Shown here: piece by piece, positions 1 through 64,000 of the stretch
Layout of the letters: every line of letters starts with the position of its first letter
How positions within the stretch are numbered: the stretch's first letter is position 1
Virus record (IMG/VR): IMGVR_UViG_3300042505_000752
Span: 62,001-126,000 of that record
DNA from: a virus
DNA length: 64,000 bases
Direction: 5' to 3' (one strand)
Program-made: the position numbers and the translations under genes
Notes under the pieces: generated by a model
What the model saw: only the letters and a program-made list of their open reading frames with translations
Databases searched by the model: none
Told to the model about the DNA's origin: nothing

Positions 1-8
1 ACCACATT

Positions 9-653
9 ATGGATGGCGTTCCAAGCACTATGCGTGTTGCTTTCCATTTTGACGGTGAACGGTTTATGTTCGGTAAACCAGACCGCGTAAAGCCTACTGT
101 CGTGTATATGCCAGAAAATGAAGATGAGGAATACTCCAAGCCTTCAAAGCCAATGATGAAACCAACTAATGCTGGCAATGTTTACGACGATCAGTACGAA
201 GATGAGGATAAGCCCGTCTGGATGAAGCCTAAGGCTTGCGGTTGTGGCGGGAAAACTAATGCGTCTTCGGAAATTGATGATGCATTTGACAGTTTCAAAT
301 CTCTTTTTTCTGAAGAGGTCAAGGCTGGTCGTGCTATCAGTTCTGGCAATCTTGAAAAATTGATGCAGGCTATTGAATTAATTCGTGGTGTTGTAGCAGG
401 TGGCGGGCGAGCCGAAATTGAAATGAAAGATCCAAGCGCCAACATCTCAACTAACATTGAAGACCTATTTGGAGTTAAGCAATTACTTGACCCAGTTTTT
501 GAATACCATAATTTAAAAACACTTGCAACCGAGAATGGTATTGAAATAAAGGGTATAGTTTCAAGTAGTGCAATGAGCGCCATCAACACGGCGCTTAGTG
601 TTTCTGATTATGATGCTGAATTGGTAGTGGAAAATAATTACACCGATAACTGA
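9..653 (+). CDS. capsid-region protein, probably 5'-truncated, function unknown
   Basis: I do not recognise this protein. The reading frame is open to the left window edge and no ribosome-binding site precedes the first ATG, so the gene probably starts outside the window. Visible parts: an acidic, Met/Lys/Pro-rich low-complexity stretch (about residues 30-75), a CGCGG motif near residue 79, and a more regular helical C-terminal half. The next gene begins 15 bases downstream in the same direction. A similar CGCG motif ends the protein at 2266-2889, which suggests that these capsid-region proteins share a short Cys motif. Confidence 0.7.
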   Translation: MDGVPSTMRVAFHFDGERFMFGKPDRVKPTVVYMPENEDEEYSKPSKPMMKPTNAGNVYDDQYEDEDKPVWMKPKACGCGGKTNASSEIDDAFDSFKSLFSEEVKAGRAISSGNLEKLMQAIELIRGVVAGGGRAEIEMKDPSANISTNIEDLFGVKQLLDPVFEYHNLKTLATENGIEIKGIVSSSAMSAINTALSVSDYDAELVVENNYTDN

Positions 654-667
654 TTCAGGAAAGTAAT

Positions 668-2233
668 ATGGACACAGAAAAATCTTTAGTAAAAATAACA
701 ACCAAGTATCACTGCATGGTTTCTGGAAAGAAACAAATGGAACCATGCGACGGATGCACAAACCCACAAGGCTGTCTTTCAAAAGCCATGCAATACAAGG
801 AGAATGAAGAAATGGACGAACTCAACGAAAAGGCTATCGTCAAACTAGATGCAGACGGTGCTGTCGTAAAGTGCGCCAAGGGTCTTGGGGCTGCTGAATG
901 TGGCTACAAGGCTGGAGCAAAAGTTTGTGGTGCTTGTGGTGCAATGGCATCAATGACCAAGGCTGGCATGATGCCAGATGCCGAAGAAGACGAAGAAGAA
1001 GAAATGTCGGATGACGACACTTCAATGATGCCCGATAAGAAGAAAAAGGGTGGCATGGGTGGCTACGCAATGGGCGAAGATGACGAGGAAGAAATGATGC
1101 CCGTCAAGAAGCGCGGTATGCCGATGGTGGATGTGGAAATGGCTGACGACGAAGAAATGATGCCTGCTCCAAAAAAGAAGAAGCCAATGATGATGGTTGA
1201 AGACGAAGAGGAAATGCCCGAAGACGAAGAAATGGGCAAGACTTGGATGATGAAGCCGAGCAAGCGTTCGCGCATGATGGCAATGAAGTCACTTGAAGTG
1301 AAGTCTGAAAATGACGATGTTTACATGTGTCAGTTGGAGCGCAAGTCGTACCCATCGGCAAGTCAAATTTGCGAAAACTGTCCTGGTGGATGCCAGACAG
1401 AAGGAGGCATGCCTGGCTTGTTAGATGTTGAAGGCGTTGGTCTTGGCATTATTGGCGGAAAAGTACTTGACTCTGGTTACTCATTTGACGACGATCTTTT
1501 TGTTGTTCAACTTCAGGCAAAAGATGGCAATACATGGGAAATGATTGCCGATGGTCAAAGTGGTGAAATGTTGCGCATGGAGCGCATTAAGACACCAGAC
1601 TTTGGCATTGAAGGCAAGTCGGCATTTGATGAAGAAACCGCTTCAGACTTTGGAATCGTTTCAGCATCAGAAGCAGTTGAGATTGCATTGAAGTCGCTTG
1701 AAGCAGAATTTGATGTAATTGGCGATGTTGTTTCAACTGACTCGGATGTATTCCTCGGTCATGATGTTTACTCAATTGAAGTAGACGCAATGAATGGCAA
1801 GTCATACGATGTCTATGTTTCGCTTGATGGACAGTTTGTCGGTCTTGATGAGTGGACTGCTGATGAAGCAGAAGAGATTGAAGCAGAGGCTGCTGAAATT
1901 GCATTGAAGCGTGCATACGACGAAGAGTCACGCACAGACATGGCTAAGGGCGGTATGGCAATGCCTGACGGCTCATACCCAATCAAGGATGTTGCTGACC
2001 TTCGTAATGCAATTCAGGCATACGGACGAGCCAAGGACAAGGAAGCAACCAAGGCGCACATCATCAAGCGTGCAATGGCTTTGGGTTCAGAAGATTTGAT
2101 TCCTGAGAATTGGGTTCCGAAAGACATCAAAGACAAGTTCTCTAGTGAAAAATCTGAAGACAGTCAATTTATGGCTTCCTTGATGGAGTTTGAACTTCTT
2201 GCACAAGAAGAGAATCTTAAAGACATTCTTTAG
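668..2233 (+). CDS. Met/acidic-rich capsid-region protein with two PepSY-like domains
   Basis: 521 residues, starting at an ATG preceded by GGAAAG. Order of parts: a Cys-rich N-terminus (CDGC, CGACG motifs, residues 20-100); a strongly acidic, Met- and Lys-rich disordered region (about 100-210); two alpha/beta segments resembling PepSY repeats (about 262-308 and 328-395, ending in GEMLRME and GQFVGLDE, like the GkVl... strand of PepSY); and a C-terminal helical segment (about 428-482, DGSYPIKDVADLRNAIQAYG) of a type I recall from actinophage capsid-maturation or capsid-associated proteins (DUF6582-like). The domain assignments are by eye. Position in the coupled structural cluster suggests a virion or assembly role, possibly scaffold-like; this is inference. 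Confidence 0.75.
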   Translation: MDTEKSLVKITTKYHCMVSGKKQMEPCDGCTNPQGCLSKAMQYKENEEMDELNEKAIVKLDADGAVVKCAKGLGAAECGYKAGAKVCGACGAMASMTKAGMMPDAEEDEEEEMSDDDTSMMPDKKKKGGMGGYAMGEDDEEEMMPVKKRGMPMVDVEMADDEEMMPAPKKKKPMMMVEDEEEMPEDEEMGKTWMMKPSKRSRMMAMKSLEVKSENDDVYMCQLERKSYPSASQICENCPGGCQTEGGMPGLLDVEGVGLGIIGGKVLDSGYSFDDDLFVVQLQAKDGNTWEMIADGQSGEMLRMERIKTPDFGIEGKSAFDEETASDFGIVSASEAVEIALKSLEAEFDVIGDVVSTDSDVFLGHDVYSIEVDAMNGKSYDVYVSLDGQFVGLDEWTADEAEEIEAEAAEIALKRAYDEESRTDMAKGGMAMPDGSYPIKDVADLRNAIQAYGRAKDKEATKAHIIKRAMALGSEDLIPENWVPKDIKDKFSSEKSEDSQFMASLMEFELLAQEENLKDIL

Positions 2234-2265
2234 TCTCAAACTCAAATCAACGAAAGGAATCATTC

Positions 2266-2889
2266 ATGTCGTTTGATTTTTCACAAGTTAACGGTGTCCA
2301 TGTAAAATTGGCAGTATCCCCTGATGCTATTCCTCAAGAACGCATCACTGGGGACATTCTCAAGGGGCGTGGACCGCGCCGAGGTAACTTGGAAAGATTA
2401 CTGCGATACTGGCGACCCATTATGCGTAAGCCAGGTGGATTTCGCCGTTGCAAAGTCATTCTTGCAGATCACCCCGAATTATTCCCATTGAATAATATTT
2501 GTGCGTGGCTTCATCATGAGACTACTGGCTTATGGCCAAACGAGGGATGTCATCACCCTGGTATGAAAAATTGCCGTAAGAAAATTCAAGGTGTCGTTAG
2601 GGGTTCAGTTATTAGCGATAATGAATTTGCTCAGCGTCTTTCACGGCTTCGTGGCGATGGAAAGTCTCTTGACTCCATGGATGGTTACGATTCTGAAGTT
2701 GTAACCGAATCAGACTTTAATCACGCAAAGAGCGTCCTTGATGATTTTATTGAAATGGAAAATAAATTCATTATCTTTATCAATGATGACAATAATTGGC
2801 TTCACGAAGGTCAAGACGAAGATGGAAATTGGTCTCCGCATGATTGGATGAAGCCAGAAGGTCACGAAAAAGACTGCGGATGCGGGTGA
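2266..2889 (+). CDS. capsid-region protein of unknown function
   Basis: 207 residues, ATG preceded by GAAAGGA. I do not recognise the family. It has a basic first third (GRGPRRGNLERLLRYWRP), a His/Cys patch in the middle (HHETTGLWPNEGCHHPG...C, residues about 87-107) that could bind a metal, and an acidic C-terminal part ending in DCGCG. It lies between the PepSY-like protein and the pseudokinase protein, and the next start follows 5 bases after its stop, so it is part of the same transcription unit. Confidence 0.7.
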   Translation: MSFDFSQVNGVHVKLAVSPDAIPQERITGDILKGRGPRRGNLERLLRYWRPIMRKPGGFRRCKVILADHPELFPLNNICAWLHHETTGLWPNEGCHHPGMKNCRKKIQGVVRGSVISDNEFAQRLSRLRGDGKSLDSMDGYDSEVVTESDFNHAKSVLDDFIEMENKFIIFINDDNNWLHEGQDEDGNWSPHDWMKPEGHEKDCGCG

Positions 2890-2894
2890 TTTAA

Positions 2895-4832
2895 TTGGAA
2901 GATAGTAGCCGCAGGGAAAATCATCCTGACTGGGTTCAGGCAAGGGTTAAATCATTCATTCAGGACACAAAAGTTGGCACTGTCAGTTCTGGTTCTGGCG
3001 TAGGACAGGCACTACAAGGTGCAGTTTCGTATGTAACTCCTGGTGATGTTAGTGGTGTAACTAGTCCTGTTCGCTCTCGTCTTTACTCTGCCATCACTCC
3101 TGGTGGTCGCGGCTTGCGTCCTCGTGTCAATAGACCAAATGAGCGCGGATATCGTTGCCCTGAGGGATATCAGTTTGGTGGTCGTTTTACTGACTCTAAG
3201 TGGTCTACATGCGGACGACAGTTATTTGATATTCCATCACTATCACGGACTTTGCTCCAAATTGCTGATAACGCTATTCGTGCAGGGCGTGGTATTGGAT
3301 ATCAAAATCCCGACACAAATCCACTTGGCGGAGCAGAAGTTACTGGCGTTTCATTGATCCAAAGCCGTATGGCAAATGTTCCTCGTGTTGGTGCTTATGA
3401 TAAAAAGAAGCGTGACGATGGCTTAAAGGCGGCAATTGACGAGTTAGTCAATCCATTGGCTCCAGCGTCAATGATGATTCGGCGCGATGGTTTCCCAATG
3501 CAACCAGTCGTTTCTGCTGGAGAATTACGGAAAGTTCCAGACAATCGCAATATGGAAGGCGCAGTCTTTCTATTGTCTGCATCCAATATTGATTCTTTTG
3601 GTGGCGATGAATTGGGTTTATTGTCAAATACTGGCGTGAGCACTTTGATTTATGTTCTACCTAATGGTTCTACTGTTCGTATGGACAAAACCCGTGCGTT
3701 AACCGTAGGCGAACGGCGCAAGTTGGGCAAGACTGTCAGTTCGGCATCCAAGATTGACAATAGTAATGATCCATTGGCTCGTCTAAAAATGGTCATTTCA
3801 GACTCTGGTGGCGGAATTTCTATCAACAAAGATTTTTCTAAAATTCGCAATGCTGAAGAAGTTGTTGATTCAGGCAAATTTAAAGGAAAGCCTCGCTGGG
3901 TTGCTGAAGCGTTTCGCAATAGTGGCAAAAAGCGTACTGTTTCTCCCCAGTCAATTGTTGATGATTCCAAGTTGGATTCCGAAACAGAAACTCAGGCAAG
4001 TAAAAATATCAATGATGTAGAAACCGCTATTGAACATATAAACAACGGTGGAAATCTTTCTGATATTAATCCTGCTATTTTGCCTCAGGCTATTCGTCGT
4101 GCAAAAGTTTATCGTCAAAAGAATATTGGATCTGGTCGTATTCTTTTTGAGCGTACTGACGGCGGTGTTTCTTTTATAGAGGTTTCCAATGGAAAGCGCC
4201 TTGAGCATCTTGGTGCCCATTTTTCTGCCGCTATCGCTGAACATCTTGAATTGCCTACTCCTAAAATCCGCATCATGGGTGAAGGAGACAATCGTCCTTA
4301 CCTCGTTCAGAATATTGATACTGTCGTGCCAAATGGCAAATTACAATCTATGAAGTTGACAGATATGCCAGCCAAAGACCTTGCTGGTATTTTTGTTTCT
4401 GATTACTTGACAGATGTTCGCAAACGAAATCCTTCTACTGTTTCGGCTGTTTCTGCTGATGGTAAAGTTCGCGCAATTGCAACGATGAATGCCCCCTCAT
4501 CATTGGCTGGTTTATCTGCTGAAGAAATGATTAAGCGTCGTTCCATTGTTATTGGCGATTGGGCAAAATCAGATGGAAATAATATCCTAAAAGCCATCCA
4601 AAATCGCAATGAAGAAGTTCGTCGTCAAATTCTGGCTGTTTATGAAGATTTAATTCAACGAGCACGCGCTTTTAAATGGGATTCTTACATTAAGCAACTA
4701 CGGTTAGACGGTAAACTTTCTAGTGCAGAACAAAAGCATATGGATATTGTGAAATCTCTATATGACCAAAGACTAGACAATTTAGCCAAGTCTAAGGAAT
4801 CTTTTGCTAATATTTTGGAGTTAGGCAAATGA
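2895..4832 (+). CDS. Cys-module protein with degenerate kinase-like (pseudokinase) domain
   Basis: 645 residues from a TTG start just after the previous stop. Residues about 85-107 carry the module RCPEGYQFGG...TD...CG that recurs in the two large downstream proteins. Residues about 415-560 align by eye with the kinase-like domain of the 2039-aa neighbour: FIE (E429) sits where that protein has FIK, and DVRKRN (507-512) sits where it has DNQDRH, so the ATP-binding lysine, catalytic aspartate and the later metal-binding IDNG (here TMNA) all appear lost. I infer a pseudokinase. The stop overlaps the next start (ATGA), which implies translational coupling. The fold assignment rests only on this alignment. 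Confidence 0.72.
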   Translation: MEDSSRRENHPDWVQARVKSFIQDTKVGTVSSGSGVGQALQGAVSYVTPGDVSGVTSPVRSRLYSAITPGGRGLRPRVNRPNERGYRCPEGYQFGGRFTDSKWSTCGRQLFDIPSLSRTLLQIADNAIRAGRGIGYQNPDTNPLGGAEVTGVSLIQSRMANVPRVGAYDKKKRDDGLKAAIDELVNPLAPASMMIRRDGFPMQPVVSAGELRKVPDNRNMEGAVFLLSASNIDSFGGDELGLLSNTGVSTLIYVLPNGSTVRMDKTRALTVGERRKLGKTVSSASKIDNSNDPLARLKMVISDSGGGISINKDFSKIRNAEEVVDSGKFKGKPRWVAEAFRNSGKKRTVSPQSIVDDSKLDSETETQASKNINDVETAIEHINNGGNLSDINPAILPQAIRRAKVYRQKNIGSGRILFERTDGGVSFIEVSNGKRLEHLGAHFSAAIAEHLELPTPKIRIMGEGDNRPYLVQNIDTVVPNGKLQSMKLTDMPAKDLAGIFVSDYLTDVRKRNPSTVSAVSADGKVRAIATMNAPSSLAGLSAEEMIKRRSIVIGDWAKSDGNNILKAIQNRNEEVRRQILAVYEDLIQRARAFKWDSYIKQLRLDGKLSSAEQKHMDIVKSLYDQRLDNLAKSKESFANILELGK

Positions 4833-7800
4833 GTAAAATAGTTCTTATTAAAGACGCAATCAAGGATGAGCCATACGCTCTTGTGTCTTACGACTCCATG
4901 GAGGTTAAGGCATTTGCGCTAACCGACGATGCCGAAGAATGGTCCGAATGGGCTAATCAGTCATGTAAAACAATTGACGAGATTCGTGAAAGTCTTACCT
5001 ATTCACTTCAGACAGAACTCCCACGACCAGCAACTGAAATTGAATTAGATGGAATTAAACAATTCACTACATCTGAGCGTTTTATTCAAATTAAGTCTGC
5101 AATTAGTGAATCAAAACTTGAAATGGTTGGCACATTTAGCCGTCAGAGTCGTCGCTTTGCCGTAAAGACATTGAAAGATTCGGAACTTCCAGAAAGTCCA
5201 TCTTCATTGCCTTTGACTTCTTTTAGTGCTCAAAGTCGGCAGGCAATCATTGAGTACAAGGCATTGTCTTTTAGGGCTGACAATAAGTTTTCGGCTACAG
5301 CATTTGAAGCAAAGGGTGCGCGAGCATTATGGGACCCCGCCCTTGGACCGTCTGGTGGATGGCGATGCCCTCAAGGTTCTCAGTTTGGTGGATACATCAC
5401 TGACCGCTTCGGTCGTGGATGCGGTGGAGGGGTTCTCCGTCGTGTTGGGCGAGCATTAGTTGATGCAGGTCGTGGAATTGACAAATTGGGCGAGGCACGA
5501 GGCGCTCGTCGTCTTGGTCGTGCCGCTGATAAACTCAATGATAAGCCTGGTGGCGGACGCGCTCAGCGTGCCGTTGGTAATGCGGCTAACGCTCTTGAGC
5601 GTGGCGCGCAGGGTCTGGTTGGAGACTACAAGCCTGGTGATGCTGTTTCGCGTCGTCGTGGCGTGTCTGCCCCAGATATTGCTCCCGAGCGTAAGAAGGA
5701 AATTGATGACCGCCTGATGGCTATTCAGGCAGAACTTGATGATCTGGTTGATCAGCCCCCGACTGGCGATATTGAGAAGCGCATTACAGAACTTACCAAT
5801 GAAAATAAGAAATTGCGTCGCGAGCGAGATGGCGCAATGCCAAAGCGTGTTTCTGCCGTCAAGCCCGCTCCATCAAAGCGCCGTGTTGTTAAGCCTGAGG
5901 CTGGACGCAATGAGCGAGTTCAAGGCAAGCGCCCTGTAAAGAAGCCAGTTACGCAAGGTCGTCGTCAGGGCGTTCTAGATCGTGCCGCTCAACGACTCGT
6001 TGGGGAATATGACCCATCAGAGTATAAGCCTGGTGACAAAAAGCGCATTAAAGACCGCGAAAATCGTTACGCAAAAGTTTCTGATGAAGCATTGATTAAT
6101 GCGCTAAAGATGAACTCGCCCAAGGCTATTAAGCCGGGTCAGAATCGTGACATTGAGGCAAACAAGCGTCAAGAGCGACTTGAAGTTCTTCAGGAAATGC
6201 TCAATCGTGGCATTGATATTCCAGAACAATTTAAGAAAGAAGTCAAGCAGTATCGCTTAAAGCCCCAGCGTAAAAAGCGTGGTGCTAAGGCTGGTAGTCT
6301 CCGTAGTCGTGCCGCCAACGCCCTAGAGCGCGCCGCTCAGCGAGTTCTTGCTGGAGACAAGAATAAGAAGCGTCGTGACCGTAGTCGTCGTAAGCGTGCC
6401 GCTGATGCTTTTGAGCGTGGCGCACAGCGAATTCTTGATGGCAAGAAAAAGCCCAAAAAACAAGATAATCGCAAAAAGCCACAACCAAACGGTGGGCTTA
6501 ACCTACCTGGCGGTGGTCGTGGGATTATTGAACCGCGAGATACTGAAGGTTTGCCAAAACCAGGCATGGGGGGTATGCGAAAGCCTGGTGAAGGTCAAAT
6601 TACTCCTGAAGAACTTCAAGATTTAATAGATAGTAATTTAGGTATTACTGGTCTTTCCGAATTACGCAAACAGTTCAAAGATTATGACGATGCCCAGATT
6701 GACAATTTTTTAAGTCGTTTTGTTAAAGCACGCGAAAAAATGAATAATGATAATCCAGAAAGATTAAAACTTGACAAGTGGATCATCAATCTTGAAATGG
6801 AAAAAACCGCTCGTGAACTTGATCGCCTAAAGAATGGCAAGAGAGAACGAGACAATCAGCGTGTCCGTGCCCGTCGTGCCGTTACCGCTCAAAGCGCATT
6901 TACTCCCATTCGTCGTCCACGCCCAAAGAAAATGAAAGGCGACAAGATTGCTTGGGATGATATGGATGCCCAGCAAAAAGCACGGATGCGTAATCGTGCT
7001 ATCGCTGAACTTGACGACCTTGATGCAAGTTGGCGCAAGCGTCTTGGCTTAAAGAGTAATGAAAAACTCACTGACAAGATGATTCGTGACTACATTAAAG
7101 AACGCGAGAACAACAAGCCTGGTGCTTACATCGGAGTTCTTAAGGCTAACGCCAATGACTGGGGCGTTCTCAAGGACTATGCAAATGACCTTGAAAATGG
7201 GGATATTCTTAATAATCTTGGTCCCAAGCGACGCAAGACACTCGTTGACGACTTGAACAATGCTTCTACCCCCAAGCGTGTCAAGACACCAAGTTCACCA
7301 CGCCCCAAGTCTGCCCCAAGTGCAAAAAAGCGTGATGGTCTAAACGATAATGAAAAGAACCGTCTCAAAGAACTTGACGGACCTGAATTTGATAACCAAG
7401 TAGAAGCATTTGACGAAGCAGAGCGTTTGGCTAAAGCAAATAATGAATCTATGGTTGCGTTTGAACAAGATGGAAAATTCCGTGTTGTTAAGGCGCAAGA
7501 CTTTAACGATCTACTAGATGGTATTGATGATGATAGTCGTATGCAAAATGCGATTGGTAGTGTTCGCCATTTTGATGCCAATGGCAACGAGAGCAAGATT
7601 GATGTTTCCGAGTCTGCTCGCGTTAAGCAATCAATTAAAGAATCACTTGGCATTGATGCTCCAGAATCGCTTGGTGGCTCAATACCCGATGATCGGTCAC
7701 GACGAAATGTGCGTAATCGGTTCCCGAATAATGGACTCCCCGATAAGGCATTCTGGCGAGATAAAGACTGGAAGCCTCGTACTGGTGGAGATGATGCAGA

Positions 7801-10800
7801 AAAGCATGAGCGTAGGTTTGGTCGCTACTTTGATTCCGACGGAAACATCAATGCTCGTGGTCGCTTTGTTAATGGTCAGTTAGAACAAGAGCGAGCAGAA
7901 AAGGCAAAGCCTAGGTTTAGCAAGACACCAGAATCTGTGATTCCAGAATCTGGTCGTAGAAAAACATCTACTTATAGTTTTGGTAAACTTCAAGTTTTTG
8001 GCGAGGATAATAACGGAAGAGTTCTTTGGAAGGACAAAGATGGCTTTGTTATCCCTGACAACATCGTAAATGATGAAGCCGTACGACAACGCTACATGCG
8101 TTATGCAAAAGAGGGGCGAGATGCCTATCTAAATGCAGAATTTGCACGAAATCTTGGCAAAAAAATTGATGACCTTTTAGTTAATAACGACCCTGAGAAG
8201 CGTCGTGAATTAAGGAATAATCTTCAAAATCTTATTGAAGATCGGCGTTTGTTGATTTCACGAGAAAACCCTGTTGCGGTTCGTGGTTCGTGGGCTGGGG
8301 AATTAGTTGCATTGCAAAATATGCTTAATGAGTTGGATTCTCATCCAAACGCAGTAGATATTTCTCCAATGAAAAATGAAGGACTTGATTCCTTACCCAA
8401 GGCTTCTATTAAGCGTCGCGATTCATCCCTTATTAAATTGCCTGAATTTAAAAAAGAAAAAGAAGTATTCGTTCAATATTATGACCTTCGTAATGACAGG
8501 TTTAAAGCACATCTTGAAAACGACAGGCTTGATGATGCAAATATCATGATTGAAGGACTTGCTAACGAAATTGATGGGCATAACAGGATGCTGGCTGACC
8601 CTGCAATGCCTGAAGAAGACAGGGTTAAAATTTTAGCGCGCCGTTCAGCCGCTCTTGAAAAAGTAGGTAAGTTTAACCAAGATTTGCAACTTCGTATGGA
8701 TGAAATTAATAAACGAATTGGCGCAGAAAACGCTGCACGATGGGGAATCCCAAGACTTATGACCAACCCCGAAGGTAACGCAACTCCAGATAGTGCTGAG
8801 GCACGACTTGCAATCCTTGGAAATAATTACCAGATTAAATTTGCAAAAAACATTCGTCTTGAAGGAGCAAAAGACCGCGCTGCGGAACTTGCAAAAGAAA
8901 AAAATGATGGCGAAGGAATCTATGTTACAAAAGATATAAAGAGTGGTAAATTCTTTTTATTAACTCGGGCTGATTTTGAAGAAGCAGTTAAAAACGATGC
9001 TTTTTCTGAAAATTATGTTGTTGATGCTGTCGTCTATGCCGCAAAGACCCCAGCGCCACCAAAGCCTCCTAGCGTTGCAAGAATTCCTGATTTGAATGAT
9101 CCGTTTGATGGATTTAAATCGCGTTTTAGTCCTATGGATTTTGATGCGGATGATAAAGATAATCCAATCAAGGCAGCAAGAAAATATGCTGTTGAATTTG
9201 ATAGTGATTTTGTAGTTGCACAACGCTTGAATGATGGTAAGCAATTTGTTCTTGATGCCCGTGACTGGAACGACTTTGTAAACTCTCCAAAAATAAATAG
9301 TGATGATTTTGTCGCCGTAGGTATTTTTGGTGGGTATGGCAAAGATACCGATGGAATGCCCAAGTTAAATGATGGCAAAAAACGACTTATTGACGAAATG
9401 CAAAGTAGAGATTTAGGTCGCGTTTTCCCCAAGGGAAATCGTGTTTTTGGTAGTGGTGATAAAAAGGCAAGAGAACGCGCTCAAAAATTTGCCAAGCAGG
9501 GAGCAGATGATGATGGGCGCAATCGTTATGTTATTGATACGGGCAAACAATACATGGTCGTCAGTGAAAAAGAATATCAAGAACTACTAGCGGAATTTAA
9601 CAATAATGAACAACGCTTAAACGCGACGCTTTCTCCCGAGAAGTTTATTAGAGAACGAAAAGGCAACAATGCAGTAGGTAGGGATGCCCTTCTTGGTCCT
9701 CAACAAATGCCAATTGATGCCGACGAGTACAAGGATGCTGTCATTGCGGTGCATGACGGCAATGGTGCTATTGACCAAATACCTGATGCACTATTTGCTG
9801 CTGTTATATTTGACGAGAATCTTGAAGATACTATTCGTCCCGGAAATAGGGTGGCTCCGCAACCATTAATAAATGATGACGGCAGTCAAGCCACATTTGA
9901 GGATATTTTTAGTGGACGAATGAAACCAGGCTACGGCGCTGAATTTGAAAACAAACGATTTAAATTTAAAAACTTTAAAGATGCGGGCGATTCATACGGT
10001 GGAATTTGGTCAGTATATAGAGTTGAGGACAAGCAGACTGGAGAAATTTGGTTTATTAAATCTTCCACATATGGTGCCAATGACGCAATGCTGGAAGATA
10101 TCGGCATGGAGGCTGCTGGTATTTTTAATTTTGCCGCCAAGAATGATGCAAAGCAAATAAGAATTTCCGCTCCGATTGCTGTTGAAAAAAATGGCAGGCA
10201 AGTCAGATGGACTGCCATGCGCGATATTGATCAATGGGATGCTCCAAATGGTGAGGCTTTAACTTGGGTAGATGCTGGCGATGGTGGAAATATTCAAGGG
10301 CGAAGTGTCAGCCTTGAAGATATGGCTGCCGTTTTAGTTCTTGACTATGTTCTAGATAACCAAGATAGGCATGCAGGAAACTTTAAAATTGCGACTGATT
10401 CAAATGGCGTTCAGCGTCTAGGTGTCATTGACAATGGGCTAATGTTTGGCGGACGGGCATATGACATGCTTCCACTAAGTCACGATGATGAAGTCACTCC
10501 AATGGGTCTTAATGAACTTGCCGAACAAAGAAAAGCCTTAGACCTTGAGGGTTACAAAAAAGGTACTGGCCATATCTTATTACGGAGTCTACCAAGTACA
10601 TTTATTGATCGTCTTCGTCAGAGTCAATTTGATAGAGATGAATTTAATCTTCAGGTAAAATACTCAATTGAAACAATGCGAGAAAGTATTGACAGAATTC
10701 TTGATGAGCAAAGACTAAAGGGTAAGGGCATTTCACTTAGCGGTACAGAACTAGCACATTTAAAGGCAATGAAATTAGTTGCTGACGCTCGCTTGAAATA

Positions 10801-10948
10801 TCTTGAATCAAACCCAGATGCATTCCTTGAGGTTTTTAACATAACTGGTTCAATACCTAGTCCAATAAATGCCCCAATGTCGCCAATTCGTCGTCCTAGG
10901 GGATTAACTGGTCGTCAGGTTGGTTTGCCATCGGGTGGAGGATTATAA
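4829..10948 (+). CDS. 2039-aa virion-region protein with C-terminal PI3/4-kinase or HipA-like domain
   Basis: Starts at ATG overlapping the previous stop. Order: unknown N-terminus (1-165); Cys module RCPQGSQFGG...TDRFGRGCGGG (about 178-200); a long Arg/Lys-rich, probably disordered region (200-600) with repeats of the type A-LERxAQRxLxG; four copies of a small repeat with a central DGKF-x-VV-x-DFND pattern (about 857-905, 1345-1400, 1447-1500, 1545-1590); and a C-terminal kinase-like domain (about 1715-2000). There I see WFIK (K1744), DNQDRHAGN (D1846, N1851) and VIDNG (D1868), matching the catalytic loop and metal aspartate of PI3/4-kinase-like and HipA-like kinases. Substrate unknown. It could be a virion-packaged effector injected with the DNA; that is inference. 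Confidence 0.8.
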   Translation: MSKIVLIKDAIKDEPYALVSYDSMEVKAFALTDDAEEWSEWANQSCKTIDEIRESLTYSLQTELPRPATEIELDGIKQFTTSERFIQIKSAISESKLEMVGTFSRQSRRFAVKTLKDSELPESPSSLPLTSFSAQSRQAIIEYKALSFRADNKFSATAFEAKGARALWDPALGPSGGWRCPQGSQFGGYITDRFGRGCGGGVLRRVGRALVDAGRGIDKLGEARGARRLGRAADKLNDKPGGGRAQRAVGNAANALERGAQGLVGDYKPGDAVSRRRGVSAPDIAPERKKEIDDRLMAIQAELDDLVDQPPTGDIEKRITELTNENKKLRRERDGAMPKRVSAVKPAPSKRRVVKPEAGRNERVQGKRPVKKPVTQGRRQGVLDRAAQRLVGEYDPSEYKPGDKKRIKDRENRYAKVSDEALINALKMNSPKAIKPGQNRDIEANKRQERLEVLQEMLNRGIDIPEQFKKEVKQYRLKPQRKKRGAKAGSLRSRAANALERAAQRVLAGDKNKKRRDRSRRKRAADAFERGAQRILDGKKKPKKQDNRKKPQPNGGLNLPGGGRGIIEPRDTEGLPKPGMGGMRKPGEGQITPEELQDLIDSNLGITGLSELRKQFKDYDDAQIDNFLSRFVKAREKMNNDNPERLKLDKWIINLEMEKTARELDRLKNGKRERDNQRVRARRAVTAQSAFTPIRRPRPKKMKGDKIAWDDMDAQQKARMRNRAIAELDDLDASWRKRLGLKSNEKLTDKMIRDYIKERENNKPGAYIGVLKANANDWGVLKDYANDLENGDILNNLGPKRRKTLVDDLNNASTPKRVKTPSSPRPKSAPSAKKRDGLNDNEKNRLKELDGPEFDNQVEAFDEAERLAKANNESMVAFEQDGKFRVVKAQDFNDLLDGIDDDSRMQNAIGSVRHFDANGNESKIDVSESARVKQSIKESLGIDAPESLGGSIPDDRSRRNVRNRFPNNGLPDKAFWRDKDWKPRTGGDDAEKHERRFGRYFDSDGNINARGRFVNGQLEQERAEKAKPRFSKTPESVIPESGRRKTSTYSFGKLQVFGEDNNGRVLWKDKDGFVIPDNIVNDEAVRQRYMRYAKEGRDAYLNAEFARNLGKKIDDLLVNNDPEKRRELRNNLQNLIEDRRLLISRENPVAVRGSWAGELVALQNMLNELDSHPNAVDISPMKNEGLDSLPKASIKRRDSSLIKLPEFKKEKEVFVQYYDLRNDRFKAHLENDRLDDANIMIEGLANEIDGHNRMLADPAMPEEDRVKILARRSAALEKVGKFNQDLQLRMDEINKRIGAENAARWGIPRLMTNPEGNATPDSAEARLAILGNNYQIKFAKNIRLEGAKDRAAELAKEKNDGEGIYVTKDIKSGKFFLLTRADFEEAVKNDAFSENYVVDAVVYAAKTPAPPKPPSVARIPDLNDPFDGFKSRFSPMDFDADDKDNPIKAARKYAVEFDSDFVVAQRLNDGKQFVLDARDWNDFVNSPKINSDDFVAVGIFGGYGKDTDGMPKLNDGKKRLIDEMQSRDLGRVFPKGNRVFGSGDKKARERAQKFAKQGADDDGRNRYVIDTGKQYMVVSEKEYQELLAEFNNNEQRLNATLSPEKFIRERKGNNAVGRDALLGPQQMPIDADEYKDAVIAVHDGNGAIDQIPDALFAAVIFDENLEDTIRPGNRVAPQPLINDDGSQATFEDIFSGRMKPGYGAEFENKRFKFKNFKDAGDSYGGIWSVYRVEDKQTGEIWFIKSSTYGANDAMLEDIGMEAAGIFNFAAKNDAKQIRISAPIAVEKNGRQVRWTAMRDIDQWDAPNGEALTWVDAGDGGNIQGRSVSLEDMAAVLVLDYVLDNQDRHAGNFKIATDSNGVQRLGVIDNGLMFGGRAYDMLPLSHDDEVTPMGLNELAEQRKALDLEGYKKGTGHILLRSLPSTFIDRLRQSQFDRDEFNLQVKYSIETMRESIDRILDEQRLKGKGISLSGTELAHLKAMKLVADARLKYLESNPDAFLEVFNITGSIPSPINAPMSPIRRPRGLTGRQVGLPSGGGL

Positions 10949-10949
10949 A

Positions 10950-11291
10950 ATGGAACAAGATATTCAAAGAACAGAAAAATCGTTAAAAGATTTAAAAAAG
11001 GAAATTACATATCCTGCCGTTATTTACCATGAATCAGAAGCGGGAAATATTGCTCCAATTTTAGTACTTGAACGAAAAGGCAGAATTACTCATTATTTTT
11101 GGGATGATGTAAATCGCTATGATTCTGATATGTACAATGTTGTTGGCGATATTGTAAAACTATCTACAAATTCACAGTCAACGGCAAAGCAATTCTTTAT
11201 TGACAATGCCACTCCTGTAGATATTAATAGAGTTATAGATCAGGCTAAGAAAAATAAGATAGTCAAACCAGAACCTAAAGGCAAAAAATAA
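10950..11291 (+). CDS. small capsid-region protein, unknown
   Basis: 113 residues from the ATG one base after the upstream stop; longer in-frame extensions would overlap the large gene without a better ribosome site. N-terminal helix rich in Lys/Glu, a central beta-type segment (YPAVIYHES...VLERKGRITHYFWDD) and a basic tail ending KGKK. No family recognised. It separates the two large kinase-domain genes and may be a partner or chaperone for them (inference from position only). Confidence 0.7.
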   Translation: MEQDIQRTEKSLKDLKKEITYPAVIYHESEAGNIAPILVLERKGRITHYFWDDVNRYDSDMYNVVGDIVKLSTNSQSTAKQFFIDNATPVDINRVIDQAKKNKIVKPEPKGKK

Positions 11292-11293
11292 AA

Positions 11294-14200
11294 ATGACTA
11301 CCGATTGCGAAACTTGTCGTCCTCTTGTAAAGGTCATGAACCCCCAGATGTCTACTGACCGCAGGCGGTTTATGATTGAGAGCAAGGCTGCCGAATATCG
11401 CAAACACATGGGTCAGCCGAGCGGTTTGTTGCAAAAGGGTGCTCGGGCAATATTTGACCCTAAACTTGGTCCGTCTGGTGGATATCGCTGTCCTGAAGGG
11501 AGCCAGTTTGGTGGTTACATTACCGACCGCTTCGGCAGAGGCTGTGGTGGGGGTATTATTCGCCGTGTCGGGCGAGCCTTTGGAAAACTAGGTCGTGGAT
11601 TAGATAACATTGCAGACAGGCGTGACCGTAGTCGTTTGGGTCGTGCCGTCAATCGCCGTAGCAAGCCCAATCGCGTTACTCGCGCCGCTGGTGCTCTAGA
11701 GCGTGGAGCACAAAGACTTGTTGGCGAATACAAGCCTGGTGACTACAAACCAGGTGACGGCGGTCGTCGTAATAGGCGCAACCTACCTGGTGGATCATCC
11801 CTGAGGCGTTCTGCTGTTCCACGCAAACCTAAGCGTGAACGCAAACTGCCCAAAGACGGGGACAAGAAGCCTCGCACCCAAGGGGCAACTCCCAAAAAGC
11901 GCCCCATTGTTGAACGCGCTGCTGAAGGTCTAGAACGCGCTGCTCAGCGTGTTCTAGATGAAGATCGCAAGAAAAGAACACAAGGCGCTAAGCCTGCCAA
12001 ACCCAAGAAGCCTGTTGCTCCTAAGGTTCCTTCGCTGAAGCCAAATCTCTCAGAAGATAAAAAACCAAACATCACTGACATCAATGATATTGACTGGGAT
12101 AATTTAACTCCCGAACAGCGTGACGAAATTCAAGGCATCCGTTGGGATGCTTTTAGTGAACTTGAAGCCGAAATGTCCAAGTACATGGGTGTTCCAGCGG
12201 CTCGTATGGACCCTGATGGGTTTGTAAAACGAAATGAAAAAAATAAAAATGTTGAAAAATATGCAGGGGATGCTCGTAAGTGGAGACAATTACAAAACGA
12301 CTTTGAAGATATGCCAGCAGAAGCAATTAAAGAGATTGACTGGACCGACGAAGAACGCAAGAAAATTCTTGATGTCGTTAATGGGAATGCAAAGCCCAAG
12401 AAGCCCAAGACCCGTGGTGCTGACTTCTGGGAACGACGCAAGAATAACAAGCCGATTAAGCCTGAAGAATTAGATGTTGAAGATGCCCCAGAGATTTTTT
12501 CAAGCAAGCCAGACGGCGTACCCGAAAGTGCTCGTAATGTTAAGGCTTGGGAGCAGGCGTTTAAGGATGAAATAGATAAGTATTTTGCTGAAAAAAATGT
12601 AGATCGCCTTGAAAAATTAAAAAAGACAATAGATTTGATTCTTAACAAAGATGTCATGAATCTATCTTCTGCTATGCGTCGGATGCTTCAGGAAAAAATT
12701 AATGACATAGAGAAAAAGACTGTTGCCCTTCGTGCACGAAAAGCACGAGGTGCACGCACTGCCACACCAAAACCAAAACTTCCTAGTCTTGTAGGTAAGC
12801 CAGTAAAGCGTAATCCAAAAATTAATCGTATTAAAGATAATGTTATTGATGCTTTGCGTATCAACAATATGCGTGACAATGCCATGGGCGACTTTGCACG
12901 CGACGCAATTGGCGATGGCTTAATTGCTTTTCCTGAGAATATTTTTAATGATGACATCAAAAATGTGACAGATGCAGTGAAGTGGCTTGATGATGGAAAA
13001 TCATTATACGAAATTCCACAACATTATTGGGCTGAAGCAATAAATGAACATGTAGACAGTCGTAATCCTGGTCCAAAGCAATATAAAAGAATTGATATCA
13101 ATAATCCAGGTGCTATGAAATCTATTAACATGTATGAAAAATTAAATCAAGATGGCAGTGGTAGTGGGACTGGTGTTGTTTTTGCTCGTGCTCCAGGTAA
13201 TGCACGGGATGGCATGGGCGAAGTTTTAGGTCAGCAAGTCCTCAATGCCCTTGGCATGAATGTTGCTCCAGCGCGGTTTGATGGAATTGTAAGAGAACAA
13301 AATAATGGCAGAGATGTACCAGTTGCTGTAATGCCATTTGCTTGGAACAGGGCTGCTGCTGGAAAAATAGACCGAGGTAAGGCTGGTTATAACTTTGACA
13401 GGTCTGTCTTTGACCAATTTGAAGATAAAGCGTTACCTATGCGGTTAGCAAATTTATTAGGTAATTATTTTATGGGAATTAGCGACAGGCACCACAATAA
13501 TGGGATGGCAGGGGTTATTGATGGTCAGCCTTATATTGTCCCTATTGACCTTGGGTGGAACGGCATAAAAAGAAAATTTTACGAGTATCAAGGCGATGAT
13601 TGGCTTCATGGATTTTCAATGGACCCCGACTTGGTTGGCGTTATTAAGTCTCATTTAGCAAAACTTGAACCCAAAGAGGCTGAAAAACAACGCAATAAAA
13701 TAATTGAAGTTTTTGATGGCATGATCTTACGAGGCGATGCAATACTTGCTCAAGGAAAAGATAAATTTATTGAGGATGCCATAGGAATGATGCATCTTGG
13801 TGCTGATGCAGTGCCAAATATGCAAATGCGTAATGGAGTTGACAGAAAAGAACTTGAATCTATGATGAAAGAAAAAGCATTAGGCATATTTACTGCTATG
13901 GAATCCAATATTGCATCATTGAAAAAAGAAAGAACAGATTTATTTGCTAAATGGGGATTAAAAAATGCTCCCCCATTAGGAGTTCTTGAAGTAGTTAGCA
14001 AACCAAAGCCAAAAAACCCCAAGGCACCTAAGCCAAAAGCGCCCGCCCCTGCAAAGATTACCAATAATGTGGCTTCAAAGGGTAAGAAAATTGGACCGCT
14101 CCCAGCACTTGTTGTAGCAGAACCACAAAAACGATACAACAAGGTTCCTGTACTTGGTAAAGCATCTGGAGACAATCCCCTACCAATTCCAGATGACATT

Positions 14201-15274
14201 GTTAATTCTGAAATTACAAACTTGGATGACGCAGTTAGATGGCTTGATGAGGGTAATCGTATTTCTCAAGTTCCTCAAAAGTTTTGGGCGCAAGCCATAA
14301 ACGGTCATGTTGATGGAAATGCACCCAATAAACAATTTACTCGCCTTGCACAACAAGGTGGAATTATAAAAATGACGCAAATTTTTGGTGCTCTTGATAA
14401 CGATGGTAATTTTGTAAATCAGGGATTCTTATTGCAATACGATGGTGATGACCCCAAAAACGCTGTTGAGGTTTTTGCTCTTAACATTATGCATGGGCTT
14501 GGATTAAATGTTGAGCCTGCACGCTTTGACGGAGTTTTTAGACCTGACGAAGTTCCAGTTGCAGTTATGCCATTTGCTTGGAACAACGCACCAGAAGGTG
14601 ATGTTGTTCTTCCAAAAGATTTACCCCAGTGGGATGTAAATCGTTCTGATATTTATGTTGATGAAGACTATATTCCAAATTTTGAACATCAACAATTTGA
14701 CAATTTGCCAGACAAGGCATACCCGCAAAGAATTGCCGCAATGATAGGTAACTTCATTTTGCAAATTCCAGATAGACATAATCAAAACGGCATGGGGGGA
14801 ATGTTTGGTGGCAAGCCCCATGTTGTTCCAATTGACTTAGGTTGGGCTGGAAAAAATGGATATATTGGAAATATGAACATGTTCTTTTCACAACAATTCA
14901 AAATTGATAGGACTTTTGATGCGGACAACGGAGACATGGAGCCAGATTTCCGTAAAAATATTTCAAATCATTGGTCATCAATAAGTGATGATGCCGAAAG
15001 AGTTAGACAACAAAAAGTTATTGTTGATCTTTATGATGACATGATCGCTCGTGGAAAAGCAATGACTCAAGATAAAGATAAATTCATTAATGACCTGTTA
15101 ATTGGACTTCACGATGCAGGAAATAACGCAATAATTAGAAACAAAGCAGAACAAGAAGCAAGAAATATGCTCAAGATGATGATGAGGTCAATTGCTAATA
15201 TGGAAAGCGAAAGAGATAATTACCTTAAAAGTATTTTTAGTATTGATGAAGCCGTTATAAAAGGTGGTGCATGA
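11294..15274 (+). CDS. 1326-aa virion-region protein with two tandem kinase-like domains
   Basis: Order: short N-terminus; Cys module RCPEGSQFGG...TDRFGRGCGGG (about 62-85); Arg/Lys/Pro-rich linker with LERGAQRLVGEYKPGD-type repeats (120-260); helical middle; two homologous kinase-like domains (about 600-860 and 1000-1290). Domain A: PVAVMPFAWN hinge-like strand, DRHHNNG (D731, N736) and IDLG (D752). Domain B: the same MPFAWN strand, DRHNQNG (D1160, N1165) and IDLG (D1181). The spacing from DRH to IDLG is 21 residues in both, so they arose by duplication. The position of the N-lobe lysine seems to hold R632 in A and Q1048 in B, so activity is uncertain. An Ala/Pro/Lys linker separates them (about 895-930). 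Confidence 0.8.
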   Translation: MTTDCETCRPLVKVMNPQMSTDRRRFMIESKAAEYRKHMGQPSGLLQKGARAIFDPKLGPSGGYRCPEGSQFGGYITDRFGRGCGGGIIRRVGRAFGKLGRGLDNIADRRDRSRLGRAVNRRSKPNRVTRAAGALERGAQRLVGEYKPGDYKPGDGGRRNRRNLPGGSSLRRSAVPRKPKRERKLPKDGDKKPRTQGATPKKRPIVERAAEGLERAAQRVLDEDRKKRTQGAKPAKPKKPVAPKVPSLKPNLSEDKKPNITDINDIDWDNLTPEQRDEIQGIRWDAFSELEAEMSKYMGVPAARMDPDGFVKRNEKNKNVEKYAGDARKWRQLQNDFEDMPAEAIKEIDWTDEERKKILDVVNGNAKPKKPKTRGADFWERRKNNKPIKPEELDVEDAPEIFSSKPDGVPESARNVKAWEQAFKDEIDKYFAEKNVDRLEKLKKTIDLILNKDVMNLSSAMRRMLQEKINDIEKKTVALRARKARGARTATPKPKLPSLVGKPVKRNPKINRIKDNVIDALRINNMRDNAMGDFARDAIGDGLIAFPENIFNDDIKNVTDAVKWLDDGKSLYEIPQHYWAEAINEHVDSRNPGPKQYKRIDINNPGAMKSINMYEKLNQDGSGSGTGVVFARAPGNARDGMGEVLGQQVLNALGMNVAPARFDGIVREQNNGRDVPVAVMPFAWNRAAAGKIDRGKAGYNFDRSVFDQFEDKALPMRLANLLGNYFMGISDRHHNNGMAGVIDGQPYIVPIDLGWNGIKRKFYEYQGDDWLHGFSMDPDLVGVIKSHLAKLEPKEAEKQRNKIIEVFDGMILRGDAILAQGKDKFIEDAIGMMHLGADAVPNMQMRNGVDRKELESMMKEKALGIFTAMESNIASLKKERTDLFAKWGLKNAPPLGVLEVVSKPKPKNPKAPKPKAPAPAKITNNVASKGKKIGPLPALVVAEPQKRYNKVPVLGKASGDNPLPIPDDIVNSEITNLDDAVRWLDEGNRISQVPQKFWAQAINGHVDGNAPNKQFTRLAQQGGIIKMTQIFGALDNDGNFVNQGFLLQYDGDDPKNAVEVFALNIMHGLGLNVEPARFDGVFRPDEVPVAVMPFAWNNAPEGDVVLPKDLPQWDVNRSDIYVDEDYIPNFEHQQFDNLPDKAYPQRIAAMIGNFILQIPDRHNQNGMGGMFGGKPHVVPIDLGWAGKNGYIGNMNMFFSQQFKIDRTFDADNGDMEPDFRKNISNHWSSISDDAERVRQQKVIVDLYDDMIARGKAMTQDKDKFINDLLIGLHDAGNNAIIRNKAEQEARNMLKMMMRSIANMESERDNYLKSIFSIDEAVIKGGA

Positions 15275-15666
15275 TGGCTCAATATTTAATTATTTTTGGA
15301 CCTTTTGGAACACCACAGAATAATTCTAAAAATGCTGTTGCTTTTAAAACTTCTGGTTCAAATATTCAAATTACCTGTTCTAAAAACAAAATGAATTATT
15401 GGAAAAATCGCATTAATGAATCTTTAGTTTTGGCAAGTTCATTTAAAGGTAATGAAGTTCAATTAGACAATTTTGCAAAAAACAGTAGTTATGTATCTTC
15501 TATATTTTTTGATGATTCTAATTATGATGAGTACAAAAAACTTTTTGAATCAGTTAATGGTGTTAAAAGTGTAGTAAAAATTGACAGAGTACCAACTTAT
15601 GACGAACCAGATTTTGACCCTAAAAAAGTTGAAAATTTCTATAAAAAGTTTGAGAAGAAAAAATAA
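15271..15666 (+). CDS. small paralogous capsid-region protein A
   Basis: 131 residues; its ATG overlaps the stop of the kinase-domain gene. It is clearly related to the next protein: both start with the pattern M-A-x-YLI-x-x-G-x-FG, have a xNxMxxWKxRIxxSxVL segment, and a DxYKKxxxSVxGxxxVVxI segment near the end. It has an additional Lys-rich tail. Function unknown; the pair may be small virion proteins or partners of the large proteins. Confidence 0.75.
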   Translation: MMAQYLIIFGPFGTPQNNSKNAVAFKTSGSNIQITCSKNKMNYWKNRINESLVLASSFKGNEVQLDNFAKNSSYVSSIFFDDSNYDEYKKLFESVNGVKSVVKIDRVPTYDEPDFDPKKVENFYKKFEKKK

Positions 15667-15995
15667 TGGCTGAGTATCTTATTTATCATGGCGACTTTGG
15701 TTCCAGTATTGACGACCCCGGTCTTATGTCTATTAAGGCTGATGGGGTTAAGTTAACCATTCGTGCATCTCGCAACATGATGGAAGAGTGGAAGGGTCGT
15801 ATTGAAAATTCTAGAGTTTTGCAGGGTTCGGTAAATGACGGTCAAGTAGACCTTGAAAGATATATTTTTGCTAACAAGTATTCCACATGGACATTCTTTA
15901 CTCAAGAAGAATTTGATGACTATAAAAAAGTGTATAATTCTGTAAAAGGTTCAACTGTAGTTGTGACTATCAAGCCAGAGAAAAAGGGCGACTGA
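15666..15995 (+). CDS. small paralogous capsid-region protein B
   Basis: 109 residues; start overlaps the previous stop (TAATG). Paralogue of the preceding 131-aa protein, sharing the YLIxxGxFG start, the WKxRIENSRVL segment and the DDYKKVYNSVKGSTVVVTI end. About 40% identity by eye. Predicted mixed alpha/beta with no membrane segment or signal peptide. No known family recognised. Confidence 0.75.
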   Translation: MAEYLIYHGDFGSSIDDPGLMSIKADGVKLTIRASRNMMEEWKGRIENSRVLQGSVNDGQVDLERYIFANKYSTWTFFTQEEFDDYKKVYNSVKGSTVVVTIKPEKKGD

Positions 15996-15996
15996 A

Positions 15997-18900
15997 ATGG
16001 CAAAGATGCGCGCGTCATCCAAAGAAGATGCAATGAAGATTGCACGCTATGTTGGATGTTCTGGCGCACACCAAGATAAGAAGGGGAATTGGATACCTTG
16101 TGCCAATCCCGAAGATCTTGTAGAGATTCTAGATAAATCTGCAAGAAACTCTACTGAAAAATTAACTAAAAAGAAGCGTCGTCGGTTTGTTAATGGTCAA
16201 TGGGAAAGACTCGGAGAACGAGGTCCTATCAGTATTGACACAATTGACGGCGGTGGACTTGTGTCTGGTATGGGCAAGTCCTTGACTCAATGGTTTAAAG
16301 AAGAATGGGTTGATATTTCAAGACCCAAAAAAGGTGGCGGTTTTGAGCCGTGCGGACGAGATGATGCAGACAAGGGCAAATACCCCAAGTGCGTTCCAGC
16401 ATCACGAGCCAGCAATATGTCAGAAGAAGAAATTCGCTCTGCTGTTTCACGGAAAAGAAGAGCAGAATCTACACAGAGTAGAGATGACAAAAAGCCTATT
16501 TATGTTCCTACTGATAAAAAGAACGACCCATTCGTTTTGGATGAAAAATCAGCAACACCCACAAATCCAGAACTTTATGCACGGGTTAAGGCTGAAGCAA
16601 AAAAGAAGTTTGATGTTTACCCCTCTGCCTATGCAAACGCTTGGTTAGTAAGGGAATACAAAAAACGAGGTGGTGGATATCGTTCTGAAAAAGCAGACGA
16701 TGGCGATTATGAAGAATCTGTTGAAGATCTTACCGAAATGCAATTATCCGATTTTATTGATTGGGTAGATCAAAAAGAAAAAGCAGAAAAAGTATGCCCT
16801 CCAGCAACTTCTGACATTGGCTTAAATATCAAGAATCGTCAGAATGCCATCAATACTGCTGGTTATGGTCCCCTAAACCCGAAAGAACCCAATGTGGACT
16901 TTTGGGAAAAGAAGGCAAAACGCTGGTCCGTAACGATTGAAGAATCCAAGAAACAAAAGTGCGGAAACTGTGCTGTCTTTATTAAGACTCCTCGGATTCT
17001 TGAATGCATTGAGTCAGGTCTTGGTAATGAGGCTGGAGACACTGCTTGGGATGCAATCAATGCTGGCGACCTTGGATATTGCGAGGCATTTGACTTCAAG
17101 TGTGCTTCTGCCCGTACCTGTGATGCATGGGTCGGTGGAGGTCCAGTAACTGTTGAAAAGGGCAAGCAAGAGGAGAAGGCAGAAACTTCCACGATTATCA
17201 TTGGTCGTGCCAAGCCTCGCATTGGCGATCCTGATGTTTACACCGACCCCAACTCTGCTCGTCTGCGTTCTCGTAAACTTGGTTGCATTGGTATCGCTCG
17301 TAGAGAAACGCCAGATGGAGAAGTTGTCTGGACACCCTGCACAAATATCTCAGATCAACGCAGATACCAAGGCGAAACACCATTAGGTCAGCGAGATGAG
17401 GCTCGGCGTTTTGCTGACAGACTTGCTGAAGTTGGCGGTCCTGATCGTAAGCGCCGACGCATGCGTAAGTATAAGAGCCTTGAATTTGCAACAGACATTA
17501 AGGCATTTCGGACCTTAGGTTCAAGTATGAATAGTCGCGGCATTAGCGGTAATTGTCGCCAATTTACTGGCATTGATGGTGACGGAGATGGATTCGTATG
17601 TAATCCCGCAACTCGCGAGGACGACTTGCCCCTTACGGACACTCGGAAAATTTTTAAGCGTGGCGGTAAAATGCTGTCAAGGGAAGAATTGGTAGAGCAA
17701 GACGAAACAATGCTTAATATGTTTGCCAAAGGTGAACCTTTATCGCGAATTGCTGAAGAAGTAGGTCTTGACAAAAGAGAAGTTGAATTTTTAATTAAAA
17801 ATTTCCGTAAACAACAACCAAAAGTTGCATTTACAATATTCAACAATCGCGATATCAATATTCAAAAAAAACGCGAAGAGCGCAGAAAATTAGCGCTTGA
17901 GAATGTTAGGCGAGAGGCAAATGCCAACCGCAAATTAAATGCAAGAGGCGAAGACCCTACGCCAGAATCTGATGATGATCTTGATTTTACTCTTGACCCA
18001 GATAAGGTTCCGCAATATCTTAAAAAGAATTTTGCTAAATATATGCAACGCTTAAAAGACCCTGAATTTGCTGATGAAATAAAAAAAATTGCTGATGATT
18101 TGCGTGCTGGTCTTGGTTTGGCTGGAACGGCAAAAAAATACAAACGAGACTCAGCATTTATAGAAATTGTTCGTAGAAATGAAAAAATTACAAAAACAAA
18201 AAAACTACAAAGAGAACTCCTAGGCGTTCCTGATTTTAACAATGATACCGATGACCCCGATTTCACTCTTGACCCCGACAAAGTTCCAAAATTTTTACAA
18301 AGGAATTTGCTTAACAATATTAGGATAGCAAGAAGTCCTGAGTTTGCGGAAGAAAGAAAGAAAATTGCTGACGACTTACGCCTTGGTCTTGGAATTGCTT
18401 CCGTAAGATTGAAATACAAACGAGACTCGGCATTTGTAGACATAGTTCGCAGGCTTGAAAAAATTCCAAAATCAAGAGAAAACAAAAAAGTTGATCCTAA
18501 AATTAGACAGGATGTTGTTGACCTTGTAGATAAATTGATTAAAGATGATAATCCATTCATGTCGGTTGCCGAAATCGCAAAAGAATTTAAAATTACTGGA
18601 ATAGATGCGCGTCGGATTATTAATGCTGCAAAATTGGAAAAATATTTTGATTTGCACAATAAATATACAGACGCAAAAAGAAAAAAACTTTTTGCTGAAG
18701 TTGCTGAACTTCATAAACTTGATCTTACATATGATGAAATTGGCAAGCGTTTAGGAATTAGTGAAAACTCAGTAAATCACATTGCGAAAAAAATGAAACT
18801 ACCTAAAAGAAAGTTTGTGACAAAACGGAATGTTCCTCAAGTAATAAGGAGGGGTGGTGATGTAATTCCTCGTTCTTTAGCAATGAAACAAAATAAAGAA

Positions 18901-19239
18901 ATGCTTGATCTATATGAGCGAGGCTGGTCTATTACGGATATTGCTAAAAAAATGGGAATTGGTGTTGCTACTGTAAAACAAATTCTTATAAAATTTGAAA
19001 AAGATAACAAAGTTCGCCTTCGTGGAAATAATGTTATTGAAAAAGAAAATCAAATAAGAAAACTTCTAAAAGAAGGTTTGCATCCTCGCGAGATTATGCG
19101 AGACATTATTGGCAATATTCCGTATGGCAGAATTTTAGAAATTGCAAAAGAAGAGGATATTGAAATCCCATCTATGCGTAAATTTAAATCCGACAATCAA
19201 AACTTCAATTCATTTGAGAACGATGATTATTTTTACTAA
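15997..19239 (+). CDS. 1080-aa multi-domain protein: Cys-rich modules, DUF5872-like segment and many helix-turn-helix units
   Basis: Order by eye: a GCxG...GxWxPCxN module (about 15-45) that recurs at about 425-465; a segment EEWVDISRP...GFEPCGR...KGKYPKCVP (about 105-140) resembling DUF5872; PSAYANAWLVREYKKRGG (about 205-225), a partner segment I associate with it; a CxxCxxF...C...GYCEAF...C...TCDAW cluster (about 325-385); CRQFTGIDGDGDGFVC (about 515-530), resembling an Excalibur Ca-binding motif; then helix-turn-helix segments, including a tandem about 85-aa duplication (about 662-743 and 752-828) starting DFTLDPDKVP, and resolvase- or sigma-like units (LSRIAEEVGLDKREV, DEIGKRLGISENSV, TDIAKKMGIGVATV). 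It directly precedes the capsid gene. Possibly a DNA-binding virion or head-maturation protein; the true role is unknown. Confidence 0.78.
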   Translation: MAKMRASSKEDAMKIARYVGCSGAHQDKKGNWIPCANPEDLVEILDKSARNSTEKLTKKKRRRFVNGQWERLGERGPISIDTIDGGGLVSGMGKSLTQWFKEEWVDISRPKKGGGFEPCGRDDADKGKYPKCVPASRASNMSEEEIRSAVSRKRRAESTQSRDDKKPIYVPTDKKNDPFVLDEKSATPTNPELYARVKAEAKKKFDVYPSAYANAWLVREYKKRGGGYRSEKADDGDYEESVEDLTEMQLSDFIDWVDQKEKAEKVCPPATSDIGLNIKNRQNAINTAGYGPLNPKEPNVDFWEKKAKRWSVTIEESKKQKCGNCAVFIKTPRILECIESGLGNEAGDTAWDAINAGDLGYCEAFDFKCASARTCDAWVGGGPVTVEKGKQEEKAETSTIIIGRAKPRIGDPDVYTDPNSARLRSRKLGCIGIARRETPDGEVVWTPCTNISDQRRYQGETPLGQRDEARRFADRLAEVGGPDRKRRRMRKYKSLEFATDIKAFRTLGSSMNSRGISGNCRQFTGIDGDGDGFVCNPATREDDLPLTDTRKIFKRGGKMLSREELVEQDETMLNMFAKGEPLSRIAEEVGLDKREVEFLIKNFRKQQPKVAFTIFNNRDINIQKKREERRKLALENVRREANANRKLNARGEDPTPESDDDLDFTLDPDKVPQYLKKNFAKYMQRLKDPEFADEIKKIADDLRAGLGLAGTAKKYKRDSAFIEIVRRNEKITKTKKLQRELLGVPDFNNDTDDPDFTLDPDKVPKFLQRNLLNNIRIARSPEFAEERKKIADDLRLGLGIASVRLKYKRDSAFVDIVRRLEKIPKSRENKKVDPKIRQDVVDLVDKLIKDDNPFMSVAEIAKEFKITGIDARRIINAAKLEKYFDLHNKYTDAKRKKLFAEVAELHKLDLTYDEIGKRLGISENSVNHIAKKMKLPKRKFVTKRNVPQVIRRGGDVIPRSLAMKQNKEMLDLYERGWSITDIAKKMGIGVATVKQILIKFEKDNKVRLRGNNVIEKENQIRKLLKEGLHPREIMRDIIGNIPYGRILEIAKEEDIEIPSMRKFKSDNQNFNSFENDDYFY

Positions 19240-19401
19240 TATTTAACAATTTTTGTAATATAACTGTCAAAAAGTGCGGTGTTACACTAGAAGCACTTAC
19301 ATATCTGTTATTGTAAATTGAGACGCGGTAACTGGGTGCTTACCTGAGCATTACTGGTCAGAACAACCAAACCAAATCAACATTCTCAAGGAGAGAAAAT
19401 T
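19240..19401 (+). other. leader region upstream of the capsid gene
   Basis: About 160 bases without a gene. A weak -10-like TACACT near 19283 has no convincing -35 partner; AAGCAC near 19292 and GTGCTT near 19358 could pair. The ribosome site AAGGAGAG lies just before the capsid ATG. A promoter or processed leader for abundant capsid expression is plausible but not shown. Confidence 0.35.
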
Positions 19402-20700
19402 ATGTCAGTAGACGAAGGTCGCCTCACAGAATTGCAGTCTGCACTGCGTTCAAAAATGGCTGATAACAAGGCTATCGCTGATTCGTTCAGCATTGAAGAT
19501 GGCGTTGTACAGGTCACCACCCAGCAAAAGTCAGCGTTTGACAAGAACATGTCAGACATCAAGGAAATCAAGAGCCTCATTGAGGGTCTTGAGTCCATGC
19601 GTCAGGTTGAGCAGTGGGGTTCCGCCCCTATCAGCGATTCAATCGCTGCTACTGCCGCTGCTGCAGGATTCCACATTCCCCGTGGCGCTAAGAGCCTCGG
19701 TGAATTGTTCATTGATTCGCCTGAATTCAAGTCGCTTGCTGGCGGTAAGAATGGCGCAAACATGCCCAGCCCGTTCCAGTTGAACAGTAGCGTCGCAGGA
19801 CTCGGTTCATTCAGCCAGAAGGACTTGTACTCGTCATTGCCGAGCGGTACTCCTGGTGCATTCGGTAGCGTTCAGCGCGACCCGATTGTTGTGCCCCCAA
19901 TGCGTACCAAGCGCGTTCGTGACTTGTTCCCGACCCGTACCACCACTGCCGCCGTTATTGAATACTTCCGTATGACTGGCTTCACCAATGCCGCTTCAAC
20001 CGTTGCCGAGCGCAATGGTGGAAACACCTCATTCGGTGCAAAGCCACAGTCGGGCTTCACTTTCGCTGGCGCTCAAGCACCCGTTCGTACCTTGGCTCAC
20101 TGGGAAGCCGCTCACCGCAATGTTCTTGCCGATGAACCGCAATTGCGTTCAATCATTGACAACGAATTGATGTACGGTCTGCGTCTTGCCGAAGATGACC
20201 AAATCCTCAACGGTGACGGAACTGGCGAAAACCTTGAAGGTGTTCTCCAGACCTCGGGCATTCAGGCATACGCAAAGGGCGACAGTGGCGTTGCTTCTGA
20301 CAACTATGCTGACGCGATTCGTCGTGCGGCTACCTTGTCGTTCCTCGCTTACTACGAGCCAACGGGCGTTGTTATGCACCCGAATGACTGGGAGCAGATT
20401 GAATTGTCCAAGGACGACAATGGTCAGTACCTCGTTGCTGTCAGCGTCGCCCTCGGTGGCGAACCCCGCTTGTGGCGCATCCCCGTTGTGGAAACTCCAG
20501 CAATTGCTGAAGGAACCGCTTTGGTTGGTGCATTCGGCACTGGCGCACAGTTGTACGACCGTGAGCAGGCTTCAATTCGCATCAGCGAACAGCATGCTGA
20601 CTTCTTCGTGCGTAACGCCATCGTGATTCTTGCCGAACAGCGCCTTGCGCTCGCCGTCAAGCGTCCTGAGGCATTCGTTGCCGTGGACTTCACTTCCTGA
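19402..20700 (+). CDS. major capsid protein, HK97 fold
   Basis: 432 residues with a strong AAGGAGAG ribosome site. The N-terminal about 75 residues are a Lys/Glu/Ser helical segment like the delta (scaffold) domain of HK97-type capsid proteins. The body has the typical features of the phage_capsid family: an N-arm followed by the RVRDLFPTRTTTAAVIEY strand, the E-loop-like FTFAGAQAPVRTLAHW region, the long spine helix (LRSIIDNELMYGLRLAEDDQILNG-DGTGEN) and the A-domain strand TGVVMHPNDWEQIE near residue 310, ending RPEAFVAVDF. It forms the procapsid shell. No separate protease is recognisable beside it; the delta-like segment suggests that one acts, perhaps from outside the window. An intrinsic terminator follows. 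Codon use is more GC-rich at third positions than in the neighbours, as expected for a highly expressed gene. Confidence 0.95.
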   Translation: MSVDEGRLTELQSALRSKMADNKAIADSFSIEDGVVQVTTQQKSAFDKNMSDIKEIKSLIEGLESMRQVEQWGSAPISDSIAATAAAAGFHIPRGAKSLGELFIDSPEFKSLAGGKNGANMPSPFQLNSSVAGLGSFSQKDLYSSLPSGTPGAFGSVQRDPIVVPPMRTKRVRDLFPTRTTTAAVIEYFRMTGFTNAASTVAERNGGNTSFGAKPQSGFTFAGAQAPVRTLAHWEAAHRNVLADEPQLRSIIDNELMYGLRLAEDDQILNGDGTGENLEGVLQTSGIQAYAKGDSGVASDNYADAIRRAATLSFLAYYEPTGVVMHPNDWEQIELSKDDNGQYLVAVSVALGGEPRLWRIPVVETPAIAEGTALVGAFGTGAQLYDREQASIRISEQHADFFVRNAIVILAEQRLALAVKRPEAFVAVDFTS

Positions 20701-20722
20701 TTCTAGAACGAATCAAGTGATT

Positions 20723-20748
20723 AGCCCCCCAGCAATGGGGGGCTTTTC
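20723..20748 (+). terminator. intrinsic terminator after the capsid gene
   Basis: Perfect 8-bp stem AGCCCCCC/GGGGGGCT with a 6-base loop, followed by TTTT. It lies 22 bases after the capsid stop and isolates capsid transcription from the fibre genes. Confidence 0.9.
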
Positions 20749-20773
20749 GCCGTTCTGGGACAAGTTTAGGTTG

Positions 20774-20779
20774 TATAAT
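20774..20779 (+). promoter_or_regulatory. -10 element (TGTATAAT) for the fibre genes
   Basis: TATAAT preceded by TG, located directly after the capsid terminator and 27 bases before the next ATG. No good -35 box at 17 bases, so it may be an extended -10 or activator-dependent promoter. Confidence 0.5.
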
Positions 20780-20805
20780 TAGGTAGTCGTTTTAGGGAGA
20801 GTTTG

Positions 20806-21675
20806 ATGACGGTTTCTCAAAGTACTCGTTTGCAGGTATACAGATGGACTGAGGATACAGATGCATTTACTCGTGCACAAATGGACCTCAGCCATTCAAA
20901 TATTGAGTCATATGCTGCCAAGTTGACTACTGGCACTAGTTTGCCTGCTGTTTCTTCCGCATATGCCCGTTCTTTCTTTTTTAATACATCTACGGATAAA
21001 CTTTATTTTTACGATGTTGGCGATGATACTGGAACATGGCGCGAAATTACATTAGATGCGTCAATTAATAAGTCAATTTTTACAACTGCTGGGCAAATTA
21101 TTTATTCAACTGCTTCTGGCACTCCAGCAATCCTTGCTGCTGGGACTAGTGGTCAGTTTTTAACTACTTCAGGAACTGCTGTAAGTTGGGCAGAAGCAGT
21201 AACTCCAACTGGAACTCAGACATTAACGAATAAGACACTTACTTCGCCAAACTTAAATACTCCAACAGTTGTTCAGCCAGTATTGAGCCGAGCAATTGAG
21301 TCATGGACATATGCAACTACTGCACCAAGTGGCACCCTTACACTTGACCTTGCTGTATCCACTTCGTATTTCTATAACAATGCCACTGGCTCCAGTACAA
21401 CATGGACTCCAACTTTTTCCAACATTACATCACTCCTTGATGTTAATAATGAGGCATTGACTGTTGCTGTTATTAATAAAGTAAGTTCTACCGCAGCGTT
21501 TGCTGCCAGTATCACAATTACTGGAGCAACAACAACAACACTTCTTTGGCAAGGAGGAGTTACGCCAAGTGCTTCAAATACTAGTGCTGGAACGGATGCT
21601 TATATCTATACAATAGTTCGTACTGCATCTAATACTTATACGGTATTTGCTTCCCGTACACGATTCGCATTATAA
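20806..21675 (+). CDS. tail fibre or receptor-binding structural protein
   Basis: 289 residues from ATG 20806 (the TTG three bases upstream is less well placed relative to AGGGAGAG). Ser/Thr-rich beta-structured sequence. It contains GTQTLTNKTLTSPNLN, a motif widely found in phage tail fibre proteins, preceded by a TSGQFLTTSGTAVSW repeat-like stretch typical of fibre shafts. The C-terminus (ITITGATTTTLLWQGG... YTIVRTASNTYTVFAS) looks like a trimerisation or tip domain. Most likely part of the fibre or adsorption apparatus, followed by the fibronectin-type protein. Confidence 0.75.
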   Translation: MTVSQSTRLQVYRWTEDTDAFTRAQMDLSHSNIESYAAKLTTGTSLPAVSSAYARSFFFNTSTDKLYFYDVGDDTGTWREITLDASINKSIFTTAGQIIYSTASGTPAILAAGTSGQFLTTSGTAVSWAEAVTPTGTQTLTNKTLTSPNLNTPTVVQPVLSRAIESWTYATTAPSGTLTLDLAVSTSYFYNNATGSSTTWTPTFSNITSLLDVNNEALTVAVINKVSSTAAFAASITITGATTTTLLWQGGVTPSASNTSAGTDAYIYTIVRTASNTYTVFASRTRFAL

Positions 21676-21680
21676 ATAAT

Positions 21681-23405
21681 ATGCCCCTATTTACAAGTTT
21701 TTCAGCAATATCAGCCAGGTCACTTGGTATGACTAGTGGTATTGGTCCAGGGAAGCCGACTATGGGTTCCCCATCTGGCGTAACGGCAACAACAATAACA
21801 ATTAACTTTACTATTGTTTTAGGTTCGTTTGCACTTTCAAAATTTGAATATAGCCTCAACGGTGGGGCATACACTGGAAGTATTTCTGGCGTTGCTACTT
21901 CTTTTCAATTTACTGGGCTAACACCCAGTACTTCATATACATTTAGAATTCGCGCAGTTGATGTATCTGGTCAAATTAGTGAACCTTCTGATCTTGTAAC
22001 GCAAAGCACCTCAAGCGAAGTTGCGCCATCTGCGCCAACTGTTACCGTTACTCAAAAAGAGTCCACGGGAACACCAATTAACGCAACACGACTTGATGTT
22101 TCATTTGGAGCCGCCGCTGCTGGAACTTATCCAGTTGTTTATTATCAGTACTCCGTTTATCGTGGGGCGACATTAGTTACTGATTGGACGACGACACCAG
22201 TAGGTACGGGTACAACATTCACTTTGCTTAATTTGCTTCATAATGCTTCACATACTGTTTATGTTCGCGGTGTTGCTACAGCAAACGGAACAACCTTCGG
22301 AACTCAAGGTTCTGGCACTGCCTCTACGGATGCGGAAATTATCAATAGTGCCCCAACCGTAACTATTGATAGTGAAACAACTACAAATGTGACTTTTACT
22401 CGTGGTTCTTCATCTGGCGGAACTTACGGGGTTTCTCTTTATCGTTATCAAATTAAAAATGGTAGTGGTACTGTAGTTACTGGTCCTTTTGATTTGTCAA
22501 ATGCATCAACACAGTTTACTGTTGCTGCTGGTGTCGGCGTTAATGCTACTTTTTCTGTTGAAGTTTTCGCTATTTCCAGTACTTCGGGAACAAGTGGCTC
22601 TGTTGGTAGTGCTAGTGGTCAACTTGATCCAAGTACGCCAGACGCTCCTACGCTAAGTTTTGCCTCCACTGGCGCTAGCGAACGAGGAAGTGCATTTCTT
22701 TCTTGGAATGCACCAACTTATGCAACGCAATATAAAGTATTTAAAAATGGCGTTGAATACTCAACTACAACTTCAACATCAATGACTGTCGCAGTTTCTG
22801 CTGGTGCTGATTTTAACTTTACTGTCAAGGCGGGAAATAGGCTGGACGCTTTTTCTGGTAATTCCAATACCAAGTATATGACTACGGGCGCTCAGGTTGA
22901 TTGGGACCAAACGGTTTCAACAGCAAAATATATCCAGAACTATGGTTCTTGCGTTCAAGGTGACTCAATTAGTAGTCTTATTATTCAAGCACCAGTTTCT
23001 GCCTCTTCTTCAAGTGATGCTGGATATTATTATATTAATACAATAAAATTTGAGGCGTTAAAAAGCAGCGCAAGTGCCTTTGGATTTAGTGTTGGAGATA
23101 GTAATAGTCGTCCTCTTTATTTCCACAAAACATCAGGTTCACTACCCGGTGGATGGGGCGCTGGAGGGTATCACTCAATACCAAAATTCGCGCTCAGTAC
23201 AACAACTGGGTACTATTATGAATATGGTGTCTATCAAGGGGGTGCCGATATTTCAAATGTAGTTTTTAAATTAACTACAACTGTAGCATTTGGCAACAAC
23301 TGGGGTGCCTATAGTAGTGGTTGTGTCGCTGACATTCCCAATTCTATTACTGGCAGAAACTTTACATTAACTGGTTTTAGAATAACCTCAACAATATATG
23401 CTTAA
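21681..23405 (+). CDS. fibronectin type III repeat tail fibre or minor tail protein
   Basis: 574 residues, ATG five bases after the previous stop. Several tandem FnIII-like domains are visible: each begins after a Pro-rich linker (APSAPTVTV, SAPTVTI, TPDAPTLSF) and contains a YxxYSVYRG or FEYSLNGG strand and an LTPSTSYTFRIRAVD-type strand. The C-terminal about 180 residues (from YIQNYGSCVQGDSISS) differ and may be the receptor- or carbohydrate-binding tip. FnIII domains of this sort decorate the surface of actinophage virions. Role in host attachment is inferred from family and position. Confidence 0.82.
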   Translation: MPLFTSFSAISARSLGMTSGIGPGKPTMGSPSGVTATTITINFTIVLGSFALSKFEYSLNGGAYTGSISGVATSFQFTGLTPSTSYTFRIRAVDVSGQISEPSDLVTQSTSSEVAPSAPTVTVTQKESTGTPINATRLDVSFGAAAAGTYPVVYYQYSVYRGATLVTDWTTTPVGTGTTFTLLNLLHNASHTVYVRGVATANGTTFGTQGSGTASTDAEIINSAPTVTIDSETTTNVTFTRGSSSGGTYGVSLYRYQIKNGSGTVVTGPFDLSNASTQFTVAAGVGVNATFSVEVFAISSTSGTSGSVGSASGQLDPSTPDAPTLSFASTGASERGSAFLSWNAPTYATQYKVFKNGVEYSTTTSTSMTVAVSAGADFNFTVKAGNRLDAFSGNSNTKYMTTGAQVDWDQTVSTAKYIQNYGSCVQGDSISSLIIQAPVSASSSSDAGYYYINTIKFEALKSSASAFGFSVGDSNSRPLYFHKTSGSLPGGWGAGGYHSIPKFALSTTTGYYYEYGVYQGGADISNVVFKLTTTVAFGNNWGAYSSGCVADIPNSITGRNFTLTGFRITSTIYA

Positions 23406-23447
23406 TAACTATCACTATAAAGTAAACACCTATGTCATAATATAGTT

Positions 23448-23678
23448 GTGAAAACAATCCTTCTTCGCATCCTTGCAACATTTGCTGCTTCTGGTCTTGG
23501 CGTTATTGGAGCAGGAGCGATTGCTAATGTCCCCATTTGGAAAGCCATGATTATGGCTGGAATTGGTGGAGTTGCACTAGTTATAGAAGGTCTTTCACGG
23601 GCATATCTGGATGACGGCAAACTTAGTAAAGAAGAAATTAACGCCGTTTTCAGTAAGGTAGACAAGAAGGCCAAGTGA
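23448..23678 (+). CDS. holin-like small membrane protein
   Basis: 76 residues from a GTG start. Two hydrophobic segments with small residues (about 5-25, IGAGAIANV, and 32-50, MIMAGIGGVALVIEGL) followed by a charged, Lys-rich tail (DDGKLSKEEINAVFSKVDKKAK). This topology, together with a position four genes before the endolysin, fits a holin. The upstream sequence TCATAATATAG may be a -10, which would give a very short leader. A second holin-like gene follows at 25497. Confidence 0.6.
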   Translation: MKTILLRILATFAASGLGVIGAGAIANVPIWKAMIMAGIGGVALVIEGLSRAYLDDGKLSKEEINAVFSKVDKKAK

Positions 23679-23679
23679 C

Positions 23680-25497
23680 ATGACGGGCTTTTTTGACCGT
23701 CTTAAAAATATAGCGAAAACGCTATTTCGTTATGGTGGGCTTATTTATACTCCTATTGCAATTCTTGCCTTTTTTGCCCCATCTACTGTACGGGCTACAT
23801 CCGATCCTTTGCCTTTTACTCCCGCAAACAATGGTTGCGGTCCATATCAAGCATCTACTGTCACGGGATCTTCTGGCGGTGCGATATGGGGTTCTAATCC
23901 CTACACTGATGACTCAACATTCTCCTCGGCGGCTGTTCACGCGGGTTTAATTGCCATCGGTGAGACCGCAATCATTGAGCCATACATGGTAGACAACTAC
24001 CCGTCCTACAAGGGTAGTGCCGCAAATGGTGTATCAACCTACGACTGGGGAGGGTCTTGGTGCGGCTATTACATTCGTATTTTTGGTACTACAGGAGAGA
24101 TTCCCACTACCACGGAACCAAACACCATTTGTCCTCCTCTGAATTTAAATGTCATAGATAACGGCTCGTCAGTATTCTTGGATTGGGATGCGCCAAATTG
24201 TGGAAATGTGCAACCAGAACGCTATGCAATTTCTTGGAATGTCCCCCCTAACAATGGAGTTGGTATAGCAACAGGGAATAGCGGTGATGAAGAATCTTTA
24301 AAAACTTTCATGAACATTCCATACGAGACCGTAAATGATGCTGGAGCAATGCCTGCTGATTACAGATTTTCTGTTCGTTCAGATAATGATACTTTGCGTT
24401 TATACTCGGAATGGTCTAATGAGGTCACTTTAAGTCTTGCCGAATATCCAACTACAACCTCGTCAACTACGACAACGATTCCAGAAACGACAACAACATG
24501 GGTTCCAACTACAACATCCACAGTCCCTCCGACGACGAGTATTACTACTGCCCCAATAGAGACTGTCCCTGTAACGACGGAAGCACCGACGGAAACGACA
24601 ATTACGGAAGAACCAGAGACCACACCGACAACTGAAGCGGAGGTTGCAGTTGAAACCAGTGCCCCAGAACCAGAACAAGAAGGACCCGACTCAACGGTTC
24701 CTGAATCAACAGAACCACCCGAAACAACGCCAACGACGAGCGAAGCGCCGATAGAAGTACCAGAAGATGTTCAAGACGAGGCTGACGCTGCTGTAGATGA
24801 AATTCTAGCATCATCTGAAAATATTGAAGAACTATCCGATGCCGTTGATGAATTAGTTGCTGAGGCTGATACACCAGAAGAACTAGTGGCAGTTATTGAC
24901 GCTCTTCTTGGAACCGATCTAACAGATGAGCAGTTTGATGCGGTTATTGATTCGGTATTCTCCGAGCCATTAACAGACGAGAACTTCTCCGCCGCTCTTG
25001 ATGCCGTCTTTGATGAACCTCTTTCGGATGAACAGTTTGATTCTGTAATCACTGCAATTTTAGATGAACCTATCTCGGATGAACAATTTGAGGAACTAGT
25101 TAGTGTCCTTGAGTCTGATTCCGTCTCCGAGGAACAAGTCTCTGATGCTGTTGATGAAATTATCGCTAATGACATTTCAGGAGAGCAGGCTGTTGATCTT
25201 GCAACTAGCGCAAAAGTTTTGGAAAGTGTTAACGGGGATCAGGCAACTGAAATATTTGATGCTGTTGACATTTCTGCCGTCACATCAGAAGAAGCCGCTG
25301 AACTAATTTCTGCCGTTCAAGACGCTCCAACGGAAGTAAAAGAAGCATTTGAAACTGAAATCAATGTTTTCCAAGGGGCTATTGATACATATGTTCCTCT
25401 CGGCTCAAGTATTTCAGTTGGCGAACGGCGCGTAGTAGTTGCAGTTAGTGCCGTAATTGTTGTTGCCCCAGCCCCAATTATTTCTAGGAGACGCTAG
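23680..25497 (+). CDS. secreted Thr/Pro-linker surface protein with acidic helical repeats and C-terminal membrane anchor
   Basis: 605 residues. N-terminal signal or anchor (LIYTPIAILAFFAPSTVRA, cleavage likely after ATS or RA). Then a Cys-containing globular part (about 40-150), an FnIII-like segment (about 150-255), a Thr/Pro/Val-rich linker (255-365), and repeated acidic helices of about 20 residues (PLTDENFSAALDAVFDE, PLSDEQFDSVITAILDE, PISDEQFEELVSVLES). The end is a hydrophobic segment followed by RRR. This architecture resembles cell-surface proteins of Acidimicrobiia-like actinobacteria. Lying inside the lysis block, it may act on the host envelope or modify the surface; function is not known. 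Confidence 0.65.
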   Translation: MTGFFDRLKNIAKTLFRYGGLIYTPIAILAFFAPSTVRATSDPLPFTPANNGCGPYQASTVTGSSGGAIWGSNPYTDDSTFSSAAVHAGLIAIGETAIIEPYMVDNYPSYKGSAANGVSTYDWGGSWCGYYIRIFGTTGEIPTTTEPNTICPPLNLNVIDNGSSVFLDWDAPNCGNVQPERYAISWNVPPNNGVGIATGNSGDEESLKTFMNIPYETVNDAGAMPADYRFSVRSDNDTLRLYSEWSNEVTLSLAEYPTTTSSTTTTIPETTTTWVPTTTSTVPPTTSITTAPIETVPVTTEAPTETTITEEPETTPTTEAEVAVETSAPEPEQEGPDSTVPESTEPPETTPTTSEAPIEVPEDVQDEADAAVDEILASSENIEELSDAVDELVAEADTPEELVAVIDALLGTDLTDEQFDAVIDSVFSEPLTDENFSAALDAVFDEPLSDEQFDSVITAILDEPISDEQFEELVSVLESDSVSEEQVSDAVDEIIANDISGEQAVDLATSAKVLESVNGDQATEIFDAVDISAVTSEEAAELISAVQDAPTEVKEAFETEINVFQGAIDTYVPLGSSISVGERRVVVAVSAVIVVAPAPIISRRR

Positions 25498-25706
25498 TGG
25501 AAAGTCCAAAGAAGGGAATAGTAAAGAAAATGTTTAAAAAATTCCGCAAAGAAATTTTTGCACTTTCGTGGACTCTTGGCGGAACCGCAATGGTTCTTAT
25601 TACGCTAAGTGGACAAACCTTAAATCAAGGTTTGTGGATTGTGCTTTTTTCATTTATTTTACACATGATTGGCGTATTGTTTACCAAAGATGACAACGCT
25701 AAATAA
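25497..25706 (+). CDS. second holin-like membrane protein
   Basis: 69 residues from GTG overlapping the previous stop (TAGTG). A basic N-terminus (KKGIVKKMFKKFRKE) precedes two hydrophobic helices (IFALSWTLGGTAMVLITL and LWIVLFSFILHMIGVLF) and a short charged tail. Size, topology and position immediately before the endolysin support a holin or holin partner; whether this one or the one at 23448 sets the lysis time cannot be told. Confidence 0.6.
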   Translation: MESPKKGIVKKMFKKFRKEIFALSWTLGGTAMVLITLSGQTLNQGLWIVLFSFILHMIGVLFTKDDNAK

Positions 25707-25708
25707 TG

Positions 25709-25714
25709 TATAAT
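25709..25714 (+). promoter_or_regulatory. -10 element (TGTATAAT) for the endolysin
   Basis: TATAAT preceded by TG, 24 bases before the endolysin ATG, with no clear -35. The ribosome site CTGGAG follows. It would allow lysis-gene expression independent of the upstream genes. Confidence 0.45.
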
Positions 25715-25738
25715 ATATAAACCACTTCTGGAGAAAAA

Positions 25739-26542
25739 ATGACACTTCCTTTCATTAAACTCGTCGTACCAACCGCTCTTAAGCAATATAAGAATGGTCA
25801 GTTGGCAGAGAGTGTGCTTGCGCCAGTTAAGACTGGCGGAAAAATGTATGCACCTGTCGCCTCTCAATTTAATAAGATGTATGACGCGGCGCTCGCTGCT
25901 GGGTTTAAACTGAAGAATGTTGGCGACTACCGCTCTTTTCAAGGTCAGTTGTCAATGTTTATGGATCGTTATGTAACGACAGACACTGGCACGGGTGTAA
26001 CTCGCCAATACGAAGGTAAGACTTGGTATCTCAAAAAGGGCAAGGCTCCTTCAGCCGCCCCAGACCCAACTGGTCTAAAGGGTTCTAATCATGGCTGGGG
26101 ACTAGCAATTGACCTCGGTTACGATGTCAACGGTAAACTCACCTCAATGGGTGGTGCTTGCTTTGATTGGATGTGCGCCAACGCCCCCAAGTATGGTTTC
26201 TACCTTCAGGGCAACAACAAGGCATCCAAGGAATTTGAAGCGTGGCACTGGCAGTACGCTCTTGGTGATGCTTCTCCAGACGGTTCAGTTCAAGCCGCTC
26301 CTACATCCGCCCCTGCACCTGCCCCCGCTGGCGGTGGAATGAAGTTTGATTACCCTGGCGCGCCAGTTAAATTAGGTTCAAAGGGAACTGCCGCCTCCCT
26401 TGTTCAAGCAATCATTGGTGCAAAAGCAGATGGAGACTTTGGTCCGAAGTCTGTCGCCTCACTAAAGGCTTGGCAAACTGCACATGGCTTAACTGCCGAT
26501 GGTTCAGTCGGACCAGTCACATGGAAAAAGATGTTTGGCTGA
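25739..26542 (+). CDS. endolysin: M15-type D,D-carboxypeptidase/endopeptidase with peptidoglycan-binding domain
   Basis: 267 residues without signal peptide, so it needs a holin. The N-terminal about 185 residues are a VanY/M15 zinc peptidase: SNHGWGLAID gives zinc ligands H118 and D125, and EAWHW gives H170 and the catalytic glutamate. An Ala/Pro linker (APTSAPAPAPAGGG) joins it to a PG_binding_1 domain (about 205-267, VKLGSKG...ADGDFGPKSVASLKAWQ...GLTADGSVGPVTW). It cleaves peptide cross-bridges or stem peptides of the host wall. The two preceding small membrane proteins are its likely holins. Confidence 0.93.
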   Translation: MTLPFIKLVVPTALKQYKNGQLAESVLAPVKTGGKMYAPVASQFNKMYDAALAAGFKLKNVGDYRSFQGQLSMFMDRYVTTDTGTGVTRQYEGKTWYLKKGKAPSAAPDPTGLKGSNHGWGLAIDLGYDVNGKLTSMGGACFDWMCANAPKYGFYLQGNNKASKEFEAWHWQYALGDASPDGSVQAAPTSAPAPAPAGGGMKFDYPGAPVKLGSKGTAASLVQAIIGAKADGDFGPKSVASLKAWQTAHGLTADGSVGPVTWKKMFG

Positions 26543-26548
26543 TAGTCA

Positions 26549-26896
26549 ATGGAACCATCTAAAATTGCACTAATTCAAGCACTGCTTAGTGGAGCGCAAC
26601 TTAATGTTGTCCAAGAAGGTCCTCGGCTAAATCCAGCAGAAAAAGATTTAGCATCTGCACTTCTTGGTATTGCTCAAAAGCACGGAACATTTGATCATTC
26701 TGGTTGCGGAATCTATGCTTCCTATGAAGCAGGAGCGGTAAACGAGACGCAGAACATTGGCGTAAAGTGCGAAAACTGCGTTTTATTTGCTGGTGGGAAT
26801 CGTTGTAAAATTGTTTCGTTCCCCGTTGAAGCAACTGGCAAGTGCAGATTCGCAGTTATCCCTGACGGCGTAGTCAAGGGATACGGAAAACTGTGA
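26549..26896 (+). CDS. small Cys-cluster protein
   Basis: 115 residues, six bases after the endolysin. The C-terminal half has VKCENCVLF...NRCKIV...GKCRF, four cysteines that resemble the CxxCxxF...C...C cluster in the 1080-aa capsid-region protein, and probably bind Zn or an Fe-S cluster. The N-terminal half is helical (EKDLASALLGIAQKHG). Family not named. Its stop overlaps the GTG start of the nuclease gene, so they are co-translated. Confidence 0.7.
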   Translation: MEPSKIALIQALLSGAQLNVVQEGPRLNPAEKDLASALLGIAQKHGTFDHSGCGIYASYEAGAVNETQNIGVKCENCVLFAGGNRCKIVSFPVEATGKCRFAVIPDGVVKGYGKL

Positions 26897-27273
26897 GTAA
26901 CAGATTCTTCTACGAAGCGAAGGTTTTAAATGTTGTTGACGGTGATACTTTGGACCTCTTGGTGGACCTTGGTTTCAGCGTACATCACAATATCCGCGTT
27001 CGTTTGCATGGCATCAATACGCCTGAATCAAAAACGACGGACATCAAAGAAAAAGAACTTGGATTAAAGGCAAAAGATTATACAAAGGACTGGATTAACA
27101 GACACCCTCAAGTTTTTGTTAGCACGGTTAAAGATAAAAAAGAAAAGTTTGGTCGCATTCTTGCAAATATTTATAGCGACGAAACAAAAACAGTATCGTT
27201 AAACGAGTCCTTAGTTGACGCAGGGTACGCTCGCGTCTATAACGGCGAAAAAAGAACTGGGTGGTTTGATTGA
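26893..27273 (+). CDS. thermonuclease (staphylococcal nuclease fold)
   Basis: 126 residues from GTG overlapping the previous stop (GTGA). It has the SNase signature: VVDGDTLDLLVDLG, RVRLHGINTPES, KEKFGRILANIY and SLNESLVDAGYARVY. The first catalytic arginine (RVRL) and the calcium-binding aspartates of DGDT are visible. There is no signal peptide, so it acts in the cell on DNA or RNA; roles in host DNA degradation or DNA processing are plausible. The protein ends soon after the last conserved strand, which is normal for short phage SNases. Confidence 0.9.
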   Translation: MSNRFFYEAKVLNVVDGDTLDLLVDLGFSVHHNIRVRLHGINTPESKTTDIKEKELGLKAKDYTKDWINRHPQVFVSTVKDKKEKFGRILANIYSDETKTVSLNESLVDAGYARVYNGEKRTGWFD

Positions 27274-27313
27274 TATGGGACTCCAAAACCTACAGAAACA
27301 GTGGTATTAAATC

Positions 27314-27832
27314 ATGGCAGATAGAAATGGTGACCTTATTGTTTATCATCGCTCAGACTGCGGTTCTGGCTATGTAAGAATGTATGGCTTCGGCGGAGAT
27401 GGCACAGGTCAATCTTGCGGAAAATGGGGATTAGAAGATTGGCAAATAGACATCATTCATCAATATGACTGGAACTTCAAAGCGGAAGACCTGAACCAAT
27501 TGAAAATCTATCGCGATGGTGATTTATTTGGCAACGGGAAGTTATCCCCAGAGCAATTTCAGTTGGCAGTGAATTATGTATCAGGATGCCATACGGATGC
27601 ATATGGTCACCTACTCAACGACGATGGGAGTAGGCAGGATGGACAAAATCCTCAAGATTCCCAAGGTTTCTATTTGGCATTTAATGTAAACAATAGATGT
27701 CCAGATAGCACAAGAAGGGAATGCCCTGAGAATCACGCCCGTTGGAAAAGTTTAGAGGCATCAATGGGAGGGGACATGAGCGCTTTTGGCGGTGGACCCG
27801 AGACTTGGAAATTAATTCCGTACAACGGATAA
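27314..27832 (+). CDS. unknown protein, Cys/Gly/Trp-rich
   Basis: 172 residues. Not recognised. Features: an N-terminal GSGYVRMYGFGGDGTGQSCG segment, DGDLFGNGKLSPEQFQLAV that looks like an EF-hand-type loop, and a C-terminal part with HARWKSLEASMGGDMSAFGGG. It contains five cysteines, but no signal peptide is present. Located between the thermonuclease and a small membrane protein in the lysis block. Confidence 0.65.
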   Translation: MADRNGDLIVYHRSDCGSGYVRMYGFGGDGTGQSCGKWGLEDWQIDIIHQYDWNFKAEDLNQLKIYRDGDLFGNGKLSPEQFQLAVNYVSGCHTDAYGHLLNDDGSRQDGQNPQDSQGFYLAFNVNNRCPDSTRRECPENHARWKSLEASMGGDMSAFGGGPETWKLIPYNG

Positions 27833-27849
27833 TAAAAGTTTGGATTGAT

Positions 27850-28050
27850 ATGGGACTACATGAAGCACTTATTGGTTTTGCCGTAGCAATTATTGGTTTG
27901 CTGACTGCTTTAATTGAGAAAAGTCGTCGTGAAAATGTTCGTGACCATGGGATGGTTCGTGACAGATTAGACGACATCAAGCAAGATGTTCGTGAAGTTC
28001 GTTCGGTTTTGACGGACCACTTAGAGGCTCACGCACAAGAAAAAAAGTAA
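27850..28050 (+). CDS. small membrane protein with C-terminal coiled coil
   Basis: 66 residues using ATG 27850; the longer open frame upstream overlaps the preceding gene. One N-terminal hydrophobic helix (IGFAVAIIGLLTALI), then a charged heptad-like helix (DRLDDIKQDVREVRSVLTDHL). This layout is seen in XhlA-like lysis accessory proteins and could support holin function; this is an inference. Its stop abuts a convergent minus-strand gene. Confidence 0.65.
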   Translation: MGLHEALIGFAVAIIGLLTALIEKSRRENVRDHGMVRDRLDDIKQDVREVRSVLTDHLEAHAQEKK

Positions 28051-28272
28051 TTACTTTTTAGTTTTTTTCTTTTTCTTCTTAGCAAACTCAGCATCCTGTT
28101 GGCGTTTCCACACTATGTAATCTGGTGGATACTTGCGCTTATCTGGATGCATCATATACTCATGCATGTCAAATGAGTTGACCATTTTTTTGCCACAATG
28201 CGGACATATCTCAATGTTGGCAGGGTAGTCGCTAGTTTGCCAAGTCACTGGTACTCCCCGCAGGATGGGCAT
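28051..28272 (-). CDS. small zinc-finger protein with Lys tail
   Basis: 73 residues. ICPHCGKKMVNSFDMHEYMMHP gives a C-x2-C ... H-x(4-5)-H zinc-finger pattern, and the C-terminus is nearly all Lys (KKKKKKTKK), suggesting nucleic-acid binding. It is translated after the upstream 43-aa zinc ribbon with a 28-base overlap. Role unknown. Confidence 0.7.
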   Translation of the reverse strand: MPILRGVPVTWQTSDYPANIEICPHCGKKMVNSFDMHEYMMHPDKRKYPPDYIVWKRQQDAEFAKKKKKKTKK

Positions 28273-28376
28273 TTATCATCGCCCCATTTTAGCGGTTGTC
28301 CGCAGTCATAGCAATACAGGATTTCTTCTTCTTCGTTACTATTTTCTTTACTTTCCACAGTTGGATTGTACCCCAT
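28245..28376 (-). CDS. 43-aa zinc-ribbon microprotein
   Basis: ATG at 28376, reading MGYNPTVESKENSNEEEE..., then CYDCG...KCPSCGEYQ, a C-x2-C ... C-x2-C ribbon. Its end overlaps the start of the next minus-strand zinc-finger gene by 28 bases in another frame. Acidic N-terminus, Zn ribbon C-terminus; probably a regulatory or adaptor protein. Confidence 0.65.
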   Translation of the reverse strand: MGYNPTVESKENSNEEEEILYCYDCGQPLKWGDDKCPSCGEYQ

Positions 28377-28474
28377 GATAAGTTTTACCTAGGTGAATGC
28401 ATACTATGTAATAATAGTTATGCACGCCGAATTACGCAAGATAAGCCTGTATTTTCTAATTTATATGGAGTAAA

Positions 28475-28807
28475 ATGAATGATGTAATTAGTAATGATAT
28501 TTTTTGGCACAAAGACAACCATGTCATTCATTTACAATTAAACAAGAGCGAAGTATCCATTGTCCATATCCACTGCCCTAACAACGAGGACAGGGAATGT
28601 CGTGTTGGAAAATTTGAATGCATTGTTTCTTGGTTTCTAGATCGCTACGGGCTTGAGTGCAATGTTGGCATTTGTGATATTTCTTCTGAGATTGAAATAG
28701 CATGGTCTGCTGTTGGCGAAGATTTTGACGATCCAGAACTATGTCAAGTTTGGGTTATCCCAGTAAACGATGAAGCGTTCTCCGCTTGGCTTATTACTCA
28801 GGAGTAA
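28475..28807 (+). CDS. unknown small protein
   Basis: 110 residues, ATG after a GGAG site. Mixed alpha/beta, acidic, with HCP and ECRVGKFECIVSW cysteines. No family recognised. It is convergent with the winged-helix regulator downstream and the two coding ends overlap by 14 bases. Confidence 0.65.
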   Translation: MNDVISNDIFWHKDNHVIHLQLNKSEVSIVHIHCPNNEDRECRVGKFECIVSWFLDRYGLECNVGICDISSEIEIAWSAVGEDFDDPELCQVWVIPVNDEAFSAWLITQE

Positions 28808-29279
28808 CCACTTCTGGGGCTGTATATCTTTCGGTCTCTTCAACATACTTCTTAACCTCGGGCATCAGCGTGTCTAGGAAACGACTGATATCAGGGTGAT
28901 TTAAGCCTTCTTTGAAATTAAAAGAATAAGTGTTTCTGTTTCTGACTTTTGTCTTTGTTATGAGTTTACTTTTCAAAAGCAGTTTTACCGAGTGATTAAT
29001 ATTTGATTCTGAAACTCCGATGTATTTTGATAATGCTCGTTGAGTAATACCAGAATCCTCAATGATTGCTATAAGAACTCGCCCATGACTATTGAGTAGT
29101 TGTACCTGATTAGGTTTGGCGTATGTAACAAGATGATGCCTGTCAAGCAAGTGCATGATTTTGTCAGTGACTGCTTCAGCAGATTCACCTTTATCCATTG
29201 CAATTTGGATAGTTATCTTGAGTGGTTCAAAAATTTCAAGTTTACTATTAATTGACACTGTTTCAGCAGAATTAATCAT
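28794..29279 (-). CDS. winged helix-turn-helix transcriptional regulator
   Basis: 161 residues. The middle (about 65-120) is a MarR/ArsR-like winged helix: HGRVLIAIIEDSGITQRALSKYIGVSESNINHSVKLLLKSKLITKTKVRNRNTYSF, with helix-turn-helix TQRALSKYIGVSESNINHSVKLL and a wing. It has an N-terminal helical extension and a C-terminal coiled segment (VKKYVEETERY) that could dimerise. Divergent from the gene at 29348, so it probably controls the intergenic region 29280-29347. Similar to regulators used in lysogeny or early gene control; specific role unknown. Confidence 0.75.
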   Translation of the reverse strand: MINSAETVSINSKLEIFEPLKITIQIAMDKGESAEAVTDKIMHLLDRHHLVTYAKPNQVQLLNSHGRVLIAIIEDSGITQRALSKYIGVSESNINHSVKLLLKSKLITKTKVRNRNTYSFNFKEGLNHPDISRFLDTLMPEVKKYVEETERYTAPEVVTPE

Positions 29280-29347
29280 ACAAATGAACTATAGTACACT
29301 GGACAACCACGGCACGCCCATTAAGCCTCAATTTATGGAGACAGTAA

Positions 29348-29590
29348 ATGAGCCTTGAAAACAAACTGAATAGCCTGAAACAAATCAGGGATTTTAACAA
29401 TGTGTGTACTGTTGGCGGCATTATCAATGAGTTACCAGAAGTAGAGAAAAAGGCGCTAGTCAGTGCCCTAAGTTCCAAAGCCTCAACACGAGGAATCTAC
29501 GATGCTCTCAAATCTGAAGGTTTCAAGATTGATAGACAAACAATAACTCTTCACCGCAAGGGCTATTGCCGATGTAAGGAGCAAGAATGA
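29348..29590 (+). CDS. small helix-turn-helix protein
   Basis: 80 residues. TRGIYDALKSEGFKIDRQTITLHRKGYCRC looks like a helix-turn-helix of the kind seen in small phage DNA-binding proteins often found before terminase or nuclease genes; the conserved xHRxGxCxC ending is typical. Its stop overlaps the next start (ATGA), so it is probably a partner of the metallophosphoesterase. Confidence 0.7.
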   Translation: MSLENKLNSLKQIRDFNNVCTVGGIINELPEVEKKALVSALSSKASTRGIYDALKSEGFKIDRQTITLHRKGYCRCKEQE

Positions 29591-30810
29591 CCAATCTATC
29601 CAAGCGTCTCGCTGCTGTAGAAAATCAAGCAGAACTTGAAGACGCAGTAAAGAAGAAGAAGTCACCCCAAGGATGGGAACCTGGTGTTGTCTGGGAAGGC
29701 GCAAAAGGAACCATTACCACAAGCGCGGTATACGAACCGCCGAAGGAATGGTCATCACTCCTTAAAGAACGAGGGCTAGACCCCGACATGTACGAGATTG
29801 TTGGGGACACAATTCGCTGGACATCTTTTGACGGATGGAAGCGAGATGCACCAGGTGACGAGGCATATAGCACTATTTGCTACTCATACAAGGCTGATAT
29901 ACGCCTGAAGTCCCCAGAACGACCCAATTTAGACGAGATATATCAGGCTGTTAAGAAGGCAAAAAAGCCCTCTAAAGAAGCACCCTCTGGAGACACTACT
30001 TTTGTCATTGCTCTGTCGGATTGGCAGACGGGAAACCGTGATGGTGGCGGAGTGCAAAAGCAAGTAGAAGAAATCGCTGCACTTCCAGATAAATTAGTTA
30101 AAAGAGTTCGTGACCTGCGCAAATGCGGTACGAAAATCAACCATATCCTGATTGTTGGCTTAGGCGACCTAGTAGAAGGAACTTGCGGACACTACCCAGC
30201 CCAGCAATTCCGCATTGAAGTAGACCGCCGAGAGCAGATGAAGATCGTCCGAAGGGGAATCCGAGACATCATTATGGCTCTTGCTCCCCTAGTAGAGCGC
30301 GTAACAATCACTGCTGTTGGTGGAAACCACGGCGAAAACAGAGGATTGAGCGGAAAAGCCTTCACGACCACTGGGGACAACGACGATGTTGCCATCTTTG
30401 AGCAGATTGCCGAAGCCTTCCAGATGAATAAAGAAGCCTTCCCTAATGTGAGTTGGCGCATTCCGCTAGAACGACTGACCACTTCTGTTGAGATCAACGG
30501 CAAAATCATCGCCTTTACCCACGGACACCTCAGTAAGCCTTCTGGTAACGCCGCCCAATCTGTATGGAATTGGTGGAAAGACCAAGCCCACGGACGCGCT
30601 CACCCAGGTGTGGCAGATGCTGACATTCTCGTAACAGGGCATTATCACCACTTCAATGCCAAAGAACAGGAAGGGCGAGCACTATTCGTCTGCCCAAGCA
30701 TCGTATCTGTTGGTGAATACTTCCAAGATACCTATGGAGTCAAGACTCGTGCAGGCACTTTGACCTTCTGTGTCAATAGCGTCGGCTGGACAGAAATGTC
30801 AATCGTCTAA
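29587..30810 (+). CDS. Mre11-like calcineurin-family metallophosphoesterase
   Basis: 407 residues. Metal-binding motifs in order: ALSDWQTG (D), GLGDLVEG (GD), GGNHGENR (GNH), FTHGH and VTGHYHHF (GHxH). This is the two-metal phosphoesterase site of SbcD/Mre11-type nucleases, except that the first motif has DWQ in place of the usual DxH, with Q in the His position. The N-terminal about 130 residues are not conserved and contain a WxxFDGWKRDAPGDEAYST segment shared by phage homologues. Likely a DNA exo/endonuclease in recombination or genome processing. Coupled to the upstream HTH gene. Confidence 0.87.
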   Translation: MTNLSKRLAAVENQAELEDAVKKKKSPQGWEPGVVWEGAKGTITTSAVYEPPKEWSSLLKERGLDPDMYEIVGDTIRWTSFDGWKRDAPGDEAYSTICYSYKADIRLKSPERPNLDEIYQAVKKAKKPSKEAPSGDTTFVIALSDWQTGNRDGGGVQKQVEEIAALPDKLVKRVRDLRKCGTKINHILIVGLGDLVEGTCGHYPAQQFRIEVDRREQMKIVRRGIRDIIMALAPLVERVTITAVGGNHGENRGLSGKAFTTTGDNDDVAIFEQIAEAFQMNKEAFPNVSWRIPLERLTTSVEINGKIIAFTHGHLSKPSGNAAQSVWNWWKDQAHGRAHPGVADADILVTGHYHHFNAKEQEGRALFVCPSIVSVGEYFQDTYGVKTRAGTLTFCVNSVGWTEMSIV

Positions 30811-30846
30811 GAAGTTCATATAAATCTAACGGGAAATTAGGGAAGT

Positions 30847-31458
30847 ATGACAACTATCATCGGATTACAAGGCGACGACTGGTGCGTTATTGGCGCAGAT
30901 AGCCGTATTACCTCTATGGACGAGAGCGGGTTCATCTCTAGTCAGCAAGTGCTTCCCCCAACCTCATCTAAACTTATCTCAAAGAGGGGTTACATCATAG
31001 GAGCGGCAGGAGACATGCGCGCAATCAACATCCTGCATCATGTCTACGAACCCCCAGTTTCTCCTAAATCTAACCTAGTAGAGAAGATAGATCAGTTCAT
31101 TACCAAGTCAGTAGTACCAAGCATACGAGAGTGCTTTGACAACCAAGGCTACAGTCCGCCAGATAAATCTGACCGAGAACACCAAGCCCAACAAGACTCC
31201 ACAATCCTCATAGCAATCAAAGCCCGTATCTACATTATTGACAACGACTACTCATGGGCACAGGACGAAACAGGCATTTATACCATAGGCACAGGAAGCC
31301 AGTATGCCCGAGCAGTACTACATCTCCTAACGAACAATACAACTAAGAACCTCACCCTAGAGAAGGCAACTCTACATATCAAGAAAGCCCTGACTATCGC
31401 GTCTCACCACGACCCGTACACAGGACCGCCACATCACATCCACACTCAAACCACATGA
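30847..31458 (+). CDS. proteasome beta/HslV-like Ntn hydrolase
   Basis: 203 residues. The start MTTIIGLQGDDWCVIGADSRIT matches the N-terminus of proteasome beta and HslV subunits: removal of Met would expose Thr as nucleophile, followed at the right distances by the D and R of GADSR (D17 and R19 after Met removal). SSKLISKRGYIIGAAGDMRA fits the catalytic-lysine strand, and GIYTIGTGSQYARAVLHLL fits the later GSG-type strand. Probably a self-compartmentalising protease or related amidohydrolase; substrate unknown. No ATPase partner is next to it; the only AAA+ protein in view is the MoxR-like one at 41924. The family assignment by motif is strong. Confidence 0.82.
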   Translation: MTTIIGLQGDDWCVIGADSRITSMDESGFISSQQVLPPTSSKLISKRGYIIGAAGDMRAINILHHVYEPPVSPKSNLVEKIDQFITKSVVPSIRECFDNQGYSPPDKSDREHQAQQDSTILIAIKARIYIIDNDYSWAQDETGIYTIGTGSQYARAVLHLLTNNTTKNLTLEKATLHIKKALTIASHHDPYTGPPHHIHTQTT

Positions 31459-31476
31459 AAGCCACGCTCCTTCCAC

Positions 31477-31767
31477 ATGTTTCCCACAAGCCAACCAGTG
31501 TTCTTCAAGAAGGCTAACTGCCTAGGACAGACACACTTAATGTTCCCCCAGCACCATAAGGACATTACTTACATCCAACAAGCACGAGAACTCTGTAGTA
31601 CTTGCAGTGTGAGCAAACAATGCCTAGAATATGCTCTTGAATTTCCAGCAGCAGACATGCACGGAGTATGGGCAGGTCTGACAAGTAGGCAGTTATCTGC
31701 GGAACAAAAGCGCAGGGGAATCAAGGCTACACGACCCACATTGGCTCAAATGTGGGGGGATAAGTAA
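31477..31767 (+). CDS. WhiB-family iron-sulphur transcriptional regulator
   Basis: 96 residues. Four cysteines (C15, C40, C43, C49) in the WhiB pattern C...C-x2-C-x5-C, followed by GVWAGLTSRQL, the family's G[VI]WGG turn, and a basic C-terminus (KRRGIKATRP) for DNA binding. WhiB proteins occur only in actinobacteria and their phages, and typically act with the principal sigma factor to redirect transcription. In this phage it could control the many sigma70-type promoters in the 36-59 kb region (inference). Confidence 0.92.
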   Translation: MFPTSQPVFFKKANCLGQTHLMFPQHHKDITYIQQARELCSTCSVSKQCLEYALEFPAADMHGVWAGLTSRQLSAEQKRRGIKATRPTLAQMWGDK

Positions 31768-31851
31768 GGCTTGCAGTATCTAACATAGATTTTACACAAA
31801 ACACTACAAATTCATGTAATTTACCACTATACAAACAATAGAAGGATAGTT

Positions 31852-32082
31852 ATGTCTACAACCCTCACCTACAACCAGTGGATAGCAATCGGAATAGATC
31901 AAGGATGGTGCGGACCAGCAGTCTGCTACACCCATGATGGACTACCGACTACGGCTGATGAGGACGAAGAGTTTCAATGGGGTGACCCGTGCATCCATAT
32001 CGTAAGACTGTATGAGGATCACGAGACGAGACTGGCGATAGAGAACAACCATTCGGCTAGCAACTGGCGCAAACCTCTATGA
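31852..32082 (+). CDS. conserved actinophage small protein
   Basis: 76 residues after GAAGGA. The sequence YNQWIAIGIDQGWCGPAVCYTHDGLPTTADEDEEF...DPCIHIVRLY is a conserved small protein in actinophages, with no assigned function that I know of. Three conserved cysteines may bind metal. Its stop overlaps the next start (ATGA). Confidence 0.75.
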   Translation: MSTTLTYNQWIAIGIDQGWCGPAVCYTHDGLPTTADEDEEFQWGDPCIHIVRLYEDHETRLAIENNHSASNWRKPL

Positions 32083-32285
32083 GCATCCTTGACGACCTCA
32101 AGGCGAGGATAGATCAACTCATGAAGGACACTGAGGCTCTTGATGAGGAGTTGGATGAGTGGCAGATCACCAACAACAAGAACTGCATTGCAGAGTTGAA
32201 GAGTGACCTAGTGAGGTTACAGAAACTGATTGACGGGCACTTGAGTACTAAGCAACCCGAATCCGACACTCAGGGCAAAAACTAG
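32079..32285 (+). CDS. small coiled-coil protein
   Basis: 68 residues, start overlapping the previous stop. Almost entirely helical with heptad-like spacing (LKARIDQLMKDTEALDEELDEWQ...IAELKSDLVRLQKLIDGHL). Function unknown. Convergent with and overlapping (38 bases) the end of the minus-strand ribbon-helix-helix gene. Confidence 0.65.
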   Translation: MSILDDLKARIDQLMKDTEALDEELDEWQITNNKNCIAELKSDLVRLQKLIDGHLSTKQPESDTQGKN

Positions 32286-32601
32286 CACCGCCGAAACGCT
32301 CAGGGGAATCTGTGCCAGCACACCCCACGCCCTCGCGTCCGCACGGAAGCAGAATTTTGTCGCCAGTGAGGTAGGCGTGAATCATGTCGGTCTGAGTTGG
32401 GATCGGCACTCGCGCTGGCGGAGGCTCTGGTAATCCCAGTTCCTCGTCCAGTGCGCGCATCAGCATCTGGATGCACCAGTTCGTGTAGGCTACACCTAAC
32501 TTCTCTGCGTGCTCAACCAGTCGGTTCTTCTGTTTGCCCGGTAAGCGGAGAACGATTGTTGCTGGCTGGGTCTCGTTAGACTTGCGGGGTTTGGCGGGCA
32601 T
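32248..32601 (-). CDS. ribbon-helix-helix DNA-binding protein with C-terminal zinc knuckle
   Basis: 117 residues. N-terminal ribbon-helix-helix (about 14-52): ATIVLRLPGKQKNRLVEHAEKLGVAYTNWCIQML. C-terminus has CGREGVGCAG...FCPEC, a likely zinc site that is absent from simple repressors. The strand-helix part resembles the 57-aa neighbour encoded just upstream, so the pair arose by duplication or act as a hetero-oligomer. Probably represses the divergent phosphatase promoter. Confidence 0.75.
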   Translation of the reverse strand: MPAKPRKSNETQPATIVLRLPGKQKNRLVEHAEKLGVAYTNWCIQMLMRALDEELGLPEPPPARVPIPTQTDMIHAYLTGDKILLPCGREGVGCAGTDSPERFGGASFCPECRIRVA

Positions 32602-32749
32602 CGCGCTCCACTAGCGTCAGCAGGTATTCGGTGATCGTCATGTCGTATCCTTCGGCTAGGGCGAGGATCTGGTTCTTCGTTTTGCCAGCGATCTTGAGAG
32701 TGATAGTCGTCTTAGGGGAGGCGGTTGGTTTTGGGGGTCGTCCGATCAT
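32576..32749 (-). CDS. 57-aa ribbon-helix-helix repressor-like protein
   Basis: ATG at 32749, first gene of a two-gene minus-strand unit that is divergent from the phosphatase. Sequence: SPKTTITLKIAGKTKNQILALAEGYDMTITEYLLTLVERD, a typical MetJ/Arc ribbon-helix-helix. Overlaps the next gene by 26 bases. Auto- and cross-regulation through the palindrome at 32810-32826 is likely but not shown. Confidence 0.72.
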   Translation of the reverse strand: MIGRPPKPTASPKTTITLKIAGKTKNQILALAEGYDMTITEYLLTLVERDARQTPQV

Positions 32750-32772
32750 GTTGGTAGTTTACTGAAAGGAGG

Positions 32773-32801
32773 TTGCTTTTTGGGGATGGGTCCTGTATAA
32801 T
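32773..32801 (+). promoter_or_regulatory. sigma70-type promoter for the phosphatase gene
   Basis: TTGCTT (32773-32778), 17-bp spacer, TATAAT (32796-32801). It lies 48 bases before the phosphatase ATG. Confidence 0.8.
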
Positions 32802-32809
32802 AGTGTTAT

Positions 32810-32826
32810 ACCGAAAAGTATTCGGT
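32810..32826. promoter_or_regulatory. operator-like palindrome ACCGAA-N5-TTCGGT
   Basis: Perfect 6-bp inverted repeat with a 5-bp spacer, at the expected start of transcription of the phosphatase mRNA. Best candidate operator for the two divergent ribbon-helix-helix proteins. Confidence 0.55.
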
Positions 32827-32849
32827 TTAAATTACTAAGGAGTACTACT

Positions 32850-33404
32850 ATGAACCGTTTAGATTTAGGCGACTTCAAGTTCGCAAAAAGTCTTGAACGA
32901 CTTGTCACTCGCCCAAAGACATTGAATGGCATTGCCCTTCCGACTGTCCGTAACCTAGCCGAGTCTCGCATTATCAATGCCGACTTTGACGCAGTGATTA
33001 CATCAGGACCAGCAGAGCGCGAAGTTAACTGGGATCACCCCAACCATCGCGTCTGGGAGTTTGATGACTCAGAAGACAAGTATGGTCCTAAGTTGGAGCA
33101 AGTAGAAGAGATGATCTTTTGGGGTGCACAGCACGACGATGTTCTTGTCCACTGTCACGCAGGGATGAGTCGCTCTACTGCTACGGCTTGGGGTATCTGT
33201 ATCGCTAAGGGCTTGGATGCCAAGGAGAGTCTTGTGGCTCTACTGGACGCTCACCCTACTGATGATGGATACGACGAGAAGCGTTGGTTCTGCCCGAACG
33301 GACTTCTTGTCCAGCACATGCAGACCATCTTCAATGATCCGACTCTCATGGACATCCGTGAAGAAGTGTTACGCGACGATAAGCGCATCAGCCACTGGCT
33401 CTGA
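32850..33404 (+). CDS. dual-specificity/tyrosine-type protein phosphatase
   Basis: 184 residues. The signature loop VHCHAGMSRS (C102 nucleophile, R108) is the CX5R P-loop of dual-specificity phosphatases, with an upstream aspartate-rich stretch (WEFDDSED) positioned as general acid. It dephosphorylates phospho-Tyr/Ser/Thr or a non-protein substrate. Own promoter plus operator; divergent from the two ribbon-helix-helix genes. Because the same phage encodes kinase-like domains in its virion region, a phosphorylation-based takeover system is possible (inference). Confidence 0.9.
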   Translation: MNRLDLGDFKFAKSLERLVTRPKTLNGIALPTVRNLAESRIINADFDAVITSGPAEREVNWDHPNHRVWEFDDSEDKYGPKLEQVEEMIFWGAQHDDVLVHCHAGMSRSTATAWGICIAKGLDAKESLVALLDAHPTDDGYDEKRWFCPNGLLVQHMQTIFNDPTLMDIREEVLRDDKRISHWL

Positions 33405-33857
33405 GAGTGCGTATAACTGTTTCTCGTATTCCTTGACAATCTTGTCGTAGGTAGAGAGGAACATCTCTCGGTCCCCATTCGTGTGGAGGTTGTAGGAACT
33501 AACTCCTCCTAGAGCCTTCACCGTTTGGGAGACTAGAGCGTGGATAGATTCAGATGAATAGTTGCCAGAGTGTGCCGCATCAGCAGCACGCCTGAACTGC
33601 TGCCATGCTTCTCCGCCAGTAGGTACTGATTCGCCGTGGATCAAATCAACAGTTCTACGCCGCACTTCGCCTACGCGAGGCATGTAACCGTTTTCTATAA
33701 CAAGGTCGTCAAGCACGAGGTCAACATCATCCTTGTTTAAATCTTTGAGAATGCGCCACCATGCTTCATACGCCTGCTTCTGATAGACAGGGTTAATCTG
33801 CTGGTTCCAACTCAAATAAATTCTGTCAACAATTTGACACAGTTCTGTTTTAGTCAT
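33369..33857 (-). CDS. helicase loader/replisome organiser (G39P-like N-terminus)
   Basis: 162 residues. The N-terminal about 75 residues (AYEAWWRILKDLNKDDVDLVLDDLVIENGYMPRVGEVRRRTVD) resemble the G39P/DnaI-type helicase-loader N-domain: three helices bearing the GYMPRVGEVRR motif. The rest is helical. Overlaps the upstream replisome gene by 8 bases and the convergent phosphatase end by 36 bases. It probably helps load the replicative helicase at the phage origin. Confidence 0.72.
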   Translation of the reverse strand: MTKTELCQIVDRIYLSWNQQINPVYQKQAYEAWWRILKDLNKDDVDLVLDDLVIENGYMPRVGEVRRRTVDLIHGESVPTGGEAWQQFRRAADAAHSGNYSSESIHALVSQTVKALGGVSSYNLHTNGDREMFLSTYDKIVKEYEKQLYALSEPVADALIVA

Positions 33858-34257
33858 CTAAGAAGCCACCCTTGCTGTCATCCGCCACCGTGAGATTAGA
33901 GAACCGCTCAATATGAGACGAGTCCCGCAGGATTAATTCTAGCGAGTTGTAAACCGTTCCGCTTGGGTTCTGTCCCATATGCCAAGGAGATAGGGCACAG
34001 CCCCGTATCGCATCCTTAACAATGTCCGATCCAAATTGGTTGACTGCCACTGTGATCAACTTCGTCCGCTCGTCGGAGAGGCGGGGCTTCCTACCTTTAC
34101 CTTGGAAGAAAGTATCTATATAGGTTTGCCAGACCTGAAGAATGATTGCGGGGCTAACAGGTTGTAGATAGTTAGCGCGCTTCTTCTCGGTACGGGACTG
34201 TTTAGTTGGTTCTTCTAAATCAAATAGACTTGGTTGTTCTGAAATAATTTCAGGCAT
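33850..34257 (-). CDS. replisome organiser-like DNA-binding protein
   Basis: 135 residues using ATG 34257, preceded by AAGGGGAG; a longer upstream start is less convincing. A clamp- or SSB-like short linear motif EQPSLFDLEE (QxSLFDL type) lies near the N-terminus and could bind the sliding clamp. The body (SPAIILQVWQTYIDTFFQGKGRKPRLSDERTKLITVAVNQFG...GCALSPWHMGQNPSGTVYNSLELILRD) is the conserved C-terminal domain of phage replication initiation proteins. Followed directly by the helicase loader. Confidence 0.78.
   Translation of the reverse strand: MPEIISEQPSLFDLEEPTKQSRTEKKRANYLQPVSPAIILQVWQTYIDTFFQGKGRKPRLSDERTKLITVAVNQFGSDIVKDAIRGCALSPWHMGQNPSGTVYNSLELILRDSSHIERFSNLTVADDSKGGFLDD
33882..33892 (-). 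repeat. dispersed ACGGTGGCGGATGA repeat copy inside the replisome gene
   Basis: Copy of the polar repeat at the 3' end of the replisome organiser coding region. Confidence 0.65.
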
Positions 34258-34360
34258 AATTCTCCCCTTAAACTTTAGTAATTCTAAGTCTACCAATGAA
34301 GACAAACATATATCAACTTATTCCACGGAATATTTAACAAGAACAAAAGAACACATTACC

Positions 34361-34399
34361 CTGGAGTAATACGAAACTTGTTTCGTTTTACGACTCCAG
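34361..34399. repeat. interrupted inverted repeat
   Basis: CTGGAGT...ACGAAAC-TT-GTTTCGT...ACTCCAG: two 7-bp paired arms around a small internal bulge. Could form a hairpin in the leader region of the minus-strand replication genes. Confidence 0.6.
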
Positions 34400-34581
34400 T
34401 AAAGAGTGCAACATAACTAAAGAGAGATTAGGTAAGACCTGGAGGGGGGTCTGGGGGGAACCATCGTCTTTTGCTGTCGTACTTTGGGGTACGCTCAAGC
34501 AAGCCCTTTGGACTGGAGTGTGTTGTTCTGACGGGTATGAGGCCTCGTCGTATTTGTAAATATGACTATAGCGTGTCTCAT

Positions 34582-34592
34582 CCACCACCGTC
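34582..34592 (-). repeat. dispersed GACGGTGGTGGATGA repeat copy
   Basis: Copy with GGTGGTGG core; in the non-coding 34.3-34.76 kb region. Confidence 0.65.
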
Positions 34593-34711
34593 GCATATTG
34601 AGCATCTTTTTTTAAAAAAGTTGCGCGACTGTAACATTCGCTGTTTGTTTTGGTGTAATGTATTGACGCGGGGAATGTTTCGCCCCCTTATATTCACCGC
34701 ACGGTTGAGGC

Positions 34712-34752
34712 GGTGGAGGTTAACGGTTCGTGTTTGTTCATTAACCTCCACC
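34712..34752. repeat. perfect 12-bp inverted repeat
   Basis: GGTGGAGGTTAA and TTAACCTCCACC separated by 17 bases, ten bases beyond the stop of the minus-strand DUF1599 gene. No T-run follows on the minus strand, so it is not a plain intrinsic terminator. Confidence 0.7.
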
Positions 34753-34761
34753 GACTCCCGC

Positions 34762-35232
34762 TTAAACGATTGGGAGATTGAACTCTCGTCGTTCCACCAT
34801 GATGCCGAGAGCGCAGTAGTTCACTAGATCCAAGAATGTATCTTGCATTGCTTCGTGATTGGGCTGTCTTCCGTCACCGTCAAGATTTTCTAAGCGTGCC
34901 ACTTTGTCGTGGATGCGTACTAGTAATCCTTGTCGTCCAAAGCGAGTGATTGCTTCAGGACCGTAATCTTTTTGTTTTGATACAAGAATATTTACACATT
35001 CTTTTTTATTTAGATTTAGTTCTCTTAATCGTGCAACTTCAATTGCTTCTGCACCAATCTGTGAGAAGAACACACAGGCTTGGATGTTTCCACCTCGTCG
35101 GTCGTAGAGTGATTCAATAAACCCATCTAGATACTTGCGTATCATTGCTGGTGATTTATCTTTCCTCTTTAATACGAGTGAGAAGATGGCATCAATTGCT
35201 GACTCTGCTGATTCGTTCCATGTTTGTGGCAT
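34762..35232 (-). CDS. DUF1599/Nmad1-like phage protein
   Basis: 156 residues. Contains ILVSKQKDYGPEAITRFGRQGLLVRIHDKVARLENL, the conserved core of DUF1599 (nucleotide-modification-associated domain 1), found in many phages, usually beside thymidylate- or nucleotide-metabolism genes; its biochemical role is not settled. The preceding helix-rich region is not conserved. The 5' leader contains the dispersed ACGGTGGTG repeat. Confidence 0.8.
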   Translation of the reverse strand: MPQTWNESAESAIDAIFSLVLKRKDKSPAMIRKYLDGFIESLYDRRGGNIQACVFFSQIGAEAIEVARLRELNLNKKECVNILVSKQKDYGPEAITRFGRQGLLVRIHDKVARLENLDGDGRQPNHEAMQDTFLDLVNYCALGIMVERREFNLPIV

Positions 35233-35257
35233 GAATCTATTTTTATCACAGAGTCAT

Positions 35258-35268
35258 ACACCACCGTC
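35258..35268 (-). repeat. dispersed GACGGTGGTGTATGA repeat copy
   Basis: In the leader of the DUF1599 gene, preceded on the minus strand by ATCTCAACAAAC, shared with the copy at 35812. Confidence 0.65.
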
Positions 35269-35279
35269 GTTTGTTGAGA

Positions 35280-35510
35280 TCAGCCCTGCCAGATTTTTTG
35301 GTATGACAGTGGCCACTGAGCGACTGGTTCGCATCCCTTGTCAAAGTGATCCTTGAGTGCTTCGTCGGTACCGCACGCGGAGCAGATCTCCGTCTTGTTG
35401 TCCGCTCGCGAGATTGCGCCAGGGTATGCGCCTGGTGTGTCGTTGTTTGGAATGTGATTAACCACACAGCGCGGACAGATCTTGTGAATTGCTTTAGTCT
35501 TAGTATTCAT
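35280..35510 (-). CDS. zinc-ribbon protein of a common phage family
   Basis: 76 residues. ICPRC...ICSACGTDEALKDHF gives two C-x2-C pairs; PGAYPGAISRADNKTEICSACGTDEAL is a pattern common in actinophage proteins of unknown function. Ends with TGA directly followed by the dispersed repeat that leads into the next minus-strand gene. Confidence 0.78.
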   Translation of the reverse strand: MNTKTKAIHKICPRCVVNHIPNNDTPGAYPGAISRADNKTEICSACGTDEALKDHFDKGCEPVAQWPLSYQKIWQG

Positions 35511-35550
35511 TTTTACTCCTAGTTAGTAGATGATTTATTAGATAAGTTTA

Positions 35551-35838
35551 TCAAGAATCTTCAAAATCGTCAATGATCATTTCAAACTTCAGTGATGTTA
35601 AGTACGCAATCACTGTGTCGGTTAGACATATCCAGAGTTCTTGATCCTCAAGGATCTGCTCTCCTAATATTTCTAAATCCAAATCAGTGAGTTCATACAC
35701 AAAGTCGTACAGACTGTTGGGCATCACGGGTTCAAGATTGTCATTGACAATGCTTCTGATTAATTGTGGGGATAGAACAAGCACATTAAACGGTGGCTTC
35801 TGATTCCTCTTCCACCACCGTCGCTTGTTGAGATTCAC
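35551..35838 (-). CDS. unknown small protein
   Basis: 95 residues from GTG overlapping the previous stop (GTGA). A basic start (NKRRWWKRNQK), itself encoded by the dispersed repeat, is followed by an acidic helical body (LTDLDLEILGEQILEDQELWICLTD). No family recognised. Confidence 0.65.
   Translation of the reverse strand: MNLNKRRWWKRNQKPPFNVLVLSPQLIRSIVNDNLEPVMPNSLYDFVYELTDLDLEILGEQILEDQELWICLTDTVIAYLTSLKFEMIIDDFEDS
35812..35822 (-). repeat. dispersed GACGGTGGTGGAAGA repeat copy
   Basis: Encodes residues 5-9 of the 95-aa protein; same extended flank (ATCTCAACAAGC) as the 35258 copy. Confidence 0.65.
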
Positions 35839-36113
35839 CCTTCTCCGACCCAGCGGGCGAAGATGTCATAACGCTGTTTGCCGTCTTCCGATTGGATGTA
35901 TCGGCAAGTTGTTTCAATGCCGGGGTAAGCAATCTTCAGTCGTGTTGAGAATGTTGGCGACGATGCTCGCTTGAACACTGCCCATGACTTCGGCTTTTGC
36001 TTCAGTTCCTCCACGAATGGGAGATACTTCTTCATTGACTTCTCTGATGTGTCTTTCTTTTCTGTGCTCTTGCTGTGGGAAGGCTTTGGGTCTTCCCATT
36101 GAATGTCAATCAT
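35835..36113 (-). CDS. unknown small protein
   Basis: 92 residues from ATG 36113, which overlaps the upstream stop (ATGA) and follows AAGGAA; this fits better than the GTG/ATG further upstream. Charged N-terminal half with a predicted disordered Ser/Lys stretch, then ASSPTFSTRLKIAYPGIETTCRYIQ. No known family. Confidence 0.65.
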   Translation of the reverse strand: MIDIQWEDPKPSHSKSTEKKDTSEKSMKKYLPFVEELKQKPKSWAVFKRASSPTFSTRLKIAYPGIETTCRYIQSEDGKQRYDIFARWVGEG

Positions 36114-36298
36114 TTCCTTGTTTCCTTGTTCTGTGTAACCCCCATTAACCATGGGGTGTATTGGCTTGCGTACATTGACGCTTCAAAGAATGTTCTGAAG
36201 CGTCTCACTGTATCGTTATAAGGAAAGTCTACACACCAATTGCGTGTGTCGCTATCCTGCTGAGTGATTTCTTCGTAGTAAATCGTAACCTTTCTCAC
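36110..36298 (-). CDS. unknown small protein
   Basis: 62 residues, GTG start overlapping the upstream stop. Aromatic-rich (YYEE, RNWCVDFPYND, FRTFFEASMYASQYTPW). Part of a four-gene coupled run (36750 to 35551), so co-expressed with its neighbours. Function unknown. Confidence 0.65.
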   Translation of the reverse strand: MRKVTIYYEEITQQDSDTRNWCVDFPYNDTVRRFRTFFEASMYASQYTPWLMGVTQNKETRK

Positions 36299-36750
36299 TT
36301 CACCCCTCTTCCCTTAAACCTGTCGTGGGCTTCACGGATACCTTCCATGAATGAGAGATTGTAGGTTTCCCATAAATCGTCATCGCTCAAAATCCAACTA
36401 CCTGTCTCTTGGAGTTCTTCGTCAGTTGCGATACCAGCAACCCACAGGAGTGCGTCCTTGGTATCGGGGAATAAATCATAAGCACCAATGCCAATCACTT
36501 CCCGTGCGTTCTCACGAAGCGCAGAGGGAGAGAACAGCATGGCATTGCCGTAGGTGACATCTGCTGGTACAGATGTGTTGACAGGGCGACCGAGCCGTTC
36601 GGCAAGTTCGCACATAACACCATCGTCAAAGTAGTCGTCGCCAGTAATGCGAGCCTCGTCGTGGTCGTCAAGGTCGTCCATATCTATGATGACGCATTCG
36701 CTAGCGTCAATGATTGTCTCAGTTCCTAAGTGAACAATAAACTTTGCCAT
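36295..36750 (-). CDS. unknown acidic protein, first gene of a coupled minus-strand unit
   Basis: 151 residues using ATG 36750 (MAKFIVHLGTETIIDASECVIIDMDDLDDHDE), preceded by AAAGGA. Strongly acidic in the first third. It has its own promoter with a hairpin. The later part (FSPSALRENAREVIGIGAYDLFPDTKDALLWVAG) is helical. Family not recognised; similar to many small early proteins of actinophages. Confidence 0.7.
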   Translation of the reverse strand: MAKFIVHLGTETIIDASECVIIDMDDLDDHDEARITGDDYFDDGVMCELAERLGRPVNTSVPADVTYGNAMLFSPSALRENAREVIGIGAYDLFPDTKDALLWVAGIATDEELQETGSWILSDDDLWETYNLSFMEGIREAHDRFKGRGVK

Positions 36751-36784
36751 AAGTAATCCTTTGTTAGTAGTTGCGTGTGTAATC

Positions 36785-36813
36785 ATTATAGCAGGGTTAT
36801 GTAGATTACACAA
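36785..36813 (-). promoter_or_regulatory. promoter for the gene at 36750
   Basis: -35 TTGTGT, 17-bp spacer, -10 TATAAT. The spacer and flanks form a hairpin (GCAGGGTT/AACCCTGC, 36791-36819), so it is one of the terminator-promoter composites. Confidence 0.75.
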
Positions 36814-36831
36814 CCCTGCTACTTAGATTTA

Positions 36832-37527
36832 TCAGATTATTTGTTCTGCTCGCTCTTTCATTTTATCTAGAGCGTCTTCAAAGAAGTTGTAAAACTTCTC
36901 ATAACCGTCATCGTCATCAAGAATATCGCCCGATGGTGATGGCTCTTCGCATTCGTCAAACAAGACCCAGCCATTAGTGACGACGATATGACCGACATAT
37001 CCCATTCCAGTTTCGCTGTACGAAACACGGAAAACTAAATGAGGATACATCTCAGAGATTTTGACTAGGAAGCCGTTTGAGAATGGACTCCAAGCAGTCT
37101 GGTAGTAAAACTCCAACTGTCCACTTGGCGTAGCACTTCCTATGGGTGCGTTTGTAATTTCTGTATCGTAGTCGCCCCACTTAGTTCCCCAGTTGCTATT
37201 TGCCCAGTCGTACCAGTTGCTATAACCAGTCTCGGCTAGAGACTTCTGCCCAGCCTCATACTTCTCCACAGTGTCCTTGACTAGGTGGTCGTACCATTCC
37301 TGAGTCATCTTGCCATCGTCCAGCATGACCTTCCAATTTGGGTGAGGTTCAGGGGATGTTGGGGTTGGTGACTGCGTGCCATCTAGAGCACTAGGCATTG
37401 GGACTAGTGAGGCAATTTTGACAATTCGGTTGCCATCCTTATCGGTAGATTGGATATCGTTCCAAAAACGAGATAGTAGGGCATTGTCGCCCTGAACAAT
37501 CATAGTATTTTCGCAATGGTTAGGCAT
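36832..37527 (-). CDS. Api92-like/DUF1281 ferredoxin-fold protein
   Basis: 231 residues. Begins MPNHCENTMIVQG, the hallmark of Api92-like phage proteins, and contains NWGTKWGDYDTEI and TAWSPFSNGFLVKISEMYPHLVFRVSYSETGMGYVG, the conserved core of the YubB ferredoxin-like fold. Function of the family is not established. Own strong promoter (TTGACA-17-TATACT). Confidence 0.85.
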   Translation of the reverse strand: MPNHCENTMIVQGDNALLSRFWNDIQSTDKDGNRIVKIASLVPMPSALDGTQSPTPTSPEPHPNWKVMLDDGKMTQEWYDHLVKDTVEKYEAGQKSLAETGYSNWYDWANSNWGTKWGDYDTEITNAPIGSATPSGQLEFYYQTAWSPFSNGFLVKISEMYPHLVFRVSYSETGMGYVGHIVVTNGWVLFDECEEPSPSGDILDDDDGYEKFYNFFEDALDKMKERAEQII

Positions 37528-37559
37528 TGTGTGTCCTTTCGGTAGTAGTTGATTGTATA

Positions 37560-37588
37560 AGTATACACGGTATTTTGTGTAATGTCAA
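37560..37588 (-). promoter_or_regulatory. strong promoter for the Api92-like gene
   Basis: Consensus -35 TTGACA, 17-bp spacer with TTACAC, -10 TATACT; leader ACTACTACCGAAAGGA before ATG 37527. Confidence 0.85.
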
Positions 37589-37881
37589 CACGCAGAGTTA
37601 ATAAAATCCTGAGCGAGGACACTAAAATCTTTATTGTCGTGCTTGAAAAATCTTTCCCAATCGCTATCGCCACAAGCAAGCAATACAGCAAGCCCTGCTA
37701 GAGCAACGGGAAGCGAGTCATATGTTTCGGTGTAATCGTTGGCAACGAAGTCTGTCCACCAAAGCGAATACTTGCCATCGTTCTCGTGGAGTTCTATGCC
37801 GATATGGTACTTGTCCACGATGAATGAGTAGAGGGAAATACCGTTCTCATTGTCTGTGCTGAAATCTTTGAAAATCTTCAT
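37585..37881 (-). CDS. unknown small protein
   Basis: 98 residues. Alternating beta-type segments with many aromatics (YSLWWTDFVANDYTETYDSLPVALAGLAVLLAC). The start overlaps the upstream stop (ATGA), so it is co-translated with the 103-aa protein. No family recognised. Confidence 0.65.
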   Translation of the reverse strand: MKIFKDFSTDNENGISLYSFIVDKYHIGIELHENDGKYSLWWTDFVANDYTETYDSLPVALAGLAVLLACGDSDWERFFKHDNKDFSVLAQDFINSAC

Positions 37882-38189
37882 TTGTAGTTTCTCCTTAGTG
37901 AGTTAGTACGGCTTTTTGCGTCCATTGCTTCTTTGCCCCACAGACTGTGGAGTGTGTAATGTTGGATAAGTAACCCAACAGCCTTCCAGATATCCTCTGC
38001 TGTCCATTCACTGTCGTCGCCCATGTCAGGGTTATCAAAGTCAATGTCGTAGATAAATCCATCTAAAGCAACTTCAGGAGTGCTGAGAAGCGTGTAGTAG
38101 TGCTCGTCAATAATCTCAGCGAGTTCGTGAATTGCCCGACTTTCGTTGGCAAGTTCTTCCATCTCTGCGTGCTGTTCCCATGAAATCAT
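37878..38189 (-). CDS. unknown acidic helical protein
   Basis: 103 residues, first of a two-gene unit with its own promoter. Acidic helices (EELANESRAIHELAEIIDEHYYTLL, SEWTAEDIWKAVGLLIQHYTLHSLWGKEA). Unknown function. Confidence 0.65.
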   Translation of the reverse strand: MISWEQHAEMEELANESRAIHELAEIIDEHYYTLLSTPEVALDGFIYDIDFDNPDMGDDSEWTAEDIWKAVGLLIQHYTLHSLWGKEAMDAKSRTNSLRRNYK

Positions 38190-38221
38190 TACTGTGTCCT
38201 TTCGTAGTAGGTATAGGTGTA

Positions 38222-38250
38222 AGTATACACGCTGAGAAGCAATAAAGCAA
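38222..38250 (-). promoter_or_regulatory. promoter for the 38189 gene
   Basis: -35 TTGCTT, 17-bp spacer, -10 TATACT; leader ACCTACTACGAAAGGA. Flanked by a TTTACACGCTG/CAGCGTGTA inverted repeat. Confidence 0.78.
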
Positions 38251-38275
38251 CCCAGCGTGTAAACTTTTTAAAAAA

Positions 38276-38740
38276 TCACCAAGATGATGAGTAGTTAAAC
38301 TCCCAGTCTTCGGGGAGTGTCAGTAACTTCCCAATAGCGTCGGCGGTATATTGGACATTGCCCATATACCACTCGTCGTATTCCGTGCCCCCAAAGAAAA
38401 AGCCCTCTTGGACTGGCAGGAGTTCGCTAGCGAGAGAGTTGTCAGCGAGAACCTTTTTACAAATGTCCACGAGTTCCGTTAGTTGGTCTCGTGATACATA
38501 GGAAGTCTGACAGTTGTCTAAACCGTCTTGACAGTTCTTGACGAACCAGCCGTGAACGGCATTAGCCTTTCGCCAGTAGGCAACCTTCACTTCAATAGAA
38601 GCAGATGGACAATCGTCGCTAACGAAATCGCCAATCTTGGAAAGTTCCATAAGTGACTGATAGAGAGCATTACTCTCAGGTGTGCTCCACTTCGTTCCCG
38701 AAGCGTATTTGCGTGCGTATAAAAATTGGTCAAGTCCCAT
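38276..38740 (-). CDS. conserved phage protein (MGLDxFLYARKY family)
   Basis: 154 residues. Starts MGLDQFLYARKY and contains VAYWRKANAVHGWFVKNCQDG and FFFGGTEYDEWY, patterns that recur in many unrelated phages; function is not known. Probably an early, host-interaction protein. Promoter with hairpin upstream. Confidence 0.8.
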   Translation of the reverse strand: MGLDQFLYARKYASGTKWSTPESNALYQSLMELSKIGDFVSDDCPSASIEVKVAYWRKANAVHGWFVKNCQDGLDNCQTSYVSRDQLTELVDICKKVLADNSLASELLPVQEGFFFGGTEYDEWYMGNVQYTADAIGKLLTLPEDWEFNYSSSW

Positions 38741-38775
38741 TGTTGTGTCCTTTGTTGGTAGTTGTGTGTGTAACC

Positions 38776-38804
38776 ATTATACAGTATCTGTAGGGGTTTC
38801 GCAA
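38776..38804 (-). promoter_or_regulatory. promoter for the 38740 gene, hairpin-fused
   Basis: -10 TATAAT with -35 TTGCGA at 17 bp; the -35 region lies inside a hairpin (TGTAGGGGTT-NNN-AACCCCTACA, about 38788-38813) that likely ends the upstream transcript. Confidence 0.65.
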
Positions 38805-38822
38805 CCCCTACAGACAGATTTA

Positions 38823-39134
38823 TCAGAGCGACCGAAAGTAATAGCCATCTGTTTCCCAAAAGTCGCCACCTTGGAATAGGTCATGGGCATACTTGGCGAA
38901 ATCAAAGTATCGCCAAACTCGCTCGTGAATGCCATCCATAAAGCAACTCTCGTAAGCATGGAACTCTCCGAACTCTTTATGCGAGCCGAAGTACCCATAA
39001 TAGGAGTCGGTATAGTCACTGATTTCGCCCTCTGCGTCCTCGGCAGAAATATGGTAGTTGAGGCAGAACTCAGTGAATGAATTAGCATCTAAGCCGTTGT
39101 CTTGGGCAATGCTTTCGTAAGTAATGGTGTCCAT
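38823..39134 (-). CDS. ArdA-like antirestriction protein, short
   Basis: 103 residues. SYYGYFGSHKEFGEFHAYESCFMDGIHERVWRYFDFAKYAHDLFQGGDFWET resembles the C-terminal half of ArdA DNA-mimic proteins (FxSxxEFA ... YFDYExYAxDL). Very acidic (over 20 Asp/Glu), consistent with DNA mimicry that blocks type I restriction enzymes. Shorter than full ArdA (about 165 aa), so possibly a minimal version. Confidence 0.7.
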   Translation of the reverse strand: MDTITYESIAQDNGLDANSFTEFCLNYHISAEDAEGEISDYTDSYYGYFGSHKEFGEFHAYESCFMDGIHERVWRYFDFAKYAHDLFQGGDFWETDGYYFRSL

Positions 39135-39162
39135 AGTAATCCCTTCGTAGTGGTGTTAGATA

Positions 39163-39191
39163 AGTATAGCAGGTCTGTGTAACAATTACAA
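39163..39191 (-). promoter_or_regulatory. promoter for the ArdA-like gene
   Basis: -35 TTGTAA, 17-bp spacer with TTACAC, -10 TATACT. Confidence 0.8.
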
Positions 39192-39212
39192 CCTTATTAT
39201 TAGATTTCTTTC

Positions 39213-39509
39213 TCAGAGCCGACCACCGTAGTCTCGCTCGTTGTAGTAGCGATTTTCCCACTGTGCTTGCTTTTCAGCATCAGAGATTTCGGTTTCCAAC
39301 TCTTCAAAGATTTTCTTCATTGCTCCAATGACGAGTGAGTGGATATCGGCAACGGTGCCGTGGTTTTTAATTCCGATACCGACATTCTGTGCTTCTCGCA
39401 CTTCGTCGTACCAATTGAAAAGTGCTTGCCACTCTCCGATATTGCGAGCGTCGTATTCATCAGCAATAAGTTGCTTGATGACTTCCGTAAAGTTAGTGGT
39501 GGTTTCCAT
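39213..39509 (-). CDS. unknown helical protein
   Basis: 98 residues; start after GGAAAAGGACAACT. Helical throughout (EVIKQLIADEYDARNIGEWQALFNWYDEVREA...AMKKIFEELETEISDAEKQAQWENRYYNERD). Two tandem promoters of the family lie upstream. Unknown function. Confidence 0.65.
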   Translation of the reverse strand: METTTNFTEVIKQLIADEYDARNIGEWQALFNWYDEVREAQNVGIGIKNHGTVADIHSLVIGAMKKIFEELETEISDAEKQAQWENRYYNERDYGGRL

Positions 39510-39544
39510 AGTTGTCCTTTTCCGTAGTAGTGGCTTACCAGATA

Positions 39545-39573
39545 AGTATAGCAGATATGTGTAACAATTACAA
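39545..39573 (-). promoter_or_regulatory. promoter for the 39509 gene
   Basis: -35 TTGTAA, 17-bp spacer with TTACAC, -10 TATACT. Confidence 0.8.
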
Positions 39574-39624
39574 CATCTAAATAGATATTTATTAGATTTT
39601 TTTTGCGCCGTAACTTATAGGACA

Positions 39625-39653
39625 AGTATAGCAGATGAGTGTAACAATTACAA
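39625..39653 (-). promoter_or_regulatory. second, upstream promoter for the 39509 gene
   Basis: Near-identical to the one 80 bases downstream (TTGTAA-17-TATACT, TTACAC in spacer), but no gene or leader consensus lies between them; perhaps the remnant of a lost gene cassette. Confidence 0.75.
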
Positions 39654-39670
39654 CCTATTTATAGATAAAG

Positions 39671-39691
39671 TTATCCACAGACTTATCCACA
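39671..39691. repeat. two perfect DnaA boxes
   Basis: TTATCCACA at 39671-39679 and 39683-39691, in the divergent region between 39509 and 39840. Confidence 0.75.
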
Positions 39692-39711
39692 GGCAAAAAA
39701 TAGGGGGTCAT

Positions 39712-39722
39712 CCGCCACCGTA
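39712..39722 (-). repeat. dispersed ACGGTGGCGGATGA repeat copy
   Basis: One copy of the polar 14-bp repeat, in a non-coding divergent region. Confidence 0.7.
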
Positions 39723-39779
39723 CGAAAAAGAGACACACAGTCCCGTGCCCCAAATCGGGGAGCGGGGCTATCAACCTTA

Positions 39780-39796
39780 TTGACAAATTCTGTCAA
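39780..39796. promoter_or_regulatory. operator-like palindrome TTGACA-N5-TGTCAA
   Basis: Perfect 6-bp inverted repeat between two inverted CGGGGCTA/TAGCCCCG motifs (39765-39816), 44 bases before the 39840 start; probably binds a regulator of the helicase-associated-domain gene. Confidence 0.5.
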
Positions 39797-39839
39797 TACT
39801 TGCAAGCATTAGCCCCGCAACCGAACTAATGTTCGTAGC

Positions 39840-40205
39840 ATGATCAACCAGAATAAGTGGACAACCCACATCACAGCACTCCGCTCATATGCGGAACGAA
39901 CAGGAACTACACGAGTGCCTCGGACTCATGTAGAAAATACAGAGACAGGTGAAGTACGACTCGGCGCTTGGGTGTCGTATGTTCGTCACCGCCAGCGCAA
40001 GGGACACTTGTCCGATACACAAATTCAGGAACTTTCGTCGCTCCCAAATTGGCACTACGAACCACTGCCCGCAGGACGGACAGGCGACACTGCTCGTGAC
40101 ACCATGATTCAAGCGAGGGCGGAAGATGGCGCACGAGTTCGTGAACTATCACAAGAGTTTGGTCTTACTCGCCAGCGGATTCATCAGATCATCTCATCTA
40201 AGTGA
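39840..40205 (+). CDS. helicase-associated-domain protein with helix-turn-helix
   Basis: 121 residues. First 75 residues (WTTHITALRSYAERTGTTRVPRTHVE...RLGAWVSYVRHRQRKGHLSDTQIQELSSLPNW) match the helicase-associated (HA) domain repeat seen in actinobacterial proteins; the end (ARVRELSQEFGLTRQRIHQIISS) is a sigma-region-4-like helix-turn-helix. Probably a DNA-binding regulator. Translationally coupled to the next gene (GTGA). Confidence 0.8.
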   Translation: MINQNKWTTHITALRSYAERTGTTRVPRTHVENTETGEVRLGAWVSYVRHRQRKGHLSDTQIQELSSLPNWHYEPLPAGRTGDTARDTMIQARAEDGARVRELSQEFGLTRQRIHQIISSK

Positions 40206-40486
40206 ACAAGATGAACGAGTCGTATGCCGAGTGGCAGAGAGAGTTTAGGAAGTCACAAACGATTCCTAAGAATGAGAAAGCGAAACCAAAAGGCTTCGTG
40301 CTTTTTGTTGCCATGATCTTTTACTCACTGATCGTGACTGTTGTCTTTTTCTTTGTTGTCAGCATTGCCCTACGCATTGCAGGGTGGTCAGACTTCCTGT
40401 CTGCTCGTCAAGTGTTCGGACTTTGTTTTGGCATCTCATCACTAAGAGGACTAGACAGAGTTTTCTACGGTAGTAATCCTTTTTAG
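40202..40486 (+). CDS. small membrane protein
   Basis: 94 residues from GTG overlapping the previous stop; a second in-frame ATG lies three codons on. Lys-rich N-terminus, then a hydrophobic segment (GFVLFVAMIFYSLIVTVVFFFVVSIALRIAGW). The C-terminal SARQVFGLCFGISSLRGLDRVFYG is weakly hydrophobic. Unknown function. Confidence 0.7.
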   Translation: MNKMNESYAEWQREFRKSQTIPKNEKAKPKGFVLFVAMIFYSLIVTVVFFFVVSIALRIAGWSDFLSARQVFGLCFGISSLRGLDRVFYGSNPF

Positions 40487-40493
40487 ATATAGC

Positions 40494-40528
40494 AAAGAGC
40501 GGTAGGTGATAAACACCTACCGCTCTTT
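40494..40528. terminator. bidirectional intrinsic terminator
   Basis: AAAGAGCGGTAGGTG, 5-base loop, CACCTACCGCTCTTTT: a perfect 15-bp stem, with A-run and T-run on the two sides. Sits between convergent genes 40486 (+) and 40573 (-). Confidence 0.95.
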
Positions 40529-40572
40529 TATGAGGCAGAGAGGAAAGGACAAGTAACCCTCTGCTAAGAAAG

Positions 40573-41922
40573 TCAGTCGTCTAAGTTTCGTTCTTTCCAA
40601 AATGACGAGTTCTTGATTTCACCAACAGCGTTAGCCTTGAGTCGCTTACCTTGCTTGACTTGTTTCAATGCCTTGATAGCACCTACAACATCATTAACTT
40701 GGTGAATACTGTGCTTAATAACAAGGTTCGCACACTCGTCAGTCAGGTTGGCAAAGTTATTGTCGCCCTTGCCATCAGTAACATAACCATCGCAAACCCA
40801 AATGAATGGTTCGCCTTGCTTACGCTTGGCTTGTGCGAAACGAATAGCAGGACCATCAACACCGTTACCGCCGTTGCCAGCAGGAACTTTCTCAACAACC
40901 TTGCCTCGTTCTGCCATTACCCAAACATTCGGGATTTCCTCAGAACCAGTTCGGTGAGAGTAACCAATGATTACGCAACCGGGCGCTTCCTCAATGATCT
41001 CCCACAAGTTTTCTGTTTCCAAACGCATTGAACCTGATTGGTCAATAAGAACAACACCGCCTCGTCCCTTGGCACGACGATCAAAAATGCGTCGTTCAGG
41101 GTCTGTCAACATTCGTCCAATGCGACGAGGGTTGCGACCAATGTTAGTAGCAACTCTTTTTCGTCCAAGGTTTCCGTCAACAGCACGAGGCTTTGGAAGT
41201 TCTAATTCAATAAGTCTAGCGAACGCACCAGCGCCTGATTTTGCAATGTTCTTGACATCAGGGATTTCCTCGTTACCAAACTCATCAGGAGTTCCATCGT
41301 TACTCTCAGGCTTTAGCAAACTTTCAAGAAGCCGTGCAATGGGAACAGTCAACTTGTTGAAACCTTGCGGTAGACCATTCTCATCCGCCACCGTGGAAGC
41401 AACAGCAGGTGTTTTTTTCCATATCTTGGCGAGTGCTTTTTGCAATTCTCGTGCTTGCTTCTCAAACTCAGGATTCGTTGTCTTGAGTCCTCGTAAGAAG
41501 TTTGCACCAGCCTTAGTGCCAGCGACAGCAGGAAGGAAACGAACAACTCCGTTCCAATCTCCGTTCTCGCCAATGATTTTTCCTGTCTGCGATTCAGAAC
41601 CGTCTGCTAGTGCGTCAATAGGGAAGCCCTGTTTTGCAACCAACATATTCACACGAAACTCCTCTGCCATCATAAGCAGATCGGTTTCAATTCCTAGTGC
41701 CAGCATTGCTTCAGGATTCGTTGGCGAAACCTTTGCGTGCATGAGTTCGTGAGCACGAACGACACGAGAAGTGTCGTCAGCACCGTACGGTACTCGCATT
41801 TTTGCCGCTCGCATTTCTGTCCATGCGTCGCCTCGCACGGGGTTGCCCTCTTGGACTTCCCACGCACGAGGCTCAATGTCACGCCTGTTGATAAATTCGG
41901 GCATTGCTTTCATGACTTGCAT
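40573..41922 (-). CDS. VWA-domain protein with N-terminal HExxH (CobT/metallopeptidase-like)
   Basis: 449 residues. N-terminal half holds RAHELMHAKVSP (H58, E59, H62), a gluzincin-type zinc motif as found in the putative VWA-metallopeptidase family. C-terminal half holds GGVVLIDQSGSM (about 285-297), a complete MIDAS motif, and later ADGYVTDG. The gene follows the MoxR-like ATPase one base after its stop; in this family the AAA+ protein (MoxR/CobS) and VWA protein (CobT-like) work as a chelatase or remodelling pair. The phage target is unknown. The dispersed repeat occurs inside this gene (41385-41395). Confidence 0.87.
   Translation of the reverse strand: MQVMKAMPEFINRRDIEPRAWEVQEGNPVRGDAWTEMRAAKMRVPYGADDTSRVVRAHELMHAKVSPTNPEAMLALGIETDLLMMAEEFRVNMLVAKQGFPIDALADGSESQTGKIIGENGDWNGVVRFLPAVAGTKAGANFLRGLKTTNPEFEKQARELQKALAKIWKKTPAVASTVADENGLPQGFNKLTVPIARLLESLLKPESNDGTPDEFGNEEIPDVKNIAKSGAGAFARLIELELPKPRAVDGNLGRKRVATNIGRNPRRIGRMLTDPERRIFDRRAKGRGGVVLIDQSGSMRLETENLWEIIEEAPGCVIIGYSHRTGSEEIPNVWVMAERGKVVEKVPAGNGGNGVDGPAIRFAQAKRKQGEPFIWVCDGYVTDGKGDNNFANLTDECANLVIKHSIHQVNDVVGAIKALKQVKQGKRLKANAVGEIKNSSFWKERNLDD
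41385..41395 (-). repeat. dispersed ACGGTGGCGGATGA repeat copy inside the VWA gene
   Basis: Copy of the polar repeat within coding sequence, same orientation as the intergenic ones. Confidence 0.65.
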
Positions 41923-41923
41923 A

Positions 41924-42643
41924 TCAAGAAACTCCGTTCACTAAGATTGCGTCTAATACGGACTGATAGTGCTTTCCGAAAGTAAGGCGTGCCGCCTTCT
42001 CCACAGAAACCGTTTTGCGTAGAGTGTCAAACGCCATGAATGCTCGGATAGAGAAACGCCTATCACGATCAGCGTCAGCCGAGGCGGCCGCCGCTCCTCG
42101 CAAGTCAGGCGAGAGCATTGTCAGAGCGTCAGGGTGGGGAGTGTTGATTCGCACAGCAACGGGAAAGCGGTCTTTGAGTGCTTGTGGCAACTCACGCATA
42201 TCCTCAATGTTGGTGGTCATGAACACCGAGAAACCTTTTTTCGGCTTCAAGATTCGTCCTGTCTCGGGGTGTTCCCAAGAGGCAGATTCCTCACTGTCAA
42301 ACATCGCAAGTAGTTGCGACATAACATCGCCTGACGCACGGTCAATTTCGTCAGCGACAACTCGTCCGCCGTTGATACCGTCGCCTTGCCACGCCTTGAT
42401 AACAGTGCCATCTTGCCACTTCCAAGTACCATCGCCTGATGGCTTGAAGTGACCAGTAACATCGGCGCTTGTCATATCCTCGTTACAGATAAGACGGTGA
42501 GCACCTGCCGAAACATTGCCAAATGTAAGACCAGCGAAAGTCTTGCCCGTTCCTGGCGGTCCGAACAGAATTAGTTTGTTGATTCCTGAGTCAAGAATGT
42601 CATTGACATCTTGCCAGCATTCGGGGAGATTAGTAGTAGTCAT
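41924..42643 (-). CDS. MoxR/CobS-type AAA+ ATPase
   Basis: 239 residues. Walker A GPPGTGKT (28-35), Walker B VVADEID (95-101), sensor 1 FMTTN (about 140) and an arginine-finger candidate in ALKDRFPV are present, with the MoxR helix-2 insert (DGTVIKAWQGDGINGG). The hexameric ATPase would act with the following VWA protein, which starts one base after its stop. Such MoxR/VWA pairs occur in several large phages; roles in remodelling host or virion complexes are suggested. Own TTGCAA-17-TATACT promoter. Confidence 0.9.
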   Translation of the reverse strand: MTTTNLPECWQDVNDILDSGINKLILFGPPGTGKTFAGLTFGNVSAGAHRLICNEDMTSADVTGHFKPSGDGTWKWQDGTVIKAWQGDGINGGRVVADEIDRASGDVMSQLLAMFDSEESASWEHPETGRILKPKKGFSVFMTTNIEDMRELPQALKDRFPVAVRINTPHPDALTMLSPDLRGAAAASADADRDRRFSIRAFMAFDTLRKTVSVEKAARLTFGKHYQSVLDAILVNGVS

Positions 42644-42684
42644 AGTTTGTCCTTTGCTAGTAGCGGGTTTTCCCGTGTTTGATA

Positions 42685-42713
42685 AGTATACACCTTGTGT
42701 GTAGAAATTGCAA
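42685..42713 (-). promoter_or_regulatory. promoter for the MoxR-VWA operon
   Basis: -35 TTGCAA, 17-bp spacer with CTACAC, -10 TATACT. TACAC-N5-GTGTA dyad within the spacer. Confidence 0.82.
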
Positions 42714-42751
42714 CTTTATTTCAGAAATTATTTGACATTTTTTTAGAATGT

Positions 42752-42779
42752 AGTGGCAGGGAGATTTCCCCCTGCCACT
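42752..42779. terminator. hairpin after the 42786 gene
   Basis: AGTGGCAGGG/CCCTGCCACT with an 8-base loop just beyond the minus-strand stop; no T-run on the minus strand, so termination strength is uncertain. Confidence 0.55.
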
Positions 42780-42785
42780 CACTCA

Positions 42786-43184
42786 TCAGGCGACCTGAGA
42801 GAGTCCTACGACTGCCTCAGTCTCGTTGGCGATTTCCGTAACTCGCACTTGGTCGTACTTAGTGACGGTAGTAATCGCCTCAGCGATATCGCTAGGGATA
42901 ACGCCCAACTCAACGGCGGACTTGAATTTCTTACCGTCCACTTCAAGTTTGGTAACTTGCTTGAGAACGATAGGCGAGACAAGTTCAGTCAATGCCTTCA
43001 AGTTGTACTTGGGTCGCTCACCATTAACGATGAGAACCTTTTGTCCGTCCACGACATTGAAGTTGAGTCCCTTTTCAGCGTAGGCAAGTTTCAAGTCTGC
43101 CTCTGCTTGGGCTTTTGCCTTTTCAGCATTTTCCAATGCTTGCTTGGCATTCAAGTAGTTGAGAGTGATTTGTGTGAGATTCAT
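42786..43184 (-). CDS. unknown protein with N-terminal coiled coil
   Basis: 132 residues. N-terminal Ala/Lys/Glu helix (LNAKQALENAEKAKAQAEADLKLAYAEKGL), then a beta/alpha domain (VVDGQKVLIVNGERPKYNLKALTELV). No family recognised. Own promoter and a terminator-like hairpin. Confidence 0.7.
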   Translation of the reverse strand: MNLTQITLNYLNAKQALENAEKAKAQAEADLKLAYAEKGLNFNVVDGQKVLIVNGERPKYNLKALTELVSPIVLKQVTKLEVDGKKFKSAVELGVIPSDIAEAITTVTKYDQVRVTEIANETEAVVGLSQVA

Positions 43185-43214
43185 AATTTGTCCCTTCAGT
43201 AGTGGTGTGTATTC

Positions 43215-43243
43215 ATTATACAGGTTGTGCGTAACAATTGCAA
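43215..43243 (-). promoter_or_regulatory. promoter for the 43184 gene
   Basis: -35 TTGCAA, 17-bp spacer, -10 TATAAT; family leader ACCACTACTGAAGGGA. Confidence 0.78.
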
Positions 43244-43262
43244 CCTTATTTCTAAATTATTT

Positions 43263-43481
43263 TCAGAATTCGTATTCGCCATCGGATACCCATGCGATTT
43301 CGCCATCTTGGAAACCTTGGCGGTAAAGTTTGCCAAGAACGATGGTCAAGCCGTTAGATGTAGTACCCAACTTGCCCGTGATGTACTTTTCTGCAAGAGC
43401 GTCAGTATCAAAAATTTTGTAATCAGTGGCAATATAATCGCCGTGCATTTCTCCATAAAGTACTGCTTGAAAGTTATTCAT
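43263..43481 (-). CDS. unknown small protein
   Basis: 72 residues: beta-rich (FQAVLYGEMHGDYIATDYKIFDTDALAEKYI...GLTIVLGKLYRQGFQDGEIAW). Own promoter. Unknown function. Confidence 0.7.
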   Translation of the reverse strand: MNNFQAVLYGEMHGDYIATDYKIFDTDALAEKYITGKLGTTSNGLTIVLGKLYRQGFQDGEIAWVSDGEYEF

Positions 43482-43517
43482 ATTGTGTCCTCTCGGTAGT
43501 AATTGCTTGCGGAGATA

Positions 43518-43546
43518 AGTATATCAGGTGGGTGTATGGATTACAA
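43518..43546 (-). promoter_or_regulatory. promoter for the 43481 gene
   Basis: -35 TTGTAA, 17-bp spacer with ATACAC, -10 TATACT. Confidence 0.78.
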
Positions 43547-43564
43547 CCTTATTACTTAGATTTA

Positions 43565-43630
43565 TCAGATATTTTTCAGAACCATAGATAATGTTCCGAG
43601 TAGGTATAGACCAATGAATAAGAGTCCCAT
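43565..43630 (-). CDS. 21-aa hydrophobic membrane micropeptide
   Basis: MGLLFIGLYLLGTLSMVLKNI, one transmembrane helix. It has a full family promoter (43660-43688), the leader ACCTACTACAGAAGGA and a correctly spaced ATG, so it is a real cassette rather than a chance frame. Could be a superinfection-exclusion or membrane-targeting peptide; unknown. Confidence 0.65.
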   Translation of the reverse strand: MGLLFIGLYLLGTLSMVLKNI

Positions 43631-43659
43631 AGTAATCCTTCTGTAGTAGGTGAAATATA

Positions 43660-43688
43660 AGTATACAGGTTGAGTGTAAGAATTACAA
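43660..43688 (-). promoter_or_regulatory. promoter for the 21-aa micropeptide
   Basis: -35 TTGTAA, 17-bp spacer with TTACAC, -10 TATACT. Confidence 0.8.
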
Positions 43689-43746
43689 CCTTATTTATGT
43701 TACAGAATGACTACAATAATTGTAACAGAAATGTTATATTAAAATG

Positions 43747-43775
43747 TTGTATTTGTTACACAGAAGTGCTATACT
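43747..43775 (+). promoter_or_regulatory. promoter for the 43814 gene
   Basis: -35 TTGTAT, 17-bp spacer with TTACAC, -10 TATACT; leader ACTACTACCGAAAAGGA. Confidence 0.8.
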
Positions 43776-43813
43776 TATATTCGTAAGTTACTACTACCGA
43801 AAAGGACAAAACT

Positions 43814-44011
43814 ATGGAAGCGAAATGTTGCGCCGATAAGCCGATGTTGGAAGTTTATGGTTACGAGGGTTGTGCGGATTGTTACGATAAATGGTGCGAG
43901 GGTGAACTTATTGCCTATGAAGATTTACGCCGTGCAGAGTTCGCAAACTCTTGGGTGATTGGTGGCGGTTACGCCTCAGACGCTGATCTCGCTTACGAAC
44001 AGTTTGCGTGA
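43814..44011 (+). CDS. small Cys-rich (metal-binding) protein
   Basis: 65 residues. KCCADKPM...YEGCADCYDKWC: five cysteines in the first 30 residues, probably a zinc knuckle; C-terminal acidic/aromatic tail. Own promoter, followed by a strong terminator. Unknown function. Confidence 0.7.
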   Translation: MEAKCCADKPMLEVYGYEGCADCYDKWCEGELIAYEDLRRAEFANSWVIGGGYASDADLAYEQFA

Positions 44012-44073
44012 TGGCGAGTCCCACTGCTGAAAGGCGGTGGGACAACCACTTAGTCCCGCTTGGGCAGTCTCAT

Positions 44074-44084
44074 CCGCCACCGTC
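44074..44084 (-). repeat. dispersed GACGGTGGCGGATGA repeat copy
   Basis: Polar repeat, between a convergent gene pair; followed about 25 bases later by CGGGGCTA. Confidence 0.7.
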
Positions 44085-44143
44085 ATTCATTGGGAGCGCG
44101 CGTGCGGGGCTATCTCGGTATCCCCCACCCCTGAAGCCCCGTA

Positions 44144-44168
44144 CCCCCCAAAAATTTCTGGGGGTTTT
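44144..44168 (+). terminator. intrinsic terminator after the 43814 gene
   Basis: CCCCC ... GGGGGTTTT with a 10-base A/T loop, in the region between convergent genes; one DnaA box (44188-44196) follows. Confidence 0.6.
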
Positions 44169-44206
44169 CCACAGGCTGGGGATAACCTGTGGATAACTTT
44201 GATCCG

Positions 44207-44383
44207 TCAGCAAGCCCCCTCGCAATACTCGCAAGTGGTCTCGTCAACTTCGTGACAGCCGTTCCAGCCTTCGTCAACTTTGTTGTTGTCGGCGCAATAC
44301 TGTATGCGACACCAGTCAGAACAGAAAACAATTCTGTCAACGATATCGCCACTCTTATCTTCAATCAAAAGTAGGTGAGCCAT
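44207..44383 (-). CDS. 58-aa Cys-rich zinc-binding protein
   Basis: ATG 44383 after GAAGGGACAAAATA. Sequence features: HLLLIEDKSGDIVDRIVFCSDWCRIQYC...NGCHEVDETTCEYCEGAC, eight cysteines in 58 residues. Probably binds one or two zinc ions. Own promoter; unknown role. Confidence 0.72.
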   Translation of the reverse strand: MAHLLLIEDKSGDIVDRIVFCSDWCRIQYCADNNKVDEGWNGCHEVDETTCEYCEGAC

Positions 44384-44420
44384 TATTTTGTCCCTTCGGT
44401 AGTAGTGCCTTACCTTATCT

Positions 44421-44449
44421 ATTATAGCAGGCGGGTGTAGAAATTACAA
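44421..44449 (-). promoter_or_regulatory. promoter for the 44383 gene
   Basis: -35 TTGTAA, 17-bp spacer with CTACAC, -10 TATAAT. Confidence 0.8.
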
Positions 44450-44512
44450 CATCGAGATTAGATTTATTTAGAACTTTAGGGGCGGACTTTCGCCCGCCCC
44501 CGACGCTGATAA

Positions 44513-44791
44513 TCAGCACTCGCAATCTTCGTGGAGTTCTTCGCACCAACCGCAGAAACGGCGAGTGTCTAGGTCGTCGTCCTCGTCGTCCTGAATGTCA
44601 AAGGACACCCAAGTCATAACGGTACGAAGCAGGTGATCGTAATCACCAGCAGTAGCCTGCTGAACGAACTCAGCGATTACTTCCCGAGACACGCCGTGAG
44701 TACGGAGTGCTTGGCTAACTCTAGCGATAATGCTAAACGCATTACCGTCCTGCTCAACGAGCAGAATGGAAACTTCAGGATACTTAACCAT
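44513..44791 (-). CDS. conserved phage protein with C-terminal zinc knuckle
   Basis: 92 residues from ATG 44791 after GAAGGGACAAATT. VSILLVEQDGNAFSIIARVSQALRTHGVSREVIAEFVQQATAGDYDHLLRTVMTWV is a common core in phage proteins of unknown function; ends RRFCGWCEELHEDCEC, a zinc-binding tail not present in most relatives. Own promoter. Confidence 0.76.
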   Translation of the reverse strand: MVKYPEVSILLVEQDGNAFSIIARVSQALRTHGVSREVIAEFVQQATAGDYDHLLRTVMTWVSFDIQDDEDDDLDTRRFCGWCEELHEDCEC

Positions 44792-44829
44792 AATTTGTCC
44801 CTTCGTTAGTAGTTTTTCCTTACCTGATA

Positions 44830-44858
44830 AGTATAACACATGGGTGTAACAACTACAC
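44830..44858 (-). promoter_or_regulatory. promoter for the 44791 gene
   Basis: -35 GTGTAG, 17-bp spacer with TTACAC, -10 TATACT. Contains a GGTGTA-N5-TACACC palindrome. Confidence 0.7.
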
Positions 44859-44904
44859 CATTGTAGAGCGTGTCGTTTGTCACATAAGATTTATTCGTAA
44901 AAGT

Positions 44905-44933
44905 GTGTAAATGCTACACGCACCTGCTATAAT
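44905..44933 (+). promoter_or_regulatory. promoter for the 44965 gene
   Basis: -35 GTGTAA, 17-bp spacer with CTACAC, -10 TATAAT. An upstream TGTCGTTTGTCACA element lies at about 44870. Confidence 0.75.
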
Positions 44934-44964
44934 ATATATATCACCTACTACGAAAGGACAAAAT

Positions 44965-45297
44965 ATGATTTGGAAGGCAAAAGTCTCCGATGTTATTGAC
45001 CATCTCGTTTATTCGGGAGCAGACACTTACGAGTGGTATCACGAACTCACCGTGACGAAGGACGGACAAATTGTCTGCACGATGGAAACGGGCGAGTACG
45101 ACGATGAGTCTGAGCCGTTGACCAAGAGCGTTGCGTTCTCCCCGACTCACGCCCTGACAGTCGCTAATGCGATTATCAAGGGACAGGAAGCGGGTTGGCG
45201 TACCGTTCAGTCAGCAGTCGCTAGTGACGACTTTGACTCCGATGCCGCAGACATCGTTCTCCAGCACATTGTGCTGAGCGACTTGGTGTTCGGCTGA
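44965..45297 (+). CDS. unknown small protein
   Basis: 110 residues from ATG 44965, after GAAAGGACAAAAT. Alpha/beta with a KVSDVIDHLVYSGADTYEWYHELTVTKDGQIVCTMETGEYDDESEPLTKSVAFSPTHAL core. Unknown family; isolated plus-strand cassette between minus-strand genes. Confidence 0.72.
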   Translation: MIWKAKVSDVIDHLVYSGADTYEWYHELTVTKDGQIVCTMETGEYDDESEPLTKSVAFSPTHALTVANAIIKGQEAGWRTVQSAVASDDFDSDAADIVLQHIVLSDLVFG

Positions 45298-45335
45298 GAG
45301 CGCAGGGCGGGGGAGGGAAACCTCCCCCAAGACCC

Positions 45336-45380
45336 TGTGGATAACCTTTATCCACAGCCTGTGGATAAACCTGTGGATAA
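45336..45380. repeat. four perfect DnaA boxes
   Basis: TGTGGATAA/TTATCCACA at 45336, 45348, 45360 and 45372, spaced exactly 12 bases apart, one of them inverted. They lie after a GGGGGAGG-GAAA-CCTCCCCC hairpin (45310-45329) between convergent genes. Confidence 0.8.
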
Positions 45381-45493
45381 CTTTCCCGATAGCCCCGTAT
45401 ATAAAGTGCGGGTGCGGGACTGTCACGATAAATAGTCGTGGAAATTCTTGAATTGAAAAAGCGGTGCGGGGCTAACAAACTAAATAGCAGGGG

Positions 45494-45661
45494 TCAAGCC
45501 CCTGCCACACTAGTCACTCGGTCCACGAGAACCCGCAGATCCAGCAGAATGTCTGTCATTTTGCCCGCTTCGGCAATGTTCACTCCCCGCAAATCACGGA
45601 GAGTGTCGTCAATGAGATTATAAATCTCCTCGGTTGGCGTGAGTAAATTTAACTCGCTCAT
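45494..45661 (-). CDS. 55-aa acidic helical protein
   Basis: ATG 45661 overlaps the stop of the DUF3846 gene (ATGA). Sequence features: SELNLLTPTEEIYNLIDDTLRDLRG...AGKMTDILLDLRVLVDRV. Leu/Asp-rich helix; may be a regulatory partner of the DUF3846 protein. Unknown function. Confidence 0.65.
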   Translation of the reverse strand: MSELNLLTPTEEIYNLIDDTLRDLRGVNIAEAGKMTDILLDLRVLVDRVTSVAGA

Positions 45662-46050
45662 ACGCTTGCCCCTTCCTTGATCTTGGCTAGTTGTTCGGCA
45701 CGAATTGCGTTTACTTCCTCGGCTGAGAATACCTTACCGAACACGCTCAACATGGTACGAATGTCGTCGTCCACGCCCGTAGTGTTGCCTTCCTCGTCGT
45801 ACCCTGCGATAACAGCAGGTCCGACAAGTCGGTAGCCTTCGCCAGCCAAAGTGGAAGCGAACTCGTTTAAGGCGAAGTCAGAACGGAATAAACCTTCCTC
45901 GTTCAACCATAAGTCAAGACCGTCCACCAATTGAACGCTCTCAATGAGTCCCTGAACGAGACTCTGGAGAAACTCCAAAGACTTTTGACCTTCGGGCTTC
46001 TGAACAATGTACGGCGAACCGTCTAAATCGTTGATGTAAATGACTTGCAT
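45658..46050 (-). CDS. DUF3846 family protein
   Basis: 130 residues. MQVIYINDLDGSPYIVQKP...KSLEFLQSLVQGLIESVQLVDGLDLWLNEEGLF...VGPAVIAGYDEEGNTTGV closely matches the DUF3846 pattern (xSLExLQxxVGGxIExVxLxDGxxLWxNEEGL). Frequent in phages and mobile elements, sometimes next to antirestriction genes; activity unknown. Coupled to the 55-aa gene. Confidence 0.87.
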   Translation of the reverse strand: MQVIYINDLDGSPYIVQKPEGQKSLEFLQSLVQGLIESVQLVDGLDLWLNEEGLFRSDFALNEFASTLAGEGYRLVGPAVIAGYDEEGNTTGVDDDIRTMLSVFGKVFSAEEVNAIRAEQLAKIKEGASV

Positions 46051-46080
46051 AATTAGTCCCTTTCGTAGTAGTGTTTATAT

Positions 46081-46109
46081 ATTATAGCCTTGTGGGGCAG
46101 GAAAGTCAA
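46081..46109 (-). promoter_or_regulatory. promoter for the DUF3846 gene, hairpin-fused
   Basis: -35 TTGACT lies in the loop of a TGTGGGGCAGGA/TCCTGCCCCACA hairpin (46091-46122), which would also terminate the upstream 46129 gene; -10 TATAAT at 17 bp. Confidence 0.75.
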
Positions 46110-46128
46110 ATCCTGCCCCACAATTATT

Positions 46129-46548
46129 TCATTTAATCCAAGCAGTATTATCTGCGAGGAGTTCGTGCGCTGACTCAATAGCGTCGCTCAGCGTGTGCTG
46201 AACCGAGTCAAACCAATCTTGACCCTCGGCGTATAAATCAAACCAAGAGTTATTTATCCATTCAATGCGCCCAATTTCGGCAGACTCATAAATGTCGTTG
46301 TCGTTGTTGATCTCCCATTGTTCCCATTGGTCGCAGTAGCGAATAACCGAGTGCCCTTGTGCCCAATCAAGAGGAGAGTAAGCAATATGCACTCGCATTT
46401 CGCCATCGGCATAAATACGGATAGTGCGCTCGCCATTGCTGACGCTCGCCACTAGGTCATGCGTGAAGTATGTATACCAAGCCGAGTCCTCACGCCCCAT
46501 AGGACGCATATCAGGCTGATGCCAAGTGATGGTGATGGTAGTAGTCAT
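46129..46548 (-). CDS. unknown aromatic-rich protein
   Basis: 139 residues. Many Trp/Tyr/Asp (WHQPDMRPMGREDSAWYTYFTHDLVASVSNGERTIRIYADGEMRVHI...WEQWEINNDNDIYES). Mostly beta-type pattern. Own promoter. Unknown family. Confidence 0.7.
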   Translation of the reverse strand: MTTTITITWHQPDMRPMGREDSAWYTYFTHDLVASVSNGERTIRIYADGEMRVHIAYSPLDWAQGHSVIRYCDQWEQWEINNDNDIYESAEIGRIEWINNSWFDLYAEGQDWFDSVQHTLSDAIESAHELLADNTAWIK

Positions 46549-46583
46549 AATTAGCCCTTTCGTAGTAGTTGCTTATAAAGATA

Positions 46584-46612
46584 ATTATACACAAAGGGTG
46601 CGTTAGAGTTTC
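46584..46612 (-). promoter_or_regulatory. promoter for the 46548 gene, hairpin-type
   Basis: -10 TATAAT, 17-bp spacer, -35 position GAAACT in the loop of a GGTGCGTT-like hairpin; second promoter subclass. Confidence 0.6.
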
Positions 46613-46633
46613 CCCCAACGCACCCCTTGAGTA

Positions 46634-46822
46634 TCAGACTGCGACCTTGCGTGCCTTGCGTCGCGCGCGGACCTTGCGGATCTCTGCGCGAAGTGATGCG
46701 GTGAGTCCAGCCTTGATCCAAATGGCGGTTATCAAAGAAGCGTTGATCATAACCAGTAAGCCTCTGATTACTTCCAAGGTGTAATCCGAGAGAGTGAAGT
46801 TGATAGTGTATTGAGCAATCAT
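46634..46822 (-). CDS. small membrane protein with basic C-terminus
   Basis: 62 residues. One transmembrane helix (EVIRGLLVMINASLITAIWIKAGL) and a cytoplasmic-type tail rich in Arg/Lys (RAEIRKVRARRKARKVAV). Topology suggests a membrane-located DNA- or lipid-interacting peptide. Own promoter. Confidence 0.72.
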   Translation of the reverse strand: MIAQYTINFTLSDYTLEVIRGLLVMINASLITAIWIKAGLTASLRAEIRKVRARRKARKVAV

Positions 46823-46851
46823 TTTGTGCCTTTCGTAGTAGGTATGAGATA

Positions 46852-46880
46852 AGTATAGCGACCTTGTGTAATATTTACAA
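46852..46880 (-). promoter_or_regulatory. promoter for the 46822 gene
   Basis: -35 TTGTAA, 17-bp spacer with TTACAC, -10 TATACT. Shares an intergenic region with the divergent promoter at 46917; GTGTCATTTGTCACAC (46892-46907) lies between them. Confidence 0.78.
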
Positions 46881-46891
46881 CCTTCTAGTAA

Positions 46892-46907
46892 GTGTCATTT
46901 GTCACAC
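46892..46907. promoter_or_regulatory. upstream operator-like dyad GTGTCATTTGTCACAC
   Basis: Imperfect inverted repeat (GTGTCA...TGTCACAC; half-site GTGACA) centred between two divergent family promoters. Similar elements lie upstream of promoters at 49935, 54312, 55413 and 51458. Confidence 0.55.
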
Positions 46908-46916
46908 TACTCAATG

Positions 46917-46945
46917 TTGTAATTTCTACACAGACTCGCTATAAT
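46917..46945 (+). promoter_or_regulatory. promoter for the 46977 gene
   Basis: -35 TTGTAA, 17-bp spacer with CTACAC, -10 TATAAT. Confidence 0.8.
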
Positions 46946-46976
46946 ATACTTGTACACAACTACTAAAGGAGAAATT

Positions 46977-47210
46977 ATGCTCAGCACCAAAATTGGAAAT
47001 AGTGACTGGTACTTCGTTCTCAACAACGGAGCGACTCGCAAGTTCTCAGTTCAGTTTCTCGGCAGACGACGAGGAGACGACAAGCGAGACATCGTGACAT
47101 TCCGTGAAGGTGCGCCACACTACGAGGCGTACACGACCGAGACGGGCAAAGCAATTCCAAAGTTCGTCGCAAAAGCAATTTGGGAAGCAATGGAAAAGTC
47201 CCCCGCCTGA
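46977..47210 (+). CDS. unknown small basic protein
   Basis: 77 residues from ATG 46977 after AAAGGAGAAATT. STKIGNSDWYFVLNNGATRKFSVQFLGRRRGDDKRDIVTF: beta-rich with basic patch. Unknown family. Followed by a C/G-rich hairpin overlapping the stop (47200-47220). Confidence 0.7.
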   Translation: MLSTKIGNSDWYFVLNNGATRKFSVQFLGRRRGDDKRDIVTFREGAPHYEAYTTETGKAIPKFVAKAIWEAMEKSPA

Positions 47211-47276
47211 CAAGCGGGGGAAACCCTTTAGCCCCGTTGGATATATGCGTGCGTGGAAAGTTTTGACGCTTCTCTT

Positions 47277-47287
47277 CCGCCACCGTC
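47277..47287 (-). repeat. dispersed GACGGTGGCGGAAGA repeat copy
   Basis: Polar repeat in a convergent intergenic region, flanked by TAGCCCCG (47230) and CGGGGCT (47307). Confidence 0.7.
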
Positions 47288-47316
47288 AATAGTAGGGAAC
47301 ACAGGGGCGGGGCTGG

Positions 47317-47362
47317 CACCCCTAAATAGGGGTGTTCAGGGGCGTACCTCACGATACGCCCC
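47317..47362. terminator. two adjacent GC-rich hairpins
   Basis: CACCCCTAAATAGGGGTG (47317-47334) and GGGGCGTA-N8-TACGCCCC (47339-47362), between convergent genes; likely termination structures without strong T-runs. Confidence 0.55.
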
Positions 47363-47390
47363 CTTCGGGTGGCCAAACTCCCCACTCGCC

Positions 47391-47837
47391 TCACTCCTCG
47401 TTGAACAAGTCGTTTAGCATTTGCGTTTCTAAGTTCCGCATAGTAGAACTTTCAACGACATCACTAACTATCTTGCCTAGGTCAAAGCCCGCTTCAGCGA
47501 GTTCTGCTAGAAGTTCCTCAGACGGTTCTTCCTCAACTTCGGCGTAGTGCTTTTGCTTCTCATCGTCGCTCATCGCTTGGATACTGCGGTCATAGCCAAC
47601 CCAATTCCCAATGGTTGAGTACTCATTTAGTTGGTCGTGAGTAAGATTGAACTCACGCATAACACGCTCGGTCATGACCGATGAAGGTATACCCTCACCT
47701 AACTCCACGCTTCGCTTAGCGTTCTCTATGAGAAGGCTCGTACGGTAGTTACAGAGCCGTACGAAGTGGTCAGGGTAGTAGAACGACACTCCATCAGGGA
47801 ATTCGCTATCAGGGAAAAAATCGGACTTGGTAATCAT
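47391..47837 (-). CDS. unknown acidic protein
   Basis: 148 residues from ATG 47837 after GAAAGGATTACTA. FPDSEFPDGVSFYYPDHFVRLCNYRTSLLIENAKRSVELGEGIPSSV..., C-terminal half very acidic and helical (HYAEVEEEPSEELLAELAEAGFDLGKIVSDV). Follows the 75-aa gene with 16 bases between. Unknown function. Confidence 0.72.
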   Translation of the reverse strand: MITKSDFFPDSEFPDGVSFYYPDHFVRLCNYRTSLLIENAKRSVELGEGIPSSVMTERVMREFNLTHDQLNEYSTIGNWVGYDRSIQAMSDDEKQKHYAEVEEEPSEELLAELAEAGFDLGKIVSDVVESSTMRNLETQMLNDLFNEE

Positions 47838-47853
47838 TAGTAATCCTTTCGGG

Positions 47854-48081
47854 TCAGAGTGTTGGTAAGTAATCAAATTCTACGGTTGTCTCCCAAGAGA
47901 TATCTTTCATTTCCCACCCGTAGTGGTAGCGAAGGTTCTTGGTTGCCATGTCAATGGCGACTTCCTCTAGTTGGTCATTATCCAAGTTGGTGAATGACGG
48001 CTCCTCTAAATCTATCTCAACAAAGTGAGTCAGAGAAAAGAAATCTCCAACAAAGGTGACATTACAACTTGCGTGCTTCAT
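47854..48081 (-). CDS. unknown small protein
   Basis: 75 residues: HASCNVTFVGDFFSLTHFVEIDLEEPSFTNLDNDQLEEVAIDMATKNLRYHYGWEM. Start after GAAAGGATTACT. No clear family promoter directly upstream, so perhaps co-transcribed from the upstream gene. Unknown. Confidence 0.68.
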   Translation of the reverse strand: MKHASCNVTFVGDFFSLTHFVEIDLEEPSFTNLDNDQLEEVAIDMATKNLRYHYGWEMKDISWETTVEFDYLPTL

Positions 48082-48124
48082 AGTAATCCTTTCGGTTGTA
48101 GTTGGTATGGGGTGAAGTTGGGGG

Positions 48125-48640
48125 TCAGACCCCCAACTCCTCGGCTAGTTGCTTCTGAGTCTTACCTAGGTGCTTCTTAGCGCACACTGGGCCGACTCCG
48201 ACACGATGACCGTAGCCATCTTTGTCGTCTAGTTCGGCGTTACAGAACAAACAAACGCCCGTACGCACGCCGTACTCCATAGCGACGAGTGCGGTGACCT
48301 TTTCGGTTGGCGAGAGCAGGGAGATCGCTCCACGCTCGTAAATCCAACCGCTTTCGCCACGACGCATTGCGTAGAGATTGCCACCTTCGGATTGCTTCAC
48401 CTTGTAGATCAAGTGACCGACGAGGTAGAAACCGACTTCGGTAACCTTTTCGGCAGGCTTGGCTTCCTTGGCAGGCTTAGCCATAACCTTGGCGAACATT
48501 GAACGGATAGCCTTTTCTTGCGCTTCGCTCAATGCGCCCTTGTTCTCAAAAGTCTTAGCGATTGAGATTGCGAACGCACTCCACTCTTGGGCTTTTGCCC
48601 ATTCAATGACGGAAGTAATCGGGGTCAATGTGGTAGTCAT
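48125..48640 (-). CDS. zinc-binding phage protein (DUF6011-like C-terminus)
   Basis: 171 residues. C-terminal GVCLFCNAELDDKDGYGHRVGVGPVCAKKHLG carries the C-x2-C ... GxGPxCAxKxxG motif seen in many phage proteins. N-terminal helix includes an AKPAKEAKPAEK linker. Function unknown; perhaps nucleic-acid binding. Own promoter. Confidence 0.8.
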   Translation of the reverse strand: MTTTLTPITSVIEWAKAQEWSAFAISIAKTFENKGALSEAQEKAIRSMFAKVMAKPAKEAKPAEKVTEVGFYLVGHLIYKVKQSEGGNLYAMRRGESGWIYERGAISLLSPTEKVTALVAMEYGVRTGVCLFCNAELDDKDGYGHRVGVGPVCAKKHLGKTQKQLAEELGV

Positions 48641-48673
48641 AATTTCTCCTTAGTAGTAGTGGTGATAAATACA

Positions 48674-48702
48674 AGTATACACGATGGGTGTATGGATTAC
48701 AA
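48674..48702 (-). promoter_or_regulatory. promoter for the 48640 gene
   Basis: -35 TTGTAA, 17-bp spacer with ATACAC, -10 TATACT; TACAC-N5-GTGTA dyad. Confidence 0.8.
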
Positions 48703-48711
48703 CCATTTGCC

Positions 48712-48879
48712 TCAGATTTCCTCAGGCAAACGGTTGTAGCGTTCCTCGTTAGTCTCGTTCTCGTACTCGTCGGACTCACGCTCGTACTTCATGTCAAGGC
48801 GCAATTGCTCACGCTCGTACTGCTCCATGTCGTCAATTTCGTTGTAGTCATTCCATAGGTTGTCGTCGTCGTGCCACAT
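48712..48879 (-). CDS. 55-aa acidic protein
   Basis: ATG 48879 after AAAGGGGAATTGCTT. WHDDDNLWNDYNEIDDMEQYEREQLRLDMKYERESDEYENETNEERYNRLPEEI: nearly half Asp/Glu, helical. Possibly a DNA mimic. Own family promoter at 48915. Confidence 0.68.
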   Translation of the reverse strand: MWHDDDNLWNDYNEIDDMEQYEREQLRLDMKYERESDEYENETNEERYNRLPEEI

Positions 48880-48914
48880 AAGCAATTCCCCTTTGTAGTA
48901 GTTGGTATTTAATA

Positions 48915-48943
48915 AGTATACAGGCTTCGTGTAAGAATTACAA
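48915..48943 (-). promoter_or_regulatory. promoter for the 55-aa acidic gene
   Basis: -35 TTGTAA, 17-bp spacer with TTACAC, -10 TATACT. GTGTGACATTGGTCACA lies about 20 bases upstream of the -35. Confidence 0.8.
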
Positions 48944-49194
48944 CCTTATTCACAAGATTGTTGGTGTGACATTGGTCACAGGCCAGTCGTCTGGGGGCTT
49001 GGGGGTCGTCGGCCGGGTTTGGGGAGTTTGGCCACCCTGTTTCGGAGGCATTTAGTCCCGCTTGGTTATGGCAAGTTTCCCGTGTTTGTCGCAAGCCCCG
49101 CAGGTGAAAACGGCGAAGCGGAGATGCGGGGCTAATGGTGGTTTTTGGCGGGGATTATGCCCCCACCTTTCGGCAGGGGCACTTTCACCCATTC
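48944..49194. other. 251-bp intergenic region
   Basis: No gene seen. Contains the operator-like dyad (about 48960), a G-rich stretch (48995-49035), an inverted pair AGCCCCGC/GCGGGGCTA (49095-49134) and a GCCCCCACC-TTTC-GGCAGGGGC hairpin (49159-49180), probably the end of the 49195 minus gene. Confidence 0.5.
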
Positions 49195-49371
49195 TCATCT
49201 CGCCACTTGGATCATTTCAATTGGTGAGAATTTGATCTTGTCGTTGTCACGCTTAGACTCGTAATACTTCATTGCCTGAGTACGAGTGTCAAACCAAAGT
49301 TCGGTGACAGTGTTCGTAACGAAATCCCATTCGTGAATTCGTGCCATCATTGGGTAGGTGTAGGTAGTCAT
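49195..49371 (-). CDS. 58-aa unknown protein
   Basis: ATG 49371 after GAGGGCAAATT. TTYTYPMMARIHEWDFVTNTVTELWFDTRTQAMKYYESKRDNDKIKF. Probably a small alpha/beta fold. Hairpin-type promoter upstream. Unknown function. Confidence 0.68.
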   Translation of the reverse strand: MTTYTYPMMARIHEWDFVTNTVTELWFDTRTQAMKYYESKRDNDKIKFSPIEMIQVAR

Positions 49372-49406
49372 AATTTGCCCTCTCAGTAGTAGTTGCTTAC
49401 TTAGTA

Positions 49407-49435
49407 ATTATACATTAGGGGTGTGGCAGGGTTTC
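49407..49435 (-). promoter_or_regulatory. hairpin-type promoter for the 49371 gene
   Basis: -10 TATAAT with spacer overlapping the 3' arm of GGTGTGGCGGGGGAAACCCTGCCACACC (49420-49447 hairpin); -35 position GAAACC in the loop. Confidence 0.65.
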
Positions 49436-49456
49436 CCCCGCCACACCATGCCCCTG

Positions 49457-49825
49457 TCACCACACAGGAGTAAATCGTCGCTCGTCGGCGTTGTAAGCGT
49501 GTTCGTAGTGAGTGCCTTTATTCTCAAGATTACGAACTTCAATTTCTTGAACGAGACGCTTGGCAATTGCGCTGAAGTTCAAGCCATCAGTGCCTGCCAC
49601 CATTCGCTTGCGTCGGTGGGCGATAAGCGAAGCGGTAACCAATTCCGAACGCTTGAGTGCGTTCTCGTCGGCGTACACTTTCGTTACTGCTTCGGCTACT
49701 TGTTGGTAATCCCAACAGGCGTTATACATTCCGCCGAGCAGTGAAATCAAATCAAATCGTGACGGAAGTGAATAGTAATCGCCTTGTAATTTAGAAGGCT
49801 TATTCTTATGCCATTTGGTAAGCAT
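49457..49825 (-). CDS. unknown basic protein
   Basis: 122 residues. WHKNKPSKLQGDYYSLPSRFDLISLLGGMYNACWDYQQVAEAVTKVYADENALKRSELVTASLIAHRRKRM, largely helical and basic. Terminator hairpin shared with the next promoter. Unknown family. Confidence 0.7.
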   Translation of the reverse strand: MLTKWHKNKPSKLQGDYYSLPSRFDLISLLGGMYNACWDYQQVAEAVTKVYADENALKRSELVTASLIAHRRKRMVAGTDGLNFSAIAKRLVQEIEVRNLENKGTHYEHAYNADERRFTPVW

Positions 49826-49859
49826 ATTTTTTCCTTTCGTAGTAGTGGTTATAAATATA

Positions 49860-49888
49860 AGTATACACCTTGCGTGTAAGAATTACAA
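49860..49888 (-). promoter_or_regulatory. promoter for the 49825 gene
   Basis: -35 TTGTAA, 17-bp spacer with TTACAC, -10 TATACT; TACAC-N5-GTGTA dyad. Confidence 0.8.
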
Positions 49889-49934
49889 CTTCTAGCGTCA
49901 AATAATTGTGTGACAAATGACACTAGGCAGAACT

Positions 49935-49963
49935 GTGTAAATGCTACACCCACCTGCTATACT
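49935..49963 (+). promoter_or_regulatory. promoter for the 49999 gene
   Basis: -35 GTGTAA, 17-bp spacer with CTACAC, -10 TATACT; GTGTGACAAATGACAC (49909-49924) sits 11 bases upstream. Confidence 0.78.
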
Positions 49964-49998
49964 TGTATATGTAAGGAAAACCTACCGAAAGGACTACT

Positions 49999-50181
49999 AT
50001 GAATAACGCAGAATTGTTCGTATGGAATGAAATTGAAGAGGGCTTCATTCGTGAGTATGGAATTGAAGACGGCATACGAGTGTGCGATTACGCACAGCGT
50101 GTATATTACAGGCGTGGCAACATGACCCTAGCCGTCAAGGCGGCAACGGAATGGGCTAGCAGAATGAGAATGGGAGTCTGA
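49999..50181 (+). CDS. member of a small paralogous family (EIxExxIRxYG)
   Basis: 60 residues: WNEIEEGFIREYGIEDGIRVCDYAQRVYYRRGNMTLAVKAATEWASRMRM. It shares the pattern EIxExxIRxYGxExGxRI and a C-terminal Ala/Trp/Arg helix with the genes at 52015 and 55214. Helical, basic. Function unknown. First of a plus-strand unit with the 50183 gene. Confidence 0.7.
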   Translation: MNNAELFVWNEIEEGFIREYGIEDGIRVCDYAQRVYYRRGNMTLAVKAATEWASRMRMGV

Positions 50182-50182
50182 T

Positions 50183-50383
50183 ATGGCAAGTGTTTCAGTA
50201 AGCGGTGTCGCCCTACTAGGTAAGACAACGGCAGTAGGTTCTCATATAGATTTACGAGAACGCCTAGCCTACCTAGAGGGCGTTCTCAGCGGACTAGAGA
50301 ACACTGGAGTAGTTCTGCCTACGGGAGACTACGAGACGCTCTATAAGACGCTCAAAGATACCAAAGAATTTCTTTACGAATAA
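50183..50383 (+). CDS. unknown small protein
   Basis: 66 residues, one base after the previous stop. SVSGVALLGKTTAVGSHIDLRERLAYLEGVLSGLENTGVVLPTGDYETLYKTLKDTKEFL. C-terminal half helical. GKTT is not a full Walker motif. Unknown. Confidence 0.66.
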   Translation: MASVSVSGVALLGKTTAVGSHIDLRERLAYLEGVLSGLENTGVVLPTGDYETLYKTLKDTKEFLYE

Positions 50384-50384
50384 C

Positions 50385-50413
50385 TTGACATTCCTACACC
50401 TAGGGTGTATAAT
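50385..50413 (+). promoter_or_regulatory. consensus promoter for the 50449 gene
   Basis: -35 TTGACA, 17-bp spacer, -10 TATAAT, with a perfect TACACC-TAG-GGTGTA palindrome across the spacer; leader CCGAAAGGACTACTA. Confidence 0.88.
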
Positions 50414-50448
50414 ATACCTATAACGAAAACTAACCGAAAGGACTACTA

Positions 50449-50619
50449 ATGGCTACCGTTCCCAACTACGAAATTGAACGACTAAATGAGTTTGTCGCAG
50501 AAATGGACATCGCAATTAAGGAACACGGTTACGCATATGCGTACGGTGCGACAATGTTCAACTTGAAGTATTTGCTCAACCAAATTACCCGTGAGCCAGC
50601 ACCTTGGGAGAACCTATGA
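50449..50619 (+). CDS. 56-aa unknown protein
   Basis: ATVPNYEIERLNEFVAEMDIAIKEHGYAYAYGATMFNLKYLLNQITREPAPWENL. Helical, with strong promoter and ribosome site. Its stop overlaps the next start (ATGA). Confidence 0.68.
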   Translation: MATVPNYEIERLNEFVAEMDIAIKEHGYAYAYGATMFNLKYLLNQITREPAPWENL

Positions 50620-50738
50620 AATACAAATGGAATGAACTAGAAAAGTTCGCCTTCGCCACGCAGAAGTTGCGGGCGAACCGAATTCCTGACAAGAAAAAAG
50701 AGTCAAACCGAAAGGCGTGTAGGAAGCGAGACTACTGA
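50616..50738 (+). CDS. 40-aa basic micropeptide
   Basis: KYKWNELEKFAFATQKLRANRIPDKKKESNRKACRKRDY, coupled by ATGA to the 56-aa gene. Very basic C-terminus; may bind nucleic acid. Confidence 0.6.
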   Translation: MKYKWNELEKFAFATQKLRANRIPDKKKESNRKACRKRDY

Positions 50739-51004
50739 GTCTCGCCAACTACTCCGCTAGCCCCGCCCTCATCTTGAGCGTGCGGGGCTTTTGCTTTCCA
50801 TAAACCAATTGGACATTCTGCATTGGACAGGGTTGTCTTCAATGGCATGAAGCACCCGCAAATTCCGCAAGTGCTTAGACGCTTACTGAAGTGGTCACAG
50901 CCCCGACAGATGTCTAAGCGTTCTTTTCGTTCCAAGCGGGTCAAGCGGGGGATTGACGGGCGTAGTAGATCCGTGAATTGCGCAGGGGACTGTTCTTCGT
51001 TCAT
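50732..51004 (-). CDS. zinc-ribbon phage protein (DUF6171-like)
   Basis: 90 residues. RKERLDICRGCDHFSKRLSTCGICGCFMPLKTTLSNAECPIGLW has the CxxCxxF...CxxCGCFM..K...CPxGxW arrangement of a common phage family. Short leader without the usual ACTACTA consensus. Convergent overlap with the 50738 gene. Confidence 0.8.
   Translation of the reverse strand: MNEEQSPAQFTDLLRPSIPRLTRLERKERLDICRGCDHFSKRLSTCGICGCFMPLKTTLSNAECPIGLWKAKAPHAQDEGGASGVVGETQ
50759..50792 (+). terminator. intrinsic terminator for the 50449-50738 unit
   Basis: AGCCCCGC, 15-base spacer, GCGGGGCTTTT. Formed by the paired CGGGGCT motif that is dispersed through this region; it lies inside the 3' end of the convergent minus gene. Confidence 0.75.
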
Positions 51005-51024
51005 ACGCTAATTGTATCCACGGA

Positions 51025-51053
51025 AGTATACCTAAGGGGTATGACATAGTTAC
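51025..51053 (-). promoter_or_regulatory. promoter for the 51004 gene, hairpin-type
   Basis: -35 GTAACT, 17-bp spacer, -10 TATACT; upstream GGTATGGCATGGGTAACTATGTCATACC-like imperfect hairpin. Confidence 0.6.
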
Positions 51054-51074
51054 CCATGCCATACCCCCCGATTA

Positions 51075-51428
51075 TCACAATTGGATAAACCTACCCAATT
51101 TGAATATCTCTTGAAGCAATGCGCCCCATGAGCAGTAGTAGTGCATGACTACCAATTTCTTGCTCGCTGGGTAATACTTGCCCGTACCCCAAGTGTCTGT
51201 CTTAGTGGGGTTCTCGCCCTTATTAACGGCGTACGGTTGATTCAGCGCCACTCCGCAACAGGAGCAGGGCAGTGAACCGAATTCGCCATCAAGGGCTAAG
51301 TGAATCATCTGCATATTTCGCTTACGCTTCATGCCTTGGCGGAGTGCTTCAAGCGTGTCCGCTTGAGCGTATGCCTTAGCACCGTGTTCCCACGGTTTAC
51401 GGTAAGCGGGTTTAGTAATGGTAGTCAT
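51075..51428 (-). CDS. unknown Cys-containing protein
   Basis: 117 residues from ATG 51428 after GAGAGGACTACTA. LPCSCCGVALNQPYAVNKGENPTKTDTWGTGKYYPASKKLVVMHYYCSWG suggests a zinc site. Basic N-terminal helix. Unknown family. Confidence 0.7.
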   Translation of the reverse strand: MTTITKPAYRKPWEHGAKAYAQADTLEALRQGMKRKRNMQMIHLALDGEFGSLPCSCCGVALNQPYAVNKGENPTKTDTWGTGKYYPASKKLVVMHYYCSWGALLQEIFKLGRFIQL

Positions 51429-51457
51429 TAGTAGTCCTCTCAGTAGTTGTAAATATA

Positions 51458-51486
51458 AGTATACAGGAGAAGTGTAACAATTACAA
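51458..51486 (-). promoter_or_regulatory. promoter for the 51428 gene
   Basis: -35 TTGTAA, 17-bp spacer with TTACAC, -10 TATACT; GTGACAATTGTCA upstream. Confidence 0.8.
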
Positions 51487-51543
51487 CATTGCATAGTATG
51501 ACAATTGTCACTATCGGTATTGCGCCTAATTACTTATGAGTAT

Positions 51544-51572
51544 ATTATACACGATAGGTGAATGAATGTCAA
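51544..51572 (-). promoter_or_regulatory. strong consensus promoter upstream of the 51428 promoter
   Basis: -35 TTGACA, 17-bp spacer, -10 TATAAT; no gene before the next promoter 60 bases downstream. Confidence 0.75.
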
Positions 51573-51638
51573 GTATTTACACAAAATAATTTATTATATT
51601 TAGTTTTATAAATAATATCTATAATATATAAATGTCTT

Positions 51639-51649
51639 CCGCCACCGTC
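51639..51649 (-). repeat. dispersed GACGGTGGCGGAAGA repeat copy
   Basis: Polar repeat; TAGCCCCG follows after 11 bases. Confidence 0.7.
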
Positions 51650-51827
51650 AATAATAGAAGCGCTTAGCCCCGTTCATTTTTTGGCAAATTTATATCATTT
51701 CTGCCAATTTCATATCAGTTCGGGTGCGGGGCTGTCAGCCTTCTGAAATACTTTGTAATACAAGGTGATACAGAGAATTACTGCGTGCGGGGCTAATAGG
51801 TTTCTTGCCCGCCAATCAAGTTGCTCC

Positions 51828-51932
51828 TCACTCCATCAGATCCTTCAAGTCATCCCAAAACAGCGCGACAATAATTCCCGCCACAAAACCAAGCGCGCCA
51901 AGTCCAATCAAAAAATCGTTTAGCAATTCCAT
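51828..51932 (-). CDS. 34-aa membrane micropeptide
   Basis: ELLNDFLIGLGALGFVAGIIVALFWDDLKDLME: one transmembrane helix with acidic ends; ATG 51932 after AAAGGAGAAATT and a hairpin-type promoter. Possibly involved in exclusion or lysis control; unknown. Confidence 0.65.
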   Translation of the reverse strand: MELLNDFLIGLGALGFVAGIIVALFWDDLKDLME

Positions 51933-51966
51933 AATTTCTCCTTTGTAGTAGTTGGTTACATAGACA

Positions 51967-51995
51967 ATTATACAGGAGGGGTGTGGCAGAGTTTC
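51967..51995 (-). promoter_or_regulatory. hairpin-type promoter for the 34-aa peptide
   Basis: -10 TATAAT, -35 position GAAACT in the loop of a GGTGGCAGGGGAAACTCTGCCAC-type hairpin. Confidence 0.65.
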
Positions 51996-52014
51996 CCCTG
52001 CCACCCCCAAGCGA

Positions 52015-52194
52015 TCAGTAGACCGCTCGCTCTCGGCGTTCCCACTCAATCGCATTGGCGACTGCCTTGGCAATCCCCTTGGCGGTTTGGCTATGAGTAC
52101 GACTGGCTCGTTCACCAATTCGCAACCCTCGCTCTAACCCGTACTGGCGGATTAGGTTTTCGTGGATCTCATCCCATAAGAATTTGTTATTCAT
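52015..52194 (-). CDS. member of the small paralogous family (EIxExxIRxYG)
   Basis: 59 residues from ATG 52194 after AAGGAGAAAATA. NNKFLWDEIHENLIRQYGLERGLRIGERASRTHSQTAKGIAKAVANAIEWERRERAVY; paralogue of the 49999 and 55214 genes. Ends 20 bases before the next promoter hairpin. Confidence 0.7.
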   Translation of the reverse strand: MNNKFLWDEIHENLIRQYGLERGLRIGERASRTHSQTAKGIAKAVANAIEWERRERAVY

Positions 52195-52233
52195 TATTTT
52201 CTCCTTAGTAGTGGTGACTTCCTGACAAATATA

Positions 52234-52262
52234 AGTATACACCCTAGGTGTAACGAATACTC
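52234..52262 (-). promoter_or_regulatory. promoter for the 52194 gene
   Basis: -10 TATACT, perfect TACACC-TAG-GGTGTA palindrome in the spacer, weak -35 GAGTAT. Confidence 0.65.
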
Positions 52263-52303
52263 ACTTTAGTAAGTGGTATCCGTCACACCCTGACGCTCGG
52301 CTA

Positions 52304-52468
52304 TCAGCCAATGTTCTTCAACTCGTGCCAGTTGATCCCAGCCACATTGATCCCACGGAGGCGTAACTCTGCCTCTGCGATCTTGGCTTGAACCGTATTG
52401 TAGTGACAAGGATTTACCATCCAGTGTTGAATTTTCTTGACTAGTTGCTGGTTTGTTTTGTTCTTCAT
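52304..52468 (-). CDS. 54-aa unknown protein
   Basis: ATG 52468 after GAGGGCAAATT. KNKTNQQLVKKIQHWMVNPCHYNTVQAKIAEAELRLRGINVAGINWHELKNIG, helical and basic. Own hairpin-type promoter. Unknown. Confidence 0.66.
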   Translation of the reverse strand: MKNKTNQQLVKKIQHWMVNPCHYNTVQAKIAEAELRLRGINVAGINWHELKNIG

Positions 52469-52504
52469 AATTTGCCCTCTCTAGTAGTTTTGCCTTACCT
52501 AGTA

Positions 52505-52533
52505 ATTATACACAAGGGGTGTGGCAGAGTTCC
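52505..52533 (-). promoter_or_regulatory. hairpin-type promoter for the 52468 gene
   Basis: -10 TATAAT, -35 position GGAACT; hairpin GTGTGGCGGAGGGAACTCTGCCACAC overlaps the -35 and spacer and ends the upstream transcript. Confidence 0.65.
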
Positions 52534-52558
52534 CTCCGCCACACCCTGACGCTTGGGA

Positions 52559-52774
52559 TCAGATCTCAGCCTCCCACATACGGCAGATCTCCTTGGTGAT
52601 ATGGAGACCCTGAACAAGTGCCAAGCCAATGGCTCGCTTTAGTTCGTTGGGCGTTGCCAAGGGGAGGTAGTTGTCAATGTCCTCCCAAGCCTTGAGACCA
52701 GCAAGGATTTCCTCGTAGGTCTTGCTGGCATAAGCCTTGTCATTACTAGTTGGGAACTTGGTTTCGGTATTCAT
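52559..52774 (-). CDS. unknown small helical protein
   Basis: 71 residues: TETKFPTSNDKAYASKTYEEILAGLKAWEDIDNYLPLATPNELKRAIGLALVQGLHITKEICRMWEAEI. Own promoter and hairpin. Unknown family. Confidence 0.7.
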   Translation of the reverse strand: MNTETKFPTSNDKAYASKTYEEILAGLKAWEDIDNYLPLATPNELKRAIGLALVQGLHITKEICRMWEAEI

Positions 52775-52813
52775 AATTTGTCCTCTCGGTAGTAGTTGCT
52801 TCCTTACTTAGTA

Positions 52814-52842
52814 ATTATACACAAGGGGTGTGGCAGAGTTTC
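52814..52842 (-). promoter_or_regulatory. hairpin-type promoter for the 52774 gene
   Basis: -10 TATAAT, -35 position GAAACT in the loop of GTGTGGCAGAGGAAACTCTGCCACAC. Confidence 0.68.
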
Positions 52843-52858
52843 CTCTGCCACACCTCAC

Positions 52859-53059
52859 TCACACCCCTTCGTATTCACGGGCATGAATTGTGTAGCGACC
52901 ACGGAGGTCTTGGGCGAACTCAACGAGCCAGTGCCCACAGTCATCAAAGGGATACTCACGAGTGACCTCAAAAGCGCCACAAGCCTTCCCATTGGTTACG
53001 ACAGCAGTGACGGTCACTGTGTCGGTTTCTAGATCAACGGAGTATGTCAAGTTATTCAT
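52859..53059 (-). CDS. unknown small protein
   Basis: 66 residues: NNLTYSVDLETDTVTVTAVVTNGKACGAFEVTREYPFDDCGHWLVEFAQDLRGRYTIHAREYEGV, beta-rich. Own promoter. It is the last gene before the origin-like region. Unknown. Confidence 0.7.
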   Translation of the reverse strand: MNNLTYSVDLETDTVTVTAVVTNGKACGAFEVTREYPFDDCGHWLVEFAQDLRGRYTIHAREYEGV

Positions 53060-53095
53060 ATGTCTCCTTTAGTAGTGGTTTTTCCTTACCTAGTA

Positions 53096-53124
53096 AGTAT
53101 ACACCTAGGGTGTAGCACTTACAC
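53096..53124 (-). promoter_or_regulatory. promoter for the 53059 gene
   Basis: -35 GTGTAA, 17-bp spacer with CTACAC, -10 TATACT; perfect TACACC-CTA-GGTGTA palindrome. Confidence 0.78.
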
Positions 53125-53398
53125 CCTTATTTGTGTTACAGAATGGTTACAGATTTATGACGGAAATGTAATGGAGAGCCAAAATGCCGATATGGGCAAT
53201 GTGTCACCATTACACCCTAGAACGCTCTCTAAGCGCCTGACCCCCCTCTCCGCCCCTAGCACCTATTCTTGAGCCTGAAACGGCTCAGAGACGATTTCCA
53301 CAGATTTATACACAGCCTCTGAGCAGGGGAAATGTGGCAAAACCCCAGCGTGAGGGCACTTTTTACATAACCCCTGCTAGTTGGCTTACACACGGTGG
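53125..53398. other. non-coding left flank of the origin-like region
   Basis: No gene seen. Contains a GAGCC-TGAAAC-GGCTC hairpin (about 53272-53287) and a DnaA-like box TTATACACA (53306-53314). Confidence 0.5.
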
Positions 53399-53737
53399 TT
53401 ATCCACAGAAGTGACCACTTACCACCAGATTTCACCAGTAGTTATCCACAGGGGTGTGTATAAAGTTGGGGATAAGGTTATCCACAGGATATCCACAGGG
53501 TGTGGATAAAGTAGTTGTACAGTACAAGTAAGTTATCCACAGGGTTGTGGATAAAGTTATCCACAGGGTGTGGATAAAGGTGTGGATAAAGTTTTCCACA
53601 GGGTGTGGATAAACCTGTGGAAAAGATAGTTGTAGTCTACAAGTAAGTTTTCCACAGGTTGTGGATAAAGTTGTGGATAAAGTAGTTGTAGTATACAAGT
53701 AAGTTATCAACAGGGCTGTGGATAAAGTTGTGGATAA
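53399..53737. other. candidate replication origin: 14 perfect DnaA boxes
   Basis: TTATCCACA on the + strand at 53399, 53442, 53478, 53533 and 53557; its complement TGTGGATAA at 53501, 53546, 53569, 53581, 53604, 53660, 53672, 53717 and 53729. Near matches include TGTGTATAA (53455), ATATCCACA (53489), TTTTCCACA (53592, 53648), TGTGGAAAA (53616) and TTATCAACA (53704). Chance expectation for this 9-mer is about 0.5 in the whole window. Three palindromes TTGTA-N3-TACAA (53515, 53630, 53686) are interleaved. Host DnaA binding is the simplest reading. Next to it, 53815-53880 is AT-rich and could unwind. Confidence 0.75.
53515..53698. repeat. three palindromic repeats TTGTA-N3-TACAA
   Basis: At 53515-53527, 53630-53642 and 53686-53698, each followed by GTAAGTT and a DnaA box. 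The conserved unit is about 26 bases (RTAGTTGTA...TACAAGTAAGTT). Confidence 0.8.
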
Positions 53738-53970
53738 CTTTTCGCTCTGTAAAAAATTCTCTTCCGCCACCGTCAAAGTTTTAGAAACGAGGGGGCGGGG
53801 CTAGTCCCCTACTAATAAGAAGTGAAAAATCTGAACTTATAAAAAAAGCATTAGCCCCGTTTGTTTTTTCAAGAAGCATTAGCCCCGTTTGACTTTTGAG
53901 TTTTCCACAGGTTTTTCCACAGGCTGTGGATAAAGGGGGTAGGGTTTAACCCCCACCCCCACTTGGTCAC
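53738..53970. other. right flank of the origin-like region
   Basis: No gene. Polar repeat (53764-53774), CGGGGCTA (53799), AT-rich stretch with two direct copies of GCATTAGCCCCGTTTG (about 53847 and 53876), one perfect DnaA box (53925-53933) and a G/C-rich stretch ending the 53971 gene. Confidence 0.55.
53764..53774 (-). repeat. dispersed GACGGTGGCGGAAGA repeat copy
   Basis: Polar repeat adjoining the DnaA-box array. Confidence 0.7.
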
Positions 53971-54201
53971 TCAGTAGAAATCGGCAGGGGCACAGAAGTG
54001 GTCGGCAACACTGCCCTGAATGACATACTCATGAAGTAGTTCGGCGTACTCATCAGACTCTAGGTACTCCGCACGAGTCATGCCCGTCTCAACATGAACC
54101 CAATTCTCATCAAACATTTCCTCAAACATTGTGGTATCGGGGTAGCGACTCGTGATGTACTCAAGGTCTGACTCGTAGTAGTTCATATTATATCGTGCCA
54201 T
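53971..54201 (-). CDS. unknown acidic protein
   Basis: 76 residues: ARYNMNYYESDLEYITSRYPDTTMFEEMFDENWVHVETGMTRAEYLESDEYAELLHEYVIQGSVADHF. Strongly acidic and Tyr-rich; possible DNA mimic. Own promoter. Unknown. Confidence 0.7.
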   Translation of the reverse strand: MARYNMNYYESDLEYITSRYPDTTMFEEMFDENWVHVETGMTRAEYLESDEYAELLHEYVIQGSVADHFCAPADFY

Positions 54202-54236
54202 TATTTTACTCCCTCTAGTAGTTCCTTACAAATACA

Positions 54237-54265
54237 AGTATAGCACGCTTGTGTAACTATTACAA
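54237..54265 (-). promoter_or_regulatory. promoter for the 54201 gene
   Basis: -35 TTGTAA, 17-bp spacer, -10 TATACT. Divergent from the promoter at 54312; GTGACAAAAGACAC (54289-54302) lies between. Confidence 0.78.
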
Positions 54266-54311
54266 CATTTATCAACAAATATCTTTGTGACAAAAGACAC
54301 GCCATACAATG

Positions 54312-54340
54312 GTGTAAACTCTACACCCCCGTGCTATACT
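54312..54340 (+). promoter_or_regulatory. promoter for the 54382 gene
   Basis: -35 GTGTAA, 17-bp spacer with CTACAC, -10 TATACT; leader ACTACTACAAAAGGGA. Confidence 0.76.
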
Positions 54341-54381
54341 TATGGAGTACGGAAAACCTACTACTACAAAAGGGAGACAGT

Positions 54382-54660
54382 ATGAAGTTCATGACCGAAA
54401 CGCTAGTGACAGACACGCTCTGCTACGAAGTAATTGCCGAGACAGCCAAGACGCTGACAATCAGGTCAATGGCACGAGGCGAGCAGGTGTACACCGATGG
54501 CGCACCATTGCCAGTAATCGGACTCCGAGCAATCTCTGACCCGCACGGGGACACCAAAGTGGTGAGACTCCGCAAGGACGGAACTTACCGCAAGGCTCAG
54601 GGGTACAACCCCCTACGGTTCACCGAGACCCCAATCTTCTACACGGACTACAAGTTCTGA
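54382..54660 (+). CDS. unknown protein
   Basis: 92 residues from ATG 54382 after AAAGGGAGACAGT. MTETLVTDTLCYEVIAETAKTLTIRSMARGEQVYTDGAPLPVIGLRAISDPHGDTKVVRLRKDGTYRKAQGY: beta-type with basic end; a pattern I have seen in small phage proteins of unknown function. Followed by a GGGGGC-GAAA-GCCCCC hairpin. Confidence 0.72.
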   Translation: MKFMTETLVTDTLCYEVIAETAKTLTIRSMARGEQVYTDGAPLPVIGLRAISDPHGDTKVVRLRKDGTYRKAQGYNPLRFTETPIFYTDYKF

Positions 54661-54670
54661 AAGATGGGCG

Positions 54671-54686
54671 GGGGGCGAAAGCCCCC
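54671..54686 (+). terminator. GC-rich hairpin after the 54382 gene
   Basis: GGGGGCGAAAGCCCCC, a 6-bp stem with a GAAA loop, no T-run. A DnaA box follows at 54714-54722. Confidence 0.55.
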
Positions 54687-54839
54687 ACTTGCCCACAGGG
54701 TTTTCCACAGGGGTGTGGATAACTTTGCGCGAAAAATCCGTGCGGGGCTAAGGGCTTGCCGACGCTCCCGCTAGCCCCGTTGCCTCAAAATCTGGCGGAC
54801 TCGCGATATGGACAGAACCCCGCAGGGCTTAGCGCCCCC

Positions 54840-55136
54840 TCAATCGGGGACGCTTGCCCATGCTTCAACTTCGGTACTGAACTCGCCAAACTCGGAGACA
54901 GTACGAACTTCGGTCAGGCTTATGGCTTGACGAACAGTAAAGCGACGCTCACCGTCCCAAGCGAAGCCGTTAGGGTCTTGCTCGGAAGTGACGAAGTAGC
55001 CCGTCTCGCCTACCATGTAGATATCCCCGTGAACTTGTGACGAGAACCATCGCATAGTGCTGTCCGAGAAAAAGTGGTAGCCAGCGTCTTTACTAGCCTC
55101 CACGAACTCGCTTAGTGTCATGGTTGAAATACTCAT
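54840..55136 (-). CDS. conserved small phage protein (DUF7447-like)
   Basis: 98 residues from ATG 55136 (SISTMTLSEFVEASKDAGYHFFSDSTMRWFSSQVHGDIYMVGETGYFVTSEQDPNG...ERRFTVRQA). The FFSxxTMRWFxS...YFVTSE...RRFTVR pattern is common in phages; activity unknown. Own promoter. Confidence 0.78.
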   Translation of the reverse strand: MSISTMTLSEFVEASKDAGYHFFSDSTMRWFSSQVHGDIYMVGETGYFVTSEQDPNGFAWDGERRFTVRQAISLTEVRTVSEFGEFSTEVEAWASVPD

Positions 55137-55164
55137 AGTTATCTCCTTAGTAGTTGATGGATAA

Positions 55165-55193
55165 ATTATACCGAGGGGGTGTGGCTTAGTTCC
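55165..55193 (-). promoter_or_regulatory. hairpin-type promoter for the 55136 gene
   Basis: -10 TATAAT, -35 position GGAACT in the loop of GGTGTGGCTTGGGGAACTAAGCCACACC. Confidence 0.65.
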
Positions 55194-55213
55194 CCAAGCC
55201 ACACCGAAGCCCC

Positions 55214-55381
55214 TCAGAACCGAGGTAGTTGGCTCAGGACATAATCCTCGGCACGGGTGATGTACTTAGCCGTAACAGCGCCTCGTGCTTTTCTATAAGC
55301 GAGGTCATAGATACGGTCAGCAACTTCAAAGCCATGCTTACGGATAAGAGCCTCGTAAAGTTCATTTTCTGAGAATGTCAT
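55214..55381 (-). CDS. member of the small paralogous family (LYEALIRKHG)
   Basis: 55 residues from ATG 55381 after AAGGAGAAAATA. TFSENELYEALIRKHGFEVADRIYDLAYRKARGAVTAKYITRAEDYVLSQLPRF; related to the 49999 and 52015 genes. Last minus-strand cassette before the LexA-box array. Confidence 0.7.
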   Translation of the reverse strand: MTFSENELYEALIRKHGFEVADRIYDLAYRKARGAVTAKYITRAEDYVLSQLPRF

Positions 55382-55412
55382 TATTTTCTCCTTAGTAGTG
55401 GTGACAGATATA

Positions 55413-55443
55413 AGTATACACCCGCCGAGTGTAGAAACTACAA
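55413..55443 (-). promoter_or_regulatory. promoter for the 55381 gene
   Basis: -10 TATACT and TTGTAG with a longer spacer (19) that still holds CTACAC; GTGTGTCTTTTGTCACAC (55451-55468) lies just upstream. Confidence 0.6.
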
Positions 55444-55476
55444 CCATACGGTGTGTCTTTTGTCACACTACCTAAC

Positions 55477-55642
55477 CGAACAGGTGTTCGCACGGAGACA
55501 CCGAACAAGTGTTCCCCGAACAAGTGTTCCCCGAACGGGTGTTCGTACCGAACGAATGTTCTCCGAACAAGTGTTCGCATTATAAAAATACGCACCGACG
55601 CATAAAAATACACCGAACAGATGTTCTACGAACAGGTGTTCG
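55477..55642. promoter_or_regulatory. array of eight LexA/SOS-type boxes (CGAAC-RNRY-GTTCN)
   Basis: Boxes at 55477, 55502, 55517, 55532, 55549, 55564, 55614 and 55629, each 14 bases. All eight have CGAAC, the RNRY centre and GTTC; four have the full CGAAC...GTTCG. Several are exactly 15 bases apart. The pattern matches LexA boxes of actinobacteria and Bacillus. The array lies between the minus-strand 55381 gene and the plus-strand SNF2 helicase, so host LexA (or a phage homologue) may control the helicase. Confidence 0.75.
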
Positions 55643-55649
55643 CTTGACG

Positions 55650-55685
55650 AATGTAGACACATTGCCGCCAAATGTAGCCACATTT
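55650..55685. promoter_or_regulatory. two palindromes AATGT-N4-ACATT
   Basis: AATGT-AGAC-ACATT (55650-55663) and AAATGT-AGCC-ACATTT (55670-55685), centres 21 bp apart (two helical turns), 45-80 bases before the helicase start. Probably a repressor operator distinct from the LexA boxes. Confidence 0.6.
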
Positions 55686-55729
55686 TTGGGCGTGGAACAG
55701 AGGCGGGGCTATGCCGATAGACTGAGCAT

Positions 55730-57637
55730 ATGAATGGGCAACTAATACTAGGAACGGACACGCTTGTTGCCGTGTTCCCGTACGATAAGGCGCAAGTTGC
55801 GCGGATTAGAACGATACGCGGGGCTGTATGGGACAACGCATCTAAAACATGGCGGATACCCCTTACTCAATTCTCCAAGGCAACCGAACTTGCGCTGGAA
55901 CTTGGCTGGTGGATTAGCCCCGAAGTAGCAATGCTGAACATACCCAGTGAACCCGTGGACATGATGACGGTGAACAGCAAAACTGTGAGGCTTTCATTCT
56001 CGTTTGACCCAGTAAAAGTGCGTGCGGTGAAGCGGATACCAGGCATAACTTGGGACAAAAAGACGGCATCGTGGGAAGCCCCGCTCTCATCGCTATCGGA
56101 ATGTGCTGACTGGGCGAAGCAGTTTGACATGGAAGTAAGCGAAGATACGCAGACGCAAATATCAGAAATAACCGAAACCAGGTCAAAACTGATTGAGCAA
56201 TCACGGCAAACAGATGCTGACCTTGAAGTGGCGGGACTACCACTGCTTCCGTACCAAAGAGCGGGCGTGAAGTACGCTGCTGAGGCACGCAGATGCTTCA
56301 TTGCTGACGACATGGGACTTGGCAAAACACTTCAAGCAATCGCAACGCTGGAGTATGTTATGGATAGTTACCCCGCAGTTGTTGTCTGCCCACCCACGCT
56401 GGTACTGAACTGGAAGAACGAGTACAACAAGTGGCTACCAGGTAGAAATGTCGTCACGGTGAAGAACCGAAGCGAATTCCCAGACGGGGCTTATGATGTT
56501 GTCGTCGTTGGTTACTCAAACATCAACGCATGGGCGAACAAACTCCAAAAACACCGAAGTTATGTGTTTGACGAGTCGCATTACTGCAAAAGTGCTGATG
56601 CGCAGCGCACCAAGGCTGCCATCAAGATGGCGAAGTCGGCACCGAAAGAAGGAATTGTTCTTTGTTTGACTGGTACGCCCGTGACCAACCGCCCCGCTGA
56701 ATACGCCCCGCAGTTGGACATGCTTGGAAAACTCGCAGACTTTGGGGGCAAATGGGGGTTCTACCGACGGTATTGCGCAGCGTTCCGAGACAGATTTGGT
56801 CAATGGAACATTTCAGGCAACTCAAACTTGGAAGAACTCAACGACAGGCTTCGCGGAAACTGTTATATCCGAAGAACCAAGGACCAGGTACTGGAAGAAC
56901 TCCCACCCGTGCGCCACAACACGATCCTGATTGAAGGCACTGATGCGGGGCTGAAGGAGTATCGCAAAGCAGAAAACGACATCGTGAAGTATCTGATGGA
57001 GCGCGCTCGTCAAATTGCTGAAGAACTTGGTGAATCACCGAACTCCGCTGCGGTGCGAGCGAAGATGAAGGCAGAACGGAACGAACATTTGATCCGCATC
57101 GGCGTTCTTCGGAAGTTAGCCGCCAAAGCGAAGATGCCCGCTGTTATTGAGTGGGTTGACGGGCGCATTGAAGCGGGGCAAAAGGTAGTTATCGCCGCTC
57201 ACCACCGTGAAATCGTTGATGAACTCGCACAGAAGTATGGAAACATAAAGATTCAGGGAGGCATGGATGTCAATGATGTGGAAGCAAACAAGAAGATGTT
57301 TCAAGAGAAAAGTGTCACGGAAAGCCCCGTTATCGTTCTTTCCATCCAAGCAGCGAAAACAGGTCACACGCTGACCGCTTCTCAAGATGTCCTCTTCGTG
57401 GAACTCCCATGGACACCGAGCGATGTTGATCAAACTTACTCAAGATGCCACCGACTGGGACAAAAGGGCAGTGTAACAGCAACTTATCTACTTTGTCAAG
57501 GAACTGTTGATGAGCAAATCTACGATGTCATTGAACAGAAGCGTGGAGTTGTCAACGCTGCCACCGAGGGAATTGAAGTCAGCGGGGCAGGTGGAGAATT
57601 GTTTGACTACTACCTCCAACTGTCAATGAAATACTGA
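55730..57637 (+). CDS. SNF2-family helicase with HARP-like N-terminal repeats (SMARCAL1-like)
   Basis: 635 residues. Two HARP-like repeats at the N-terminus (RTIRGAVWDNASKTWRIPLTQF and KRIPGITWDKKTASWEAPLSSL) precede a SNF2 ATPase: LLPYQRAGVKY, DDMGLGKTLQAIA (Walker A about 193-199), DESH (about 280), LTGTPVTNRPAEYAPQLDML, and the helicase C part SIQAAKTGHTLTASQDVLFVELPW...DQTYSRCHRLGQKG with the arginine finger. Such enzymes anneal DNA and remodel stalled forks. The upstream LexA-box array fits DNA-damage induction. A GAGGCGGGG precedes the ATG, with no strong promoter recognised. Confidence 0.92.
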   Translation: MNGQLILGTDTLVAVFPYDKAQVARIRTIRGAVWDNASKTWRIPLTQFSKATELALELGWWISPEVAMLNIPSEPVDMMTVNSKTVRLSFSFDPVKVRAVKRIPGITWDKKTASWEAPLSSLSECADWAKQFDMEVSEDTQTQISEITETRSKLIEQSRQTDADLEVAGLPLLPYQRAGVKYAAEARRCFIADDMGLGKTLQAIATLEYVMDSYPAVVVCPPTLVLNWKNEYNKWLPGRNVVTVKNRSEFPDGAYDVVVVGYSNINAWANKLQKHRSYVFDESHYCKSADAQRTKAAIKMAKSAPKEGIVLCLTGTPVTNRPAEYAPQLDMLGKLADFGGKWGFYRRYCAAFRDRFGQWNISGNSNLEELNDRLRGNCYIRRTKDQVLEELPPVRHNTILIEGTDAGLKEYRKAENDIVKYLMERARQIAEELGESPNSAAVRAKMKAERNEHLIRIGVLRKLAAKAKMPAVIEWVDGRIEAGQKVVIAAHHREIVDELAQKYGNIKIQGGMDVNDVEANKKMFQEKSVTESPVIVLSIQAAKTGHTLTASQDVLFVELPWTPSDVDQTYSRCHRLGQKGSVTATYLLCQGTVDEQIYDVIEQKRGVVNAATEGIEVSGAGGELFDYYLQLSMKY

Positions 57638-57746
57638 AATCGCCCCATCCGCCGTATCCATTTGATAAACTAGAGGGGCACAGAAAAGACTGCTACTTGC
57701 TATCGGCGTATGCGCCTGACCTTATCCACCGAACAACGGAGTAACA

Positions 57747-58304
57747 ATGAAAAAATCAACTGTAGCGAAGCATTATCTAATACCAATTTCTATCATCGCA
57801 AGTGCCATCATGTTCATCTCAAGTACATTTGGAAGTAATTCAAGTAACGCAACATCGGTCTCTATAACCCCAACAGAAACCTCAACAACTACTAGCGTTT
57901 TGGTAACAGCGCCACCCACCTTAGCCCCGTCAACTACGACGACAACGCTTCTTCCTCCGAACTGGACTCCACCGACATTGCCGTCTGATGTCCCATGCCA
58001 AGAGTGGACACGGACAGCACTTGATGCTGGCTGGCCATGGGAACTCTTGCCTGAACTACTCCGTGAAGTGTGGTCTGAGTCTCGTTGTCAGAATGTCATT
58101 GAGGGTCACCCACAATGGAATGGACATGACCGTGGACCTCTTCAAATCAACCAAGTTTGGCTTGACGACATTGAGGCAAAGTATGGGCACTGGGAAGTGG
58201 TCAATGATCCACGCTATAACTTTGCGTGGGCATGGGAGATGTATCGCTGGTACGAGGACCATGGCTACTGCGGTTTCAAGCCGTGGTCACGCCCGTGTAA
58301 GTGA
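57747..58304 (+). CDS. secreted lysozyme-like/transglycosylase protein A
   Basis: 185 residues, strong GGAG before ATG. N-terminal signal or anchor (LIPISIIASAIMFISSTF), Thr/Ser/Pro linker (35-75), then a lysozyme-like fold: LREVWSESRCQNV (catalytic Glu) and RGPLQINQVWLDDIEAKYG...YNFAWAWEMYRWYEDHGYCGFKPW. Such secreted muralytic proteins may locally open the wall during infection or act in superinfection exclusion. Paralogue of the following protein. No lipobox seen. Confidence 0.8.
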   Translation: MKKSTVAKHYLIPISIIASAIMFISSTFGSNSSNATSVSITPTETSTTTSVLVTAPPTLAPSTTTTTLLPPNWTPPTLPSDVPCQEWTRTALDAGWPWELLPELLREVWSESRCQNVIEGHPQWNGHDRGPLQINQVWLDDIEAKYGHWEVVNDPRYNFAWAWEMYRWYEDHGYCGFKPWSRPCK

Positions 58305-58311
58305 GGAGAAA

Positions 58312-58824
58312 ATGAACATATTTAACAAATGGATCATCGGAGTCACCCTCTCCTTCGCAGTCATCGGCGTTTCCTTATGCGGGACTGCGGACAACAAAGC
58401 GAGTGCTGAAAAAATAGTTCCAGCAACAGCACCGATTGACCTTTCGGGAGTGAATTGGACTGAACTCGCTCGTTTGATGTACGGAAGATGCGGGGAATAC
58501 CATGACCTCGCCATTGCAGTTGGCTGGAGTGAAGCGCAATGGAAGAAGTTGAGTTTCGTCATGTACCGCGAGTCCCGCTGTAACACGATGGCGTTCAACA
58601 AAACTGATCCAAACGGCGGAAGTCGTGGACTTATCCAAATCAACGGTTTCTGGTGTAAACCAAGCAAGTACAACAAATCTGGTTGGTTACAGGCGCAGGG
58701 GGTACTCAACACTTGCGAGGATCTGTTCATTCCCGAAGTAAACCTTCGTGCGGGGCTAGCGATGTGGAACTACAGCCAACAGCGAAACAAGTGCGGCTGG
58801 CAGCCATGGGCGACTCGTTGCTAA
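58312..58824 (+). CDS. secreted lysozyme-like/transglycosylase protein B
   Basis: 170 residues from ATG 58312 after GAGGAGAAA. Signal peptide (WIIGVTLSFAVIGVSLCGTADNKASA); lysozyme-like domain with SFVMYRESRCN (catalytic Glu), GGSRGLIQINGFWCK and NLRAGLAMWNYSQQ..CGWQPW. Six cysteines may form disulphides after export. It follows gene A by seven bases and is its paralogue. Confidence 0.83.
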   Translation: MNIFNKWIIGVTLSFAVIGVSLCGTADNKASAEKIVPATAPIDLSGVNWTELARLMYGRCGEYHDLAIAVGWSEAQWKKLSFVMYRESRCNTMAFNKTDPNGGSRGLIQINGFWCKPSKYNKSGWLQAQGVLNTCEDLFIPEVNLRAGLAMWNYSQQRNKCGWQPWATRC

Positions 58825-58839
58825 AGTTTCACGGAAGAG

Positions 58840-58868
58840 TTGCTTTTTCGTAGCGAAGTGTGTATAAT
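58840..58868 (+). promoter_or_regulatory. promoter for the 58899 gene
   Basis: -35 TTGCTT, 17-bp spacer, -10 TATAAT; leader ACTACTAACGAAGGGG. Confidence 0.82.
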
Positions 58869-58898
58869 GATTACAACTACTAACGAAGGGGTGCATTT

Positions 58899-59189
58899 AT
58901 GAGTAACTTAAAATACTTTTTAGTGGCGAGCGAGGACTACCCCACGCCCGCACTCATTCTAGAGGACAACAACAACTGGGGCGAGGTCTATTGCAGTCGC
59001 CACGCCGTTGAGGACACACTGAACCAATTAATTGACGGTTGCTGGTTTGTGGAAGTACCACAAGAACTGAGCGACTGTATCACTCACGGTTCGTGTCCTT
59101 CTTGTCACGACGAGTATGCAGATGACCTTCGGGAATCCTGCGAGCGTGACCAAGTTGCCCGCTACGAAGCATGGTTGGAGGCAAGATGA
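58899..59189 (+). CDS. unknown Cys-containing protein
   Basis: 96 residues: SNLKYFLVASEDYPTPALILEDNNNWGEVYCSRHAVEDTLNQLIDGCWFVEVPQELSDCITHGSCPSCHDEYADDLRESC. CPSCHDEYAD may bind metal. Coupled to the next gene (ATGA). Confidence 0.72.
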   Translation: MSNLKYFLVASEDYPTPALILEDNNNWGEVYCSRHAVEDTLNQLIDGCWFVEVPQELSDCITHGSCPSCHDEYADDLRESCERDQVARYEAWLEAR

Positions 59190-59407
59190 CCACCGATTAC
59201 ATAGTTTCGCCTGACTACATGGGGCGACCCGACTGGTGCGGGTGTGGAGAGTTCCACGAGTCCGTTATCTGCGCTAACTGCGAGGATATGGAGTGCCCAT
59301 CACAGCGGGCGCGCGATATTCACTATCATGACCGCATTGGTCAGTATCTCTGCTCGGAATGTTTATGCGGATATGCCGAGGGGCTATCAGCACGAGGACG
59401 AGAGTGA
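59186..59407 (+). CDS. zinc-knuckle protein
   Basis: 73 residues from ATG 59186. WCGCGEFHESVICANCEDMECPSQRARDIHYHDRIGQYLCSECLCGYAEG: nine cysteines and several histidines, probably two zinc sites. Start overlaps the previous stop. Confidence 0.74.
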   Translation: MTTDYIVSPDYMGRPDWCGCGEFHESVICANCEDMECPSQRARDIHYHDRIGQYLCSECLCGYAEGLSARGRE

Positions 59408-59414
59408 GAAAGGC

Positions 59415-59438
59415 GGGCGGTGGGTACGCTCACCGCCC
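59415..59438 (+). terminator. hairpin after the 59407 gene
   Basis: GGGCGGTG, 8-base loop, CACCGCCC; no clear T-run, so moderate confidence. Confidence 0.5.
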
Positions 59439-59521
59439 GACCACCCATCGGGGCTATCGGCGTTTCTGATAAATCTAATGGAACACGAAAGTGCTGGTCA
59501 GAGGCTTTTTTGCGATATGAC

Positions 59522-59550
59522 TTGCTTTAGATAAATCCATACGCTAGTAT
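59522..59550 (+). promoter_or_regulatory. promoter for the DUF932 gene
   Basis: -35 TTGCTT, 17-bp spacer, -10 TAGTAT; the leader is about 35 bases with AAGGAGAAATC before the ATG. Confidence 0.55.
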
Positions 59551-59585
59551 TTCATATAAATCCAAACAGATACTAAGGAGAAATC

Positions 59586-60614
59586 ATGGCACATGAACTA
59601 GAAATGAAAGCAGACGGAACAGCGAAGTTCGCTTACTCGCTCAAGGGCGGTATCCCGTGGCATCGCCTCGGAGTCCCGCTTGAAGGTTTACAGACAGTGG
59701 ACGCAATGCTCAAAGCATCGGAAGCCGACTACGAAGTAAAACTCACCAAAGTGGCGGCAGTTGATGATGATGGCAACTTCATTCTTGATGGCAACGGAAA
59801 GCCAATCATTATTGAAGATACCCGTGCCACTATCCGAGACAACGGAGATGGAACGCTTGACGCACTTTCTTCAGTTGGAACTCGCTATGTGGTCAAACAG
59901 AACAGGGAAGTAGCAGAACGCGCGCTTGCCGTAGTCGGGGCTTCAGAGGGAGAGGCAGTCGTTGATACCGCTGGCGTTCTTCAGAACGGAAAGCGTTTCT
60001 TCATGACCCTTGACTTGGGAGCACTCATCATTGATCCGATGGGCGTGAATGACCGCATTGCTCGCTACCTCGTTGTATCCACGGGACATGACGGAGTGTG
60101 GCCAGTTCGCTACGCAAATACCGACATTCGTGCTGTTTGCAACAACACTGTTCGCCTTGGACTCAAGGAAGCAGAACGAGTGTTCGTAGCACGACACACA
60201 AAGAACATGGACTCAGCGTTTGACGATGCGAAAGAAGTCTTGCGCATCAGCGTTGACTGGGCGAAGAACTTCAAGGTCATGGCAGAGGAGATGCTGTCTA
60301 TCGCAGTCCCGAAAGATTCAGGCAAGGTGGACAAGGTTCTCAACCGAGTCTTCCCCATCAAGAAAGACGAGACGGATCGCCAACGCACGAATCGTGAACG
60401 CACGAACATGATTATCCGTTCACTTTACGAATCGGACAAGAACGCTGGTGGTTTTGGACATAATGGCTGGAGCATGTATAACGCCATTGGCGAATACCTT
60501 GACCATCACCGAGACGCAGAGTTAGATGAGCGAGCATTTGCTTCACTTGACGACAACTCATGGGTGACACGCATCAAGTTGGAAACCCAGCAGGCTGTTC
60601 TTTCACTAGTCTGA
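59586..60614 (+). CDS. DUF932/TIGR03299 phage-plasmid protein
   Basis: 342 residues. FAYSLKGGIPWHRLGVPLEGLQTVDAMLKAS at the N-terminus, then SSVGTRYVVKQNREVAERALAVV and RYLVVSTGHDGVWPVRYANTDIRAVCNNTVRLGL are the conserved blocks of the DUF932 family, common in phages and plasmids and of unsettled function. Full-length for the family. Strong AAGGAG ribosome site and its own terminator. Confidence 0.9.
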   Translation: MAHELEMKADGTAKFAYSLKGGIPWHRLGVPLEGLQTVDAMLKASEADYEVKLTKVAAVDDDGNFILDGNGKPIIIEDTRATIRDNGDGTLDALSSVGTRYVVKQNREVAERALAVVGASEGEAVVDTAGVLQNGKRFFMTLDLGALIIDPMGVNDRIARYLVVSTGHDGVWPVRYANTDIRAVCNNTVRLGLKEAERVFVARHTKNMDSAFDDAKEVLRISVDWAKNFKVMAEEMLSIAVPKDSGKVDKVLNRVFPIKKDETDRQRTNRERTNMIIRSLYESDKNAGGFGHNGWSMYNAIGEYLDHHRDAELDERAFASLDDNSWVTRIKLETQQAVLSLV

Positions 60615-60637
60615 CAAACATCAAAAATAGAGTCATA

Positions 60638-60670
60638 ATGGGGTGGGACAAAATAGTCCCGCCCCATTTT
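60638..60670 (+). terminator. intrinsic terminator after the DUF932 gene
   Basis: AATGGGGTGGGAC, 6-base loop, GTCCCGCCCCATTTTATTT: about 12-bp stem with one G-T pair, then T-run. Confidence 0.88.
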
Positions 60671-60683
60671 ATTTGGAGAAAAA

Positions 60684-61049
60684 ATGAACTACGAAGGCAT
60701 GGACCCTGACAAACTTCATAAAATAGTTCAATCCGCAATCAACCCACTTGAGGTTTTTCGGAGGGCTTTCTGCCAGCGAGTAGTTGAATCTGTAAACAAC
60801 CAGTTCGGTAACGAAGGTTTGTACGACTTACTTCTTGGAATAGACGCAGTGGGAAACTTTGGTTCAGTAGTTGTTATCAACCGAGATGAAATAGATAACT
60901 ACATGTTTACTAACTTCGGGACTTTTGACGAGTTTATGTACGACAAAATTGTTATGTCAGAAGAATGGGCGGACTTCTTGGGTCATGTCATGGCGGAAGC
61001 GGGCGCAACCTTAGGCAAAATCATTGACGACGCAATGGATAACGACTAA
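60684..61049 (+). CDS. unknown protein
   Basis: 121 residues with TTGGAGAAAAA before the ATG. DPDKLHKIVQSAINPLEVFRRAFCQRVVESVNNQFGNEGLYDLLLGIDAVGNFGSVVVINRDEIDNY; helical with an acidic C-terminus. Coding end overlaps the convergent 61046 gene by 4 bases. Unknown. Confidence 0.7.
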   Translation: MNYEGMDPDKLHKIVQSAINPLEVFRRAFCQRVVESVNNQFGNEGLYDLLLGIDAVGNFGSVVVINRDEIDNYMFTNFGTFDEFMYDKIVMSEEWADFLGHVMAEAGATLGKIIDDAMDND

Positions 61050-61279
61050 CTCCAGCCGTTGATGGGGTGGAACTCAGCGTAAGCGGTGTCATCGGAGAAC
61101 GCAGTAACTACTAATCCAAGTTCCGTAACGAGAAGGTCTGCGACTTGACCGAAATGGTCCCGCATCATATCTAAGTCAACTTCTTCTGTGCCGTCATTTG
61201 CTAGATCAACGAGCAGATCACGAATGTAGTTGGAAATGAAAAGTTGAGCGGTGTGAGTTTCTGAAATTTCTGAATCCAT
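61046..61279 (-). CDS. unknown acidic small protein
   Basis: 77 residues: DSEISETHTAQLFISNYIRDLLVDLANDGTEEVDLDMMRDHFGQVADLLVTELGL. Helical and acidic. Divergent from the SSB promoter at 61281, so the two starts share a short regulatory space. Unknown. Confidence 0.66.
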   Translation of the reverse strand: MDSEISETHTAQLFISNYIRDLLVDLANDGTEEVDLDMMRDHFGQVADLLVTELGLVVTAFSDDTAYAEFHPINGWS

Positions 61280-61280
61280 G

Positions 61281-61309
61281 TTGACAATCTAGCACGGTGC
61301 TGGTAACCT
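61281..61309 (+). promoter_or_regulatory. promoter for the SSB gene
   Basis: -35 TTGACA, 17-bp spacer, -10 TAACCT (weak); the ATG is 43 bases downstream after ACGAGGAG. Confidence 0.6.
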
Positions 61310-61351
61310 ATTGAGCAACAACCCCATAAGGGGAACACGAGGAGAATACGA

Positions 61352-61810
61352 ATGTCAGCATCACCGACAACACTTACAGGAAACCTTGTTTCAGATCCCG
61401 AACTTAAGTTCTTGGATAATGGAACAGCGAAATTATCAGGCTCTATTGCCGTTGGTCACTATTGGACAGACGCATCGGGCGAAAAGCAAGAAAAGACTTC
61501 ATTCATTGACTTCGTTGCATGGCGCTATCTTGCCGACGACGCAGCACGAGTGTTGGAAAAAGGCGTTCGTATCATTGTTACGGGTCGTCTTGAACAGCGT
61601 TCGTGGGAACAAGACGGGGCTAAGCGAAGCAAGGTTGAACTTATCGCTGACGACATCGCTGTCGCAGTGAAGTCAATTGAGTCGTTTGACCGTCGCCGTG
61701 CTGGTGAAAAGGGTGCTGTTGCGCCGAAGCCCGCAGCCGCTAAGCAGGCACAACGCACTGCGTACAAAGCACCGACACAATCCGTAATGGAAGATGCCGA
61801 GCCGTTCTGA
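61352..61810 (+). CDS. single-stranded DNA-binding protein
   Basis: 152 residues. OB-fold pattern: LTGNLVSDPELKFLDNGTAKLSGSIAVGH...TSFIDFVAWRYLADDAARVLEKGVRIIVTGRLEQRSWEQDGAKRSKVELIADDIAVAV, then a linker and an acidic C-terminal tip DAEPF, the usual protein-interaction tail of bacterial SSBs (DDDIPF type). It would protect ssDNA in replication with the helicase loader and replisome organiser (33.4-34.3 kb) and the SNF2 helicase. Confidence 0.93.
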   Translation: MSASPTTLTGNLVSDPELKFLDNGTAKLSGSIAVGHYWTDASGEKQEKTSFIDFVAWRYLADDAARVLEKGVRIIVTGRLEQRSWEQDGAKRSKVELIADDIAVAVKSIESFDRRRAGEKGAVAPKPAAAKQAQRTAYKAPTQSVMEDAEPF

Positions 61811-61899
61811 GCGAATTCTCGTTCTTTATAGTGTGTCTACTAGGTACATACGCTGTAGTGAAATTGGTTGATGGTCGGGGCAAGAAATAGCCCCGACCA

Positions 61900-62103
61900 T
61901 TACCATTTCTGATGTATGAATTCCCACACTTCAGGGGATACAAAGTCCTCGTAGTACGGATCAAGGATCGTACCGATGAGTTCCGAAGCAATGTCGGGTC
62001 TGACCATCGCAAGGAAGTTTGACACCGCCTGTCCTAGTCGTTGAGTTTCCCTATTGCGTTCAAAGTAATCGGTTGAGTTACTAAGGAACTCTATGTAGTT
62101 CAC
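61900..62103 (-). CDS. unknown small protein
   Basis: 67 residues from GTG 62103, overlapping the upstream stop (GTGA). NYIEFLSNSTDYFERNRETQRLGQAVSNFLAMVRPDIASELIGTILDPYYED. Helical; a phage protein of this general look is common. Unknown. Confidence 0.68.
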   Translation of the reverse strand: MNYIEFLSNSTDYFERNRETQRLGQAVSNFLAMVRPDIASELIGTILDPYYEDFVSPEVWEFIHQKW

Positions 62104-62363
62104 TCTGTCCACTCCCAAGTTCCATCTTGATGAAGCGTAGCATTTGACGGAGCGTCGCATTTAGTAATGTCCACGAACATCTGCCCGTCATTCTCCCAAG
62201 TGAAGTTGGTGTTTAGGACTATTCGGCACGGGTTGTCGTTGTCGGGGTCTACAATGTCTGCTAGGTGTCCTATACCAAGCATAGAGAGTAGCCCTACTCC
62301 ACCCCAAAAGGTGAAGCGAACTATTGAACGGATAAAGTAGTAGTGTGGTGTTTTAGTAGTCAT
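62100..62363 (-). CDS. membrane-anchored small protein, probably leaderless
   Basis: 87 residues from ATG 62363. One N-terminal transmembrane helix (FIRSIVRFTFWGGVGLLSMLGI) and a C-terminal extracytoplasmic or cytoplasmic domain with CRIV...ITKC. The promoter -10 lies six bases before the ATG, so translation is probably leaderless. Confidence 0.7.
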   Translation of the reverse strand: MTTKTPHYYFIRSIVRFTFWGGVGLLSMLGIGHLADIVDPDNDNPCRIVLNTNFTWENDGQMFVDITKCDAPSNATLHQDGTWEWTE

Positions 62364-62369
62364 AGTTAC

Positions 62370-62398
62370 ATTATACAAAACCTATCTATGAATGTCAA
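62370..62398 (-). promoter_or_regulatory. promoter for a leaderless mRNA (62363 gene)
   Basis: -35 TTGACA, 17-bp spacer, -10 TATAAT ending 6 bases from the ATG, so transcription should begin at or near the start codon. Confidence 0.8.
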
Positions 62399-62406
62399 GG
62401 ATTGTT

Positions 62407-62847
62407 ATGTCGGATAAGATAAATAAAAAATCAGCGCCACGACAGAAAATACTAGGGATAGAACGGGAAGGCGCATGGGGCAGGGTTGAGTATCTCCACC
62501 TATTGGCGTGCGGGCATACCGAGCGACGGAAGCGCCCAGCGAAAACTGGAATCATCTCCTGCTCATGGTGCGTAGTTGCCGAGAAGCAAACGGAAGTTCT
62601 ACAAAGTTTTGCCACGAAGCGACCACAAAGCCCCGCTGAAGACGATGTTTTTGACCGACTGAGTTCGTTGATGGCGGTGTCGGAGAGGGAAGTTTCCAAA
62701 CTAAAAGCGGAAATTGCATCTAAGTTCAATGTTCCCGTGGACTATGTTGATGTCGTTGTGGAAGACGATGACGGGACTCTTTCTGTTTCGTACGCAATCA
62801 TTTTCTTATCGGCGCAAGATATCAAGACTATTTTCCTACACTCTTAA
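62407..62847 (+). CDS. zinc-containing conserved phage protein
   Basis: 146 residues from ATG 62407 after AAGGATTGTT. ILGIEREGAWGRVEYLHLLACGHTERRKRPAKTGIISCSWC contains a CGHTERRKRPAK...CSWC zinc-binding pattern found in many phages; the C-terminal half is helical then beta (VPVDYVDVVVEDDDGTLSVSYAIIFLSA). Unknown function. Confidence 0.75.
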   Translation: MSDKINKKSAPRQKILGIEREGAWGRVEYLHLLACGHTERRKRPAKTGIISCSWCVVAEKQTEVLQSFATKRPQSPAEDDVFDRLSSLMAVSEREVSKLKAEIASKFNVPVDYVDVVVEDDDGTLSVSYAIIFLSAQDIKTIFLHS

Positions 62848-62856
62848 GGAAAACAC

Positions 62857-62885
62857 TTGACATTCACTAACTTGCCCGTTAGACT
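62857..62885 (+). promoter_or_regulatory. promoter for the lipoprotein genes
   Basis: -35 TTGACA, 17-bp spacer, -10 TAGACT; leader ACTACTAAC...AGAAGGA before ATG 62927. Confidence 0.82.
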
Positions 62886-62926
62886 ATGGCTTAAGTTACT
62901 ACTAACAACAACAGAAGGATAAACCC

Positions 62927-63349
62927 ATGAAGCGACTTATTCCAATCATCATCACCACCCTCGCACTTACTGCGTGTGGAACAAAAACCGTCTATGTCAC
63001 GAGCACCGAAGTGCCGAACAGTCCCGAAACAACTGAGAAAGTTGTCAAGACAACCGACGCACCGATTGCGACATCAGCACCTGAACCTGTCTACACCACA
63101 GAAGATGAGTTCATCTACGACATTGAGAGTAACTACGACGGAACTATCTACTTGGAAAACCAAGACATGATTGACGCTGGTTATTCAACCTGCGATGGTC
63201 TACGCAGTGGTATGAGCGGTTACGATGTACTTGATGTAATCCTTTCATCATCTGATGGAATCGCGAGTGTTGAAGAACTACTCGGGACTGTCGTCGCTGC
63301 TGCTGTCGTAAACTTCTGCCCTGAACAGCAGTACAAATTCAACGACTGA
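62927..63349 (+). CDS. DUF732-like secreted lipoprotein A
   Basis: 140 residues. Signal peptide with lipobox LTAC (cysteine 17), Ser/Thr linker, then a DUF732-like domain: EDEFIYDIESNYDGTIYLENQDMIDAGYSTCDGLRSGMSGYDVLDVIL...VAAAVVNFCPE, with the two cysteines that pair in that family. Exported and probably anchored in the membrane; a role in superinfection exclusion is possible. Own promoter; stop overlaps the next gene (ATGA). Confidence 0.8.
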   Translation: MKRLIPIIITTLALTACGTKTVYVTSTEVPNSPETTEKVVKTTDAPIATSAPEPVYTTEDEFIYDIESNYDGTIYLENQDMIDAGYSTCDGLRSGMSGYDVLDVILSSSDGIASVEELLGTVVAAAVVNFCPEQQYKFND

Positions 63350-63585
63350 TGAAGCGGATTGTTGAATTTTTTCGCAACTCTGATGTCGTACTGATCGTAC
63401 GGGCATTGTTGTTCACTGTAGTTGCTGCGGTTGTCATAGGAATCGTTGTACTAAGCCTTCAGATTGAGCGTTTTATTAAGTTTCTTAGTAGGTTTTATAC
63501 GCTTTTCGTATGGACATTTTTGATTGTCGGCTCTTGGGCTGTAGTTATAGGCTTTACTCTGCTAGTTATCTCTATTTGGAAGTGA
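63349..63585 (+). CDS. small two-helix membrane protein
   Basis: 78 residues, start overlapping the previous stop. Two hydrophobic helices (VLIVRALLFTVVAAVVIGIVVLSL and LFVWTFLIVGSWAVVIGFTLLVISI) with Arg/Lys between. Lies between two lipoprotein genes, so it may act with them. Confidence 0.75.
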   Translation: MKRIVEFFRNSDVVLIVRALLFTVVAAVVIGIVVLSLQIERFIKFLSRFYTLFVWTFLIVGSWAVVIGFTLLVISIWK

Positions 63586-63591
63586 ACAATT

Positions 63592-64000
63592 ATGAAACTG
63601 ATTACCAAACTCGCACTACTAGTCCCGTTACTCACTGCGTGTAGCGCAACCATGAGCAACGAAACAACGACTCTTCAGCCGCTACCAACAACGATAAACA
63701 TTCCCGTTATTGACACAATTCCAAGTACTGATGTGCAATTCACTTCAGAACAAACTGCGTTCGTAGATGATGTGTACTTCTTCTATGGAGGAGTCCCGTC
63801 AATCGCAGATGAAGAACTCGTAGAAATTGGCGAGTTGTGGTGTCAGTTGATGACCGATGGCATGAGTGCCAAAGATGTCATCGGGCGGATCAACGAAGGA
63901 TCAAGCGATAATGCCGATGCTCTTCTTCATTTTTCTATCGTAAATGCAGGGATTGAGAACCTATGCCCCTCGCAGTGGGATAAGGCGGAGTATATTGCTC
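63592..64000 (+). CDS. DUF732-like secreted lipoprotein B, cut by the window end
   Basis: At least 136 residues visible. Signal peptide with lipobox LTAC (cysteine 17), linker, then TAFVDDVYFFYGGVPSIADEELVEIGELWCQLMTDGMSAKDVIGRI...NLCPSQWDKAEY, a DUF732-like domain. Paralogue of the protein at 62927. The 3' end lies beyond the window. Confidence 0.78.
   Translation, partial: MKLITKLALLVPLLTACSATMSNETTTLQPLPTTINIPVIDTIPSTDVQFTSEQTAFVDDVYFFYGGVPSIADEELVEIGELWCQLMTDGMSAKDVIGRINEGSSDNADALLHFSIVNAGIENLCPSQWDKAEYIA

Follow-up and report, generated by a model that had tools for sequence, protein, structure and literature searches.

Within the 64,000-nt window analyzed here (positions 62,001 to 126,000 of IMG/VR virus record IMGVR_UViG_3300042505_000752), about 35 small genes, probably early ones, form an array with 37 sites of one promoter family, located on both strands between positions 36,785 and 55,443. 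On sequence comparison, the conserved determinant of these promoters is TNACAC(CCC), placed 8 bp upstream of the −10 element beside a weakened or degenerate −35, with dyad symmetries being secondary. The virus is an uncultivated, large, myovirus-like phage, probably of actinobacteria, and no direct nucleotide match to known phages was found. Phage early genes are usually organized in operons. One promoter copy per small gene suggests that the takeover genes here would be switched on together, yet as separate units.

Thirty-six sites were detected by a weight-matrix scan, at a threshold yielding a mean of 0.76 and a maximum of 3 matches in 50 dinucleotide-preserving shuffles, and one (38,222–38,250) was found by eye. 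They have the form of sigma-A/sigma-70 promoters located upstream of genes: a TANNNT −10 element, represented by the near-consensus hexamers TATACT and TATAAT, and a −35 element at a spacing of 17 bp in 36/37 sites and 19 bp in the remaining one (55,413–55,443). The one-gene-one-promoter layout proposed in the initial annotation holds, as a promoter lies directly upstream of 35 of the 44 genes and keeps a constant distance from them (median of 36 nt from the −10 end to the start codon). The shared leader was confirmed as well: the pattern ACTACTA...SD...ATG gave 79 matches (overlapping starts counted) vs. 0.8 in shuffles. Of the approximately 30 near-identical promoters announced for positions 36,785–58,868, the family itself proved real and larger, but its last site ends at 55,443, and the scan of the window revealed none between 55.5 and 58.9 kb; moreover, about a third of the sites belong to a second, hairpin-embedded form, which had not been separated. 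Beyond the window, further family members comprise a divergent pair of sites near G000:126.8 kb (L051). AT-rich viral contigs (L001, L002, and others) also matched the class I pattern; these matches were attributed to chance and discarded.

Class I sites in the window have a −35 element that is weakened but recognizable (TTGTAA). On the minus strand, they occur at 39,163–39,191 (gene 38,823–39,134, ArdA-like antirestriction), 39,545–39,573 (39,213–39,509) with a tandem copy upstream at 39,625–39,653, 42,685–42,713 (AAA (MoxR-like) and VWA-like genes 41,924–42,643 and 40,573–41,922), 43,215–43,243 (42,786–43,184), 43,518–43,546 (43,263–43,481), 43,660–43,688 (a 21-aa ORF, 43,565–43,630), 44,421–44,449 (44,207–44,383), 44,830–44,858 (44,513–44,791), 46,852–46,880 (46,634–46,822), 48,674–48,702 (48,125–48,640, 47,854–48,081, and 47,391–47,837), 48,915–48,943 (48,712–48,879), 49,860–49,888 (49,457–49,825), 51,458–51,486 (51,075–51,428) with a tandem TTGACA copy upstream at 51,544–51,572, 53,096–53,124 (52,859–53,059), and 54,237–54,265 (53,971–54,201). 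A TTGACA-TTACAC...TATACT variant is located at 37,560–37,588 (36,832–37,527), and the site with the 19-bp spacer precedes gene 55,214–55,381; both are also on the minus strand. Plus-strand sites of this class are 43,747–43,775 (43,814–44,011), 44,905–44,933 (44,965–45,297), 46,917–46,945 (46,977–47,210), 49,935–49,963 (49,999–50,181 and 50,183–50,383), 50,385–50,413 with TTGACA (50,449–50,619 and 50,616–50,738), and 54,312–54,340 (54,382–54,660).

Class II comprises 12 sites, exemplified by GAAACT/GGAACT...CCACACCCC...TATAAT, in which the −35/box region lies within the RNA hairpin closing the preceding gene. All are on the minus strand: 36,785–36,813 (hairpin 36,791–36,819; gene 36,295–36,750), the site found by eye (hairpin 38,228–38,259; genes 37,878–38,189 and 37,585–37,881), 38,776–38,804 (38,785–38,816; 38,276–38,740), 46,081–46,109 (46,090–46,123; 45,658–46,050 and 45,494–45,661), 46,584–46,612 (46,592–46,629; 46,129–46,548), 49,407–49,435 (49,420–49,447; 49,195–49,371), 51,025–51,053 (51,034–51,069; 50,732–51,004), 51,967–51,995 (51,977–52,008; ORF 51,828–51,932), 52,234–52,262 (a 45-nt hairpin, 52,246–52,290; 52,015–52,194), 52,505–52,533 (52,517–52,546; 52,304–52,468), 52,814–52,842 (52,827–52,854; 52,559–52,774), and 55,165–55,193 (55,179–55,204; 54,840–55,136). 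In the hairpin alignment, 94.9% of cells were paired, and 6 of the 13 pairs were changed on both sides (0/500 shuffles). Strong hairpins were present at 24/37 gene 3′ ends. They have no clear U-tract, and termination is thus not assured.

The position of the box was verified by a count independent of the matrix. ACAC was followed by TANANT at a distance of 8 bp in 27 cases in the window vs. 0.8 in shuffles, with 0–7 cases at each of the other distances within 2–15 bp and no such pair at 8 bp in window positions 1–33,000. Among related phages, G001 had 24 pairs at this distance (shuffles <1), and the diverged phage G005 had 19 (0.6 in shuffles), with the same box at the same position. The VWA-like and terminase proteins of G005 are only 37–75% identical to those of the window phage, and the recurrence of the box at such divergence indicates that it is under selection, which upholds the earlier claim of a conserved spacer element in a constant position. 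The −35 of G005 is degenerate (mean 0.61 bit); TGT before the box and CCC after it are conserved there, though these positions were not used in selection. The signal was weak in G002 (3 vs. 0.9), and no ACAC spike at 8 bp was observed in L030, a near-copy of G010. Bases between the promoter elements vary freely. TACAC-N3-6-GTGTA dyads, initially described as common, were present in only 6/37 sites. A 15-bp dyad TGTA-N5-TACA, formed with the −35, was found in 19/37.

A subset of promoters carries a separate upstream element, GTGAC-N4-G[A/T]CAC. Between divergent promoters, it is located at 44,870–44,883 (GTGACAAACGACAC, minus strand), 46,892–46,905 (GTGACAAATGACAC, minus), 49,910–49,923 (GTGACAAATGACAC, plus), and 54,287–54,300 (GTGACAAAAGACAC, plus); further copies, both on the minus strand, are at 48,966–48,979 (GTGACCAATGTCAC) and 55,453–55,466 (GTGACAAAAGACAC). 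A scoring promoter was found beside 31 of 34 upstream elements, compared to 4.9% of random positions. Across related phages, the distance from the element to the −10 was mostly 23–24, 33–36, or 45–46 bp, a spacing suggestive of activator-like helical phasing. For exact matches in viral contigs, the gap to TTGACA was always 0, 1, or 11 (0–12 allowed), and 257 Gb of bacterial and archaeal genomes contained one element-TTGACA match, within a coding ORF. Because the TTGACA-phased element is essentially absent from these genomes and no CRP-type HTH above the cut-off was detected in eight phage records, host CRP/GlxR was rejected as its reader, except for the palindromic variants, which it might read. 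GACAC, a motif of WhiB/WhiA-type promoters, is present inside the element, but within a 14-bp context that is phage-specific.

A spacer-binding regulator is plausible. Two candidates are encoded on the plus strand of the window: a 121-aa protein with an HA domain and a C-terminal sigma-4-like HTH (39,840–40,205) as regulator and a 96-aa WhiB-like protein (31,477–31,767) as co-regulator. Two or three WhiB-like genes were found in 8/11 related records and one or none in the other three, which are short fragments. We also considered a clade-specific DNA-binding protein common only to the box-containing phages; presence/absence comparison yielded no clear HTH candidate confined to them. The cultured Gordonia relatives GMA6 and ChisanaKitsune had neither the box nor the upstream element; their genes form long packed operons, and the leader is near background.

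We tentatively favor the explanation that the early array combines host sigma-A-type promoters with a box that an activator or specificity factor recognizes, resembling T4 middle transcription. From each promoter, a short transcript of its own would begin, headed by the constant leader and an extended Shine-Dalgarno sequence. We infer that a sequence-specific factor, most likely phage-encoded, reads the box, compensating for the poor −35 and steering host RNA polymerase to all sites together, much as the T4 MotA box does; the hairpins would terminate or shield the mRNA of the upstream gene, keeping neighbors apart as separate units. The ArdA-like product, which would be needed immediately, ahead of synthesis of any phage activator, counts against this explanation and implies immediate-early use. 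It fits a somewhat less probable alternative: host RNA polymerase would use the sites, as strong early promoters, without assistance, the box would adapt the spacer to the polymerase of this host or bind a host factor, no phage protein would be needed, and the similarity of the sites would come partly from cassette copying. The near-consensus −10 and 17-bp spacing agree with the latter, as does the ability of some sites to align with each other by blastn, and T4 early promoters likewise have extra conserved positions (PMC2988021). However, unassisted promoters hardly account for a box that keeps its place in G005 and is weak or absent in other family members, for a −35 whose degeneracy coincides with the strongest box, or for the free variation of inter-element bases. 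It is highly improbable that the elements act on RNA only, with leader and hairpins serving translation or stability and the promoter-like pattern being incidental: both the leader and the hairpins are conserved, the latter with covariation, but the box and −10 are conserved also where there is no hairpin, their fixed spacing has no obvious RNA meaning, and the upstream element keeps phase with the −10.

The initial annotation had suggested WhiB or a repressor as a possible regulator. That the −35/spacer dyad KTGTAA-N3-TTACAM is a phage repressor operator, shutting off or timing the whole array, appears rather unlikely. The recognizable −35 and dyad of class I would also suit a dimeric repressor, which counts against an activator; the dyad overlaps the −35, and for cluster K ESAS, with a 15-bp inverted repeat, repression has been called plausible (PMC11373665). 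Nevertheless, the dyad is lost in G005, where ACACCCC stays and the −35 is degenerate, class II sites are devoid of it, its symmetry centre differs among phages, and six related records contain no tyrosine integrase (serine integrases were outside this search), which speaks against an immunity-repressor system. Binding of the spacer box by WhiB itself is very doubtful, despite the recurrence of WhiB-like genes: region 4 of sigma-A is the target of known Wbl proteins, whose DNA contacts fall at the −35 or farther upstream (PMC10245118). Identity of the syntenic WhiB is 70% in G005 (box present), 71% in G010, and 78% in G002, and since this protein is equally conserved in phages without the box, it is unlikely to be the sole reader. 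The presence of both WhiB and the HA-HTH protein in such phages also weakens the activator explanation we favor. An unlikely extension of the latter is a second, independently evolved sigma appropriation, in which phage WhiB would grip sigma-A region 4 (the role of AsiA), and a phage DNA-binding protein, possibly the syntenic HA-HTH protein, would read the box or upstream element (the role of MotA). If true, host polymerase would leave −35 promoters for those of the phage array. It is only possible that the two proteins are MotA/AsiA analogues; among the proteins scanned, which were part of the gene set, none matched MotA or AsiA.

Mycobacteriophage promoters have been described as poorly defined (PMC11373665). 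The array offers about 37 naturally occurring versions of a single promoter, another phage carrying the box, an activator-like element in helical phase, and hairpins fused to promoters, and the roles of actinophage WhiB and ESAS-type elements become directly testable in a laboratory host. Among known systems, the ESAS/SAS of cluster K phages (TM4, Adephagia, Pixie) are similar: sigma-A-like promoters recur in intergenic positions before unrelated genes, the −35/spacer region is spanned by an inverted repeat, and a conserved sequence immediately precedes the start codon (PMC3203893; PMC11373665). Compared by description, not base by base, the 15–17 bp inverted repeat of ESAS may have a counterpart in the 15-bp dyad of the array, and the 13-bp SAS, 3–9 bp before the start codon, possibly one in the conserved leader. 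However, Adephagia has 7 ESAS vs. 37 sites here, in the array the ACAC box, not the dyad, is the conserved part, and the text consulted describes no hairpin-fused form. T4 middle promoters share a good −10, a weak −35, and a phage-specific box replacing or adjoining the −35 (PMC6755090; PMC2988021). In T4, the MotA box takes the place of the −35, with its centre at −30 (PMC6755090); replacement of the −35 with retention of the −10 is seen in G005 and partly in class I of the window. The T4 box is separated from the −10 downstream of it by 12 ± 1 bp and covers about −35 to −26, whereas the array ACAC ends 8 bp upstream, with ACACCCC at about −24 to −18; this position nearer the −10 counts against the activator explanation. 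T4 early promoters are also numerous individual sigma-70 promoters before early genes (PMC2988021), but are rich in UP, −35, TGn, and −10 elements, while the −35 of the array is weakened. In the SPO1 host-takeover module, small early genes likewise lie clustered and have strong promoters and ribosome sites (PMC6873191); its genes, however, are in operons, and the parts of that source consulted describe neither a common box in the spacer nor a fusion of hairpin and promoter. The 17-bp palindromes of cluster O and the stoperators of cluster A are dispersed short repeats of actinophage genomes, too (PMC4351075; PMC9283540), but most of the former are not at promoters, and the latter are asymmetric repressor sites of temperate phages, whereas the sites of the array are promoters of a phage group in which no tyrosine integrase was found in six records.

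A weight-matrix scan returned 37 above-threshold matches in the window, whereas 50 shuffles gave 0.76 on average and never more than 3; the matrix had been trained on seeds from the same window that was scanned. Shifted and isolated matches were dropped and one site spotted by eye was added, giving a final array of 37 promoter sites (36,785–55,443, both strands). Stronger evidence came from a matrix-free test. Between 33 and 59 kb, TANANT followed ACAC at a distance of 8 in 27 cases (0.8 expected) and at the other distances from 2 to 15 in 0–7 cases; no ACAC-to-TANANT pairs at distance 8 were present in 1–33 kb. The one-gene-one-promoter layout proposed in the initial annotation was confirmed: 35 of 44 genes had a site, with 21–42 nt (median 36) from the end of the −10 to the start codon. 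The proposed shared leader, ACTACTA...GAAAGGA, was also borne out and is of a kind present in many relatives; it contains an extended Shine-Dalgarno. The first of two promoter forms (class I) was TTGTAA-TTN-TTACAC-N8-TATACT. A complete promoter and leader also served a hydrophobic 21-codon ORF at 43,565–43,630 (−), possibly a membrane micropeptide. Another divergent pair of this family was located immediately beyond the right end of the window (L051, positions 1286 (−) and 1326 (+)), and its leftward gene was kept in the related phages G001 and G005.

The source record is 128,966 bp long (the window covers bases 62,001–126,000). Megablast of 36–60 kb gave zero matches among 50,697 phage records. 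The terminase was ~42% identical to those of Gordonia phages GMA6 and ChisanaKitsune. Baseplate_J and WhiB domains were detected, which is compatible with a myovirus of actinobacteria, the inferred host. G001 showed 92–97% DNA identity to the window across most of the region, and G005 was more distant (VWA-like protein 37%, terminase 75% identical). Further relatives (G002, G010, G011, and shorter contigs) were recovered. The records analysed are possibly incomplete, and the whole evidence base is sequence.

The part of the promoter that stayed conserved was the spacer box, TNACAC(CCC). G005 promoters with this kind of leader had TGTNACACCCC equally far from the −10 (19 cases, 0.6 in shuffles), while their −35 hexamer was poorly conserved. 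The TACAC-N3-6-GTGTA dyads described earlier were weaker than the box, occurring at only 6 of 37 sites; TGTA-N5-TACA was found at 19 of 37, and the dyad centre in G005 differed from that in the window. In other family members the spacing test revealed no box or a weak signal only. In one relative (L022), leaders were preceded by another repeated spacer motif, CTAGTAA, seen by eye only, which suggests phage-specific boxes.

Class II sites were located inside strong hairpins (z −3.7 or lower), usually within ~20 nt of the stop codon of the upstream gene. Here the −35 was part of either the stem or the loop, with the box largely forming the 3′ arm, as in GGTGTGGCAGAG-GAAA-CTCTGCCACACC followed by CCTTGTG-TATAAT. 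Among 7 window and 6 G001 sites, 94.9% of pairs held and 6 of 13 pairs were double-changed, which none of 500 shuffles equalled; for example, orthologous sites w49437 (window) and g14798 (G001) had T-A in one and G-C in the other. G-U pairs mostly had G on the 5′ arm and U on the 3′ arm. This pattern is predicted if promoter function at the DNA level fixes the 3′ arm and the 5′ arm adapts to it at the RNA level. Such hairpins were present at 24 of 37 gene ends, including genes without a promoter fused behind. They may terminate transcripts, but lacked a clear U-tract. AACTCTGCCACACCCC, the core of the window's class II sites, was present in G005 with no hairpin around it; the box therefore probably predates the hairpin.

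An upstream element, GTGAC-N4-G[A/T]CAC (the search pattern additionally accepted A where the right half begins), was found between divergent promoters in the window (44,870–55,466), and in several relatives it preceded promoters. It was in helical phase with promoters in the window, L020, L023, L025, L030, and L031, representing at least two distinct phage groups. Distances from its end to the −10 clustered at 23–24, 33–36, and 45–46 bp, with two cases at 26, and its centres lay near −42.5, −53.5, and −64.5; at a window site with a 19-bp spacer it was still 34 from the −10. When gaps of 0–12 to TTGACA were permitted, viral contigs, many of them near-copies and thus few independent lineages, gave only gaps 0, 1, and 11. 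A total of 257 Gb of bacterial and archaeal genomes gave one match to the element plus TTGACA, within a coding ORF. Such spacing is typical of activator sites. The element includes GACAC, the WhiA motif (PMC3781837), and resembles a CRP half site, in sequence likeness only.

Judging from the −10, the spacing, and the short constant leader, the array would be transcribed by host sigma-A polymerase. The initial annotation suggested WhiB or a repressor as regulator. The box is retained as the −35 decays, which speaks for an activator or specificity factor rather than a repressor. Two candidate genes are syntenic: WhiB (31,477–31,767; 54–99% identical in most relatives) and, beside the VWA gene, a protein with an HA domain and a C-terminal sigma-4-like HTH (HA-HTH; 39,840–40,205; mostly 33–42% identity). 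The C-terminal SRQRVHQI helix of the latter was nearly invariant across relatives; the protein matched phrog_532, a late transcriptional activator (E 7e-4), and its profile weakly matched WhiG sigma (E 0.04). As phages lacking the box encode both candidates too, neither is demonstrated as its reader. The HA-HTH gene was preceded by CGAACTAATGTTCG in the source record, G001, and G005. A LexA/SOS-box type site, CGAAC-N4-GTTC, lay just before it (39,822–39,835), and eight clustered copies lay ahead of a SNF2-like gene (55,477–55,642); both were also present in G001 and G005. The alternative that these are simply strong early promoters stays close: an ArdA-like gene within the array (38,823–39,134) suggests very early use, in which case prior synthesis of a phage activator is less strictly required. 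Our confidence in an activator-type mechanism is therefore no more than moderate.

Other repeats were also observed. The 14-bp repeat ACGGTGGYGGAWGA, stoperator-like in style, had 9–10 copies, all on the − strand, at 33,877–53,773. It was also present in L094, L095, L100, L101, L043, L044, L041, and L042, and was kept across the whole phage family with 6–11 nearly unidirectional copies per record; it was not found in the examined part of GMA6. The DnaA-box TTATCCACA had 14 perfect copies within ~340 bp (53,399–53,737), an origin-like cluster, and more copies at 39.7, 44.2, 45.3, 53.9, and 54.7 kb. Helicase-loader-like and replication-initiation O-like genes lay ~19 kb from this cluster (33,369–34,305, −).

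Of known systems, T4 middle promoters are nearest in logic. The box position differs from that of the T4 MotA box and neither MotA nor AsiA had a match among the phage proteins scanned, so the array is not classed with them. In anatomy the nearest system is the ESAS/SAS of cluster K, and in role the T4 early promoters and the SPO1 host-takeover module.

Follow-up and report, generated by a model that had tools for sequence, protein, structure and literature searches.

Our analysis of the window, i.e., the whole 64,000-nucleotide stretch studied here (bases 62001-126000 of the 128,966-bp virus record L009), identifies a dense non-coding array of DnaA boxes which, to judge from its consensus, pitch and density, is very probably bound by the DnaA protein of the host. 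The array would thereby probably capture host DnaA, and we tentatively suggest that it acts as a collector of this protein in the control of phage replication, with the strands being unwound elsewhere in what would be a dispersed origin. We regard this latter reading as possible rather than probable.

The record ends in a direct terminal repeat of 193 bp with one mismatch (record positions 1-193 and 128774-128966) which, together with a circularly shifted close relative (G001), suggests that it is near-complete; the class assigned to the record states that there are no end repeats, despite this repeat. Genes for tail sheath, portal, capsid and terminase identify the phage as a myovirus. Its host is probably actinobacterial, judged solely from best tblastn matches, because proteins from phages of Arthrobacter and other Actinobacteria are the top hits for its primase-helicase and SNF2 helicase, with an identity of about 30%; a search via ribonucleotide reductase yielded no host. 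The preliminary description of this DNA had listed a single-strand DNA-binding protein (SSB) and a helicase loader, and had seen no initiator. The SSB gene is indeed present alongside that of the primase-helicase, and neither DnaA domain IV (PF08299) nor the DnaA ATPase domain (PF00308) was matched anywhere in the record. The loader did not hold up: no match of the IstB/DnaC type was found, and the AAA protein at 41924-42643 belongs to the AAA_5 class. DNA polymerase A was searched for in the record and not found, and no polymerase of any kind was seen among the large proteins scanned.

Architecture of the array and its likeness to actinobacterial oriC

Exactly 14 matches to TTATCCACA (5 on the + and 9 on the - strand) were counted at 53399-53737, in agreement with the 14 perfect boxes in 340 bp reported beforehand. 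The window as a whole holds 23 exact boxes versus 0.67 expected, with shuffled controls (n = 100) reaching a maximum of 4. Seven one-mismatch boxes fill gaps between the exact ones, which brings the array to 21 sites with 0-1 mismatch in 339 bp, while three boxes at an average distance below 100 bp are sufficient for a bacterial DnaA-box cluster (PMC7561715). The sites are regularly spaced, 16 of the 20 neighbouring steps being 11-13 bp and three being 32 bp, with a 20-bp spacer inserted, and the array overruns its previously described limits at both ends, with outliers at 53306 and 53901-53933 (Table 1). Rfam returned no match. A coding explanation was rejected, given that relatives differ by indels of about 21-22 bp.

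A three-box pattern search of bacterial genomes led to loci L144 and L112 in actinobacterial MAGs, in both of which the array sits between the DnaA gene and the gene for the DNA polymerase III beta subunit (dnaN), i.e., at oriC. Like the phage array, these oriC arrays (i) employ the consensus TTATCCACA, with as many as 15 exact boxes in 350 bp, (ii) exhibit a pitch of 11-13 bp, with box spacing in chromosomal oriC peaking at 11-12 bp, and (iii) contain boxes in both orientations. They adjoin dnaA and dnaN, whereas the phage array does not. It had been fair to call the latter denser than most bacterial oriC regions, but its density is matched by chromosomal loci L144 and L106, where 350 bp hold 15 and 17 exact boxes, respectively. 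As an observation in its own right, three-box DnaA modules at L112:3304-3336 and L144:6210-6242 lie upstream of a HATPase/HTH gene directly preceding dnaA, and may represent a dnaA autoregulation site.

In TTWTNCACA, the consensus for DnaA boxes (PMC7561715), positions 3 and 5 tolerate variation. One-mismatch boxes differ most at position 3 in dense genome loci, and mainly at positions 3 and 5 in other phage arrays; those of this phage alone are few, with variant positions more spread. The boxes of the array are unusually mixed in orientation: same-way neighbours account for 5 of 14 pairs versus 74 of 98 in chromosomal arrays (p = 0.004, for a single locus). For phage arrays taken together, the difference in orientation bias from chromosomal arrays is not significant (p = 0.14). 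Host DnaA is the likely ligand because actinobacterial oriCs share both density and lattice with the array. The use of host DnaA proposed in the preliminary description is supported by the oriC-like consensus, pitch and density and by the lack of a phage DnaA domain.

The three TTGTA-N3-TACAA palindromes said to be interleaved with the boxes were all found. They reside, however, inside the duplicated 20-bp spacers, as part of a repeated 58-nt unit, and the closest relative has lost one copy and carries another that is mutated to TTGTACTGTGCAA. Hence, we do not take them to be a separate conserved element.

Table 1. Features of the array and its surroundings, in window coordinates
Feature	Position	Strand	Basis or remark
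Core array of 21 DnaA boxes, 14 exact and 7 with one mismatch, in mixed orientation	53399..53737		box scan
Outlying one-mismatch DnaA box TTATACACA	53306..53314	+	box scan
Three-box module TTTTCCACA/TTTTCCACA/TTATCCACA, 12-bp pitch	53901..53933		box scan
Palindrome 1, TTGTA-N3-TACAA, in 20-bp spacer between boxes	53515..53527		mutated in L016
Palindrome 2, TTGTA-N3-TACAA	53630..53642		conserved in L016
Palindrome 3, TTGTA-N3-TACAA	53686..53698		absent in L016
Least stable 40 bp near array (99.7th percentile of genome), 72 bp past last core box	53809..53848		stability scan
CGGGGCTA beside array	53796..53803	+	motif scan
CGGGGCTA	53852..53859	-	motif scan
CGGGGCTA	53880..53887	-	motif scan
Non-coding core; relative L016 has it almost intact except for indels of box units, with different small genes on its flanks	53100..53935		alignment
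Satellite cluster, 2 exact boxes, just upstream of - strand sigma70-like promoter (-10 at record 101625)	39671..39691	+	box and promoter scan
Satellite cluster, 3 boxes (1 exact)	44165..44196		box scan
Satellite cluster of 4 exact boxes with 12-bp pitch; the relative has a counterpart	45336..45380		box scan
Satellite pair of boxes, 1 exact	54701..54722		box scan
Gene for SNF2-family DNA helicase, some 2 kb away from array	55730..57637	+	query for finding relatives
SSB gene	61352..61810	+	confirmed

Origin signatures and dispersed box clusters

The preliminary description had implied a replication origin at 53399-53737, a claim that the features typical of origins do not bear out. There is no switch in GC skew at the array, cumulative skew being flat through 115.4 kb of the record and attaining its minimum near 59 kb, where structural genes diverge; because this minimum coincides with a change in gene direction, skew in this genome mostly reports transcription. 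A DnaA-trio was defined as ([CT]T[AT])n, with n of at least 4, lying no more than about 20 bp away from a box. Such trios occur together with AT-rich DNA 4-13 bp after a box in loci L144, L112, L106, L145, L126 and L110. The main array has none, and none was detected in 21 further arrays from phages, each holding 5 or more exact boxes per 350 bp. When the minimum is raised to 7 exact boxes, a trio is present in 8 of 16 chromosomal but 0 of 9 phage arrays (p = 0.02), a comparison that is supportive rather than decisive because chromosomal loci devoid of a trio may be non-unwinding halves of bipartite origins, or non-origins. Likewise, no AT-rich unwinding element abuts the array on the correct side, the nearest unstable 40 bp being located on the wrong one. 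The oriCs of L144 and L112 thus differ from the phage array in possessing a unit composed of box, GC, DnaA-trio and AT-rich DNA. The origin reading is weakened because the array lacks this unwinding unit carried by dense chromosomal oriCs, and the array is probably not a stand-alone origin. Its combination of multiple DnaA boxes with the lack of an unwinding element is that of a datA-type site.

Nor is the array a unique site, as six further box clusters are present in the record. The latter contains 31 exact boxes (30 intergenic and 1 in a called gene), mostly in seven clusters which span about 28 kb and are located at record positions 318-469, 101671-101691, 106165-106196, 107336-107380, 115306-115933 (the main array), 116701-116722 and 127385-127417. 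A second repeated motif, CGGGGCTA, occurs in 27 copies from record position 490 to 127293, in both orientations and with 25 copies being intergenic; 23 of the 27 are in the window, at 34149-61895, versus 0.76 expected. All seven clusters have CGGGGCTA within 85 bp, for which random intergenic placement of clusters gives p of about 1e-4. In the diverged relatives L019 and L021, CGGGGCTT is abundant in place of CGGGGCTA, and the latter is absent from the dense-array phages checked (L039, L062 and L068). Separately, sigma70-like promoters of the form TTGTAA-N17-TATACT recur before small early genes at record 99560-126755 (about 37560-64000 of the window).

The cluster at record 318-469, which is outside the window and separated from the main array by 13.7 kb, comprises ten boxes, five of them exact, in one orientation throughout. 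An AT-rich 40-mer at record 275-314, which ranks at the 99.9th percentile of instability, stops 3 bp short of the first box of this cluster, on the same side as in oriC L144, and no DnaA-trio with n of at least 4 was found at this cluster. On the basis of this layout, record 275-469 looks like the most oriC-like site of the record, but the AT-rich stretch may simply be part of a promoter.

Conservation and arrays in other phages

Comparison with the relative L016, which likewise has 31 exact boxes, reveals a nearly identical non-coding core of about 830 bp in which only box units have been gained or lost. Small genes flanking the array are not the same from one close relative to another, whereas the DNA around these genes is preserved. 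Since the core is kept while neighbouring genes are exchanged, it looks like a retained cis-acting element. Among relatives with 55-80% identity, the contigs of which are short for synteny, L019 has a 4-box cluster, and L021 has none over 6 kb upstream of its helicase. No nucleotide relatives were found among isolated phages; the array alone, when used as a query against these, gave weak piecewise matches leading to modules in Streptomyces and Microbacterium phages, and a plasmid search gave nothing notable. The modules of Streptomyces phage Wakanda and Microbacterium phage Zooman resemble the array in featuring TTATCCACAGSCTGTGGATAAACCTGTGGA with a 12-bp pitch and in being non-coding among small genes, but comprise just 2-3 boxes.

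A three-box pattern scan of viral contigs returned 50 stretches, several of which have 10-21 boxes per 350 bp in phages that share little gene content. The uncultivated phages L039, L062, L068, L069 and L079 share the lattice of the array and have 13-21 boxes per 350 bp, counting those with 0-1 mismatch, but their gene content is mostly unrelated. PF08299 was detected in none of ten comparison phage records. Clusters of 3-4 boxes were seen in one Lactococcus phage and one T5-like phage. In T5-like phages, DnaA boxes have been mentioned in passing for a region proposed as an injection stop signal (PMC13250531) which, like the array, is non-coding and contains repeats, palindromes and DnaA boxes, and the T5-like phage L205 has small clusters with 12-bp steps. 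These clusters have about 4 boxes, whereas the array has 21 and lies some 13 kb away from the terminal repeat of the record. In the literature covered, which includes few subscription journals, the injection stop signal of T5 (PMC13250531) was the sole phage context in which DnaA boxes were found to be mentioned, and no report of them was found for actinophages. Because most subscription journals are outside this coverage, the absence is weak evidence for the novelty of the actinophage arrays.

Possible roles of the array

In the dispersed-origin reading that we tentatively prefer, the array would be a non-coding nucleoprotein platform for host DnaA, domain IV of which would contact the 20-odd consensus sites packed every 11-13 bp, while the smaller clusters would take up further DnaA. 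Host DnaA would thus be gathered among the early and replication genes of the phage, as the DnaA-loading part of the origin, and strand opening would occur at a separate site. The best candidate for the latter is the cluster at record 318-469, because of its ten boxes of the same orientation and the AT-rich stretch abutting the first box on the oriC side. Replication would subsequently be carried on by the primase-helicase and SSB of the phage together with the polymerase of the host. This reading is favoured by boxes exceeding chance, likeness to oriC, mismatches that in other phage arrays fall mainly at the loose consensus positions, the failure to detect a phage DnaA, a gene set in which a primase-helicase and SSB but no polymerase were found, the conserved core and the layout of cluster 318-469, and is disfavoured by the lack of a skew change, the lack of a trio at either site, the mixed orientation and the spread of the clusters.

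Its main rival, which we consider rather unlikely, is that the array serves as a multi-copy, datA-like DnaA sponge: the 31 exact and the near-consensus sites of each genome would soak up host DnaA, so that replicating phage DNA would stop new rounds of host chromosome replication and free nucleotides and polymerase, with no unwinding at the array being needed. Missing trios at the array and in the other phage arrays, many dispersed clusters, mixed box orientation and the recurrence of arrays in unrelated phages, with DnaA detected in none, all point in this direction. We know of no phage example of a DnaA sponge, however, and such a role leaves unexplained both the CGGGGCTA motif beside each cluster and the oriC-like layout of cluster 318-469. 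The datA site has few boxes and needs IHF, while the array has about 20 boxes and is phage-borne. E. coli datA and DARS are, like the array, non-coding DnaA-box clusters without an unwinding element (see PMC4585315).

The remaining readings appear less probable. That the array is a stand-alone oriC-like origin, where host DnaA melts adjoining DNA and loads helicase, is improbable: a density equal to that of dense chromosomal oriCs, the unstable stretch 72 bp off and the conserved non-coding core are outweighed by the lack of a skew switch, the non-adjacent, wrong-side position of that stretch, the missing trio and the failure to find a helicase loader. Transcriptional control, with the clusters acting as DnaA-dependent operators of early genes in the manner of boxes near dnaA-operon promoters, is very unlikely, even though the cluster at 39671 is just upstream of a sigma70-like promoter and L112 and L144 have three-box modules upstream of the gene preceding dnaA. 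No recognised promoter is located within 400 bp of the core array, for which the promoter-operator reading was rejected on this ground, or of four other clusters, and 21 boxes are excessive for an operator. We deem it highly improbable that the boxes are sites for a phage protein which happens to share the 9-mer, be it in a T5-like signal for pausing DNA entry or for a partition or repressor protein. The boxes at the proposed injection stop signal of T5-like phages (PMC13250531) and those in L205 are consistent with such a role, and CGGGGCTA next to every cluster suggests a second protein; the exact DnaA consensus and the oriC-like lattice argue against it, as does the distance from the terminal repeat.

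To our knowledge, host DnaA is not usually seen as a target or tool of phages, except in plasmid-like ones. If arrays as rich as the densest chromosomal oriCs recur in unrelated phages but lack the unwinding part, then some large phages would either initiate via host DnaA or use decoy DNA to disarm initiation in the host, and both meanings are directly testable with a plasmid bearing about 850 bp. It is tempting to speculate, albeit we consider it unlikely, that unrelated phages independently evolved multi-cluster DnaA sponges of 10-21 consensus boxes without unwinding elements, which disarm host initiation as the phage genome is copied. If the sponge reading is true, this would constitute a host shut-off mechanism that resides purely in the DNA.

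Two further loci of the window deserve mention. At 40573-42643, the AAA_5 ATPase is encoded beside a 449-aa protein of phrog_33218, possibly as a MoxR/CobS-like pair, and at 25739-26542 an endolysin-like gene combines a VanY D,D-carboxypeptidase with a peptidoglycan-binding domain.
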